Of a stretch of DNA of 45,266 nucleotides, positions 1-45,266 are shown piece by piece. Within the stretch, counting starts at the first letter, position 1; every line of letters begins with the position of its first letter. The position numbers and the translations under genes are program-made. A model generated the notes under the pieces. The model had not been told where the DNA came from, did no database searches, and saw only the letters and a program-made list of their open reading frames with translations. Source of the DNA: Acidobacteriota bacterium (lineage in GTDB: Bacteria; Acidobacteriota; Vicinamibacteria; Vicinamibacterales; UBA2999); assembly GCA_016190945.1 (NCBI GenBank), contig JACPPO010000089.1, positions 1 to 45,266 of the forward strand, written 5' to 3'.

Positions 1-682
1 GATGGCGAATTCCCTGAAGCCGGCCTCCCGGACAAGCGCGTCAGGCTTCGCTTCCAGCAGAGCACCAGCGATTCAACCCGTCCACAGATCGATCTTCTCC
101 TTCGCTGCAGCGGGCACCTCCTTCTGCACGAGGATGTCCGCGATCTGCAGGCGGCCCCCCGACTTCGGCACGCGCGCCATTTCCCGAAGCGCTGTTCGCC
201 TGTCTGGCATCAGGTTGAGGACGCCGCTGAAAATGACCACGTCGGCTCAGCCGCCTGCACCGGCAGCGCTTCGCCGTAGCCTTCACGAAACTCCGCGTTG
301 CTCAGCCCGGCTCCCGCGGCGGCGGCGCGGGCCTTCTCGAGCATGGAGAGCGTCATACCTACCCCGACCACCTGGCCGTCGGGCCTCACCATGCGCGCCG
401 CAGTGAGACTGTCAATGCCGCGCCGGCCCCGACCTCCACCACTCGCTCGCCGGGCTGCAACGGACCCAGAGACAACGGATTGCCGGTGCCAGCAAACGAT
501 TCAATGGAGGCGTCGGGCACTCCCTCCAGCCACTCGTCCGCGTGGCCGAGGAGCGCAGCCAACGGGCGTTCGGTGTGAAAGTGAAATCCGCGGTGCGGGT
601 CGCGCGCCACGACTTCCCACTCGTCACGGATGGCGGCGCGCAGCAGGTCACCATCGAGTTGGGGGAGCGTAAAGGTGGACAT
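1..682 (-). pseudogene. ArsM-like SAM methyltransferase, candidate selenoprotein, frameshifted and cut by window edge
   Basis: A class I SAM-dependent methyltransferase of the arsenite-methyltransferase type, read from ATG at 682. Visible parts are an N-terminal segment, the SAM-binding motif VVEVGAGAG, the acidic-loop region GQVVGVGMTLSMLEKAR, and VIFSGVLNLMPD. The frame slips by one base near 420 (inside GAGAGIDSL) and again near 247 (before ADVVIFSG). Restoring one base at each gives a continuous family-like protein. At 73-75 an in-frame TGA lies in WTG-x-IAGALLEA, where relatives carry a conserved cysteine. A SECIS-like hairpin follows, so the TGA may encode selenocysteine. The frameshifts could be real decay or assembly errors. 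The C-terminus lies beyond the window. The substrate (arsenite or another metalloid) is inferred from family resemblance only. Confidence 0.6.
45..63 (-). promoter_or_regulatory. SECIS-like hairpin after TGA of ArsM-like gene
   Basis: On the minus strand a stem with single-base bulges (GC-TC-GCT against AGC-GA-GC, one bulged U and one bulged A) is capped by the loop GGA. It starts 17 nt after the in-frame TGA at 73-75. Bacterial SECIS elements usually have a G in the first two loop positions and begin 16-37 nt after UGA. A bulged U is also present in the E. coli fdhF element. This is the weakest of the four hairpins because of its bulges. Confidence 0.4.
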
Positions 683-797
683 GGTCCAATCCAGCGCGCG
701 GGCCCGGCGTGGAAAGCGTCGCTGCTCGCGCGACCGCCCAGACGAACAGTACCAGCACGCCAAGCCCGACGATCCACCAGAGCCACATCCACGCCAT
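648..797 (-). CDS. small membrane protein, possibly a truncated SHOCT-type protein
   Basis: A 49-residue frame beginning MAWMWLWWIVGLGVLVLFVW, with one hydrophobic segment at about residues 4-24 and then a short polar tail. A purine-rich stretch GAGGTGA lies about 13 nt before the ATG. It overlaps the start of the downstream methyltransferase by 35 nt. The tryptophan-rich start followed by one membrane helix resembles small proteins that normally continue into a C-terminal SHOCT domain. No such domain remains here, so the gene may have been cut short by the neighbouring methyltransferase. Function unknown. Confidence 0.4.
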   Translation of the reverse strand: MAWMWLWWIVGLGVLVLFVWAVARAATLSTPGPRAGLDHVHLYAPPTRW

Positions 798-921
798 GTG
801 CGATCCGAAGTCACCTCACATACGGACAACCCTTCTTGAACATAGTCATATTGTGCCTCGTTACGTCAAGCGATCGAGTGATTGCCTCCAGGCCGGGACG
901 GGAGCGCGGCGCTGGCGCTGG

Positions 922-2559
922 CTAGAACCAGTGATGAAGCCACCACTGCTCGAATGTCACCTTGCCCCAGTGCCACAGACGCCCGGGCGGGAACATCCGG
1001 ACGTGCGGATCCGGCTCGGCGTAAAAGCGGCCGCTGGCGAAACCGGCCTTACCGTCGCCGAGCTCGATCCAGCAGGAGCCGTTCCCATCGAACGACGCTC
1101 GAGGCTGATGCCCACCGACCTCGGACGCGATCTGTGCAGCGACGACCTTGGCCTCGGCGTGGGCGAACACCCCTGCCTTCGGGAGCATCTTGCCGTTGGG
1201 CAGCCGGATGCTTGTGATGTCGCCGATGGCGAACACGCCCTCATGTTCAGTACGGAGAGTCTGCGGGTCGGCATGGATCCACCCCGATATGCCGACTAAC
1301 CCGGACGACCGAACAACCTCTGGCGCCCGATGGGGAGGCACTCCAAGGAGAAGGTCCACCTGCGTCGCGGAACCGTTGGAGGCGACGATCTCCCTCCGCT
1401 CGGGCCGCAGCTTCTCGAAGGTGTAAAGGGGGTGGTAGTGGATCCCACGCGCGCCAAGCATGCCAGCAATGGCTTCCCCAACCGCCGCTCCGGCGACCGG
1501 CATGGGCTGATGCTCAGGCGTGAAGAGATGGATCTCGGCCTTGTCCCGTATCCTCCTCTTGCGGCAAAACGCCTCAACGAGGAAGGCGGCCTCGTAGGGT
1601 GCCGCCGGGCACTTGAACGGCATGGAGGGGATGAAAACCCCGATGCTGCCGCCGCTGAACGCCTCCAGCGCGGCGTGAATTCTCTTGCTGCCCTCCAGGT
1701 CATAGAGGTTATAGGCCATGTCGTCGAAGCCCGCCACCGTGTCGGGCGCGAGTTGGGCGCCGAGCGAGACGACCAAGTAGTCGAAATCGAACGTCCTGGA
1801 CCGTGTCCGTACGACCTTGCGGCCGAGGTCAATCTCTTCGATGTCGTCCCGATGAAACTCGACGCCCTGATCGGCTAATCGTCCGAGCGGACGACGGATC
1901 TGGTGGTCCTGCCGCTGTCCCACCATGAGCCAGAGCAGGGAAGACGAAAACAGGTGGTCCGGCAGACGGTCGATCAGCACGACCCGGTGTTCTCTCGCGA
2001 GCCGCCGGCGGAGGTGGTATGCGGCCACGAGCCCTCCGGTACCACCTCCCAGAATGACGATGCGGGCGGCCTTGAATGAGGCTCGGCGCAGGATCGACCG
2101 TTCGGCGGACTTGGCCGCCGGCTGCTGTTCCACGGGTTCCCGGTAGAGTCCCGCGATGGCCTTGGTGTACCCGGCTTCGTCGAACTCGTTCTCCGAAAAG
2201 AGGACCGTGCCGTCGCGTCCGACGAGGATGTTGCAGGGCACCCAGCCGTTGGTGAGCTGCCGGAACAACACGCCGTCCGCATCAGGCACCACCGGACAAG
2301 CGAGGCCGAACCTCGCTTTCCACGCGTCACACGACTCCGTTGTCTCCAAGGCGCCTACGCAGACAACCTCGAAGCCCCGGGGTGCGAAACGATCGACTAC
2401 GCGGCCAATGGCAGGAGCCTCCTGCCGGCAGGTCAGTCACTGAGCCTTCCAGAACACGATGAGCACTCCGTCGGTGCCGTTGACCGGCAGGCCCGCGTCA
2501 CGCACGGCGATGCGCGCCCCTTTCGGGATGCCCTTAGATGCGCCATCAAGAACTTTCAT
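922..2559 (-). CDS. thioredoxin-like / sulfide:quinone oxidoreductase-type flavoprotein fusion, candidate selenoprotein (U41)
   Basis: Read through one in-frame TGA (2437-2439), this is a 545-residue protein. Residues 1 to about 145 form a TlpA/AhpC-like thioredoxin domain with VLIVFWKAQ-U-LTCRQEAPA, so TGA takes the first cysteine position of the redox motif (U41-x-x-C44), and later VPCNILVGRDG. Residues from about 165 form an FAD-dependent oxidoreductase of the SQR/flavocytochrome c sulfide dehydrogenase type: GGGTGG nucleotide-binding motif at 171-176, KCPAAPYE with a family cysteine at about 317, the FAD-binding segment VFAIGDITSIRLPNGKMLPK, and an aromatic C-terminus WWLHHWF. The ATG at 2559 has GGAGG five bases upstream. 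A rhodanese fragment lies just upstream, which suggests sulfide or polysulfide oxidation linked to a selenothiol relay. The function of the fused form is inference. Without recoding, the gene would be split, with the FAD part lacking a good start. Confidence 0.8.
2410..2426 (-). promoter_or_regulatory. SECIS-like hairpin after TGA of the thioredoxin-SQR gene
   Basis: A perfect 7-bp stem GGCAGGA/TCCTGCC is closed by the loop GGC on the minus strand. The loop begins 17 nt after the in-frame TGA at 2437-2439 and starts with G, matching the usual bacterial SECIS rules for loop base and distance. Confidence 0.65.
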
Positions 2560-2643
2560 CTGCCTCCGCGCTTTCCGCGAATTGCTACGTGGGCCTCGTC
2601 GGTTCTCACCCGTGCGCCACAACCCGCTCGAGCAGACTCCGCA

Positions 2644-2910
2644 TCATGACGATGCCTCCCCTTCCACAACTTCAAAGCCGCGCTGCTTCCATTGCCACAG
2701 GCTTTCGTCAAGGCGAAGCGCCCGGAAGCCGTGGTCCCTGAGCATCTGAACGGCGTCGATCGCGATGACGCAATACGACCCCCGGCAGTACGTGACGACT
2801 TCACGATCGGTTGGGATCTCGCCGAGTCGCCTCTTGAGCTCGGCAATCAGCACCGACAGGGCCCCGGGGATGTCGCAGAGGTCGGGTCGAAGGTATTCGA
2901 CGGTCCGCCC
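2644..2910 (-). pseudogene. rhodanese-domain fragment (5'-truncated)
   Basis: The frame encodes TVEYLRPDLCDIPGAL and then EVVTYCRGSYCVIAIDAVQ, a rhodanese (sulfurtransferase) domain with the active-site loop CRGSYC. An in-frame TAG at 2911-2913 precedes it and there is no good start codon before the GTG at 2853. In relatives this domain often follows an ArsR-type DNA-binding domain, which is absent here. The break falls in a GTAGGGGCGGACC string (2902-2914), a sequence I recognise from dispersed bacterial repeats. It lies 84 bp upstream of the SQR-type gene on the same strand. Probably a remnant of a sulfur-responsive regulator fusion, though it might be translated from the internal GTG. Confidence 0.65.
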
Positions 2911-2927
2911 CTACAAAGGCATGGAGC

Positions 2928-3257
2928 CTAAGGCTGTTGCGCCGGTACCTGTGGTGCCTCTGGTGCCTGCGCCGGTGCCTGTGGTGCCGCCTGCGGCGCG
3001 CGGCCGCCGACGACCGAGCCTGGTCCGCGCTGGCCGAGAATACCAAGGATCACGGCGCCGACAATGAACAGCACCGCGCCGATCGCGGTCGCTCGCGACA
3101 GCACGGTCGCGCCGCTGCGCGCGCCAAACGCCGCCTGGCTGCCGCCACCGCCAAAGGCGCTGGCAATGTCGCCCCCCTTGCCCTGCTGCAGCAGAATCAC
3201 CAGCATGAGCACGAGGCAGACGAGCACGTAAAGAACCGTTGTCAGGTAGTACAGCAT
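2928..3257 (-). CDS. secG: preprotein translocase subunit SecG
   Basis: A 109-residue membrane protein: first helix at about residues 3-24 (LTTVLYVLVCLVLMLVILLQ), the SecG signature QQGKGGDIASAFGGGGSQAAFG, second helix at about 55-75, and an Ala/Pro/Gln-rich cytoplasmic tail. SecG assists SecYE in protein export across the inner membrane. The low-complexity PQAPAQAPEAPQVPAQQ tail is longer than in enterobacterial SecG. The gene lies on the same strand as, and downstream of, tpiA-pgk-gap, an arrangement known from many bacteria. It has its own -10-like sequence upstream. Confidence 0.93.
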   Translation of the reverse strand: MLYYLTTVLYVLVCLVLMLVILLQQGKGGDIASAFGGGGSQAAFGARSGATVLSRATAIGAVLFIVGAVILGILGQRGPGSVVGGRAPQAAPQAPAQAPEAPQVPAQQP

Positions 3258-3284
3258 CTCATTGGCCTGCGTGTAGAAGGCACC

Positions 3285-3290
3285 ATTATA
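3285..3290 (-). promoter_or_regulatory. -10 element of the secG promoter
   Basis: A perfect TATAAT on the minus strand, 27 nt before the secG ATG. No convincing -35 hexamer is visible; TG directly precedes the hexamer. Confidence 0.45.
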
Positions 3291-3365
3291 CAGCCTAGAC
3301 CGGAAGTCCGCTGAAGCTGACCTCCAGCCAGCAGTGGGCTAGCCCACTACCCTCCAGCCAGCATT

Positions 3366-3527
3366 GGACCGCTGTACGGCTCGTTAGGAGAATCTTGTAC
3401 TCGTTATCTGAAGAAGCCGTATAGCGGTCCTGGCGCGCGGAGCGCGCCAAAAGAGACCGGCCAACCAGTCACGGGCTCGCTGCCACCCTGGCGAGATGGT
3501 CGGGATATCAAGGGCAGAGCCCGTGAC
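3366..3527 (-). repeat. three-hairpin intergenic repeat, copy A
   Basis: Read on the minus strand, three hairpins follow the tpiA stop. Hairpin 1 has an 11-bp stem (GTCACGGGCTC, 3517-3527, with 3468-3478) and carries CCCTTGATATCCCG in its loop. Hairpin 2 is GGCGCGC-TCC-GCGCGCC (3432-3448). Hairpin 3 is a 16-bp arm GGACCGCTATACGGCT (3415-3430) pairing with 3366-3381 with one mismatch. The same modules, in the same order, occur at 14561 and 31919. Hairpin 1 sits four bases after tpiA and could also end its transcription. Confidence 0.75.
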
Positions 3528-3530
3528 TCC

Positions 3531-4310
3531 TTAGTCGGCTCGCGCAGCGTCCCGACCGCGGCTCCGCATCACGATCTCCAGGAAGCGCCGGACATCCAGG
3601 CTCGCGCCACCCACCAGCGCGCCGTCCACGTCCGGCTGTGCGATCAGATCCGCAATGTTCTCCGGCTTCACGCTGCCGCCGTAGATGACGTGGCAGAGCT
3701 CAGCCGCATCCGGACCGAACCACTGGTGCAGCCGCTTCCGGATGTGACCGTGTGCCTCGCCCGCCTGCGCGGCGGTCGCGTTGCGGCCGGTCCCGATCGC
3801 CCAGACGGGCTCGTAGGCAATCACGAGCTGGCCGATCTGGTCCGAGGTGAGCGCGCCGAGCCCGTGGCGGATCTGCCGGTCGAGCAGGTCGAACGTCTCG
3901 TTGCGCTCGCGCTCGTCGAGCGTTTCGCCGATGCAGGCAATCGGGACCAGCCCGGCGGCGAATGCGGCGGCGACCTTCTGGTTCACGGTCGTGTCGGTCT
4001 CCCCGAACAGGCTGCGCCGTTCGGAGTGCCCGAGGATGACGTACGCCGCGCCGGCCTCCCGAATCATCGACGCGCTGACCTCGCCCGTAAAGGCGCCCTC
4101 GCGTTCCCAGTACACGTCCTGTGCCGCAATGCCCACTTTGCTGTTGCGCGCCGCCTCGGCGGCAGCATGCAGCGCTGTAAAGGGCGGCGCCAGCACAATC
4201 TCCACGCCCTCGACGTCCTTCACGAGGGCGCGCAGCTCTTTGACGTACTTCACGGCCTCCGCGACCGTTTTGTACATTTTCCAGTTGCCGGCGATAAATG
4301 GAATTCGCAT
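3531..4310 (-). CDS. tpiA: triosephosphate isomerase
   Basis: A 259-residue TIM barrel that interconverts dihydroxyacetone phosphate and glyceraldehyde 3-phosphate in glycolysis and gluconeogenesis. Motifs are GNWKMYKTV (substrate-binding Asn and Lys), ILGHSERR with the electrophilic His, VIAYEPVWAIGTG with the catalytic Glu, and the phosphate-binding IYGGSVKPENI and DGALVGGASL. Length is normal for the family. It follows pgk by 67 bp, a gap holding a CAAAGGTCAA hairpin, and completes a gap-pgk-tpiA-secG cluster. Confidence 0.97.
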   Translation of the reverse strand: MRIPFIAGNWKMYKTVAEAVKYVKELRALVKDVEGVEIVLAPPFTALHAAAEAARNSKVGIAAQDVYWEREGAFTGEVSASMIREAGAAYVILGHSERRSLFGETDTTVNQKVAAAFAAGLVPIACIGETLDERERNETFDLLDRQIRHGLGALTSDQIGQLVIAYEPVWAIGTGRNATAAQAGEAHGHIRKRLHQWFGPDAAELCHVIYGGSVKPENIADLIAQPDVDGALVGGASLDVRRFLEIVMRSRGRDAARAD

Positions 4311-4333
4311 AGAGAACTCTGTAAGTCAAAAGG

Positions 4334-4376
4334 CAAAGGTCAAAGGGTAAATGGCGCCGACACGACTTGACCTTTG
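4334..4376. repeat. small inverted repeat between pgk and tpiA
   Basis: CAAAGGTCAA (4334-4343) and its exact complement TTGACCTTTG (4367-4376) can form a 10-bp stem. A further GTGACCTTTGACC follows at 4381. It lies directly after the pgk stop on the minus strand. A similar AAGTTCAAAG/CTTTGAACTT pair lies between the two tRNA genes. It may be an intercistronic processing or attenuation structure. Confidence 0.5.
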
Positions 4377-4377
4377 A

Positions 4378-6587
<2,210 letters not shown>

Positions 6588-6630
6588 TCACGTCCTCCCT
6601 AGTGCGCGCACCAGGCTCGCAGAACGTCAA

Positions 6631-6661
6631 ATTGTACCCGACGCGCCTTGAACGGAGCCAA
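6631..6661 (-). promoter_or_regulatory. possible promoter of gap-pgk-tpiA
   Basis: On the minus strand TTGGCT and TACAAT are separated by 19 bp, with the start codon of gap 44 nt further on. Spacing is slightly long. It overlaps the oppositely directed waaA promoter. Confidence 0.4.
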
Positions 6662-6676
6662 TCGCGGCGTTATACT
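6648..6676 (+). promoter_or_regulatory. sigma-70-type promoter of the LPS operon
   Basis: TTGAAC and TATACT are separated by exactly 17 bp, 37 nt before the waaA GTG start. It overlaps the reverse-direction gap promoter, so polymerase binding at the two may exclude each other. Confidence 0.65.
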
Positions 6677-6713
6677 TCAACGATTGTAAGGCCCACATTT
6701 CCCACTATTTAGC

Positions 6714-8048
6714 GTGTATCTCCTTTATAGCTTCGTCACGCTGCTGACGCTCGTGGCCCTGTCTCCGTACTTCGTGTACCAGGCGCTGCGCCACGACAAG
6801 TACGTCGGCAGCCTGGGGCAGCGGCTCGGCTACCTGCCGGTGTCCCTGAACCTCGATGGCGACGACTCGATCTGGGTCCACGCCGTGTCGGTGGGCGAGG
6901 TGCTCGCCGCCCGGTCGCTCATTTCGGAGCTGCGCCGCCGCTACCCGCGGCTGCGTCTGTTTCTGTCGACGACGACGCGTGCCGGGCAGCAGCTGGCGCG
7001 GCGAAGCGTGACCGATGTCGACGGCGTGTTTTATTTTCCCTTCGACTGGACGTTCACGGCGCGGCGCACGCTAGCGCGGGTCAAGCCGCGGCTTTTCGTG
7101 ATGATCGAAACGGAGATCTGGCCGAACCTGCTGCGCGAGTGTCGGCGCCGGGGCGTCCGCACCGTCCTGGTGAACGGGCGGATCTCCTATCGGTCGTTTC
7201 CGCGATACCGGCTGATCCGGCCGTTTTTCCGCCGCGTCCTCGCCGATGTCGATCGCTTCTGCGTCCAGGGCGCCGAGGCGGCCAGACGCCTCGCGCAGCT
7301 TGGCGCCGACCCCGCGCGCATCACAGTGACGGGCAGTCTGAAATTCGATTCGCTCGATGTCATTCCCACGCCCGGCCGCGGCCGCGAACGCGTACTGCGA
7401 TTTTTCCGGATGTCCTCGAACCGGCCTGTCCTGGTTGCGGGCAGCACGCTCAGAGGCGAGGAAGAGCTGATCGTCCGCGCGTTCAACCGGCTGCGGACGA
7501 GCGGCAGTAACGCACTGCTCGTGCTGGCGGCGCGCCATCCCGAACGGTTCGCGGAAGTCGAGCGTCTGTGCCGCCAGGAAGGGCTCTCGACTATCCGCCG
7601 GACCGAATTGGCGATCGACGCCGAGCCTCGTGCTGACGCCGTCGTGCTCGACACCATCGGCGAGCTCGCGGAGGTCTATCAGGTTGCGACCCTCGTCTTC
7701 GTGGGCGGGAGCCTGGTGCGCGCGGGCGGCCACAACATCCTCGAGCCGGCGATGTTCGGCAAGCCCATCGTGTTCGGACCCCATATGGAGAACTTCGCGG
7801 AGATTGCGGAGACATTTCTGGCCAATCACGCCGCCGTCCAGCTGCGGTCCTGGCGCGAACTGGACGCCGTAATCCTGGGCCTGATGGGGGATCCGGTCCG
7901 CCGCGCGCGGCTCGGGGCCGCCGCGCGGGCGCTGGTCGAGGCCAATCGAGGCGCCAAGGACAGGACCCTGTCGGTCGTCGCCGAAGTGTTGCCGCCGCGG
8001 GACCGCGAGCACTTCGCCGTGGTCCGTCCCTTTCGCGTGATCCATTGA
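6714..8048 (+). CDS. waaA: 3-deoxy-D-manno-octulosonic acid (Kdo) transferase
   Basis: A 444-residue GT-B glycosyltransferase that adds Kdo from CMP-Kdo to the lipid A precursor at the cytoplasmic face of the inner membrane. An N-terminal membrane anchor (LLYSFVTLLTLVALSPYFVY) is followed by IWVHAVSVGEVLAARSLI, STTTRAGQQ, FPFDWTFTARRTL, MIETEIWPNLL, VLVNGRIS, and the C-terminal donor-site motifs FVGGSLVRAGGHNILEPA and GPHMENFAE. Starts with GTG. First gene of an operon in which nearly all genes overlap. Whether one or several Kdo residues are added cannot be told. Confidence 0.95.
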   Translation: MYLLYSFVTLLTLVALSPYFVYQALRHDKYVGSLGQRLGYLPVSLNLDGDDSIWVHAVSVGEVLAARSLISELRRRYPRLRLFLSTTTRAGQQLARRSVTDVDGVFYFPFDWTFTARRTLARVKPRLFVMIETEIWPNLLRECRRRGVRTVLVNGRISYRSFPRYRLIRPFFRRVLADVDRFCVQGAEAARRLAQLGADPARITVTGSLKFDSLDVIPTPGRGRERVLRFFRMSSNRPVLVAGSTLRGEEELIVRAFNRLRTSGSNALLVLAARHPERFAEVERLCRQEGLSTIRRTELAIDAEPRADAVVLDTIGELAEVYQVATLVFVGGSLVRAGGHNILEPAMFGKPIVFGPHMENFAEIAETFLANHAAVQLRSWRELDAVILGLMGDPVRRARLGAAARALVEANRGAKDRTLSVVAEVLPPRDREHFAVVRPFRVIH

Positions 8049-9154
8049 GCCTGCTGAGCGGCCTGTACGGGCGCGCGGCGCGATTTCGCCGCGCGTGGTA
8101 CGGCCGGCATCCGGATCGCACGCGGCAGCTCGCCCAGCCGGTCATCAGCGTGGGCAACCTGGTCCTCGGCGGCAGCGGAAAGACGCCCGTTGTCTCGACC
8201 ATTGCCAGGCTCCTCCTCGCCGCGGGCGAACGTCCCGTCATTCTCAGCCGTGGCTACGGCCGCCTCCGCAAGGCCGATGGGGTCGTTGTCGTGAGCGATG
8301 GCCGCGAGGTCCTGGCGCCGACGCCGCAATCAGGCGATGAGCCCCAGATGCTGGCGCGAGCGCTTCCCGGTGTCCCGGTTCTGGTGTCTCCCGATCGGTA
8401 TCTGGCGGGATGTCTCGCCGAACGGACGTTCGGATGCACCGTGCATCTACTGGACGACGGGTTTCAGCATGTGCAACTGGCGCGCGACATCAACTTGCTG
8501 GTGGTATCGAAGGCCGACTTGGACGAGCGTCTGCTGCCATCGGGACGATTGCGGGAGCCGCTGGGAGCTGCCGCGGCCGCCGATGCCCTGCTCGTCTCCG
8601 GCGGCGAAGAAGACGCCGCCGCCGTCGCCGCCAGGCTCGGAGCCAAACCGCTGTTTCACATGACGCCCCGCTACGACCAGCCACGGCTTGTGGAACCGTT
8701 TGGCGCCCCGCTTCCAGCGTCCGTCGGACGCCGGACAGTGGCCGTTGCCGGGATTGCCCGCCCGGAGCGTTTCTTCGCCGCCTTGCGTGCGGAAGGCTGG
8801 AACGTGGTCGAGGAGCTGGTGTTTCGCGACCATCACCGGTTTACCTCGCGAGATCTCGAGTCGATTCGGCGGGCTGCGGTCGATGCGAGGGCCGATCTGG
8901 TCCTGGCGACCGAAAAGGACGCCGCGCGGCTGGATTCGCATGTAGCGCGGGCTCGGTCGGGCGACGGCGAACCCGCCTGGGCGTTTCTGCCGCTGCAGGT
9001 TGGCATTGAGCCGACCTTAGCGTTCGCCGCCTGGATGAACGACCAGCTGAGCGCGGCGCGTCGCGACGGTCCGCTGCAGCGGACCGTCCAGGCAGCACTG
9101 GCCGGTCGGGTCGCGCAGCGACCGGACCCCGGCGAAGGCGGGGAGGCCGCGTGA
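8045..9154 (+). CDS. lpxK: tetraacyldisaccharide 4'-kinase
   Basis: A 369-residue membrane-associated kinase that phosphorylates the 4' position of the lipid A disaccharide. The P-loop VISVGNLVLGGSGKTPVV is near residue 35, followed by LSRGYGR, GDEPQMLARALPGVPVLVSPDRY, the signature HLLDDGFQHVQLARDINLLV, and PSGRLREPL. C-terminal FRDHHRFTSRDL and LATEKDAARL fit the family. The TTG start overlaps the waaA stop (TTGA). The last ~25 residues form a polar tail beyond the usual end. Confidence 0.95.
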   Translation: MSLLSGLYGRAARFRRAWYGRHPDRTRQLAQPVISVGNLVLGGSGKTPVVSTIARLLLAAGERPVILSRGYGRLRKADGVVVVSDGREVLAPTPQSGDEPQMLARALPGVPVLVSPDRYLAGCLAERTFGCTVHLLDDGFQHVQLARDINLLVVSKADLDERLLPSGRLREPLGAAAAADALLVSGGEEDAAAVAARLGAKPLFHMTPRYDQPRLVEPFGAPLPASVGRRTVAVAGIARPERFFAALRAEGWNVVEELVFRDHHRFTSRDLESIRRAAVDARADLVLATEKDAARLDSHVARARSGDGEPAWAFLPLQVGIEPTLAFAAWMNDQLSAARRDGPLQRTVQAALAGRVAQRPDPGEGGEAA

Positions 9155-10098
9155 ACGATTTCGTGGTCGAGTGCCGGTATCGGTTCGAGTCGCTCCTGGC
9201 GCGCAGCTTCCGTTGGGTCGTCCCGTACGTGCCGATGACGGGGGTGCGGGCGTTGGGCCGCGCGATGGGCCGGCTGGCGTACATCGCGAACGGGCCCCGC
9301 CGGCGCATCGCGCTCGAGAACCTGGCATACGCATTTCCGGGGCGCACGGGCCAGGAGCAGAGGGCGCTGGCGCGGGCGATGTTCGCGCACTTCGGCGGGC
9401 TGCTCGTCGAGCTGATCAAGTTCGGCACGTACTCGCGCGCACAGATGCTCGCCGCCACCGAAACAGAAGGCGAGGAGCGCTTCCGCCAGGCGCAGGCGCA
9501 GGGACGAGGCGTCCTGTTCTTCACCGGGCATTTCGGGTACTGGGAGATCCACGCCATTGCCCACGCGCTGCGTGCCGATCCGACCTCCGCGCTGGCACGG
9601 CCGCTGGACAACCCGCTGCTCGACGCGATGCTCGAGCAGATACGCACGTGCACGGGCAACATGGTGATTCCCCGCCAGGGCGCGGTACGCAGGATGCTCA
9701 GGGAGCTGGCGGGAGGCCGGGGAATTGCGCTGCTGATCGATCAGCATCTCCACTCCTCTGACGCCGTCTACGTCGGCTTCTTCCGGCGTCCTGCCGCCAC
9801 GACGTCAGCCCTGGCGGCGCTCGCGCTGCGAACGGGCGCGCCCGTGATTCCTGTCTTTGCTCTGCCGCTGCCGCACGGCCGCTATCGTCTCATCTACGAA
9901 CACCCCGTGGATCCACCCCGCGCCGACACGCCGGACGCCGTGCGCGAGTTCACGCAGCGGTGCACCGACGTACTCGAGATGTACGTGCGCCGACATCCGG
10001 ACCTCTGGATGTGGATGCACCGGCGCTGGCGCGATCGGGACGTGCCCGCCGGCATGTCCGCGCTCGATGAGCCGTCCGACGCGGAGGCCGATGTCTGA
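9151..10098 (+). CDS. lysophospholipid / lipid A acyltransferase (LpxL/HtrB family)
   Basis: A 315-residue LpxL-type acyltransferase, expected to add a secondary acyl chain to Kdo-lipid A at the inner membrane. The catalytic HX4E motif is visible in FFTGHFGYWEIHA, followed by ALARPLDNPLLDAMLEQIR, the glycine-rich GGRGIALLIDQH, and a late RRHPDLWMWMHRRWR segment typical of the family. GTG start overlaps the lpxK stop (GTGA) with GGGAGG upstream. Which acyl position or chain length is used cannot be judged, so I give no symbol beyond the family. Confidence 0.9.
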   Translation: MNDFVVECRYRFESLLARSFRWVVPYVPMTGVRALGRAMGRLAYIANGPRRRIALENLAYAFPGRTGQEQRALARAMFAHFGGLLVELIKFGTYSRAQMLAATETEGEERFRQAQAQGRGVLFFTGHFGYWEIHAIAHALRADPTSALARPLDNPLLDAMLEQIRTCTGNMVIPRQGAVRRMLRELAGGRGIALLIDQHLHSSDAVYVGFFRRPAATTSALAALALRTGAPVIPVFALPLPHGRYRLIYEHPVDPPRADTPDAVREFTQRCTDVLEMYVRRHPDLWMWMHRRWRDRDVPAGMSALDEPSDAEADV

Positions 10099-11140
10099 CC
10101 CCGCGCGCGTGCTTGTGGTGGCGCCAAACTGGCTTGGCGACACCGTGATGGCCCTGCCTGCCATCAGCGACGTGCGCCACAGGTTTCCATCCGCCCGCCT
10201 CGTCGTCGCGGCGCGCCGCGCGGTGGCCGACATCTTCCGCCTTGTCCCGTTCGTGGACGAACTGGTGGCGCTGCAATGGAGCGGACGCTGGTGGGAGCGA
10301 GGCGTCTTTGCCGGCGATGCGGGACGGCTGCGGCCATTGGGGGCCGACCTGGCGATCCTGCTGCCGAACTCGTTTGCGGCCGCGTGGCTCGCCAGCCGTG
10401 CGGCAATCCCCGCCCGGTGGGGGTATCGCTCGGACATGCGGGCGCCGCTGCTGTCGCGCGCCGTCAGGCGCCCGAAGGGGCGCCTGCACCAGGGGGCCTA
10501 CTACCAGCACCTCACGCGCGCGCTCGGCATCGAGAGCGGGCCGCTCGAGCCCGCATTGACAGTTCCGGCCGGCGCGGCGGCAGCCGCGCGCCGTCACCTG
10601 CTCGATCGTGGATGGGACGGCGCCAGGCCCGTGATCGCCTTCGCCCCAGGGGCCGCGTACGGCACCGCGAAGCGCTGGCTGCCGCGGTACGTAGCCCGGC
10701 TGGCCAGGGACCTTGTGCGGGGGCGCCAGGCGACCTGCGTGATGGTCGGAAGCCGCCGCGACGCGTCCACGGCACGCGACGTGGTCAACATGATCGAGGC
10801 GGACGCAGCGCGGCGCGTCATCGACTTGACCGGTCAGACCACGGTCGAGATGCTGGCGGGCGTGCTCGGTATCGCTACGGCCTGCGTCTCGAACGACTCA
10901 GGGGCGATGCACATGGCCGCGGCCGTAGGGACACCACTCGTGGCGCTCTTCGGACCGACGCGAGAGTACGAAACGGCGCCTCTGACACGATCGGGCAGGC
11001 GCGCAGAGGTGCTGACGCATCCGGTCTGGTGCCGCCCCTGCATGCTCCGCGAATGTCCCATCGACCATCGCTGCATGAAGGGAATTACCCCCGACCGTGT
11101 GCGCGCGGCGCTTACGCCGCTGCTATCCTCAACAACGTGA
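10091..11140 (+). CDS. waaF: ADP-heptose:LPS heptosyltransferase II-type
   Basis: A 349-residue GT9 enzyme that transfers L-glycero-D-manno-heptose to the growing core. Motifs are VVAPNWLGDTVMALPAISDVR at the start, LLPNSFAAAWLA, the donor-site FAPGAAYGTAKRW and VSNDSGAMHMAAAVGTPLVALFGPT. Four cysteines near the end (WCRPCMLRECPIDHRCM) match the usual waaF tail. Overlaps the acyltransferase gene by 8 bp. GNWLGD-type N-terminus and the CxxC tail favour WaaF over WaaC. Confidence 0.92.
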   Translation: MSDPARVLVVAPNWLGDTVMALPAISDVRHRFPSARLVVAARRAVADIFRLVPFVDELVALQWSGRWWERGVFAGDAGRLRPLGADLAILLPNSFAAAWLASRAAIPARWGYRSDMRAPLLSRAVRRPKGRLHQGAYYQHLTRALGIESGPLEPALTVPAGAAAAARRHLLDRGWDGARPVIAFAPGAAYGTAKRWLPRYVARLARDLVRGRQATCVMVGSRRDASTARDVVNMIEADAARRVIDLTGQTTVEMLAGVLGIATACVSNDSGAMHMAAAVGTPLVALFGPTREYETAPLTRSGRRAEVLTHPVWCRPCMLRECPIDHRCMKGITPDRVRAALTPLLSSTT

Positions 11141-11153
11141 TGGAGGTCCCCGG

Positions 11154-12164
11154 TTGGACTCTGCGCACCTGCTCTCGCTGACAGACGCCCTTCGCAACAA
11201 GAAGGTGGTCGTGGTCGGCGACATCGTGGCGGACGAGTTTGTCTACGGCAAGGCGGCGCGCGTGTCGCGCGAGGCGCCGGTGCTGATTCTCGAGTACGAC
11301 TCCACCGAGATCGTCCCGGGCGGCGCCGGCAACGCAGCCAACAATGTGGCCGCGCTCGGCGGCAGGGCGACGCTCGTGGCGGTTGTCGGGCGCGACGTGC
11401 CTGGCCGCCGCGTCATGGCGGCCCTGCACCGCCGCGTCGACTCGCGCTACATGCAGCGGATCCAGGGAACGCCCACGCCCGTCAAGACGCGCATCCTGGC
11501 GGGCGGCGTTCACTCCGCCAAGCAGCAGGTCGTGCGGATCGATCGCGGCGTCGCCCGGCCCGTGGAGCCTGGTGTCCGGCACGCATTCGAGCGCGCGGCG
11601 CTCGAGGCTGTCCAGCAGGGCGACGCCGTGCTGGTGTCCGACTACGGATCCGGACTCGTTACCCCGGCCTTTGTCGAAAAGATTCGTCGCACGTCAAGAC
11701 GGGCCGGGCTTTCCATCCCCCTGCTGATCGACACGCGGTACCGGCTGCTCGATTACAGCGGGTTGAGCGCGTGTACGCCGAATGAATCCGAGGTCGAGCA
11801 GGCGCTCGGCATCCGCATCAACGACAACCAGCGGATGCTCGAACGGGCAGGCCGCGAGATTCTCGAACGCACGCGCATACAGGCTGTATTGATCACGCGA
11901 GGCAGCCGCGGCATGGCTCTGTTCGTCCGCAAGGCGCCCGTCGTGCACATCCCCATCTTCGGGACCGATTCGATCGTCGACGTGACGGGCGCGGGCGACA
12001 CGGTGGTGTCGACGGTCGCCCTCGCGCTCGCCGCCGGCGGCAGCTTTGAAGCGGCGGCGCGACTTGCCAACTATGCCGGCGGACTCGTGGTCATGAAGCG
12101 CGGGACCGCGACGGTCGGCGCCGACGAGCTCCGCCAGGCCATTACCGCGAACGACCGTGGGTGA
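11154..12164 (+). CDS. hldA: D-glycero-beta-D-manno-heptose-7-phosphate kinase (HldA/RfaE1)
   Basis: A 336-residue PfkB/ribokinase-fold kinase. Visible signatures are VVVVGDIVADEFVYG, the glycine-rich VPGGAGNAANNVAALG, VKTRILAG with QQVVRID, DYGSGLVTP, CTPNESE, ITRGSRGMAL, and the catalytic DVTGAGDTVVSTVALALA. The TTG start at 11154 is chosen because GGAGG lies 8 nt upstream and it gives the normal N-terminus. The nucleotidyltransferase half found in fused HldE is a separate gene immediately after. Confidence 0.93.
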   Translation: MDSAHLLSLTDALRNKKVVVVGDIVADEFVYGKAARVSREAPVLILEYDSTEIVPGGAGNAANNVAALGGRATLVAVVGRDVPGRRVMAALHRRVDSRYMQRIQGTPTPVKTRILAGGVHSAKQQVVRIDRGVARPVEPGVRHAFERAALEAVQQGDAVLVSDYGSGLVTPAFVEKIRRTSRRAGLSIPLLIDTRYRLLDYSGLSACTPNESEVEQALGIRINDNQRMLERAGREILERTRIQAVLITRGSRGMALFVRKAPVVHIPIFGTDSIVDVTGAGDTVVSTVALALAAGGSFEAAARLANYAGGLVVMKRGTATVGADELRQAITANDRG

Positions 12165-12630
12165 GGTCCTCGGACGCGACGCGCTTGCGCAGCGGATTGC
12201 CCGGGACCGCGCGGCCGGCTTGAGCGTCGCGTTCGCCAACGGCTGCTTCGACCTGCTGCACGTCGGCCACATTCGCTATCTCGAATCGGCCGCCGCGGAA
12301 GGCGACCGCCTGATCGTGGCGATCAATGACGACGAGTCGGTGCGGAGCCTGAAAGGCGACGGGCGGCCAATCCTGGCTGCTGCGGACCGGGCGGAGCTCG
12401 TGGCGGCGCTGCGGTGCGTGGATTACGTCGTGATATTTTCCGAACCGACCGTCGGTCCGCTGCTGCAGGCGGTGAAGCCCGACGTCCACTGCAAGGGGAC
12501 CGACTACACCCTCGACACAGTCCCGGAACGCAGCATCGTCCAGGCTTACGGCGGCCGCATCGCCATCGTCGGCGACCCCAAGGACCATTCCACGCGCGAC
12601 CTGCTGGCACGCATCGGCGGGAGCACGTAG
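12157..12630 (+). CDS. hldC: D-glycero-beta-D-manno-heptose 1-phosphate adenylyltransferase (HldC/RfaE2)
   Basis: A 157-residue cytidylyltransferase-fold enzyme that makes ADP-heptose for the heptosyltransferases on either side. The nucleotidyl-transfer motif is FANGCFDLLHVGHIRYLESA, followed by VAINDDESVRSLKGDGRPI, DYVVIFSEPT, HCKGTDYT and the late STRDLLARI. GTG start overlaps the hldA stop by 8 bp. Normal length for the stand-alone form. Confidence 0.94.
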   Translation: MGEVLGRDALAQRIARDRAAGLSVAFANGCFDLLHVGHIRYLESAAAEGDRLIVAINDDESVRSLKGDGRPILAAADRAELVAALRCVDYVVIFSEPTVGPLLQAVKPDVHCKGTDYTLDTVPERSIVQAYGGRIAIVGDPKDHSTRDLLARIGGST

Positions 12631-13730
12631 TGTCCGGCATCCGCCTTCGCGGGAAGCTTCGGCGGACCGCCGTAGACTTGGCGGAGGCGGTGAGCCGGAC
12701 GGGCGGGACCGACTCGAACAATCAGCCCCGTTTCCTGATCATCCGGCTCGGCTCGCTCGGCGACGTCATCCATGGCATTCCGGCGGCCGCCGCTCTGCGA
12801 CGCCGTTTCCCCCAGGCGCACATCGACTGGCTGGTCGATCCCCGGTACGTGGAACTGCTTGACCTCGTTCGGTGCATCGACAGGCCCATTGCATTCGATC
12901 CGCGCGACTTTCGGATCGGTGGGGCACACGGATGGTCTGTCCTCAAACAACTGCGGGCGGCGCATTATGACGCGGTGATCGATCTGCAGGGGCTGCTGAA
13001 ATCCGCCGTGCTGGCCCGGTTGGTCGGCGCCCCGCGGACGATCGGGTTTCCCCGCGTGCATCTGCGCGAGTCGCTTGCGCGGGTTTTCTACACGGACGCA
13101 CCCGATCCCGGCGCGGCGGCGCACGTCATCGAGAAGAACCTGGGCCTGCTGCGTCCTCTCGGCGTGAGCGATCGGGCCGTGCACTTTCCACTCCGGATTC
13201 CGCGCACCGCCACCGTGGCGACGATCGCCGATCGTTTCGCGGATGGGTATGCGATCGTCAACCCCGGCGCGGCGTGGCCCAACAAACGCTGGCCGGCGAG
13301 CAGATTTGGCGCCGTCGCGGCATCGATCCGCCGCGAGCACGGCCTGCGGTCGGTTGTCCTGTGGGGGCCTGGCGAGGAGGCACTGGCGGCGTCGGTCGTG
13401 GCTTCGGCGCAGGGCGCGGCCGAGGCGGCGCTGCCCACAACCATGACCGACGTCGTCGGCCTTGCGCGGGCCGCGAGAGTGATGATCTCGGGCGACACCG
13501 GACCGCTGCACATGGCCGGCGCCGTGGGCACGCCGCTCGTCGCGCTGTTCGGGCCCACGTTTCCGGAGCGCAACGGTCCCTGGAGTCCGCGGGATGTCGT
13601 CGTCTCGCGCGTCGCGCAGTGCTCATGTCCGTACGAGCGCCGCTGCCGGAGAGAGAGGCCGTGCATCGACGACATCGGCGTCGGCGAGGTCGTGGACGCC
13701 GTTCGCCAGCGATTGGCCACGCATGGCTGA
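12630..13730 (+). CDS. heptosyltransferase I-type (WaaC-like) GT9 glycosyltransferase
   Basis: A 366-residue GT9 protein. After a 30-residue leader it shows FLIIRLGSLGDVIHGIPAAAALR, WLVDPRY, VIDLQGLLKSAVLARLVG, the donor-site NPGAAWPNKRWPASRFG, and ISGDTGPLHMAGAVGTPLVALFGPT. A cysteine-rich stretch CSCPYERRCRRERPC sits near the end. SLGDVIH and DLQGLLKSA are characteristic of heptosyltransferase I. The GTG start is overlapped by the hldC stop (TAGTG). Operon position fits transfer of the first heptose to Kdo, but another sugar is possible. Confidence 0.88.
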   Translation: MSGIRLRGKLRRTAVDLAEAVSRTGGTDSNNQPRFLIIRLGSLGDVIHGIPAAAALRRRFPQAHIDWLVDPRYVELLDLVRCIDRPIAFDPRDFRIGGAHGWSVLKQLRAAHYDAVIDLQGLLKSAVLARLVGAPRTIGFPRVHLRESLARVFYTDAPDPGAAAHVIEKNLGLLRPLGVSDRAVHFPLRIPRTATVATIADRFADGYAIVNPGAAWPNKRWPASRFGAVAASIRREHGLRSVVLWGPGEEALAASVVASAQGAAEAALPTTMTDVVGLARAARVMISGDTGPLHMAGAVGTPLVALFGPTFPERNGPWSPRDVVVSRVAQCSCPYERRCRRERPCIDDIGVGEVVDAVRQRLATHG

Positions 13731-14253
13731 CGTGCCGGTTCGGCTCACCAAAGCGCTTGCGCGAAAGCGGGTGTCGCTGGGCTTCGTTGCCGCGGCCGCA
13801 ACGCTGGTGCTGGCGCAGCCCACCTGGGAAGCGTGGCGCGCGGGTTTGCTTATCGCGTCCGGCGGCGAATGCCTCCGCCTGTGGGCGGCAGGGCATCTCG
13901 AGAAGAACCGTGAAGTCACGCGGTCCGGACCCTATCGGCTCCTGCGCCACCCGCTGTACGCCGGCTCGGCCCTGATCGCGATTGGCGTTGCCGTCGCATC
14001 ACGCAGCGTCGCCGCGGCGGTCGTGGCCGTGCTGTACGTGGGAGTGACCGTTGGCGCCGCGATTCGTTCGGAGGAGGCGCAGCTGCGGCACGCGTTTGGA
14101 TCGACGTATGACGACTACCGGGCATCGCGCGTCGAGCCGATGGTGCGGCGGTTCAGCCTCGCGCGGGCGCTGCGGAACCGCGAATACCGCGCGCTCGGCG
14201 GACTGATTCTGGGTTTCGCGCTGCTTGCGCTGAAGATTCTGGCGCCCCTATAA
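13723..14253 (+). CDS. isoprenylcysteine carboxylmethyltransferase-family membrane protein
   Basis: A 176-residue integral membrane protein with about four or five hydrophobic segments. The family motif is at residues 60-90: VTRSGPYRLLRHPLYAGSAL, followed by EEAQLRHAFGSTYDDYRA. Related ICMT/PEMT-fold proteins use SAM to methylate small or lipid substrates at membranes. Its place at the end of the LPS operon, overlapping the heptosyltransferase by 8 bp, suggests an envelope role, but the substrate is unknown. Its stop codon overlaps the -10 box of the tRNA-Val promoter. Confidence 0.85.
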   Translation: MADVPVRLTKALARKRVSLGFVAAAATLVLAQPTWEAWRAGLLIASGGECLRLWAAGHLEKNREVTRSGPYRLLRHPLYAGSALIAIGVAVASRSVAAAVVAVLYVGVTVGAAIRSEEAQLRHAFGSTYDDYRASRVEPMVRRFSLARALRNREYRALGGLILGFALLALKILAPL

Positions 14254-14254
14254 T
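14225..14254 (+). promoter_or_regulatory. promoter of tRNA-Val
   Basis: TTGCGC and a perfect TATAAT are separated by 18 bp, ending 63 nt before the tRNA. The promoter lies within the last codons of the preceding methyltransferase gene. Confidence 0.6.
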
Positions 14255-14317
14255 CAAGTGTTTGCTTGGGCTCGACAGCCGGTATCCGGGTTTGCCTCGC
14301 CGAAGCGAGGCGAAGGC

Positions 14318-14392
14318 GGGCGGTTAGCTCAGTGGTAGAGCACCGGCTTTACACGCCGGCTGTCACAGGTTCGAATCCTGTACCGCCCACCA
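14318..14392 (+). tRNA. tRNA-Val (anticodon TAC)
   Basis: A full 75-nt cloverleaf: acceptor GGGCGGT pairs with ACCGCCC, D-arm AGCTCAGTGGTAGAGC, anticodon stem CCGGC/GCCGG with loop TTTACAC (anticodon TAC), T-arm ACAGGTTCGAATCCTGT. The CCA end is encoded. Confidence 0.97.
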
Positions 14393-14415
14393 GAACAAGT
14401 AGGAAGTTCGAAGCA

Positions 14416-14480
14416 AAGTTCAAAGCAAGTGACAGACGACAGGGCTGCGCTTTTCACTTCGAAGTGTGAACTTTGAACTT
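14416..14480. repeat. small inverted repeat between the tRNAs
   Basis: AAGTTCAAAG (14416-14425) is complementary to CTTTGAACTT (14471-14480), ending six bases before tRNA-Asp. It resembles the CAAAGGTCAA pair between pgk and tpiA in base make-up and arm length. Confidence 0.45.
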
Positions 14481-14486
14481 GGATTA

Positions 14487-14563
14487 GGGGTCGTAGTTCA
14501 GTTGGTTAGAACGCCTGCCTGTCACGCAGGAGGCCGCGGGTTCGAGTCCCGTCGACCCCGCCA
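14487..14563 (+). tRNA. tRNA-Asp (anticodon GTC)
   Basis: A full 77-nt cloverleaf: acceptor GGGGTCG with CGACCCC, D-arm AGTTCAGTTGGTTAGAACGC, anticodon stem CCTGC/GCAGG with loop CTGTCAC (anticodon GTC), T-arm GCGGGTTCGAGTCCCGT, discriminator G and encoded CCA. Its last 26 nt before the final A recur with two changes at 27376-27401, so this gene may be the attachment end of an inserted block. Confidence 0.97.
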
Positions 14564-14702
14564 ACCAAACAGGCTCCGCCCTTGATATCCCGGCGGAGCC
14601 CTTGGCTGGTTGGCAGTGTCTGTTGGCGCGCTTCGCCCCTCGAACCGCTATACGGCTCTGGGCCGGGCCATACGAGTGCGAAATTCTCGTAAGGAGCCGT
14701 AT
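14561..14702 (+). repeat. three-hairpin intergenic repeat, copy B
   Basis: The outer stem CCAACCA/TGGTTGG begins with the CCA end of tRNA-Asp itself. Inside it a perfect 9-bp stem GGCTCCGCC/GGCGGAGCC holds the loop CTTGATATCCC (14581-14591). TTGGCGCGCTTCGC follows, and then a last hairpin ATACGGCTC (14650-14658) with GAGCCGTAT (14694-14702), whose loop contains the conserved CGAAATTCTCGTAA. The first hairpin could end tRNA transcription or guide 3' processing. Confidence 0.72.
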
Positions 14703-14812
14703 GCCATCCCACGTTGACGCACGTAGGTGTGAAGCAGCCGAGCGCGACCAGAATCGTTCCCGCGACGGACGTGTGGAACTGGCTGCGAGCCGTCATCGCC
14801 GGTGACGCGAGC

Positions 14813-14845
14813 AGTATGCACCCTGGAGCGTACTCCCAGGGGGTC
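14813..14845 (-). promoter_or_regulatory. orphan, partly decayed MerR-type promoter
   Basis: Palindrome CCTGGAG-CGTA-CTCCCAGG (14822-14840) with CATACT on the minus strand at 14813-14818. It closely resembles the intact MerR-type promoter at 17116 in palindrome core and -10 spacing, but the -35 (around GACCCC) is degenerate. It lies just downstream of merR, pointing to a stretch with no gene. About 285 nt (14571-14855) hold only this site and repeat copy B. It suggests a MerR-controlled gene was lost here. Confidence 0.5.
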
Positions 14846-14855
14846 GAGCGGCCTT

Positions 14856-15311
14856 TTATCGCTTTGTCGTCCTCAGCGTCTCGATGACCGGGCAGTCCGG
14901 CTCAGCGGGGGTCGCCCGCGCGCCGGCGCGACTGAGCGTCCGTTCACAGTCCTGGAAGTAGTCCGATAAGGTGCGCTGAAACTCCTGCAGCTCGACCAGC
15001 CTTGCCTGCAGTTCGGCCAGCTTCGCGCGCAGCATGTCGCGCACCTGGCGGCATCGCGTCAGGCCTCCGGAGGTCTGATATCCGAGAAGATCCCTGATCT
15101 CGTGGAGGGTGAGGCCCACCGACTGCGCTTGCTTGATGAAACGCAGCCGCTCGACGGCATCCGCCGTATACATGCGGAAGCCGCCGCCGGTGCGCGGCGG
15201 CTTCCGCAACAGCCCGACCCGCTCGTAGTAGCGAAGCGTGTCTGGTGTGACGCCGCTTCGCGCCGCAAGTTCGCCGATCTGGTAGATCTCGCCGGTTACT
15301 GCAGGCCGCAT
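14856..15311 (-). CDS. MerR-family metal-responsive regulator
   Basis: A 151-residue regulator. The winged-helix domain starts at IYQIGELAARSGVTPDTLRYYERVGLL, followed by RTGGGFRMYTADAVERLRFIKQAQSVGLTLHEIRDLL, a dimerisation helix, and three cysteines in TRCRQV, QDCERTL and PDCPVIE. These positions correspond to the mercury-binding cysteines of MerR, so Hg(II) or a similar soft metal is the likely signal. ATG at 15311 chosen as the last start before the conserved domain. Last gene of the mercury-type operon, 10 bp after the selenoprotein gene. Likely acts on the promoter at 17116. Confidence 0.88.
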   Translation of the reverse strand: MRPAVTGEIYQIGELAARSGVTPDTLRYYERVGLLRKPPRTGGGFRMYTADAVERLRFIKQAQSVGLTLHEIRDLLGYQTSGGLTRCRQVRDMLRAKLAELQARLVELQEFQRTLSDYFQDCERTLSRAGARATPAEPDCPVIETLRTTKR

Positions 15312-15321
15312 GACCTCTACC

Positions 15322-15873
15322 TCACGGTTGCCGCCGTGCCTCGAGGATAGCAGCAACCGACGGGCGGTCGGCAGGACCGGTGCCGACATGATGGAACCGC
15401 ACGATGCCCGCCGGATCGATGAGCACATCGCCCCCGAGCTGTCGCGTGTCGGCGCCGGAGTATTTCGGCAGCCGGCCGCGCGCGAGCTCTTTCATGTACG
15501 CCAGCCACGTCCTGACTCCCCAAATGTCCCGCAGGCGTCCCCGGTGCATGTCGTACCCCCGGTACAACGTGCGGTCGGGGTCAATGAGAATGAGCCACGT
15601 GACCATCGTTTCGGCGATGTACGCGCGAACGAACGGTGCCGCCTCGAATGTCACGACCACGGTCCGTATCCTTAAGCCGTCGAACGCCTGTTGGCGCTGC
15701 TGCAACTGCAGCAGGTGCCGGCGGCAGGGGAGTCACCCAAGGTGCCGGTGAAACACCAGCAGGAGCCATTCACCCTGATAGTCGGCCAGGCGGTGTATGC
15801 GCCCGTCCGCATCGGGCAATGCGAACGGAACCGCCGGCTTGCCCGTTCGCGGTCCCCTCACGCCTTGTGTCAC
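15322..15873 (-). CDS. AhpC/TSA-type thioredoxin-fold protein, candidate selenoprotein (U47)
   Basis: Read through one in-frame TGA (15733-15735) this is a 183-residue peroxiredoxin-like protein. GKPAVPFALPDADGRIHRLADY is followed by GEWLLLVFHRHLG-U-LPCRRHL, so TGA takes the first position of a redox U-x-x-C motif (U47, C50). Next come VVVTFEAAPFVRAYI, LIDPDRTLYRGYDM and LGGDVLIDPAGIVRFHH. The GTG at 15873 has AGAGGAAGGGG upstream; ATG at 15888 is an alternative. It sits between merP and merR on one strand (46-bp and 10-bp gaps). Probable thiol peroxidase or reductase. Its place inside a mercury operon suggests a redox or Hg-handling role, which is inference. Read conventionally it would be two meaningless halves. 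Confidence 0.82.
15697..15714 (-). promoter_or_regulatory. SECIS-like hairpin after TGA of the peroxiredoxin-like gene
   Basis: A perfect 7-bp stem CTGCTGC/GCAGCAG with the four-base loop AGTT on the minus strand. The loop starts 25 nt after the TGA at 15733-15735 and has G in second place, satisfying the usual bacterial SECIS rules. Confidence 0.65.
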
Positions 15874-15919
15874 GCCCCTTCCTCTCATGTGGGCGCCGTG
15901 CAACGTGTGCGCTCGGCAG

Positions 15920-16264
15920 TTAATCCCGCACCGCTGGTTCGGGCTCGGCGGTGAACCCGGTACCCTTCGTGATGGCCTCTGCAATGGCTCGCGGCGTGGT
16001 CTTGGCCGGATCGTATGCCACGCGGGCCTGATTTTCTTCGAGGCTGACGTCCACGTTCGTGACCCCGTCCAGCTTCCCGGCCGCCATCTTCACGGCAACC
16101 GCGCACCCGGCGCATGCCATGCCCTCCACGTTGATGATGCACGTGGCGCTCGTGTTCGCCCGGTCCGCAGCCACGACGTGGGGCCTCATGTTGGCAAGAG
16201 TCGCACCTCCAGCGGCCAGTCCGACCAGAAGCGTACCTCCTGCAAGCCACCTGTTCCACCGCAT
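15920..16264 (-). CDS. merP: MerP-like periplasmic heavy-metal-binding protein
   Basis: A 114-residue protein with an N-terminal signal segment (WLAGGTLLVGLAAGGATLA) and an HMA domain carrying the metal-binding GMACAGCA motif at about residues 48-55. The rest, VSLEENQARVAYDP and AIAEAITKGTGF, is typical of MerP and copper-chaperone folds. It would bind metal in the periplasm and pass it to MerT. AGGAGG precedes the ATG, and it lies 15 bp after merT. Mercury is the likely metal because of merT and MerR next to it. Confidence 0.9.
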   Translation of the reverse strand: MRWNRWLAGGTLLVGLAAGGATLANMRPHVVAADRANTSATCIINVEGMACAGCAVAVKMAAGKLDGVTNVDVSLEENQARVAYDPAKTTPRAIAEAITKGTGFTAEPEPAVRD

Positions 16265-16279
16265 ATCGGCCTCCTCGCT

Positions 16280-16609
16280 CTAGATAAACCACTTCACGTA
16301 ATAGGGGAAGGTCGCGAGCAGCACAACGACCGCCGCCGCAATCCACAGGAGCGTCGGGGCCATCTTGTTGGCGCGGGGATGGCAGTTTTGCCCGGGGCCG
16401 CACGCCTGGGCCGGTCCGCGACGGTAGGTGATGTAGAAACCTGCGACGAGAAGCGCTCCGGTTACGATCAGCAACAACGGTCGGAGCGGCTCCAAAGCGA
16501 CCGCGGCTGCCCCCAGCGCGCCAGCGCCAACGATCGAAAACAGGACGGGACCCAGGCAGCAGGCGGACGCGGCGACGGCTGCGACGATGGATGCGATGAC
16601 GGTTTTCAT
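16280..16609 (-). CDS. merT: mercuric transport protein MerT
   Basis: A 109-residue inner-membrane protein with three hydrophobic segments. The first helix carries the vicinal pair in ASACCLGPVLFSIVG, the signature of MerT. A second cysteine pair lies in the loop QACGPGQNCHP, and the last helix ends FPYYVKWFI. It moves Hg(II) into the cytoplasm. The ATG overlaps the upstream stop (ATGA), so it is translationally coupled to the metallochaperone. No mercuric reductase gene is present in the window. Confidence 0.9.
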   Translation of the reverse strand: MKTVIASIVAAVAASACCLGPVLFSIVGAGALGAAAVALEPLRPLLLIVTGALLVAGFYITYRRGPAQACGPGQNCHPRANKMAPTLLWIAAAVVVLLATFPYYVKWFI

Positions 16610-17094
16610 CTGTCTGTGCCCACCAAGGTTCGAACCGCTGCTGCGGCAATGCGCTTGACCGCCGCGCCAACATCCCCAAGACAGCAGACGCCGCGCGGAT
16701 TGCGGACCTCACACGCGCAGCGTCCTGCATCAATCTGTGCGCGGATGCGCTCGACCGCGTGCGACGCGCCGGTCGCGTGTATCTCTTCGCGAATACCCGC
16801 CTCGCCTTCACCGAAGCAGTAGCAAAGCATCCGGGCGCCGGCGGCTTCCTTCTGCCACACGGGAACCCGCACGTCGGCTGTCGAGTACGTCTCACCGCTG
16901 TCAGTGAAGTACACGACGTTGCACGCCGGATTGAGACAGAAACGGTGTGTCGAATCGGTGACCCGGCGCAGCGCCGACTCCGTCAGCAGTGCTTTGACAG
17001 TGAGAAGCTCCACGGTCCTGCCGGCCGTCCCGCTGATCGGACACGCGGCGCGCTGATTAGGGCCTTCCCGTCGGGCTGAGCCGTAGACGCACAT
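16606..17094 (-). CDS. CopZ-type iron-sulfur cluster-binding metallochaperone
   Basis: A 162-residue cysteine-rich protein: ACPISGTAGRTVELLTVKALL, FCLNPACNVVYF, VWQKE, MLCYCFGEGEAGI and CACEVRNPRGVCCLGDVGAAVKR. This matches the N-terminal domain of Archaeoglobus-type CopZ, which binds a 2Fe-2S cluster and zinc, and which recurs in mer operons. The usual first motif is C-P-x-C; here the second cysteine is serine (CPIS), so one metal site may be weakened. First gene after the MerR-type promoter, overlapping merT by 4 bp. Its redox role in metal delivery is inferred. Confidence 0.8.
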   Translation of the reverse strand: MCVYGSARREGPNQRAACPISGTAGRTVELLTVKALLTESALRRVTDSTHRFCLNPACNVVYFTDSGETYSTADVRVPVWQKEAAGARMLCYCFGEGEAGIREEIHATGASHAVERIRAQIDAGRCACEVRNPRGVCCLGDVGAAVKRIAAAAVRTLVGTDR

Positions 17095-17525
17095 GTTCGT
17101 CCTCGCGATGAATCCAGTGTCCACCCTGGAGTGCGCTCCAGAGTCAAGCCTCTTGTGGACGAGCACAGGCGGGGTGCACGTTCGCGGCCGATTGCCTCGT
17201 CGAGGGCCCGGCGCGCGGTCCTTGGCGGCAGCCGCCCGGAGCGCCGCCGGAGCGTCGCCGCAGATTCCACGCCGACAAATCGCTCGCGCACCCGACCGTT
17301 GGAAAACACCAGCAAGGTGGGGATTGAGGCGATGCGAAACCGCTCGGCCAGCTCCGGCTGCTCGTCGACGTTGACCTTGAGTACCCGCGCCCGTCCTGCC
17401 TCACCCCGGCCGATCTCCTCGACCATCGGCAGCTGCAGGCGGCAGGGGCCGCACCACGGCGCCCAAAAGTCCACGAGCACCGGAATGGAGCTGTGGAGGA
17501 TGTCGTGTTCGAATGTTGATTCCAT
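16983..17525 (-). CDS. thioredoxin-fold protein, C-terminus probably frameshifted
   Basis: The first ~90 residues are a clear thioredoxin: VLVDFWAPWCGPCRLQLPMVEEI with the WCGPC active site, KVNVDEQPELAERFRIASIPTLLVFSNGR with the cis-proline. After ATLRR at about residue 85 the frame departs from the family and runs 95 more residues through the mercury-operon promoter and into the metallochaperone gene. One base change after CGGCGG would give a normal helix end (ALRAAAAKDR) but would fuse the frame to the metallochaperone. The ATG at 17525 directly abuts repeat copy C and has only a weak ribosome-binding site. The gene is probably functional in its redox domain. Confidence 0.7.
   Translation of the reverse strand: MESTFEHDILHSSIPVLVDFWAPWCGPCRLQLPMVEEIGRGEAGRARVLKVNVDEQPELAERFRIASIPTLLVFSNGRVRERFVGVESAATLRRRSGRLPPRTARRALDEAIGRERAPRLCSSTRGLTLERTPGWTLDSSRGRTCASTAQPDGKALISAPRVRSAGRPAGPWSFSLSKHC
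17116..17147 (-). promoter_or_regulatory. MerR-type promoter/operator of the mercury operon
   Basis: On the minus strand TTGACT and GACACT are 20 bp apart, the stretched spacing of MerR-family promoters. The spacer holds the perfect palindrome CTGGAG-N4-CTCCAG (17126-17141). It lies 22 bp before the metallochaperone start, so the MerR gene at the operon end likely controls its own operon. Confidence 0.82.
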
Positions 17526-17526
17526 T

Positions 17527-17599
17527 GGACCGCGATGCGGCTCACCTACGCCTGGCGCACCGGCACTCGCCGACAATCGGGCAACACAACGGCTACGAA
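17527..17599 (+). repeat. three-hairpin repeat, copy C (fragment)
   Basis: 73 bp match 32043-32115 of copy D with only four differences, beginning GGACCGCGATGCGGCTCACC. The right-hand arm that would close the hairpin is missing, as the match stops before the conserved ATTCTCGTAA. It ends one base before the thioredoxin start codon, so it forms that gene's upstream region. Confidence 0.8.
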
Positions 17600-17679
17600 C
17601 TACCTGACACACAGTCTCTGGTCTGGATTCGCCGCGCCGTTACAGGCTGGAGATCCCGCGGGCCGCCCGACGACAAAGG

Positions 17680-17695
17680 TGTGAGGGACCTCACA
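17680..17695. promoter_or_regulatory. CRP-family binding site
   Basis: TGTGA-GGGACC-TCACA is a perfect copy of the CRP consensus TGTGA-N6-TCACA, extended to 8-bp arms GTGTGAGG/CCTCACAC. With the possible -10 TAACAT at 17735, its centre would be near -60 for the gene at 17895, the usual class I activator position. A CRP-family gene with a matching recognition helix lies 0.9 kb away. It may also affect the divergent thioredoxin gene. Confidence 0.7.
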
Positions 17696-17894
17696 CTTTA
17701 CAGAGGTCCGCGCGCGATCCGGAGCCGATTCGGATAACATAGCGACGGGATACACGCGTCAGGCGTAACGAAAGCAAGCCGTCGGAGACTAACGGAAAAG
17801 CAGGGGTTTCGCGTCGCTATCGCCGACCCGCCTTGTGCGACGCGAGCCAGTCCGTTCACCAAAGGGTACTGAAACGAAACGTACAGGAGGAACC

Positions 17895-18275
17895 ATGACG
17901 AACATCGTCCGGTCTGCCGCGCTCGTAGCCTTCGCGGCCGTTTTCGCCGTTGTGTCGCTTGGCGCGCAGACGACGTACGAGGGCACGCTGGTGGACAGCA
18001 AGTGTTACCTGGGGATGAATGAGACAGGCAACGATCATGGCCAGATGAAGGCCTGCGGCACCATGTGTCTGAAGGGAGGAACGCCTGCCGCGCTCTTGAC
18101 GAAGGAGAAGCAGTTTCACGCCCTGATCGCGCCGTCCGGCGCGCTTGCCGCTTACGTCGGGCAGCAGATTCGCGTCGTCGGGTCGCTGCACAACGGCGCG
18201 ATCCTCGCGAAGAGCGTGCAGGTAAACAAGGGCGGCCGGTGGGAAGAAGTGAAGCTCGGCGGGATGGCGGGATGA
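17895..18275 (+). CDS. small secreted cysteine-containing protein, function unknown
   Basis: A 126-residue protein with a clear signal peptide (SAALVAFAAVFAVVSLGA, cleaved before QTTYEG). The mature part has VDSKCYLGMNE, QMKACGTMCLKGGTPAALLT and an OB-fold-like C-terminal half (IRVVGSLHNGAILAKSVQV). The three cysteines, histidine and methionines could bind metal. AGGAGG lies four bases before the ATG. I do not know a named function. The CRP-type site upstream suggests regulation by the neighbouring CRP-family protein. Confidence 0.8.
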   Translation: MTNIVRSAALVAFAAVFAVVSLGAQTTYEGTLVDSKCYLGMNETGNDHGQMKACGTMCLKGGTPAALLTKEKQFHALIAPSGALAAYVGQQIRVVGSLHNGAILAKSVQVNKGGRWEEVKLGGMAG

Positions 18276-18384
18276 TATAGGTAGGAAGGTCATTCGGCGG
18301 AACGATCGCGAGGGTCGGTCGCGCCGAGGGCCGACTCCCTGCGCGTACGCAACCCAGAGGCTTCAATCCGAGAGTCCACGACGG

Positions 18385-18414
18385 CGCCACCTGCAGGACG
18401 GGCCGCAGGTGGCG
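18385..18414. terminator. hairpin between convergent genes
   Basis: CGCCACCTGC (18385-18394) pairs perfectly with GCAGGTGGCG (18405-18414) around a 10-nt loop. It lies between the stop codons of the secreted-protein gene and the CRP-family gene and could end transcription from both sides, although no T-run follows. The rest of 18276-18543 shows nothing coding. Confidence 0.4.
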
Positions 18415-18543
18415 TCCAGCCGAACTGTTGCGTTGCCCTTGAGCTTGCGCTAACGTCTGCCGCCGTGACGTTTTCGCAGGTACTTGAGCCGCCTGATGAT
18501 GCCACTCCGTTCGCTTCCGTTGCCGGCTCATGCGCCGGGTTTG

Positions 18544-19281
18544 TCAATTCGATCGGCGCGGTGAGTCCGGAGAACTCTCGCCTGTCGCGGGCTGGGCGGC
18601 GATCCATCGAAGTCGTTCGGGATCGCGCAGCCGGACGCTGCGGCGATCCATCTCCAGCAGGTTCTGCTCGCGCCATTCCTGCAGGATCGCGTTCACCGTT
18701 TCGCGGCTGAGGCCGACGAGGCGTCCCAGGTCACCTTGACTCAGCCTGAGCGAGATGAGTACGCCGTCGGTATCGGGGACACCATGGCGGTCAGCCAGCT
18801 CGAGCAGCGCGTGCGCGACACGGGCATGAGCACTCTTGCAGAGCAGCTCTTCGACGCGCGACTTCAGCGTCCGAATGCGGAGCCCAATCAGCTTCGTGAT
18901 CTGAAACCCAACCTCCGGCGTCTCGCGAATCATGCGCATGATCGTGTCCCGGCTCATCGCACAGATGACGCAGTCGTCGTACGCCTCGGCCATGTGATCG
19001 CGCGGGGCATCGTCGACGACCGCCAGCTCGCCAAAAATATCGCCTGGATGCAGGAAGGCGAGGATGACCTGGCGATCGTCAAGCGTTCTAGCCGAGATCT
19101 TGATGACGCCGCTCTTGAGCAGGAAGATCTGGTCGCTTGGATCGCCCGGCAGATAGATCTGTGTCCCGCGCTTGACTTCGAGCATCCGGGTGACCTTCCC
19201 GAGCTGCTGCCGTTGGGCATCGTTCAGCGCCGAGATCAGTCGAAACCGCTCGAAGTACCACAGCTTGGTATGCACAGGCAT
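18544..19281 (-). CDS. CRP/FNR-family transcriptional regulator
   Basis: A 245-residue regulator. An N-terminal cyclic-nucleotide-binding-type beta-roll (RGTQIYLPGDPSDQIFLLKSGVIKI, FLHPGDIFGELAVVDD) is followed by a long dimerisation helix and a winged helix-turn-helix LSQGDLGRLVGLSRETVNAILQEWR. The recognition helix R-E-T-V matches CRP, which reads TGTGA. The FNR-type N-terminal cysteine cluster is absent from the chosen ATG onward. A perfect TGTGA-N6-TCACA lies at 17680 and a near match at 19594. The effector cannot be told. Confidence 0.9.
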   Translation of the reverse strand: MPVHTKLWYFERFRLISALNDAQRQQLGKVTRMLEVKRGTQIYLPGDPSDQIFLLKSGVIKISARTLDDRQVILAFLHPGDIFGELAVVDDAPRDHMAEAYDDCVICAMSRDTIMRMIRETPEVGFQITKLIGLRIRTLKSRVEELLCKSAHARVAHALLELADRHGVPDTDGVLISLRLSQGDLGRLVGLSRETVNAILQEWREQNLLEMDRRSVRLRDPERLRWIAAQPATGESSPDSPRRSN

Positions 19282-19593
19282 CCTAACGTTCGAGTTGACG
19301 CACAGGTGAATCTGAAGGTCGGAGCAGCCGCGCGAACAGCCCAAATGAGAAATTCGGCGATGGCGCGCAAAGGTTACGGCGGCCTCATATCGACCGCGAT
19401 CTCGCGGTGCCGCGCCCCGACGATCTTACAGGCGAAACCGTGGTCCAGGCCACAGTTCGTGGGGCTGCCCGACCGGGAACGTCTTGCCGCCCCGCCTCCG
19501 CCACGTCGGGTCGCTTGCGCCCCGACAGCCAGTTCTGGCTAACTAGGCGGTCCGTTGCGCGGCGGCGCGGCGGCGCGTCGAATGTCGGGTATC

Positions 19594-19609
19594 TGTGCCC
19601 TATCTCACA
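19594..19609. promoter_or_regulatory. second CRP-like site, in the gap between crp-family gene and DUF3179 gene
   Basis: TGTGC-CCTATC-TCACA matches nine of ten CRP consensus bases. It lies about 310 bp before the CRP-family gene and 200 bp before the DUF3179 selenoprotein gene, which are divergent. Otherwise the 530-bp interval 19282-19810 shows no convincing gene or promoter. Confidence 0.45.
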
Positions 19610-19810
19610 CGAAGCGAACCGGCGGCGGGCGATTCAGGGCGTCACGCGGCCGTTCGACGAGACAGTGAAGGCAAGCCCGGGCTCGGCGCCCGGTCCGGGC
19701 GTCGGCACTTGCCAAGGGGCCACCGGACTGCGGGCGAGTTCACATATGATCGTTCGCTGCAACGCGTGTGAACAGTGTAAGGGCGAGAATTGTGCGTGGA
19801 GGTCTCAACG

Positions 19811-20842
19811 ATGCTGATCCGAGTGTTCATCGTCCTCGCCACGACGGCGGCGGCTGTGGCCCTCGCGGCCGCACAGGAACCAGACAGAATCGAGATCGTG
19901 CTGCCGCGCGACGCGATTCCGACGATCGACAAGCCCGAGTTCGAGCCGGCGGACAAGGCCGACCGGGTCATGGCCAATGAGGAGCTCGTGATCGGCCTCG
20001 TCGGTACGCGTGAGCGACGGGCCTACTCGACATGGCAGCTCGATCGTCATGAGATCGTCAACGACGTGTTCGAGGGGAGACCGATTGCGGTCACGTGGTG
20101 ACCGCTCTGTGGCACTGGCATCGTGTATGCCAGAGAGGTCGCAGGTCGCACGCTTACGTTCGGCGTGTCAGGCATGCTGTACAAGGATGGCCTCGTGATG
20201 TACGACCGTCAGACCGACACGTTATGGACGCAGGTCGACGGGCGTGCCGTGCGCGGGTCGCTGAACGGGCGACAGCTTGAGATCGTGCCAGCAGTACACG
20301 CCACATGGAAGGAGTGGCTCGCGCTCTATCCGGGCAGCCAGGTGCTTAGGAAGAATGGGGAGTTCCGTTCATCGTATGAGAACTACAACCGGAATCCCGG
20401 GGAGCTCGGCATCATGGGACGCCGCAACACGGACGACCGTCTGCCCGGAAAGGAGCGCATCCTCGGCATACGGGTCGGCGGTGCGGCGATGGCGTTCCCG
20501 CTGAAATCCGTGCGTGGAGGCCGGCTCGCGCAGGCGGACGTGGGCGGGATACCGGTGCTGCTGGCCGCGCCCACGGCCGACCTGCCTGTGCTCGCGTACG
20601 AGCGGCGAGCGCGCTCACGCACGCTGACGTTCCGGATCGAAACGGCGGGCGGCAGGTCCGTGCTGCGCGACGTCGAAACGAACAGCACCTGGGATGTCGC
20701 GACAGGAACGGCGCTGTCCGGCCCGATGGCCGGCGCGCAGCTGCCTCGCGCGACCGCCTATCCGGCGTTCTGGTTCGGCTGGCGCGGCTACTTTCCGGCG
20801 ACCGGCGTGTGGCAGCGTTCGAAGGAGCAGCCGCGAAAGTAG
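19811..20842 (+). CDS. DUF3179-family protein, candidate selenoprotein (U97)
   Basis: Read through one in-frame TGA (20099-20101) this is a 343-residue exported protein: signal peptide LIRVFIVLATTAAAVALAAA, then RIEIVLPRDAIPTIDKPEF, NEELVIGLV, and the family core GRPIAVTW-U-PLCGTGIVY, where relatives have C-P-L-C. Later LYKDGLVMYDRQTDTLWTQ, WKEWLALYPGSQVL and YPAFWFGWRGYFP are also family features. GGAGG lies 8 nt before the ATG. Sec at the first position of the CxxC pair implies a redox or metal-binding role in the periplasm. I recall selenoproteins being annotated in this family. The function of DUF3179 is unknown. Confidence 0.85.
20115..20133 (+). promoter_or_regulatory. SECIS-like hairpin after TGA of the DUF3179 gene
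   Basis: A perfect 7-bp stem CTGGCAT/ATGCCAG with the loop CGTGT. The loop starts 20 nt after the TGA at 20099-20101 and has G in second place. The stem can be prolonged alternatively by CTCTGTGGCA with TGCCAGAGAG. Confidence 0.6.
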
Positions 20843-21249
20843 ACGCAGTGCAGCGAAGCGAACCGTGGACCACGCCACCGATCGATCTGACAATTCGTGC
20901 GGATGAGCTGCGATGCTGTATTCGAGTGGGCTTCGCCTTGCACGCTCTCCAGCTGAGGCGTGCAGTTTCAGGATCGGCGCTCAGCGCGGCGCCGGCGGCG
21001 AAGCCGTCTACTACGCATCCAGGAGTGCCTTGTAGATCGGGTCACAGAATTCCACGACAATGAGGAGTACGGAGTCATTACTCAGTACCTGCGGATAAAG
21101 GGCATTGTGCCGCCTTCGACTGCCAATGCGGCGGCCCGCGTGGCGCCGGCGGACGAGGGCGCGGCAATTAGGGTAATTAGTAAGAGACGCGTAAACGCCG
21201 CCTCGCGCCCGATCCGACGGGCCGACCCGATCTAACGGGTGGTGTGCCG
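20843..21249. other. intergenic stretch without a convincing gene
   Basis: No frame resembles a known protein. On the minus strand a hydrophobic, signal-like stretch (TRLLLITLIAAPSSAGA, around 21150-21200) and an LYPQVLSNDSVLLIVVEFC-type segment (around 21040-21105) lie in different frames, which may be the decayed remains of a small exported protein. I cannot support more. Confidence 0.3.
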
Positions 21250-22047
21250 ATGCAGGGTGCCCGCCGAATCAGTCGTCGCCGCACCGCGGTTGAAGCAGTG
21301 CTCAGATACCCGCGGGCACTGCTCGTCGTCGTGCTCTTCCTGATTACGGTCCTGAGCTGGGCGTGGATCGTCCTGATGGCGCGGGACATGCACGGTTCCA
21401 TGCTCGGACCTGCCGCCTGGATGATGACGCCTGTCTGGGATGGGCCGCACCTGCTGCTGCTGTGGGCCATGTGGGCGGTGATGATGGCAGGCATGATGCT
21501 GCCGTCCGCATCGCCCGTCCTGCTGCTCTATGCCGGAGCCGTTCGCAACCGAGCGGATGAACCGCGGGCGATGCTGCATGTGTACGCGCTTGCCACGGGA
21601 TACCTGACGGTATGGGCGGCCTTCAGCGTCGGTGCAATGGTAATACAACGGATGTTCGGATCGCTGCGGCTCTTAACGCCAATGATGGAGCCGGCGACGC
21701 CAGTCGCGGGCGCAGCCGTACTGCTCGTTGCCGGCATCTATCAGATGACGCCGCTCAAGCGCGTGTGCCTGCGGACGTGCCGATCTCCGCTGTCGTTTCT
21801 GACGCGGCGCTGGCGGTCGGGCCGCGCGGGCGCCTTTCGGATGGGCGTCGAGCACGGGATCTATTGCCTCGGATGTTGCTGGGCGCTGATGCTGCTGTTG
21901 TTCGCGGGCGGCGTGATGAACCTGTTTGTCATCGCCGCCTTGACCGCGTGGGTGACCGTCGAGAAGATCGCGCCGTTTGGCGAGCAGGGCGCGCGTGCGA
22001 GCGGCGCCCTGCTGATCGCCACAGCCGCTTGGATGCTGGCACGGTGA
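21250..22047 (+). CDS. DUF2182 integral membrane protein
   Basis: A 265-residue membrane protein with about six hydrophobic segments. It shows the DUF2182 features MWAVMMAGMMLPSASPVLLLY near residue 75 and MGVEHGIYCLGCCWALMLLLFAGGVMNL near residue 205. The methionine, histidine and cysteine residues in the helices suggest metal binding or transport. It is convergent with a DUF1326 gene, a usual partner, two bp away. The actual function is not known. Confidence 0.9.
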   Translation: MQGARRISRRRTAVEAVLRYPRALLVVVLFLITVLSWAWIVLMARDMHGSMLGPAAWMMTPVWDGPHLLLLWAMWAVMMAGMMLPSASPVLLLYAGAVRNRADEPRAMLHVYALATGYLTVWAAFSVGAMVIQRMFGSLRLLTPMMEPATPVAGAAVLLVAGIYQMTPLKRVCLRTCRSPLSFLTRRWRSGRAGAFRMGVEHGIYCLGCCWALMLLLFAGGVMNLFVIAALTAWVTVEKIAPFGEQGARASGALLIATAAWMLAR

Positions 22048-22049
22048 AA

Positions 22050-22688
22050 TTACGCGGCCGCCGTCGTCGGTTGTGCGTTCGTCCAATCGAAATCGTACAG
22101 AATCCAGTTCGTCTTCTCGAACGCAAGTGAGAGTCCACCGGCTTTGGCGTGGAAGGATCCCTGCCCGCAGTCGCCGCGCTTCCAGATGAACCCGTCCGGC
22201 AGCTCGACGGTGGCGAGGTGTTCGTCCCCGGTTACCGGGTTCTTGAATGTATCGCCGCGCGCCTCGGCTAGGCCCTCCGCCCGAAACACGCTTTTCCGCC
22301 CTTGCCCCTCGATTGCGATCTTCGCCTTTTCGAGTCCGACCACCTCGAAGGTTGGCCCGAGCAGTTCCCATGGCAGGCCGCCCAGCTTCCCGGTGAAGAT
22401 CTGGGCGAGCGCATTGATCTGCGGATCCGTGGTCGCAGGCTCCACCACGAACACACACTTGCCGTTGCCTTCGTGGATCGCCTTTGGCCACTCGACAATG
22501 GCGGCACACTTGATGCCGGACAAGTTGACCTCGCCGCACTTTCCATCAATGATGTGGATCCCGACCAGCGCGCGGCAGCTGCCATCCTTCGAGTTCGGGA
22601 ATCCGCCAAAATTGCAGCCACAGCCGAAGTCGCAGTTACAGAACTCGTATCCGCGGCCACGCAGCCGCCATGTCGTTGAAGTTGCCAT
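22050..22688 (-). CDS. DUF1326 protein
   Basis: A 212-residue protein beginning WRLRGRGYEFCNCDFGCGCNFGGFPNSKDGSCRALVGIHI, the DUF1326 hallmark of a C-x-C-x4-C-x-C cluster near the N-terminus, followed by a mostly beta domain (KCVFVVEPATTDPQINALAQIFTGKLGG). Such clusters suggest metal binding. Its partner DUF2182 is the adjacent convergent gene. GAGGAGG lies upstream of the ATG and a promoter-like pair at 22737-22765. Confidence 0.9.
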   Translation of the reverse strand: MATSTTWRLRGRGYEFCNCDFGCGCNFGGFPNSKDGSCRALVGIHIIDGKCGEVNLSGIKCAAIVEWPKAIHEGNGKCVFVVEPATTDPQINALAQIFTGKLGGLPWELLGPTFEVVGLEKAKIAIEGQGRKSVFRAEGLAEARGDTFKNPVTGDEHLATVELPDGFIWKRGDCGQGSFHAKAGGLSLAFEKTNWILYDFDWTNAQPTTAAA

Positions 22689-23145
22689 CGTGCGTCCTCC
22701 TCGAAGGTATTCGTTGTCTGTCAGTCAGCTCGGCCGAGCTTAGCCGAAGCGATGCGTTCCCGCAACGAATTCGGCAAGGCGATGCGCGGGCGTGTGTGAG
22801 GAACGCATCCCGAACTCGGTCAGGGCACGCGAATCGACAGCGGCACCTGGCTCGATCGGCGCCGGGATTCCACGCCTGATCGTACGGCACGAGGGCGCCG
22901 AACGAGGCTCGACCGCGAGCGACCGGCCGACTATAGGTCACGACAGTCTCCGTATTCGCGACTCGCTGCGACACAGCCGCGGCCTGGCTCTCTTGGACCT
23001 GCTCGAGCGGAATGATTTCCACCGGCGCATCGGATGCCGCCGTGTCGGTCCGGAGTGGATCCGCCATCGGCCGGACGTCCCGTCCAGGATCGCGCTGGCA
23101 GGCGAGGACCAGGATCGCCGGTGCAATTAGCAAGAGTGCTCGCAT
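22636..23145 (-). pseudogene. DUF2911 lipoprotein, 3'-truncated
   Basis: A lipoprotein signal (LLLIAPAILVLAC) is followed by the DUF2911 core SQRVANTETVVTYSRPVARG and FGALVPYDQAWNPGAD. In the family, WNPGA is followed by another hundred or so residues of beta domain. Here the similarity stops near 22855 and the frame continues as arginine/cysteine-rich sequence through the DUF1326 promoter. It starts three bp after the glycosyltransferase stop. Likely a truncated, non-functional gene. Confidence 0.7.
22737..22765 (-). promoter_or_regulatory. promoter of the DUF1326 gene
   Basis: On the minus strand TTGCGG and TAAGCT are separated by 17 bp, 48 nt before the ATG. It lies inside the degraded 3' part of the DUF2911 frame. 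Confidence 0.5.
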
Positions 23146-23148
23146 CGC

Positions 23149-24531
23149 TCACCCCTGCTGGCAAGTGTGCTCGGGCTGGACTGACGCGGCACGCAAGTGC
23201 CGTCGAGCCCATTCCCGCGTTCGAGGCGCGGAAAGCCCTGCCTGCGCGAATCTCTCCAGGTCGCCCAGATCGTCGACATCATTCCATTCCTCGAGACGGG
23301 AGATCGGCAATCCAAGTTCGGCTGCTCTCTCGAGCGTTTGACACAGGACGTGACCGGTACCCCAATCGCTTCCGTGAAACAGCTGAGGGTGCGGCCGATT
23401 CAACCCGACCAAGTAGTAGCCTCCGTCGAGTGCCGGGCCAATCACCACGCGATCGGAGCCATCTGCCAGCGATGCGAGAGCGGCTCGAAGACGTCGATCG
23501 GGAAGATCCGGAAGATCGGAGCCGATGAGGATGACCGAGCGGTAACCTCGCCGAAAAGCGTCATCGAACGCGTGGGCAAGGCGGTCGCCCAGGGATGTTC
23601 CGCGCTGGCTGACGACCTCACAGCTGGATCCGACAATCTGCCGCATCGCGCGGACCTCGTCGGCTGGCTCGCACGCGATGATTTGGTCGGTCGCGGAAAT
23701 CGAGCGAATGACATCCAGCGTGTCTTCGAACAGAGCGCGTCGTAAATCTGCATGGGCCATCTCGTCGAACGCATGCAATCGCGTCTTGCCTGGGGTCCAT
23801 GGCGCCCGCGCCATCATCACGATTGCCTCGGGCTTTCGCCCGTGGTATCGCCGCGCGAGAAGCGCTGGATTCACGCCGGCCAGATATTTCGCGATCAGCA
23901 GGAGGTTCCCGAAGCTGCGTCGTACCCACCCGTCGCGCTCCCAGCGCCGGGCGGACGTCGTCACGGCCGCTCGGTCGAAGTGCAGGCGACCGTATCTTTT
24001 CAGGCGCCGCACCAGATCGACGTCTTCCATCAGTGGAAGACCGCGAAATCCTCCTACGATGTTGAACGCAGAGCGCCGAGCGAAGAGCGCCTGATCGCCG
24101 TAAGGTAAGCGGAATACCGCGACACGGACTCGGACTCCCAGCTCGATAACCCGGGCCCGCCAGTCTCTGCTGTCCAGCGCGAAGCGAAACGCGCCGCCCA
24201 CGATCCCGGGCCTGCGATCGGCTTCGATGACGACGTCGAGCCAGTCCGCGGGCAGCCTGGAGTCGGCATGAAGGAACAACAGCCAGCGGCCGTGAGCGAC
24301 TGCGGCCCCCGCGTCCATCTGTCCGCCGCGGCCGCGCGGAGCAGTTACCCAATGCACCGATTCGAATTGATCCTGAAGGTCGCGGTACCGCAACGCCTCG
24401 TCGCGGGTCGCCACGACGATTGTTTCAGCGTTGCCGTGAGACGGAAGTGTTCGGAGCAGCTCGGCGAGCGCGTCGTGGTCCTGCCAGACAGGGATGATGA
24501 CGCTAACGACGGGGTCTGCAGAGATCTTCAT
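23149..24531 (-). CDS. fused arsenosugar-type glycosyltransferase (TIGR04283 + TIGR04282)
   Basis: A 460-residue fusion. Residues 1 to ~225 form a GT2 glycosyltransferase of the TIGR04283 type: VSVIIPVWQDHDALAELL, PRGRGGQMDAGAAVAHGRWLLFLHADSRLP, YGDQALFARR and GFRGLPLMEDVDLVRRL. Residues ~235-440 match the TIGR04282 (DUF2064) type: MARAPWTPGKTRL, GTSLGDRLAHAFDDAF, VILIGSDLPDLP and IGPALDGGYYLVGL. Both families occur in clusters with ArsM and the radical SAM protein ArsS, where arsenosugar synthesis is proposed. Usually they are separate genes. ArsC lies 0.5 kb upstream; ArsS is not in the window. Confidence 0.88.
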   Translation of the reverse strand: MKISADPVVSVIIPVWQDHDALAELLRTLPSHGNAETIVVATRDEALRYRDLQDQFESVHWVTAPRGRGGQMDAGAAVAHGRWLLFLHADSRLPADWLDVVIEADRRPGIVGGAFRFALDSRDWRARVIELGVRVRVAVFRLPYGDQALFARRSAFNIVGGFRGLPLMEDVDLVRRLKRYGRLHFDRAAVTTSARRWERDGWVRRSFGNLLLIAKYLAGVNPALLARRYHGRKPEAIVMMARAPWTPGKTRLHAFDEMAHADLRRALFEDTLDVIRSISATDQIIACEPADEVRAMRQIVGSSCEVVSQRGTSLGDRLAHAFDDAFRRGYRSVILIGSDLPDLPDRRLRAALASLADGSDRVVIGPALDGGYYLVGLNRPHPQLFHGSDWGTGHVLCQTLERAAELGLPISRLEEWNDVDDLGDLERFAQAGLSAPRTREWARRHLRAASVQPEHTCQQG

Positions 24532-24581
24532 GACACCATCTTGCGAGAAGTCCGAACCGATACGCGCCAGCGTCCTGTTCG

Positions 24582-25020
24582 CTATCCCGATGGAACTCCA
24601 GGCGAATGCGGTGCGCCGAGCGTGGCGTCGGCGACGTCGTGACGGGGTCCTGCCGCCTGCACGCTGGAGAACGTCGACACCACGTAGGGGACGAACATCG
24701 TCAGGACAATCCTAAGTACTGCGTTTCATAATTACGGTGGCATTCGGCTGGCGATGCATCCCGGCTGGCTGCGTTGCTCCTCCTTCAAATACTCCAGGTA
24801 TTTTCAGTCGTCGCGCCTTGCCAGCCGGGCGCCTCGCCGCCCTCGATACCTCACCGTAATTATGAAACGCAGTACTAAGCAGGCGGCCCAGCGAGATGTC
24901 GCCGCGGACGATCGCGTCCGCGTGATTGATCGCGACGAGGACCGGCCCGACCACGAGCGCGCAGACCAGGGCCCTGCGGACGACCGGCCCGGTTCTGGCG
25001 CACGCAAGCCACGCTTTCAT
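24582..25020 (-). pseudogene. NrtS-like small membrane transporter, split by a MITE
   Basis: The first part encodes MKAWLACARTGPVVRRALV, CALVVGPVLVAINHADAIV and RGDISLGRLL. The last part encodes LRIVLTMFVPYVVSTFSSVQ. Both belong to the small two-helix NrtS (nitrate/nitrite transporter) family. Between them sits a 158-bp inverted-repeat element with a 5-bp duplication. Removing the element and one duplication restores an intact frame of about 90 residues from ATG 25020 to TAG 24582-24584. It lies between arsC and the glycosyltransferase on one strand. The present frame instead reads into the element. Confidence 0.8.
24712..24879. mobile_element. MITE with 23-bp terminal inverted repeats and 5-bp target duplication
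   Basis: Element 24717-24874 begins TACTGCGTTTCATAATTACG (24717 onward) and ends with the exact complement of its first 23 bases, followed by CTAAG (24875-24879), which is also present just before it (24712-24716). No transposase gene fits in 158 bp, so it needs one supplied elsewhere. The inside is G+C-rich and contains no gene. It interrupts the NrtS-like gene, proving past mobility. Confidence 0.9.
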
Positions 25021-25072
25021 GTCTTTCCCGCACATTATGGCACGCGCTCGTTCGCTCGCGCCTCGGGCCACG

Positions 25073-25471
25073 TCAGCGCCAGCCTTCATTCTCGATCAGC
25101 GCTTCCACGCGGGAGCGGATCTCGTCGCGGATCGCGCGGACATCGGCGATCGGTTTGCCGTTCGGGTCCTCGAGCGGCCAGTCATCGCGCTTCGCGTCCG
25201 CCACGTACGGGCACTCGTTCCCGCATCCCATCGTGACCAGCACCTGCGCCTGTTGTGCGAGGTCCAGGGTGAGCCTGGTTGGCTTCGCGCCGCTTAGGTC
25301 GACACCTGCCTCCTTCATCGCGGTCAAGACCTCGGGATGAACGCGGTCACCCGGATGGGTACCGGCTGAGAGCGCCCGTGCCTTCCGCGGGTTCGCGATC
25401 GTGTTGAAGAACGCGGCGGCCATTTGCGACCGCCCGGCGTTGTGGACACAGGCGAAGAGGACCGTGGTCAC
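25073..25471 (-). CDS. arsC: arsenate reductase, low-molecular-weight phosphatase type
   Basis: A 132-residue ArsC/LMW-PTP-fold enzyme that reduces arsenate to arsenite. The P-loop FACVHNAGRSQMAAAF has the nucleophilic Cys near residue 8, followed by GTHPGDRVHPEVLTAMKEAGVDLSGAKP, VTMGCGNECPY with two further cysteines for a thioredoxin-linked relay, and DDWPLEDPNGKPI with the catalytic Asp. The GTG start overlaps the upstream regulator's stop (GTGA). No arsenite efflux gene is visible in the window; methylation could be the outlet. Confidence 0.93.
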   Translation of the reverse strand: MTTVLFACVHNAGRSQMAAAFFNTIANPRKARALSAGTHPGDRVHPEVLTAMKEAGVDLSGAKPTRLTLDLAQQAQVLVTMGCGNECPYVADAKRDDWPLEDPNGKPIADVRAIRDEIRSRVEALIENEGWR

Positions 25472-25740
25472 CCGCTGCCCGCGGCGAGTAGGGCCCGCGC
25501 GGGGGAGGCCCGCAGCCGGCGGACCGAGACCTTCAGAACCGCATCGCTCACCAACACGTCCGGCCATGCGGTCCTCAGGAGCGCCGACTTGGTGACGCAC
25601 TGTCCCGGGTGGGCGACGAGCTGCTGCAGGACGGTGAAGTCCTTGGGCCTCAACGCGATGGCGCGACCGCCGCGTTGCAGGCGGGCGTTGGCCAGATCCA
25701 GGGGGACGTGCTCGGGCCGTCGCCGGACGGCGGGCTTCAT
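25468..25740 (-). CDS. stand-alone winged-helix (OmpR/PhoB-type) DNA-binding protein
   Basis: A 90-residue protein with only a Trans_reg_C domain: LDLANARLQRGGRAIALRPKDFTVLQQLVAHPGQCVTKSALLRTAWPDVLVSDAVLKVSVRRLR. No receiver domain precedes it and the end (ASPARALLAAGSG) suggests loss of a longer C-terminal region. GGGAGGAG lies upstream of the ATG. It is coupled to arsC by a 4-bp overlap, so it may regulate the arsenic genes or be the stump of a larger winged-helix regulator. Confidence 0.7.
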   Translation of the reverse strand: MKPAVRRRPEHVPLDLANARLQRGGRAIALRPKDFTVLQQLVAHPGQCVTKSALLRTAWPDVLVSDAVLKVSVRRLRASPARALLAAGSG

Positions 25741-25896
25741 GTGGCTCCTCCCAGGCTGTCAGGAAATTACCGAAAGATTACCACCGCGTCTGGAATTCGA
25801 CGGGAGAATGCCATATGAAATCGAGCGTCCGGCCCGTCACACGAGCGGAGAGCGGGAGATGCGCATCGAAAGGACGCCAGGGAGGCTGCTCTCGAC

Positions 25897-26130
25897 GTGA
25901 AGCGCGGCCCGAAAAAGAGCGCGTTGCGGCGGCTTGAAAAGCTGCTTGAGGCGCTCGACGAGGACGAGAAGAACAGCACGAAGGAGGCCTGCCACGAGCT
26001 GGACCAGCTTCTCAGACAGCTGTCCGGGAGGGCGTTCATGAGGAACCTGACGACCGGCGAAGAGGCGGAGATGGTGGACCGCATCGTCGCGATCCAAGCG
26101 GTCATCGGCCGCTGGCGGCGAAGCTCGTAA
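25897..26130 (+). CDS. small charged helical protein, unrecognised
   Basis: A 77-residue frame rich in Lys, Glu and Leu (ALRRLEKLLEALDEDEKNSTKEACHELDQLLRQL), probably alpha-helical, with no signal or membrane segment. GTG start with GGGAGG 11 bp upstream. Its last few codons run into the broken end of the PIN toxin gene on the other strand, so this DNA may have arrived with the event that truncated that gene. I recognise no family. Confidence 0.4.
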   Translation: MKRGPKKSALRRLEKLLEALDEDEKNSTKEACHELDQLLRQLSGRAFMRNLTTGEEAEMVDRIVAIQAVIGRWRRSS

Positions 26131-26270
26131 TCCGCAATTTCAGGGACGTAGAATGCCACATCCTGCCGCAGAAGCGCCTTCATCCATTGCTTGCACTTGC
26201 GGGGCTCGGATTGTTCCGAGGGATGCGTGACGAGTCCCGACACACCCGTGTCAAGAGCGATGTGACGCAC
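26115..26270 (-). pseudogene. PIN-domain toxin, 3'-truncated
   Basis: Only 52 family-like residues remain: GTG start, RHIALDTGVSGLVTHP with the first catalytic Asp, and CKQWMKALLRQDVAFYVPEIADYELRR with the second acidic cluster. A complete PIN ribonuclease would need about 80 more residues with further acidic positions. After 26115 the frame is unrelated. It starts three bp after the presumed antitoxin gene, so it is the toxin half of a broken toxin-antitoxin pair. Confidence 0.7.
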
Positions 26271-26273
26271 TCG

Positions 26274-26498
26274 TCACCGGAACAGCTTTCTGTCAGCGGG
26301 TCGATCGCGGTCCAATTCGGCCTTCAAATTCTCCCAGGAATCGGGTTCAGATTCGGCCGACTGGAGGCGCGCACCAGGCAGCGGCGTATCCTCGCGCAGC
26401 CACGCCTCGATGAGCTGAAGCGCCGCCCGATTTCGGTCGGCGGCTGTCGGCTCACCCTGGACGCGTGGATTCACAACGGCGCGCTCGCTTGGTGACAT
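26274..26498 (-). CDS. antitoxin-like small protein of the PIN pair
   Basis: A 74-residue acidic protein: NRAALQLIEAWLREDTPLPG and SWENLKAELDRDRPADRKLFR. This pattern (N-R-A-A-x-x-L-I-E-x-W, W-E-x-L-K-x-x-L-D-x-x-R, ending K-L-F) recurs in small proteins encoded just before PIN-domain genes. ATG 26498 chosen because GGGAGAG lies upstream. With the toxin truncated it would be an orphan antitoxin. Confidence 0.6.
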   Translation of the reverse strand: MSPSERAVVNPRVQGEPTAADRNRAALQLIEAWLREDTPLPGARLQSAESEPDSWENLKAELDRDRPADRKLFR

Positions 26499-26610
26499 GG
26501 CGGCTGATCTCTCCCGTCTCCCCCGGTTGTCAGTGAGCCCAGCACGGCACTGGGTTCTCCTGGACACGATTAGAGTGCTTGAAAAGAACTTGAAACTTTG
26601 CGCACGAAAA

Positions 26611-26635
26611 GGGCCGTCTCCGACCGAGACGGCCC
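26611..26635 (-). terminator. rho-independent terminator-like hairpin
   Basis: GGGCCGTCTC-N5-GAGACGGCCC, a perfect 10-bp stem. On the minus strand it is followed directly by TTTTCG, typical of a leftward terminator. No gene is seen ending just to its right on that strand, so it may be a leader terminator before the antitoxin gene or the leftover of a lost gene. Confidence 0.6.
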
Positions 26636-26662
26636 AAGCGTCAGTGTAAGTACTGGACAACG

Positions 26663-26691
26663 TTGCAAGGCCGCCGGACTGCTTGTATTCT
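26663..26691 (+). promoter_or_regulatory. promoter of the AbrB/MazF pair
   Basis: TTGCAA and TATTCT are separated by exactly 17 bp, with AAGGAGG eight bases later and the GTG start 19 nt after the -10 box. AbrB-type antitoxins usually repress such promoters together with their toxin. Confidence 0.6.
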
Positions 26692-26710
26692 TTACTGTAA
26701 GGAGGTTCAA

Positions 26711-26959
26711 GTGGGTGCCAGGCACGGGGCGGCGGTGCAGATCAGCCGGGTGTCGAGCAAAGGGCAGGTGACGCTGCCGAAACGGGTCCGCGAGGCAATC
26801 GGCGTCGGCCCCGGCGACGCCGTGGCGTACGACCTCAGCCGGGGGCTCGTCACGCTGCGCCGGCTGGAGCCGATCGATCTAGCCTTTCACGCCGCCGTCG
26901 AGTCGACGCTTGCCGAGTGGGGATCCAAGGAGGACGACGAGGCGTACGGTGACCTGTGA
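26711..26959 (+). CDS. AbrB/MazE/SpoVT-type antitoxin
   Basis: An 82-residue swapped-hairpin DNA-binding protein: ISRVSSKGQVTLPKRVREAIGVGPGDAVAYDLSRGLVTLRRLEPID, then an acidic C-terminal helix with ESTLAEWGSKEDDEAYGDL, which would bind the toxin. The GTG at 26711 is chosen for its AAGGAGG site; the frame extends upstream but without a comparable signal. It overlaps the MazF gene by 11 bp. Confidence 0.9.
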   Translation: MGARHGAAVQISRVSSKGQVTLPKRVREAIGVGPGDAVAYDLSRGLVTLRRLEPIDLAFHAAVESTLAEWGSKEDDEAYGDL

Positions 26960-27296
26960 CGCCTGGGATGTCGTCGTGGTGCCGTTCCCATTCACGGACC
27001 GCTCAACCACCAGACGCCGTCCGGCGCTTGTAGCGAGCGCCAAAGCGTTCAATCGGCATGGGCATTCCGTCCTGGCGGTGATTACCTCCGCGTCGCACCG
27101 ACCGTGGCCCGGCGACACCCCGATTGTGGACCTGAAGAGTGCCGGCGTGAAGGCGCCAAGCCTCGTCCGCCTGAAGCTGTTCACCATCGACAACCGGTTC
27201 ATCGCACGGCGCATCGGCGCGCTGGAGGGGGCCGACCGGACGGCCGTCTCGACACACACGCGGGAGTTCATGCCCGTCGCCGCCCGGACCACCTGA
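26949..27296 (+). CDS. MazF/PemK-type endoribonuclease toxin
   Basis: A 115-residue MazF-fold protein: WDVVVVPFPFTDRSTTRRRPALVAS with the catalytic Arg in the early loop, HSVLAVITSASHRPWPGDTPI with the later Thr/Ser, and SLVRLKLFTIDNRFIARRIGAL. It would cleave mRNA when freed from the antitoxin. GTG start overlaps the antitoxin stop region. Apparently intact. It is the last gene before the tRNA-Asp fragment. Confidence 0.88.
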   Translation: MTCDAWDVVVVPFPFTDRSTTRRRPALVASAKAFNRHGHSVLAVITSASHRPWPGDTPIVDLKSAGVKAPSLVRLKLFTIDNRFIARRIGALEGADRTAVSTHTREFMPVAARTT

Positions 27297-27375
27297 AGCG
27301 ACGTAAGCAGTTGGTATCGAAGCGCTTAACACCAGGAGCCGCGCGCCATCACCAACTTACGAAATCACCAGGAAT

Positions 27376-27401
27376 CGGGTTCGAGCCCCATCGACCCCGC
27401 C
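27376..27401 (+). repeat. partial tRNA-Asp 3' end (attachment-site-like direct repeat)
   Basis: CGGGTTCGAG-C-CCC-A-TCGACCCCGCC matches 14537-14562 of tRNA-Asp in 24 of 26 positions. The sequence before it cannot form an anticodon arm, and the two changes weaken the T-stem, so this is not a working tRNA. Same orientation as the intact gene. A 3'-end tRNA copy of this kind is what site-specific integration leaves at the far end of a genomic island. Confidence 0.65.
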
Positions 27402-27407
27402 GTTGCA

Positions 27408-27434
27408 CCCAACGCGCAGAGTTCGCGCGTTGGG
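27408..27434. terminator. hairpin after the tRNA fragment
   Basis: CCCAACGCGC-N7-GCGCGTTGGG, a perfect 10-bp stem. No T-run follows on either side. It lies between mazF and the gene at 27541; 27297-27540 otherwise holds the tRNA fragment and a -10 box. Confidence 0.4.
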
Positions 27435-27481
27435 GACCGCCCCAACTTCCTCGCTGCGCTCGGACCTTGAATTAAACCGTC

Positions 27482-27490
27482 TGCTATACT
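27482..27490 (+). promoter_or_regulatory. extended -10 promoter element
   Basis: TGC-TATACT, an extended -10 box, 50 nt before the GTG of the next gene. A TTGAAT precedes it but only 12 bp away, too close to act as -35. Confidence 0.4.
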
Positions 27491-27540
27491 GGCTGAGCTT
27501 TCCACGCCAGCTTAGCTTTAACCCTGCAGGAGGACGCGAG

Positions 27541-28017
27541 GTGTTAAGAACCGCTCGTCTATTTCTGGTGACGTGTCTGACCACATGTCTCGTGACCGTT
27601 CCGTGGAACGACGCACTTGCCAGCGAACGGGGAAACTCCGTGGCAGAAGCGTGGCAGTCCCAGTCGGCAGTTGATGGTTCAAGAAACGGCGACGCTCAAG
27701 CAGCGCTCGCAGGCCTCGCGAATGGCACCGGCAATGGAACGATCTGGCGCGCCGCCCTCGGGCTCGTACCGAGCCAGTCTCCGAGCCTCATGCGAGCGGC
27801 CCAAACGGTGGCTTCAACGAACGAACCGAAGCTACTACTTGGCGTGATTGCGGGAGCCTTGGTGGTTGGGGGTGTCGCGTTGCTGGCGTATGGCATGACC
27901 TCGTCCTGTGAAGGGAGTCATCCGACTGATAACGCCTGCGACCGTAGCACGGTCTTGGGTGCAGTCGGGCTCTCTGGCGGAACGGTGATGCTTGTGGTAT
28001 GGGCGCTCAGTAAGTGA
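27541..28017 (+). CDS. exported protein with two later membrane segments, unknown
   Basis: A 158-residue protein with an N-terminal signal (LFLVTCLTTCLVTVPWNDALA), a polar middle rich in Ser, Ala and Gly (about residues 28-95), then hydrophobic segments LLLGVIAGALVVGGVALLAYGM and VLGAVGLSGGTVMLVVWAL separated by a loop with two cysteines (SSCEGSHPTDNACDR). AGGAGG lies eight bases before the GTG. I do not recognise a family; proteins of this plan (signal, linker, double-glycine hydrophobic hairpin) are common near TonB-like genes in Acidobacteriota. Confidence 0.7.
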   Translation: MLRTARLFLVTCLTTCLVTVPWNDALASERGNSVAEAWQSQSAVDGSRNGDAQAALAGLANGTGNGTIWRAALGLVPSQSPSLMRAAQTVASTNEPKLLLGVIAGALVVGGVALLAYGMTSSCEGSHPTDNACDRSTVLGAVGLSGGTVMLVVWALSK

Positions 28018-28111
28018 GCGCATGCTCTTATTCGTATCCCCGCCGACTAAACGCTGGCACCACCTCGCTTGACGGATAGCCAGCCCCAGGGACCCGTCAG
28101 CCGTGTAAGAA

Positions 28112-28127
28112 CGGGCGCTTGCGCCCG
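28112..28127. terminator. short GC hairpin
   Basis: CGGGCGC-TT-GCGCCCG, a 7-bp stem, between the exported-protein gene and the TonB-like gene. It may end transcription of the former. It overlaps a possible TTG start at 28119, which is why I place the TonB-like start further on. Confidence 0.35.
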
Positions 28128-28142
28128 ATACGTAGGTTCAGA

Positions 28143-29240
28143 GTGAACTCTTTACATTCCTCAGGTACCCTTGATGCCGCGCCCCGGCGGTGGACGACCA
28201 TGGCGGCCAGCGCCGTCCTGCACGTGGCGTTCGTTACCGCCGTCTCCTTTGCCGCCCGCGAGGCGGGGTTGGTGGCACCCGCGCGTACCGCGCGCGACCT
28301 AACGTTCGTCCGTGTGCTTCCGGCGCCGGCGCTCCCGCTCCTGCGTGTGCCGCCTGTCGTGAAGGAAGAAGTGAAGATTCTCGAAGCCCCGGTGGCGATC
28401 GAGACTCCGCCGATTCCCGATCGCGTCATGACGCGCGCCGAACCGACGCCGCCGGCTCCAGAGCCTCGCCCCGAGCCGCCAATCGCGCCTGACCGGCCCA
28501 GGCCAGCGTCGCCGACCGTGACGGTCGGCGCGTTTGCCCTGAACGGAACCAGCACGCGCGCCCCGGAGCGGTCCCGGTCGGTGCAGCCGGCCGAGTTCGA
28601 TACGCAGGCCGCGCGGGCGCCGGAGATCAAGACCATCAGCGCGGCTGTTGGGGCGTTCGAGCAGTCATCCGTCCGCGGACGTCCGCGGCCAGGCACCGAT
28701 CGACCGAACGTCGTCGCTGACGCGGGATTCGGCACCGGGACGGCGACTGGAACGGCACGGCCGGGGGGACGGGTGGCTGATGCCGGATTCGGCACAGGGG
28801 TGGCAACCGCGACGGCCCGCTCCGGGGCAGGTGTCGTCGCGGCCGGCGGCTTCGACGCCGGTAGGGGCGACGCCGGAAGAGGCGCGCAGCCAACGCAGGC
28901 CGTGAAGGCAACCGACTTTGATACGCGAAGCGCGCAGCCGGCGGCGCCGCAGGCACCGCGCCAGGCGCCGACCGAGGTGCCGCTCGAGATCCTGTCGAAG
29001 CCGACGCCGACCTACACCAAGGAAGCACGCGCGCTCAAGATTGAAGGAGAGGTACTGCTCGACGTCGAGTTCGCGGCGACGGGCGGGATCCGTGTGCTGA
29101 GGGTTGTCCGCGGTCTCGGCCACGGCCTGGACGAATCGGCGACGCGGGCCGTGCAAGGCATGCGCTTCAAGCCGGCGCAGCGCCACGGACGGGCAATCGA
29201 TGTTCGGATGACGGTGAACATCGTGTTCCGCCTGGCGTGA
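28143..29240 (+). CDS. TonB-family protein with tandem repeats
   Basis: A 365-residue energy-transduction-type protein. A single N-terminal membrane helix (TTMAASAVLHVAFVTAVSFAA) is followed by a long Pro/Ala/Arg-rich periplasmic linker and a TonB C-terminal domain at about 275-365: PTPTYTKEARALKIEGEVLLDVEF, GLGHGLDESATRAVQGMRFKPAQ, MTVNIVFRLA. The linker contains imperfect repeats (ADAGFGTGTATGTARPGGRV, then ADAGFGTGVATATARSGAG). Start codon is uncertain (GTG 28143; TTG 28119 is possible). It likely stiffens or links the inner membrane to an outer-membrane receptor or secretin. Followed at 9 bp by a metalloprotease gene. Confidence 0.85.
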   Translation: MNSLHSSGTLDAAPRRWTTMAASAVLHVAFVTAVSFAAREAGLVAPARTARDLTFVRVLPAPALPLLRVPPVVKEEVKILEAPVAIETPPIPDRVMTRAEPTPPAPEPRPEPPIAPDRPRPASPTVTVGAFALNGTSTRAPERSRSVQPAEFDTQAARAPEIKTISAAVGAFEQSSVRGRPRPGTDRPNVVADAGFGTGTATGTARPGGRVADAGFGTGVATATARSGAGVVAAGGFDAGRGDAGRGAQPTQAVKATDFDTRSAQPAAPQAPRQAPTEVPLEILSKPTPTYTKEARALKIEGEVLLDVEFAATGGIRVLRVVRGLGHGLDESATRAVQGMRFKPAQRHGRAIDVRMTVNIVFRLA

Positions 29241-29249
29241 GTGTCGGTG

Positions 29250-30923
29250 ATGCGAATCCTGCCGCGAAGTAGCCTTATTGCGCTGGGGCTGCTCGTGCTG
29301 AGTCCGGCGCCCGACGCGCAGCAGCTGCCGTCGAGCGGCGGCGCCGCAATATCGATGGACGCGCTGGTCGATCGGCTCACGAAAGCCGAGTCGGCATTGA
29401 CGGCGCGGATGAGTGCCTACCGTCCCGTCGTCGAGGTCTACCTTCAGCATCTTGTGCCCGACGCGAAGGTCGGCGCGGTGCCAAGACGCGATGACTACTT
29501 CCTGGGGCAGTTCGACGGCAACGACGGCCCCAGCCTTACACCGCTCGGCCCCAGCAGGGGATGGTTTCGTCCCGCCGGCCTGATGAACCGCCCGTTTGGC
29601 TTCGAGTACGTGTCATCCGGGTTTGCGGCGACGATCGTTCCCGACCGGCGGGTGCTCGATCGCGCGCGGTACGAGTTCACGTTCGTCCGGCGAGAGTTCC
29701 TCAACGAAGTCCGCTGTCTGGTCCTTGATGTTCAACTCAAGGATGCCGGCGGCGCCGGATTCAAGGGCCGCATCTGGGTTGAGGATCGCGACTTCACCAT
29801 CGTTCGCTTCAACGGCATCAGCCGGGAAATCGACGCCTCATTCTCCAGGTTCTTTCGCAAGAAGCTCTCCTTGCACGTCGACAGCTGGCGTGTGAACGTC
29901 CTGCCGGGTGTGTGGCTGCCCGCATACGTCTATTTCGAGGAGACCGATTTCCAGGACCGACCGGCGCCGCCGCGGATGCCGCGGATCAAGGGTCAGATGC
30001 GGCTGTGGGGCTACGAGCTGAAGGACGCGACCGCGCAGTCGGCTTTCACGACCATTCAAGTCGACCAGGCGGCGGTTCAGGACAGCAGCGAACAGGCGCA
30101 GCAGCTTTCACCGGTGCTCAGTCAGCGGAGATGGGAGCAGCAGGCCGAGAGCAACGTGCTCGACCGGCTCACGAGCGCCGGGCTCCTTGCGCCGGTCGGC
30201 CCTGTCGACGGCGTGCTCGAGACGGTGCTCAACAACCTCCAGGTCACGAGCAATGTCACGTTCGATCCGCCGCTCAAAGCCCGCGTGTTGCTCACGTCGC
30301 CGCTCGAGTCGTTCACCGTGGGCCGCACCATCGTGGTGAGCCGCGGGCTCATCGACGTGCTGCCCGACGAGGCCAGTCTCGCGATGGTGCTGGGACACGA
30401 GCTCGCGCACGTCATCCTCGGGCATCAGTTGATCGACACAAAGTTCGGATTCGCCGACCGGCTGATGATTCCCGACACCGATGTGGTGCGGACGCTCCGA
30501 TTCAACCATACGCTCCTGGAGGAGTCGGCCGCGGACGCGAAGCTCATCGAACTGCTGGGCAAGTCGCCCTACCAGGAGAAGTTGTCCAACGCGGGATTGT
30601 TCGTGCGGGCGATCGTCGCGAATGCCAAGACCCTTCCGAATCTCATTCAGCCGCACATGGGCGATTACGTGGTCGAGGAAGAGCGGTCACTGGCGGAGCT
30701 GATACAGAAATCGCCGGAGCTCGCGCCCGAGCAGCTCGATCAAATTGCGGTGCTGCCGCTCGGCGCGCGGCTTGTCATGGATCCGTGGAGCAATCGGCTC
30801 GATCTCAACCGCACGCCGGCGGTTCCCCTGACGTGGGCGCGCGAAAAGCTGCCGCTCGCCATCACGCCCATGGCGCCGTACCTGCGGTACGCGGATCCGG
30901 GGGTCGGAACCTCGTCCCGCTAG
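29250..30923 (+). CDS. M48-family zinc metalloprotease, exported
   Basis: A 557-residue protein: signal peptide RSSLIALGLLVLSPAPDAQ, a ~250-residue N-terminal region that looks like an outer-membrane lipoprotein-sorting-type beta domain (FTFVRREFLNEVRCLVLDVQ, IVRFNGISREIDASF, LPAYVYFEE), then the M48 domain with the zinc motif MVLGHELAHVILGHQ near residue 385 and the third ligand in LLEESAADAKLIELL. It lies 9 bp after the TonB-like gene and may share a transcript. Likely a periplasmic quality-control protease; the N-terminal domain fusion is the unusual part. Confidence 0.88.
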   Translation: MRILPRSSLIALGLLVLSPAPDAQQLPSSGGAAISMDALVDRLTKAESALTARMSAYRPVVEVYLQHLVPDAKVGAVPRRDDYFLGQFDGNDGPSLTPLGPSRGWFRPAGLMNRPFGFEYVSSGFAATIVPDRRVLDRARYEFTFVRREFLNEVRCLVLDVQLKDAGGAGFKGRIWVEDRDFTIVRFNGISREIDASFSRFFRKKLSLHVDSWRVNVLPGVWLPAYVYFEETDFQDRPAPPRMPRIKGQMRLWGYELKDATAQSAFTTIQVDQAAVQDSSEQAQQLSPVLSQRRWEQQAESNVLDRLTSAGLLAPVGPVDGVLETVLNNLQVTSNVTFDPPLKARVLLTSPLESFTVGRTIVVSRGLIDVLPDEASLAMVLGHELAHVILGHQLIDTKFGFADRLMIPDTDVVRTLRFNHTLLEESAADAKLIELLGKSPYQEKLSNAGLFVRAIVANAKTLPNLIQPHMGDYVVEEERSLAELIQKSPELAPEQLDQIAVLPLGARLVMDPWSNRLDLNRTPAVPLTWAREKLPLAITPMAPYLRYADPGVGTSSR

Positions 30924-30978
30924 ACGCCCCTCGCCGCCAAGATCGACGATCTCGATGTGAAACGTCCCATGCCGCCGC

Positions 30979-31878
30979 CTATTTGATGAAAGTGCCCTCG
31001 CGCAGCTCCGTCATCGCCTGCTGCAGCTGCTCCTTCGTGTTCATTACGATCGGTCCGTGCCACGCAACGGGCTCTTCGATGGGTCGCCCCGAGACCAGCA
31101 GGAACCGAATCCCTTTTTCTCCCGCCTGCACGACGACCTCGTCGCCGCTGTCGAAGACCACGAGCGAGCGGTTGCCGATATCGGCGGGACCCGCCGGCTC
31201 GATGGATCCAACCCAGTCCGTCCGCACCTCACGCGGCTCGGACACGTCGCGGAACGTGCCAGACCCCTCGAACACATAGGCGAACGCATTCCGTGACGTC
31301 TCGACAGCCAGCCGCTTCCGCACGCCCGGCGGGACGAAGACATCGAGGTACCGCGGGTCGGCCGCTACGCCATCGACCGGACCGCTCTTGCCCCAGAAGC
31401 TCCCGCAAATCACCCGCACCCGCGTGCCGTCATCGTCGATGACCTCGGGGATGTCACCGGCCGACACGTCCTGGTAGCGGGGCTTCGTCATTTTCAGAGA
31501 CGCCGGCAGATTCGCCCAGAGCTGAAAGCCGTGCATTCGGCCCCGCGGGTCACCCTTGGGCATCTCCTGATGGAGGATGCCGCTCCCCGCCGTCATCCAC
31601 TGGACGTCGCCCGCGCCAAGCCTGCCTCGATTCCCAAGGCTGTCACCATGGTCCACGGTTCCCGCCAGCACATACGTGATCGTTTCGATGCCGCGGTGTG
31701 GATGCCATGGGAATCCGGCGAGATAGTCGTCCGGATTGTCATTCCGGAAATCGTCCAGCAGCAGGAAGGGATCGAACTCGGTGGTGTTGCCGAAACCAAA
31801 CGCGCGCCGCAGCTGCACGCCCGCGCCTTCGAGCGTTGGTTTGGATTGCACAACGCGCTTTACGGGACGAATAGACAT
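30979..31878 (-). CDS. pirin family protein
   Basis: A 299-residue bicupin. The N-terminal cupin holds the metal ligands in FPWHPHRGIETITYVLAGTVDHGDS and GSGILHQEMPKGD, followed by GFQLWANLP and the second cupin domain with VVQAGEKGIRFLLVSGRPIEEPVAWHGPIVMNTKEQ. Bacterial pirins often have quercetinase-like oxygenase activity or regulatory roles; which applies here is open. ATG with GAGGACACC upstream. It is downstream of repeat copy D. Confidence 0.93.
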   Translation of the reverse strand: MSIRPVKRVVQSKPTLEGAGVQLRRAFGFGNTTEFDPFLLLDDFRNDNPDDYLAGFPWHPHRGIETITYVLAGTVDHGDSLGNRGRLGAGDVQWMTAGSGILHQEMPKGDPRGRMHGFQLWANLPASLKMTKPRYQDVSAGDIPEVIDDDGTRVRVICGSFWGKSGPVDGVAADPRYLDVFVPPGVRKRLAVETSRNAFAYVFEGSGTFRDVSEPREVRTDWVGSIEPAGPADIGNRSLVVFDSGDEVVVQAGEKGIRFLLVSGRPIEEPVAWHGPIVMNTKEQLQQAMTELREGTFIK

Positions 31879-31918
31879 GGTGTCCTCACGGAACCGGTCA
31901 ACATGAACTATCCGGTCA

Positions 31919-32143
31919 AACCAGACAAGGCGCCGCCCTTGATATCCCGGCAGAGCTCGTGTCTGGTTGCCGGTGTCTCTTCCACCCCACGGCGCAGGCG
32001 TGCGCCGTGGGGGCCCCGGCCTTGGCGCGCTTCGCGCACGTAGGACCGCTATGCGGCTCACCTACGCCTGGCGCACCGGCACTCGCCAACAATCGGGCGA
32101 CACAACGGGTACGAAATTCTCGTAATGAGCCGCATAGTGGCCC
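31919..32143 (+). repeat. three-hairpin intergenic repeat, copy D (longest)
   Basis: Hairpin 1: AACCAGACA (31919-31927) with TGTCTGGTT (31960-31968), enclosing CGCCCTTGATATCCCGGC. Hairpin 2: CCCCACGGCGCA-N4-TGCGCCGTGGGG (31985-32012), a perfect 12-bp stem. Then TTGGCGCGCTTCGCGC, and hairpin 3: GGACCGCTATGCGGCTCA (32043-32060) with TGAGCCGCATAGTGGCCC (32126-32143), 16 of 18 paired. The loop of hairpin 3 holds a 73-bp segment shared with copy C and the conserved ACGAAATTCTCGTAA. It fills most of 31879-32202. Confidence 0.78.
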
Positions 32144-32202
32144 AATTACCGGGTGCGCGCATCTGGTGGTATTGGCGCGAGCGGCGCGAGGCCTCAACCG
32201 GA

Positions 32203-33573
32203 TCATCGTGTGGAAAACCAGATGAGCGCGCGACCGCCTCCGGGAATGAACTGCTGTCGGACGATCCGCGCGCGCGCGCTGAGCAGTGAAACGAAATTCT
32301 CGAACGTATAGTCGTGGAAGATCTCCTCACGGCCTCTAAACAGGGCCCGGGCGCGACCGTCGGTGTGCGGCACGAACCCAATCACCCCCTCCGGCGCCAA
32401 GGTCGTCAACCACGCCACGACCTCGTCAAGCGGTACGTTTCGGGCGATTGCGATGTGGTGGACGACGGCAATGGCCAGCACGCCGTCCGGTCGTCCGCGC
32501 GCCGCCAGGCTGTCACGTTCGGTGCCGCGCCAGCCCTGATTCGGCGGGGGGTTGACGAGATCCACGAATAGCGGCAGGAGTCCCAGCCGGCGATCCTCCG
32601 CCCGCGTGAAGGCCCGATCGAGCGCGCCGGAATCGCTGTCGAGGCCGACGACGTAGCCGGCGCCAGCCGCGAGAGCCGCCTCGCCGTGGCGGCCCGCGTT
32701 GCAGCCAAGGTCCCATAACAGTCGAGGCGCGACGCGCCGCACGAACTCCTCGACGAAGGCGACGATCGCCTGTGACTCGCTTTCGGGCACCATCCTGTCG
32801 TAGGCCGCCCAGGTTGTCAGCTCGAGGCCGCGCGGCTCCAGGCGTGCGACCCATCGCCGGAGCGACGACAGCATCTCGCGCAATCCCGCACGCGGCATCC
32901 TGGCCCGCGAGATTCGACGCTCTACACCCGGCCGTCCCGCCAGTCGCTGCAAGCGCGCGGGAAGAACCACGTTGGCGAGCACTTTCCATTGCAGCTTATG
33001 CCGCCAGCGAAGCAGCCGTGCGAGGTCCTCTCCAGCAATGCCATCGAGCCGGCCGCGATACCACTCGTGAAATCCAACGCCGAGGAGGCTCTGCAGCAGG
33101 AGCGGGTGGAGGAATTGCTCGCAGAACTGGCGGTGTCCCGCCCAGAGCTCGCCCTCGATGTACGGGCGGAACGCCAGATGATCGATGAAGACCGGACGCG
33201 CGCCGACGAACTGAACGTTATAGGCGCTGGCGTCGGTCAACATGACTCCCGCATCCAGCGCCTCGAGTTGGATGTCGAGATGCAGCAGCGCCGCCGCACG
33301 AAGCGCCCGAACCGGCCACTCGTACGGATACGAGACAAACGGCAGACGTGGATGCTCCAGCACGAGCCGCACCTCTGGATGGCCGTCGAGGCGGGTGGCG
33401 ATCTCATCCTCGGGCAGCAGCCGGCCCGCGGCAATCAACCTGTCGATGAGTCCGGTCGCCCGGACCGCGCGGACGTGCGGCAGCCCGTACTCGGTCACGG
33501 CGCGCCTGACGCGGCCCTGCTCGTGGAAGACAAAGCCGGCGGGATCGCGCAGCGAGGCAGGGTCGCGAATCAT
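32203..33573 (-). CDS. NoeA-like class I SAM-dependent methyltransferase
   Basis: A 456-residue protein in two parts. The N-terminal ~270 residues (RDPAGFVFHEQGRVRRAV, LPFVSYPYEWPVRALRAAALLHLDIQ, LTDASAYNVQFVGARPVFIDHLAF) match the region that precedes the methyltransferase in NoeA-type nodulation proteins. The SAM-binding domain follows: LLWDLGCNAGRHGEAALAAGAGYVVGLDSDSGAL near 290, then VLAIAVVHHIAIARNVPL. The substrate in non-rhizobial bacteria is unknown; surface carbohydrate or lipid modification is a guess. Confidence 0.85.
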   Translation of the reverse strand: MIRDPASLRDPAGFVFHEQGRVRRAVTEYGLPHVRAVRATGLIDRLIAAGRLLPEDEIATRLDGHPEVRLVLEHPRLPFVSYPYEWPVRALRAAALLHLDIQLEALDAGVMLTDASAYNVQFVGARPVFIDHLAFRPYIEGELWAGHRQFCEQFLHPLLLQSLLGVGFHEWYRGRLDGIAGEDLARLLRWRHKLQWKVLANVVLPARLQRLAGRPGVERRISRARMPRAGLREMLSSLRRWVARLEPRGLELTTWAAYDRMVPESESQAIVAFVEEFVRRVAPRLLWDLGCNAGRHGEAALAAGAGYVVGLDSDSGALDRAFTRAEDRRLGLLPLFVDLVNPPPNQGWRGTERDSLAARGRPDGVLAIAVVHHIAIARNVPLDEVVAWLTTLAPEGVIGFVPHTDGRARALFRGREEIFHDYTFENFVSLLSARARIVRQQFIPGGGRALIWFSTR

Positions 33574-33677
33574 TTCCGGTGTACGCCGCAGGCGACCACA
33601 CTACCATGCCCTCCTGTTAGCTTTGAAGGCGAGCGGTTTTCATGATCCCCCCACCTCGCGTCTTGGTATCCTGCGTC

Positions 33678-34694
<1,017 letters not shown>

Positions 34695-34704
34695 TCCTCA
34701 GAAC

Positions 34705-35058
34705 CGGTTTCACAATCTCGACTCGCGCGGGTGCGAGGCATGGCATGTCCTCCGCGAAACCGGCTCAGCTCGTCGCATGCCCCCCTGCGTCCAACCATCG
34801 GGGCTCGCTTCGCACTTACGCTGATTACGGTTTCGCTTCGGACATCCCACACCTCGTCGGAGGCACGGATGTGAGGCGTGGGGCCCCCGGAACAAACCGT
34901 AGTCAGGCGCAAGCCGCGACGCGAGCCGTTGGCGTGGGCCGGTGGCTGGTTGTAGGCCGAGCGGAGCCTCTATGCGGGGTCCCCGCGGCGCACGCATGCG
35001 CCGTGGGGTGCCTTTGTGGAGGAGATGCCACGCCTCACACCCGTGAGTTATGAAACCG
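34705..35058. repeat. nested ~350-bp palindromic element (MITE-like)
   Basis: Imperfect outer arms 34705-34753 and 35018-35058 begin CGGTTTCACAA and end TTATGAAACCG, and share GGCATGTCCTCC-type inner ends. Nested inside are TGATTACGGTTT (from 34822) with AAACCGTAGTCA (from 34894), and CCCACACCTC with GAGGCGTGGG. A 12-bp hairpin CCCCGCGGCGCA/TGCGCCGTGGGG near 34980-35008 is nearly that of repeat copy D. It fills the gap between holB and pdxA and codes for nothing I recognise. Its end GTTTCATAA also resembles the end of the MITE in nrtS. Confidence 0.65.
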
Positions 35059-35065
35059 TCCGGGC

Positions 35066-35071
35066 TATAGT
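35066..35071 (+). promoter_or_regulatory. -10 box of pdxA promoter, nine bases from the start codon
   Basis: TATAGT ends nine bases before the ATG, so transcription would begin almost at the start codon. It lies just outside the palindromic element. No clear -35 hexamer is seen. Confidence 0.45.
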
Positions 35072-35080
35072 CTGCCCTGG

Positions 35081-35965
35081 ATGACGCAGACGCCCCGCAT
35101 CGCCGTTACCGCTGGAGACCCTGCCGGGATCGGACCCGAAATTGCGCAAAAGGCTTCCGACGACCCACGGGTTCGCGCCGTGTGCGAACCGGTGGTCTAC
35201 GGCCCACCTGCCGGCGCGCACTTCGCGCCAGGGGTGCTGTCGGCGGAGGCCGGCCGCGCCGCGTATGAAGCAATCCGCGCCGCGGTGCGCGACGCGCAAG
35301 CGGGCGTCGTGGCCGGGATCGCCACCGCCCCCATCAACAAGTTGGCGTTCGCGCGTGCCGGACTGCCGTGGAAAGGGCATACGGATCTGCTCGCGCACCT
35401 GACCGGCAGCTCGTGCGTGGCGATGATGTTCTGGTCGGAGCCGCTCAAAGTCGTGCTGGCTTCCGTGCATGTGCCGCTTGCCGAGGTGTCACGGATCGTC
35501 ACTCGCGAATTACTGGATGGCGTCATTCGTCTGTCCGCGCGCGAACTGCCGCGCTTCGGTCTGACGCGGCCGCGCCTCGCGCTTGCCGGACTGAACCCTC
35601 ACGCCGGCGAGGAAGGGCTGCTGGGGGATGAAGAGCAGCGCGTGCTGCGGCCGGCGGTCGAGGCCGCTCGCCGCGAGGGGATTGCGATCGACGGTCCGTT
35701 CCCCGGCGATACCGTGTTCGTCCGGGCGTCGCGCGGTGAGTTCGATGCCGTGATCGCCTGTTATCACGATCAGGGGCTGATTCCCATCAAGCTGCTCGCA
35801 TTCGGCCGGGCGGTCAACGTGACGCTCGGCCTGCCAATCGTGCGTACGTCGGTGGATCATGGCACGGCGTTCGACATCGCCGGCAAGGGCGTGGCGGATC
35901 CGTCAAGCCTCGTCGAGGCGATACTGATCGCCGCCCGCCTCGTCGGGCCAAGGCCTGGCCGCTGA
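35081..35965 (+). CDS. pdxA: 4-hydroxythreonine-4-phosphate dehydrogenase
   Basis: A 294-residue NAD-dependent enzyme of pyridoxal phosphate synthesis. RIAVTAGDPAGIGPEIAQKA opens the protein. Metal-binding histidines lie in GHTDLLAHLTG, YHDQGLIPIKLLAFG and TSVDHGTAFDIAGKGVADPSSL, and the glycine-rich LAGLNPHAGEEGLLGDEE is intact. It is shorter than the 330-residue E. coli protein, mainly in the first half. Convergent with nadE, three bp apart. Confidence 0.93.
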   Translation: MTQTPRIAVTAGDPAGIGPEIAQKASDDPRVRAVCEPVVYGPPAGAHFAPGVLSAEAGRAAYEAIRAAVRDAQAGVVAGIATAPINKLAFARAGLPWKGHTDLLAHLTGSSCVAMMFWSEPLKVVLASVHVPLAEVSRIVTRELLDGVIRLSARELPRFGLTRPRLALAGLNPHAGEEGLLGDEEQRVLRPAVEAARREGIAIDGPFPGDTVFVRASRGEFDAVIACYHDQGLIPIKLLAFGRAVNVTLGLPIVRTSVDHGTAFDIAGKGVADPSSLVEAILIAARLVGPRPGR

Positions 35966-35968
35966 AGC

Positions 35969-37618
35969 CTACGATTCCCCGAACGCGTTTGTGATGGGAT
36001 AACGGCGATCCCGGCCGAAGCTCTTGCGCGTAATCTTCACGCCGGGCGGTGCCTGGCGCCGCTTATATTCCGCGGAGTAGAGCAGACGTTGAACACGGGT
36101 GACCAGATCGCGCGCGAACCCGCGAGCCACGATATCGTCCACGCTCCGCTCCTCTTCGACCAGACCGTGGAGAATCGCGTCGAGTGCGTGGTACGCCGGC
36201 AGAGTGTCCTGGTCGGTCTGGTCGGGACGCAGCTCCGCCGTCGGGGCTTTTGTCAAAGATGACTCCGGAATGACGCGGCCGGCCGGGCCCAGCCCGCCCT
36301 CAGGCACCTGCTCGTTGCGCCAGCGTGCGAGCGCGTACACCTCGGTCTTGTAGATGTCTTTGAGCACCGAATAGCCGCCGCACATATCGCCATAGAGCGT
36401 GGTGTATCCAACGGACATCTCCGACTTGTTGCCCGTGGTGACGAGCAGCTCGCCGAACTTGTTGGAGAGCGCCATCAGCAGCGCGCCGCGGATACGTGCC
36501 TGGAGGTTTTCTTCCGTCACGTCCCTCGGCCGTCCGGTGAACAACGGTGCGAGCGCGTCCTCGACGGCCGAGACCGGCAGCTCGATCGCGGTCGTCTCGA
36601 GCTTCATGCCCAGCGCGTGTGCGGATCGCATCGCATCGTCCATGCTCGCCCGACTCGTGAATCGCGAAGGGAGACGAACGCCGCGAACGCGGTCCGCGCC
36701 AAGCGCGTCGACGGCGACGGCGGCGGTCACGGCCGAATCAATGCCACCCGAGAGTCCGAGCACCACGCCGCGGAATCCGTTCTTCCGGACGTAGTCCCTC
36801 AGTCCGAGGACCATGGCGCTGTAGACCGCCGCCAACCGCGGCTCTTCGGCCCACTCCGCGTGCCCTTCGCAGCGATATCTCCCGCCGTGGCACTGCCACT
36901 CGGAGACGACCAGCGCCTCACGCCAGAACGGCAGCAGATGCGCGAGCGAACCGTCACGGTTCATCACGAATGAGCCGCCGTCGAATACCAATTCGTCCTG
37001 GCCGCCGACCTGGTTCACGTAGGCGAGCGGGAGATCCGATTCGGCGACCCGGTGTCGTGCGAGATCGAGACGCTGGTGAAACTTCTCCACCTCGAACGGC
37101 GAGCCATTCGGCACGAGGAGCAGCTCCGCCCCCGCTCTCGCCAGGTGTGCGGTGCATGCCGGCGTCCAGATGTCCTCGCAGATGGGCAGGCCGAGCCGCA
37201 CGTTCCGAAAGACAACCGGGTCGGGCAGCGGACCGGCGGCAAAGACTCGTTTTTCGTCGAAGACGCCGTAGTTCGGCAAGTCGTGTTTGAGACGCAGTTG
37301 CGTCCGGCCGTCGGCCACGAGGGCGGCGCTGTTGTACACACGACCGTCCGCCGCCCACGGCAGCGTCACCACGAGGCCGGGTAACCCGGCGGCGCTTTCC
37401 CGCTCGAGCTCGCCTAGGATGGCGGCCGCGGCCCGGACGAACGCCGGGCGCAATACGAGATCTTCCGGAGGGTAGCCGACGAGCACGAGCTCGGAGAAGA
37501 CGACGAGATCGGCGCCAAGAGCGGCCGCGTCATCGCGCGCGCGCCGAATCAAGGCGGCGTTGCCGGGTAGATCGCCGACGATGGGGTTTATCTGCGCGAA
37601 CGCGATCGAGAGCGCCAC
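35969..37618 (-). CDS. nadE: glutamine-dependent NAD+ synthetase
   Basis: A 549-residue two-domain enzyme. The N-terminal nitrilase-type glutaminase has its Glu-Lys-Cys triad in VFSELVLVGYPPED, LKHDLPNYGVFDEKR and GLPICEDIWTP. The C-terminal synthetase has the ATP pyrophosphatase loop LGLSGGIDSAVTAAVAV, LVTTGNKSEMSVGYTTLYGDMCGGYSVLKD and KAPTAELRPDQTDQDTLP. It makes NAD+ from deamido-NAD+. GTG 37618 is chosen because it gives the normal first beta strand; TATCCT lies six bases upstream, which points to a leaderless mRNA. Confidence 0.95.
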   Translation of the reverse strand: MALSIAFAQINPIVGDLPGNAALIRRARDDAAALGADLVVFSELVLVGYPPEDLVLRPAFVRAAAAILGELERESAAGLPGLVVTLPWAADGRVYNSAALVADGRTQLRLKHDLPNYGVFDEKRVFAAGPLPDPVVFRNVRLGLPICEDIWTPACTAHLARAGAELLLVPNGSPFEVEKFHQRLDLARHRVAESDLPLAYVNQVGGQDELVFDGGSFVMNRDGSLAHLLPFWREALVVSEWQCHGGRYRCEGHAEWAEEPRLAAVYSAMVLGLRDYVRKNGFRGVVLGLSGGIDSAVTAAVAVDALGADRVRGVRLPSRFTSRASMDDAMRSAHALGMKLETTAIELPVSAVEDALAPLFTGRPRDVTEENLQARIRGALLMALSNKFGELLVTTGNKSEMSVGYTTLYGDMCGGYSVLKDIYKTEVYALARWRNEQVPEGGLGPAGRVIPESSLTKAPTAELRPDQTDQDTLPAYHALDAILHGLVEEERSVDDIVARGFARDLVTRVQRLLYSAEYKRRQAPPGVKITRKSFGRDRRYPITNAFGES

Positions 37619-37667
37619 GGTGTCAGGATACCCGACGTGGCCGCGCGGCATGCGATACGATTCCGCC

Positions 37668-38147
37668 GTGGCGGAGAAAGCAGCGCGCGAGCAGGCGAGA
37701 CGCCTGATTGCGGAAAATCGCAAGGCACGTCACGACTACCACGTGCTCGACACATGGGAGTCGGGCATCGCCCTGCTGGGCACCGAGGTCAAGGCAATCC
37801 GCGAAGGGCGTGTGAATCTTCGCGATAGCTACGCCCGCGTGGAAAACGGGGAGGTGTGGATGCTGAACGTCCACATCAGCCCCTACAGCCACCGCGGCTA
37901 CGCCGCGCACGCGGAGATGCGCCAGCGGAAGCTGCTGTTGCATCGACACGAGATTCGCAAGCTGCTCGGCCGCACGGCGGAGAAGGGGCTCACCTTGGTG
38001 CCGCTCGAGATGTATTTCAAGGGCGCACGTATCAAGGTGCTGCTTGCGCTTGCCAAGGGCAAGCAGGCCCACGACAAGCGCGAGACGATCAGGCGGCGCG
38101 AGGTCGACCGTGAGACCCGGGCCGCCGTCAAAGCACATCGGCGGTGA
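37668..38147 (+). CDS. smpB: SsrA-binding protein
   Basis: A 159-residue protein that binds tmRNA for rescue of stalled ribosomes. Motifs: LIAENRKARHDYHVLDTWESGIALLGTEVKAIREGRVNLRDSY, LLLHRHEIRKLLG and VPLEMYFKGARIKVLLALAKGKQAHDKRETIRRR. Length is normal. GTG start; the -10-like TACGAT ends six bases before it, again suggesting no leader. Divergent from nadE with a 49-bp gap. The tmRNA gene itself is not in the window. Confidence 0.96.
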   Translation: MAEKAAREQARRLIAENRKARHDYHVLDTWESGIALLGTEVKAIREGRVNLRDSYARVENGEVWMLNVHISPYSHRGYAAHAEMRQRKLLLHRHEIRKLLGRTAEKGLTLVPLEMYFKGARIKVLLALAKGKQAHDKRETIRRREVDRETRAAVKAHRR

Positions 38148-38223
38148 CGTCCGAGCCGTGCCTTAGATGAGATCCGGTCCGGTTGCCTTGACGTCGATGC
38201 GCGGATCTCCCAGACTGGGATCC

Positions 38224-38673
38224 ATGCGGCGTTTCTGGGGGCAGCTGGTCGTGCTCATCGACGGCGGTTGCCCGTTGTGCCGGCGCACCGCGCGTGTCCT
38301 CCACGCGCTCGACTGGCTTGACCGGCTCGCGTTCGCCGATGCCACCGACGAAGCCGCGCGGGAGCGGTGGACGCCAGGGCTGAACGAGGCTGCGCTGCTG
38401 CACGAAACGTACGTTGTCGACGAGACCGGGGCGCGTCATGCGGGGTATGAGGGCTATCTCTGTATTGCGGTCGTGGTGCCGGTGTTATGGCCGGTTGCCG
38501 CGGCCGGCCGCCTGCCCGGCATTCGGCAGGCGGGACATGCCGTCTACCAGTTCATCGCGGCTCGACGCGAGCGCCGCGGTCGCTGCTCTGATGACGTATG
38601 TGCGCACGTTCCGGCTCGAGCCCTCCGCAGCCAACCGTCAGCCGCGACGCTGGACAAGAGTAGGCAAGAGTAG
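38224..38673 (+). CDS. DCC-family (DUF393) thiol-disulfide oxidoreductase-like protein
   Basis: A 149-residue protein with the family's DGGCPLCRRTARVLHALDWLDRLAF motif (the usual form is D-G-x-C-x-x-C) near the N-terminus and ETYVVDETGARHAGYEGYL further on. A hydrophobic stretch follows at about residues 80-98. It probably has a thioredoxin-like fold. ATG 38224 is preferred over 38167 because GGGA lies just before it. The last ~25 residues look non-conserved. Confidence 0.8.
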   Translation: MRRFWGQLVVLIDGGCPLCRRTARVLHALDWLDRLAFADATDEAARERWTPGLNEAALLHETYVVDETGARHAGYEGYLCIAVVVPVLWPVAAAGRLPGIRQAGHAVYQFIAARRERRGRCSDDVCAHVPARALRSQPSAATLDKSRQE

Positions 38674-38767
38674 CGTCGTTCCGTCCTTGACGGCTTGCTT
38701 GCCGTCCAGCCGAAGGTAGTCTAGAGTTTCACGTCGGGGCAATTCAACTAATCCATACGAGACTCAC

Positions 38768-39652
<885 letters not shown>

Positions 39653-39829
39653 GATGATGCTTAGAAGCCGCTGACTGCACCAGGTCATCGCGCGCGCCGT
39701 CCTGTCACGACTCGCCACGCTGGACGACCGCGGACCGCTTCAGCCGATCGACGAACGGCGGCGAAGCCGCGACCCCGAACCGACAGGCGACAGCGATGTC
39801 CGACCAGAAGGTATGATCGCCTTGACTCG

Positions 39830-42076
39830 ATGAAATTCCTGATCGTCGCAAGGCAAAAAAAGAACGTCGATGCGTTCCGTACGACCGTTGCCGCGTTGCT
39901 CCGGCAAGGGCATACGGTCAGGTTGGCGCTTCAGGACAGAGATACGGGCCGTGACGAGAGAGTGGCGGACGGCCTCGACTCCGCCCGATTCGTGCTCGAA
40001 GCGGCGCCGACTGCACGAGGGGACCAGTGGAGAACGCAGGCGCCGCTCGTGCGGCGGCTGCGTGACTGGGTCCAGTATCTCGGCCCCGAGTATGCCGGCG
40101 CGGACAAACTGCGGATGCGGGTCGTCGACAGGCTCCGGGCCGAGCTGGGTATCGCCAGCCCCGTGTTCGGCGATGGCCTGGTTCCGGGGCTGGCGATCTC
40201 GCAGGTCGAACGTCTTCGCGAGTTGCTGGTCAGGGTCGAGGCTGCCATCCCGAGCGATCCCCTTCATCACGAATTCATCTGCCGCGACAGGCCCGACGTG
40301 GTGCTGGTCACGCCAGGTGTGCATTTCGGTTCGGCACAGGCTGATTTCATCAAGAGCGCTCGCGCCGCCGGCATTTCCGTGTGGATGCTGGTGTTCAGCT
40401 GGGACAATCTGAGCACCAAAGGCGCGCTCCACGTGCCGCCGGATCTGATGTTCGTCTGGAACGAGCGCCAGCGCACGGAGGCCGCCGCCCTTCATGGCTT
40501 TCCACCGGAACGTGTTGTCGTCGTGGGGGCGCCGCGCTTCGACGCGTTCTTCGCGCTGAAGCCCGTCCTTTCGCGTCGCCGATTTCTCGGGTCGCTCGGC
40601 CTCGACTCCGACGCGCCTACGCTGCTGTACCTGTGCTCATCGCGTTTTGTGGCGCGCCATGAGCTGAGCTTCGTCCGCCGCTGGCTGGCCGTGGTGCGCG
40701 CCTCTGCCGATCCGGCGCTGCGGCGCTGCAATGTGATCGTCCGGCCGCATCCGGACATCCCGCTTCTGGAAGATGACAACGCCGATCTGGTTGTGTGGCC
40801 CGAGCTGCCTCGCGCGCAAGGGTGGGTGAGCCGGCCGTTCTCGGACCCTCGTGCGATTGTGCTGCGCACGACCTACGCGACGCCGCAGGCGTTTTTTGAG
40901 TGCCTCCATCATTCGGCAGCGGTCGTTGGTCTCAATACGAGCGCGGAACTCGAGGCCGGCGTTGCCGGGCGACCGGTCTTCACGGTCGTCGCTGACGACG
41001 CCGCCGTGACCGGCCAGGCGAATACGCTGCACTTTCACTACCTGCTGCGCGAGAACGGCGGGTTCGTCGTGTCGGCCCCGGACCTCGAGACACATACCGG
41101 GCATTTGATCACCGCGGTGACCGCATCGACGGCATCTGATGACGAGTCGATCGGAACGTTCGTACGCGAGTTTCTCCGGCCGCGCGGCGACCGCCCGGCC
41201 TCGCAGGTGCTGGCGGAAGAGCTGGTGGCGCGGTTCGTTCCATCCGAGTCGGCGCATGTGTCCTCCACGTCGCTGCCTGCGTCCCTTTCCCCCTCTTCCC
41301 TGCTCCCATTCCCCTTCTTTGCTCCACCTATCGAGAAGACAAGGCTCCTGCGCGTCGGCTACCGGGAATCAACGTTGCGCGTGCGCGCGACGCACGAAAC
41401 GCGCAAGCGCCGCCGTGACGGCGCGCTGGTGCTGGATCCGGAGACGGTCGCGTGGCTTGACGCCTACATTCAGCCCAATGACGTCCTCTACGACATCGGC
41501 GCGGGCATTGGCGAATATTCGCTCATCGCCGCCACCCACCGGAACGCGCTGGCGGTCGCGTTCGAGCCCGGATTTGCCACGTATAAGCAACTCTGCGAGC
41601 ACGTGCTGCTCAACGACTGCCGGCGAAGCGTCGTACCGTTGCCAATCGCCCTGGGTGACCGCACGGGGCTGCTCGAGCTGGAGTATAGGGACGCCGCAGG
41701 CGAGGAGCGCCATCTTCTGAAACCGGATCCGTGGCGCCGGCGGCCGTACGACGCCGAATCGCGGTACGTCCAGCCCGTGTGCGCGGAACGGCTGGATGAC
41801 GCGATTGCACGCTACCGCCTGCCGCGGCCGGCGCACATCCGCATTCACGCGCCGCGCGGCGTTGACGCCGTCGTGCGCGGCGCCGTGGAGACGCTGCGCG
41901 ATCCCGCCGTGAAATCGGTGTGGGTGGTCGCGCCGCGGCGCGAGGTCCGGGCGGCGGTGGAGGAGCAGGTGGTCGCCACCGGCCTCTCGCTCGTCCCGCC
42001 GCCGAAGCGCGGTGAAGCGATGCAGCGGCTGCTGTTTGTCCGCGAGACCGCGTGCGCCCGCATTCACCGGGTATGA
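39830..42076 (+). CDS. GT-B glycosyltransferase-like protein fused to a FkbM-type methyltransferase
   Basis: A 748-residue two-domain protein. Residues 1 to ~470 have a GT-B or glycan-polymerase-like layout: FLIVARQKKNVDAFRTTVAALL, RPDVVLVTPGVHFGSAQADF, FVWNERQRTEAAALHGFPPERVVVVGAPRFDAF, CNVIVRPHPDIPLL, ECLHHSAAVVGLNTSAELEAGVAGRPVF. A Ser/Pro linker follows (about 480-500). Residues ~510-745 resemble FkbM methyltransferases: NDVLYDIGAGIGEYSLIAA, AVAFEPGFATYKQLCEHVLLN, VVPLPIALGDRTGLLEL. It would decorate and methylate a surface polysaccharide. Overlaps the next gene by 4 bp (ATGA). Confidence 0.78.
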   Translation: MKFLIVARQKKNVDAFRTTVAALLRQGHTVRLALQDRDTGRDERVADGLDSARFVLEAAPTARGDQWRTQAPLVRRLRDWVQYLGPEYAGADKLRMRVVDRLRAELGIASPVFGDGLVPGLAISQVERLRELLVRVEAAIPSDPLHHEFICRDRPDVVLVTPGVHFGSAQADFIKSARAAGISVWMLVFSWDNLSTKGALHVPPDLMFVWNERQRTEAAALHGFPPERVVVVGAPRFDAFFALKPVLSRRRFLGSLGLDSDAPTLLYLCSSRFVARHELSFVRRWLAVVRASADPALRRCNVIVRPHPDIPLLEDDNADLVVWPELPRAQGWVSRPFSDPRAIVLRTTYATPQAFFECLHHSAAVVGLNTSAELEAGVAGRPVFTVVADDAAVTGQANTLHFHYLLRENGGFVVSAPDLETHTGHLITAVTASTASDDESIGTFVREFLRPRGDRPASQVLAEELVARFVPSESAHVSSTSLPASLSPSSLLPFPFFAPPIEKTRLLRVGYRESTLRVRATHETRKRRRDGALVLDPETVAWLDAYIQPNDVLYDIGAGIGEYSLIAATHRNALAVAFEPGFATYKQLCEHVLLNDCRRSVVPLPIALGDRTGLLELEYRDAAGEERHLLKPDPWRRRPYDAESRYVQPVCAERLDDAIARYRLPRPAHIRIHAPRGVDAVVRGAVETLRDPAVKSVWVVAPRREVRAAVEEQVVATGLSLVPPPKRGEAMQRLLFVRETACARIHRV

Positions 42077-43437
42077 GCGAACATCACCGGTCATCGGCAC
42101 CCTCGCGTCGCGGGTTAAACGTCTTCCTCCTTCGGGCAGTCCGGATTGTCATTCGCGCCGACTCCGATCCGGTTCGCCAGGCGCTCTTTGCGAACCTGAG
42201 AGAATCGCGCCTGGCGGTGCGACTTGCGTATGGCTTGCACGAGCGCCTCGGCAAGATGTCGGCGGCTGCACTGCTCGTTTCGTGCTACGGCCTGGGTTTC
42301 TTCATGAGCATCGCGCTTCCTCGCCATCGGGGCGCGCGAATCCTGACGGTGGCCGAGCACGCGAACGCGCGGCGGCAGGTCGACCGCGTAGTCTCCTGGC
42401 TCGGGCCAGACGAATGCGATCGGGTGCACACGAGGCTGAGACCCCTGCTTGGTCTGTCTGGCCTGGCGGGGCTCGCTCGGCTTTCGTCGCGAAACGCCTT
42501 CGTCAGGGCATTTCGCGTCGTTCGCGCCAGCGATCGCCGGCACGGCTTTCTCGTCTCATGCCGCGTGGCGGGCGCGCTCGCGTGGTACGCGCGCGGCAAG
42601 GCAATCCTTGGCGCACGAAGACCTGAAGCCGTCCTGGTGTCCAGCGACTCGAATCCGGAGGAAGTGGGGTTCACGGCGGCCGCGCGCGCCCTCACGATTC
42701 CGACCGTATTCATCTCTCACGCCTACCCCACGCCGTTCTCGCCTCCGCTCGACTTCAGTCTTTCGATTCTCGGAGGGGAAGCCGAGGTACATGCCCGCAG
42801 GCGAAAAGGGCCAATCACGGGAGAGATCCTGCTCGCAGGGCTGGAGGGTGGCTCGGCTCCTCTCAACCCAAGACAGTTCGAGAGAACCGATCCCGTGATC
42901 GGCATCTTTGCGCCCAAAGCTGTTTCATGGCCCACGCTGGTCGAGATTGTCTCCGACTGCCGTCGCCACTTCCGCGCCAGGCAGATAGTGGTTCGCTGGC
43001 ATCCGAGCATGATCGAACCGTCGCGGCTGGCCCATAGGCTGGGGGATCTGTCCGGAATCGTCGAGTCGCCGCGGACGGCAGCCCTTTCGGAGGTGGCGCG
43101 GCAGTGCCACTGGGTGATCGCCGATGAGAACAGCGGCGTACATCTGCCAGTGCTGAAGCTCGGCATTCCAACCATCGCGGTCAAGCTGGGGCGATATCCG
43201 GAAACCCGTTCGGACATGTACGGGTTCGTCCGCGACGGCATCGTCTTGCCGCCGGTCTCTTCCATCCGCGACGTTCGGCCCGACGCGCTGGTCGCATTCT
43301 TCTCAGACGGTTGGGCGGCACGGTTCCAACAATACGACGCCTCGTACCTCCGTCCGCAGCACGTGATCGGCGGCGAGGTGCGCGGCGCGATCTGGCGGCT
43401 GTGCGAACACGCCGCGTCGAAGGCGACATGTGCCTGA
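42073..43437 (+). CDS. surface-glycan glycosyltransferase-like protein (GT-B/capsule type)
   Basis: A 454-residue protein that shares its layout with the previous gene's first domain: EAVLVSSDSNPEEVGFTAAARALTIPTVFISHAYPTPF, IGIFAPKAVSWPTLVEIV, IVVRWHPSMIEPSRL, CHWVIADENSGVHLPVLKLGIPTIAVKLGRYPE. The pattern of a late histidine-proline and a Glu/Asn-Ser loop fits CDP-glycerol or capsule-type transferases. Coupled to both neighbours by overlaps of 4 and 8 bp. Substrate unknown. Confidence 0.7.
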   Translation: MSEHHRSSAPSRRGLNVFLLRAVRIVIRADSDPVRQALFANLRESRLAVRLAYGLHERLGKMSAAALLVSCYGLGFFMSIALPRHRGARILTVAEHANARRQVDRVVSWLGPDECDRVHTRLRPLLGLSGLAGLARLSSRNAFVRAFRVVRASDRRHGFLVSCRVAGALAWYARGKAILGARRPEAVLVSSDSNPEEVGFTAAARALTIPTVFISHAYPTPFSPPLDFSLSILGGEAEVHARRRKGPITGEILLAGLEGGSAPLNPRQFERTDPVIGIFAPKAVSWPTLVEIVSDCRRHFRARQIVVRWHPSMIEPSRLAHRLGDLSGIVESPRTAALSEVARQCHWVIADENSGVHLPVLKLGIPTIAVKLGRYPETRSDMYGFVRDGIVLPPVSSIRDVRPDALVAFFSDGWAARFQQYDASYLRPQHVIGGEVRGAIWRLCEHAASKATCA

Positions 43438-44473
43438 AACAAACGCCGAAATGTTGCGGTCGCCTGCCGCGCCGGTGCCGCGGCCGCCTGCGGAATGGAG
43501 GCGATCGGCAGCCCGCGTCATCAGTCTTGCACTGAGCGCGGCGCTTCTCATTGGGTTGTACCGCGCCGTGAATGTCCGGCTGATCGCGCAGGAGCTGCGC
43601 GGCATTGACCGGCTATGGCTGGTCATCTCCGTCGGGATGATCGTGCCGATTACGATCCTTCGAGCGATCCGCTTCTTCTGGGTCGCGCCGGCGGGCGCAC
43701 TTCCAGGGATCGTTGAAGCGCTGCGCCTGATACTGGTTGCCACCGCGCTGAACGTCTTTCTGCCGGCTAAGACCGGCGATCTCATCAAGAGCTACTTCGT
43801 GACGAAGCGAGGCGGCACATCGGCCGGCGTTGCCGTTGCCATTGTCGTGTACGAGCGCCTGTGTGACCTGTTCGGCCTGATGTCGTGGTGCGTGCTTGGG
43901 TGGTTCGTCGGGCGGCCGGTGGTTGCCCGCGTGCCGTCGGCGCTCTGGCCGCTGCTCGGGGTGCTCGGCGCTGTCTGCGCGGTGCTGATCTCGTCCGAGC
44001 GAGCCGCTCGGTTTTGGCCCGCCATGATGGCAGGGGCGCTGCCTGCCCGCTTGCAGCGATTGCAGGCCTTGGCTGAGGGATGGCCGGATCTGTTCCAGGC
44101 GCTGCGGGGTCGTCGAGGATGGGTGGTTCTCTTCTCCCTCCTGCTGTGGCTGGTGCACCTCGTCCAGATCTGGATGTTCGCCTTAGCGCTCTCGGTGCCC
44201 ATACCGTTCACCGTGTGTGCCAGCCTCTCGGCTGTTGCCCTCCTGGCCGGTCAGCTTCCGCTGACGTTTGCCGGCCTGGGCGCGCGCGACGTGGCGCTCG
44301 TCGTCTTGCTGTCAGGCTACGTGAGACCCGAGTCGGCGGCGGCGATGGGGATTCTGATCTCCACGCGCAACCTATTGCCGCCGCTGGCGGCGTTGCCTAT
44401 CATGCGGCCATATCTCTCGGCCGTTGTAGACGAGGTGGGGGTGGCGAATAGAGAAAGAACAATTCCAGCCTGA
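43430..44473 (+). CDS. YbhN/UPF0104-type (LPG synthase TM-like) flippase-domain protein
   Basis: A 347-residue membrane protein with about eight helices. Family features are FLPAKTGDLIKSYFVTKRGGTSAG near 110, IVVYERLCDLFGLMSW near 140, and AGQLPLTFAGLGARDVALVVLL near 285. Members are thought to move lipid-linked intermediates across the inner membrane. GTG start overlapping the previous gene by 8 bp places it in the glycan operon, where it may flip a lipid-linked sugar. Confidence 0.85.
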   Translation: MPETNAEMLRSPAAPVPRPPAEWRRSAARVISLALSAALLIGLYRAVNVRLIAQELRGIDRLWLVISVGMIVPITILRAIRFFWVAPAGALPGIVEALRLILVATALNVFLPAKTGDLIKSYFVTKRGGTSAGVAVAIVVYERLCDLFGLMSWCVLGWFVGRPVVARVPSALWPLLGVLGAVCAVLISSERAARFWPAMMAGALPARLQRLQALAEGWPDLFQALRGRRGWVVLFSLLLWLVHLVQIWMFALALSVPIPFTVCASLSAVALLAGQLPLTFAGLGARDVALVVLLSGYVRPESAAAMGILISTRNLLPPLAALPIMRPYLSAVVDEVGVANRERTIPA

Positions 44474-44491
44474 GGTGGACTGCCGACTTCG

Positions 44492-45266
44492 CTACGGAAG
44501 CGTGGCGTTTCGGAACTGCGGATCGAGGCAAATCCTCCAGAATGCGTAGTGGGCGGAGACGAGCGGCGCGGCCGCAATCTTCGTACGTTGTGGATCGTGC
44601 GCGCAGACCCACGCCAGCGCGTACACGGCTGCGAACCGCGCAAAGACCAGGTGCATACCCACGCCCAGTCCCTGGGTGGGCCAGATGAGGATCGTCACGG
44701 TCACCGAGGGCACCGCGTAGGCGAGGGCCATCCGCACCTCATCGCCATGGCGCCGCCAGAGAGAGGCGGCGACCACCAGCAACGGCGCGCCGACGACCCA
44801 CCCAGTGAACAGCAGGTCGCGCGCACCCGGTGGCGCTGAAGATGGCCACGTTCACGCGGCTGACGAGAACCACGTCGACGAACCAGGGGCGCCACGGGAA
44901 GGCATCCGCACTGCCGGTGGTGATCGGCAGCTTCAGGACGATGATGTAAATGGCAATCCAGCCGACGTAGGTGGCGGTTCCCCAGGCGGCGATTCGAAGC
45001 GCATAGCCGACGCGGCCCGTGAACCGCGCACGCGTGGCCAGCGCCGCGAGCCCGAACCCGTGCAGCGCCGCCCCGAGGCCCGTCAGCGCGCTGCCGGCCT
45101 CGAGGCGCCAGCCGCCGTCGCGCAGTCCTCGTGCCAGCAGCGGGAAGACCGCCAGATTGAGCGAGTGATAGCCGGTCTCGAGCCAGCCGAAATACAGCAG
45201 CGCCGCCGGGGCCAGCAGCGCGAGGCCGAGGTACCGGAGGATGAGCGGCGACCAGCGTTCGAGGAA
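44492..45266 (-). pseudogene. polytopic membrane protein, frameshifted, cut by window edge
   Basis: Two open stretches in different frames together make one membrane protein with at least six hydrophobic segments: LGLALLAPAALLYFGWLETGYHSLNL, IAAWGTATYVGWIAIYIIVL and VVLVSRVNVAIFSATG, then RDLLFTGWVVGAPLLVVAASLW, SVTVTILIWPTQGLGVGMHLVFARFAAVYAL and a soluble end. One extra base near 44828 separates them. The N-terminus is beyond the window. I recognise no specific family. The frameshift may be an assembly error. Convergent with the flippase gene. Confidence 0.6.

Follow-up and report, generated by a model that had tools for sequence, protein, structure and literature searches.

The four in-frame TGA codons found in the window (the whole 45,266-nucleotide stretch of Acidobacteriota DNA analysed here) are almost certainly selenocysteine (Sec) codons. 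They lie at 75..73 (-), 2439..2437 (-), 15735..15733 (-) and 20099..20101 (+), in genes for an arsenite methyltransferase (ArsM)-like protein, a fusion of a thioredoxin-like UxxC domain with a sulfide:quinone reductase (SQR), a SelL-related redox protein and a DUF3179 protein, respectively. In all of them the frame continues beyond the TGA with family similarity, as the initial annotation had described, and TGA is the only stop occupying the Cys/Sec column in the four genes (motifs WTG-U-IAGA, AQ-U-LTC, LG-U-LPC and TW-U-PLC). The annotation had also called the four families unrelated, which has to be corrected, since the proteins with TGAs at 2437 and 15733 both have AhpC/TSA-type (thioredoxin) folds. 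Its argument that random decay would not hit cysteines four times was borne out by a post hoc estimate of about 4e-9 for four random TGAs all falling on conserved Cys/Sec columns (1160 codons and about 9 such columns, by our own count). This is a clean case, in that three genes with no other defect would be broken if TGA were taken as a stop.

The DUF3179 gene (19811..20842, +; 343 aa) matched the whole PF11376 model with 272.8 bits (gathering cut-off, 27). At the column of its predicted Sec TGA, in the context VTW-U-PLC, 64 distinct sites carried U in 28 cases, C in 35 and S in one. The SelL-related gene (15313..15888, -; 191 aa) scored 181.3 bits with NF040769, against a cut-off of 120, and its TGA (HLG-U-LPC) aligned with 26 U and 2 C among 28 distinct sites. 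For the ArsM-like gene (LWTG-U-IAGAL), the column held 19 U and 12 C out of 31. These counts exclude sites of less than 60 nt, sites identical over 66 nt and matches missing the Sec column; U is probably over-represented in them, because the relatives were the best-scoring loci (30 per search plus 37 more) and not all matches. The expectation that each TGA would fall on a cysteine of the relatives held for ArsM, SelL and DUF3179, with the single Ser exception; for the fusion, only UGA forms (3/3) were found and no full-length counterpart with Cys. The case adds a lineage of Acidobacteriota with numerous relatives of the UGA form: among the fetched loci, 52 of the 148 other genomes in the sample had one or more such relatives of ArsM, SelL or DUF3179.

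A hairpin had been predicted after each TGA, and this proved true in part. At 20099 (loop starting 20 nt downstream, -20.1 kcal/mol) and at 15733 (loop starting 25 nt downstream, -22.2 kcal/mol) the hairpins beat shuffled sequences, only 1/60 and 2/60 shuffles, respectively, being as good, whereas those at 2437 (20/60) and 73 (40/60), taken singly, did not. The G in the loop is no independent evidence, because the search itself demanded it at the first two loop positions. When UGA-form and Cys-form relatives were compared by Mann-Whitney tests, which count related sequences as independent, hairpin energies differed for ArsM (p=1.6e-5), DUF3179 (p=2.5e-5) and SelL (p=0.011); relative to shuffles, the values were 2.7e-5, 5e-4 and 0.35, respectively, with only 2 C sites for SelL. 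Hairpins were thus stronger in the UGA than in the Cys relatives of ArsM and DUF3179.

The codons 3' of the TGA are under purifying selection. Downstream pN/pS ratios were 0.24-0.39 for DUF3179, SelL and the fusion and 0.45-0.46 for ArsM, the latter over only 24 codons, while upstream values ranged from 0.20 to 0.70; locus L020, entered with wrong coordinates, is excluded from these ratios. This selection, the restriction to TGA among the stops at the Cys/Sec column in 4/4 genes, and the presence of the same TGA in many relatives make it very improbable that the TGAs arose by nonsense mutation during gene decay or are sequencing errors, and the frames at 922-2559, 15313-15888 and 19811-20842 are otherwise intact. 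Pseudogene status was therefore rejected for three of the four genes. What speaks for decay or error is that the arsM copy is frame-shifted twice at the contig edge and that a truncated rhodanese-like remnant, judged from the sequence only, may lie near 2640-2886. The warning that such genes would be misannotated as pseudogenes suits the three intact frames.

The arsM-like gene (1..682, -) runs off the contig in its 3' part and is spread over three frames, which change at about positions 420 and 245; it may therefore be a true pseudogene or the product of assembly errors. Its score with NF008823 (77.8 bits; cut-off, 263) refers to an 81-aa piece, positions 1-243, of the broken and truncated gene, the only part scanned. 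In a relative with 88% identity (L110), the frame is open apart from one TGA. Compared with the arsenite methyltransferase selenoprotein (NF008823; NF041536/NF041537 variants), the window copy likewise has its predicted Sec (73..75, -) in place of the conserved Cys, within a UxxG motif, but it is frame-shifted and truncated. Any AhpD, DUF2284 or UXPK extension of this copy would fall beyond the contig start.

The claim that the lineage uses selenocysteine was upheld by the genome itself, together with the Cys and UGA columns of the relatives. In a profile search of the assembly, selA (TIGR00474, 588.7 bits; cut-off, 267.9), selB (TIGR00475, 401.8 bits; cut-off, 242.25) and selD (TIGR00476, 383.9 bits; cut-off, 125) all exceeded their curated cut-offs, and the three genes are consecutive on one contig. 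selD has one in-frame TGA of its own, at AAAG-U-ASKL, which we take to be the usual Sec site of SelD. Among the genomes compared, selB was present in 44 of 52 with a UGA form and in 61 of 96 others (p=0.005), the latter including genomes whose matches were not among the fetched loci. No selB over the cut-off was found in 8 of the 52 UGA-form genomes, and 42 or 43 genomes of the sample, depending on the tally, lacked it.

The assembly, which is 78% complete, yielded no tRNA-Sec gene with RF01852 (150 of 278 first-look candidates scored), with lax filters around selA or with ARAGORN; the five RF01852 matches were other tRNAs. The gene probably lies in sequence that the assembly lacks. ARAGORN detected tRNA-Sec, with anticodon TCA, in 12/12 fetched loci of the best-scoring relatives, and selA was on the same piece as tRNA-Sec in the 4/4 loci compared, all of them relatives of the same family. 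Such adjacency is not universal among relatives; in genome G012, for example, tRNA-Sec and selB are on different contigs. The missing tRNA is also what would favour leaky readthrough of UGA, giving two products without Sec; this reading is exceedingly unlikely, given that selA, selB and selD are intact, that the columns alternate with Cys, and that hairpins track the UGA form over the Cys form in ArsM and DUF3179.

With Sec as the preferred reading, SelA and SelD would make Sec-tRNA(Sec), and SelB would bring it to the ribosome at a UGA with a hairpin (bacterial SECIS) directly downstream. Sec predicted in this way at the four TGAs would replace the reactive Cys, giving WTG-U in ArsM and UxxC in DUF3179 and in both redox proteins with a thioredoxin fold. 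To judge from sequence, the roles of the proteins would be arsenic methylation and thiol redox reactions beside MerT/HMA-like metal genes.

Cys in relatives at the TGA columns would also fit a variant code in which TGA stands for Cys or Trp throughout the genome. We give this hardly any credence: TGA terminates 15 of the 20 long open reading frames (ORFs) and the tRNA-Trp has anticodon CCA, and therefore there is no global reassignment; in addition, the same ORFs use 73 TGC/TGT Cys codons, and selB is present. Nor are the four TGAs a product of chance. Out of 1052 TGA triplets in the window, a scan for codon bias left 7, including three of the four, and a relaxed scan left 19, with all four included. 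By their coordinates, 13 of the other 15 lie on the strand opposite a long ORF or one of the four genes, and that at 29238 (+) is a stop codon where two genes meet. On these grounds, additional Sec genes were rejected for the window, within a scan that can miss short or atypical genes; the TGA at 34379 (-), which shortly precedes the start of an ORF in the same frame, remains a candidate.

The novelty of the set is low, since ArsM, SelL/Prx-like UxxC proteins and DUF3179 are already listed as selenoprotein families. PMC13188914 lists ArsM with Sec in place of the conserved Cys (UxxG), PMC9312934 lists ArsM without a motif, and PMC2398784 names both ArsM and, as a Prx-like selenoprotein, SelL. 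PMC9312934 and PMC13188914 also include Prx-like PF00578 UxxC proteins and the DUF3179 UxxC/T motif, and the DUF3179 protein of the window shows no essential difference from the known selenoprotein (PF11376).

The least familiar item is the fusion protein, which joins a UxxC thioredoxin-like domain to a type III SQR. The gene (922..2559, -; 545 aa) matched PF00578 and PF07992, and encodes a ResA/AhpC-TSA-like UxxC domain at about residues 28-130 followed by the SQR at residues 166-545; its matches among PDB sequences were SQR and ResA. Its only TGA (2437..2439; KAQ-U-LTC) is codon 41, in the N-terminal domain. The fusion was full-length in two other genomes, with UGA kept in both L050 (71% identity) and L189 (58% over 549 positions), in a search covering 149 relatives (counting its own genome), 396 genomes from the phylum and 38 from the class to which genome G285 belongs. 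Out of 72,556 plasmid records, 186 matched it, none over 80% of the query. The SQR module is shared with the selenoprotein subtype of type III sulfide quinone reductase (NF049943), for which the fusion scored 232.5 bits, below the cut-off of 525, with 350 positions of the 406-position model matched. However, the Sec motif listed for this subtype is HxxU, presumably inside the SQR, whereas the TGA of the fusion is in the added ResA-like domain. The UxxC domain would reduce, or take sulfur from, conserved Cys 317 and 496 of the SQR part. We propose tentatively, and with rather less than even confidence, that the fusion is an undescribed selenoenzyme architecture directly upstream of the Sec-ArsM gene, which would link the reduction of membrane quinones with a redox step on thiols/persulfides (or arsenicals) that depends on Sec. 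On this reading, the architecture is rare among Acidobacteriota and has probably spread by horizontal transfer. It would be a concrete link between selenocysteine chemistry and sulfide:quinone reduction.

For its part, the SelL-related protein has the same UxxC thioredoxin fold as the known SelL/Prx-like selenoproteins (NF040769, PF00578), and differs only in that its gene adjoins metal genes, all without TGA: a heavy-metal-associated (HMA) protein (15920..16264, -; PF00403), a MerT-like transporter (16280..16609, -; PF02411, 58.9 bits) and a CopZ N-terminal-like iron-sulfur metallochaperone (16606..17166, -; NF047645, 125.2 bits; cut-off, 100). A MerR-family regulator (14856..15428, -; PF13411 and PF09278) overlaps the end of the SelL gene. 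The HMA copies found in genomes G026 and G054 also contain no TGA.

The in-frame TGA codons at 73, 2437, 15733 and 20099 all lay where the initial annotation had placed them (the lowest base for the three on the minus strand). They interrupt a piece of an arsenite methyltransferase gene (ArsM; 1-682, minus strand), a gene for a 545-aa fusion of an AhpC-TSA/ResA-like domain with a type III sulfide:quinone reductase (SQR; 922-2559, minus strand), a gene for a SelL-related redox protein (15313-15888, minus strand) and that of a DUF3179 protein (19811-20842, plus strand). To call these four unrelated families was an overstatement, since two of the proteins have the thioredoxin/AhpC fold in common. 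A codon-bias scan of the 1052 TGA triplets on both strands left 7, three of which were sites of the present finding, while a relaxed coding scan of the same triplets left 19, including all four sites. The relaxed scan was also passed by an in-frame TGA at 34379 (minus strand), right 5' of an ORF start at 34364. TGA is the stop codon of 15 of the 20 long ORFs.

According to PMC9312934 and PMC13188914, the known selenoproteins include DUF3179 (UxxC/T), arsenite methyltransferase and Prx-like proteins with UxxC; PMC2398784 names SelL and ArsM, and PMC12013277 places one Acidobacteriota species among the Sec-utilizing bacteria. Since the families are already listed in the first three sources, the finding correctly detects selenoprotein genes of known kinds, from which the fusion alone departs.

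Sec decoding is present in this genome. The selA, selB and selD genes, proposed as a genome check, were all found, consecutively at contig 132:4671-8993 and each above its curated cut-off; SelD has its own in-frame TGA (AAAG-U-ASKL). tRNA-Sec, proposed along with them, was not found with RF01852 in the assembly (1.96 Mb in 158 contigs, judged 78% complete; 150 of 278 candidates scored), nor in the region upstream of selA. The five RF01852 matches were tRNA-Leu, Trp, Ser, Gly and Lys. For its part, ARAGORN yielded a tRNA-Sec with anticodon TCA in 12 of 12 fetched loci, the best-scoring of a 149-genome search. It lay on the same piece as selA in all four same-family genomes compared with the selA region of this one, and elsewhere in other relatives, such as comparison genome G012. 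The simplest reading of the missing tRNA-Sec is an assembly gap. Among the 148 other genomes, 52 had at least one UGA form of ArsM, SelL or DUF3179 in the fetched loci; selB scored above the cut-off in 44 of these, versus 61 of the remaining 96.

The proposal that each TGA falls at a conserved Cys held for three families. Counting distinct sites among the fetched relatives, the window included, the TGA column contained 19 UGA (predicted Sec) and 12 Cys in ArsM, 26 and 2 in SelL, and 28 and 35 in DUF3179, plus one Ser from a 27% identical protein in an Opitutaceae record (L185). The fusion column contained UGA only, in three sequences (the window and the relatives' loci L050 and L189). The pN/pS ratios 3' of the TGA, with one row left out of the set, were 0.24 to 0.39 for DUF3179, SelL and the fusion, and 0.45 to 0.46 for ArsM, over 24 codons only, supporting translation beyond the TGA. 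Values 5' of it were 0.20 to 0.70; the downstream ratio was slightly higher than the upstream one in SelL and ArsM and lower in the fusion.

A hairpin with G in the first two loop bases had been reported after each TGA; this G was imposed by our search (loop of 3 to 14 nt). In the window, the best SECIS-like hairpins of SelL and DUF3179 stood out from shuffled sequences (energies of -22.2 and -20.1; 2 and 1 of 60 shuffles, respectively, were as good), whereas those of the fusion (-16.0) and ArsM (-11.6) were matched by 20 and 40 of 60, respectively. Dinucleotide shuffles were equally good in 0 (SelL), 0 (DUF3179), 4 (fusion) and 21 (ArsM) of 25 cases. Within families, UGA forms had stronger hairpins than Cys forms in ArsM (median, -18.6 versus -11.2; p=1.6e-5) and DUF3179 (-17.8 versus -11.2; p=2.5e-5), a difference kept relative to shuffles (2.7e-5 and 5e-4, respectively). 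For SelL, with just two Cys sites, p was 0.011 for energy and 0.35 relative to shuffles.

In the fusion, matches to AhpC-TSA/Redoxin models and to ResA structures span residues 28-130; those to sulfide:quinone reductases and to flavocytochrome c sulfide dehydrogenase span residues 166-545. Cys317 was conserved in all of 25 aligned sequences and Cys496 in nearly all, both being invariant in a 15-sequence set. The full-length fusion occurred in two genomes besides the window's, G026 (71% identity) and G285, which is listed only as of the same phylum (58% over 549 positions), and G058 had a C-terminal piece. The fusion differs from the known selenoprotein SQR NF049943, whose listed motif is HxxU and below whose cut-off it falls. 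In a literature search, the titles and abstract openings of the matches listed showed no such fusion, which leaves its undescribed status unproven. No geometry was drawn from its structure model (mean pLDDT, 83; N-terminal domain and linker of low confidence). In G026, the neighbouring gene (L050, about 619-1425, minus strand) reads as a putative ArsR-type regulator with a rhodanese domain; window positions 2640-2886 may be a truncated rhodanese-like remnant.

The window starts at base 1 of contig 67, and its ArsM gene crosses three frames before stopping at the contig edge. In locus L110 of G058, a genome from a different family of the order, about 690 bases match at 88% identity and the frame is open, with one TGA, so the window copy is either decayed or error-bearing near the contig edge. 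In G058 the gene directly follows a 94% identical end of the SQR part. Positions 1-1208 share 88 to 93% DNA identity with a contig of G058 (blocks 1-691 and 899-1208); identity this high between families suggests either horizontal transfer or a misbinned contig. An SQR match and a UGA-form ArsM match shared a contig in G041, G128 and G058.

SelL lies within a run of HMA, MerT, CopZ-N-like and MerR genes, themselves devoid of in-frame TGA. SelL and DUF3179 occurred on one contig, always in UGA form, in G026, G012 and G054. Five of the seven compared locus pairs are the same DNA as loci of G004, G012, G026, G053 and G054, the first three listed in the same family as the window's genome. The window's own genome contains a second SelL-like fragment (G000:C21:9147-9347), which also has an in-frame TGA and is 69% identical across residues 2-68. 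For the DUF3179 protein, the six best named relatives were all from 'Acidobacteria bacterium' assemblies, and groundwater was the source of four. Together with the shared loci, this places the window in Acidobacteriota. Among the PDB fold matches of the DUF3179 model (mean pLDDT, 92.7), ranks 1, 3 and 5 went to Rieske-type ferredoxins (E, 0.012 to 0.022; Foldseek probability, 1.00; 91 to 106 columns), none of the PDB matches reaching an E of 0.001, and this predicted likeness gives no more than a hint of how the uncharacterised family folds. Two repeat pairs were also observed in the window, 17527-17599 with 32043-32115 (95% identical) and 14571-14624 with 31928-31981 (85%), and positions 3363-3475 and 14572-14690 resembled sequence close to the DUF3179 and SelL genes of relatives.
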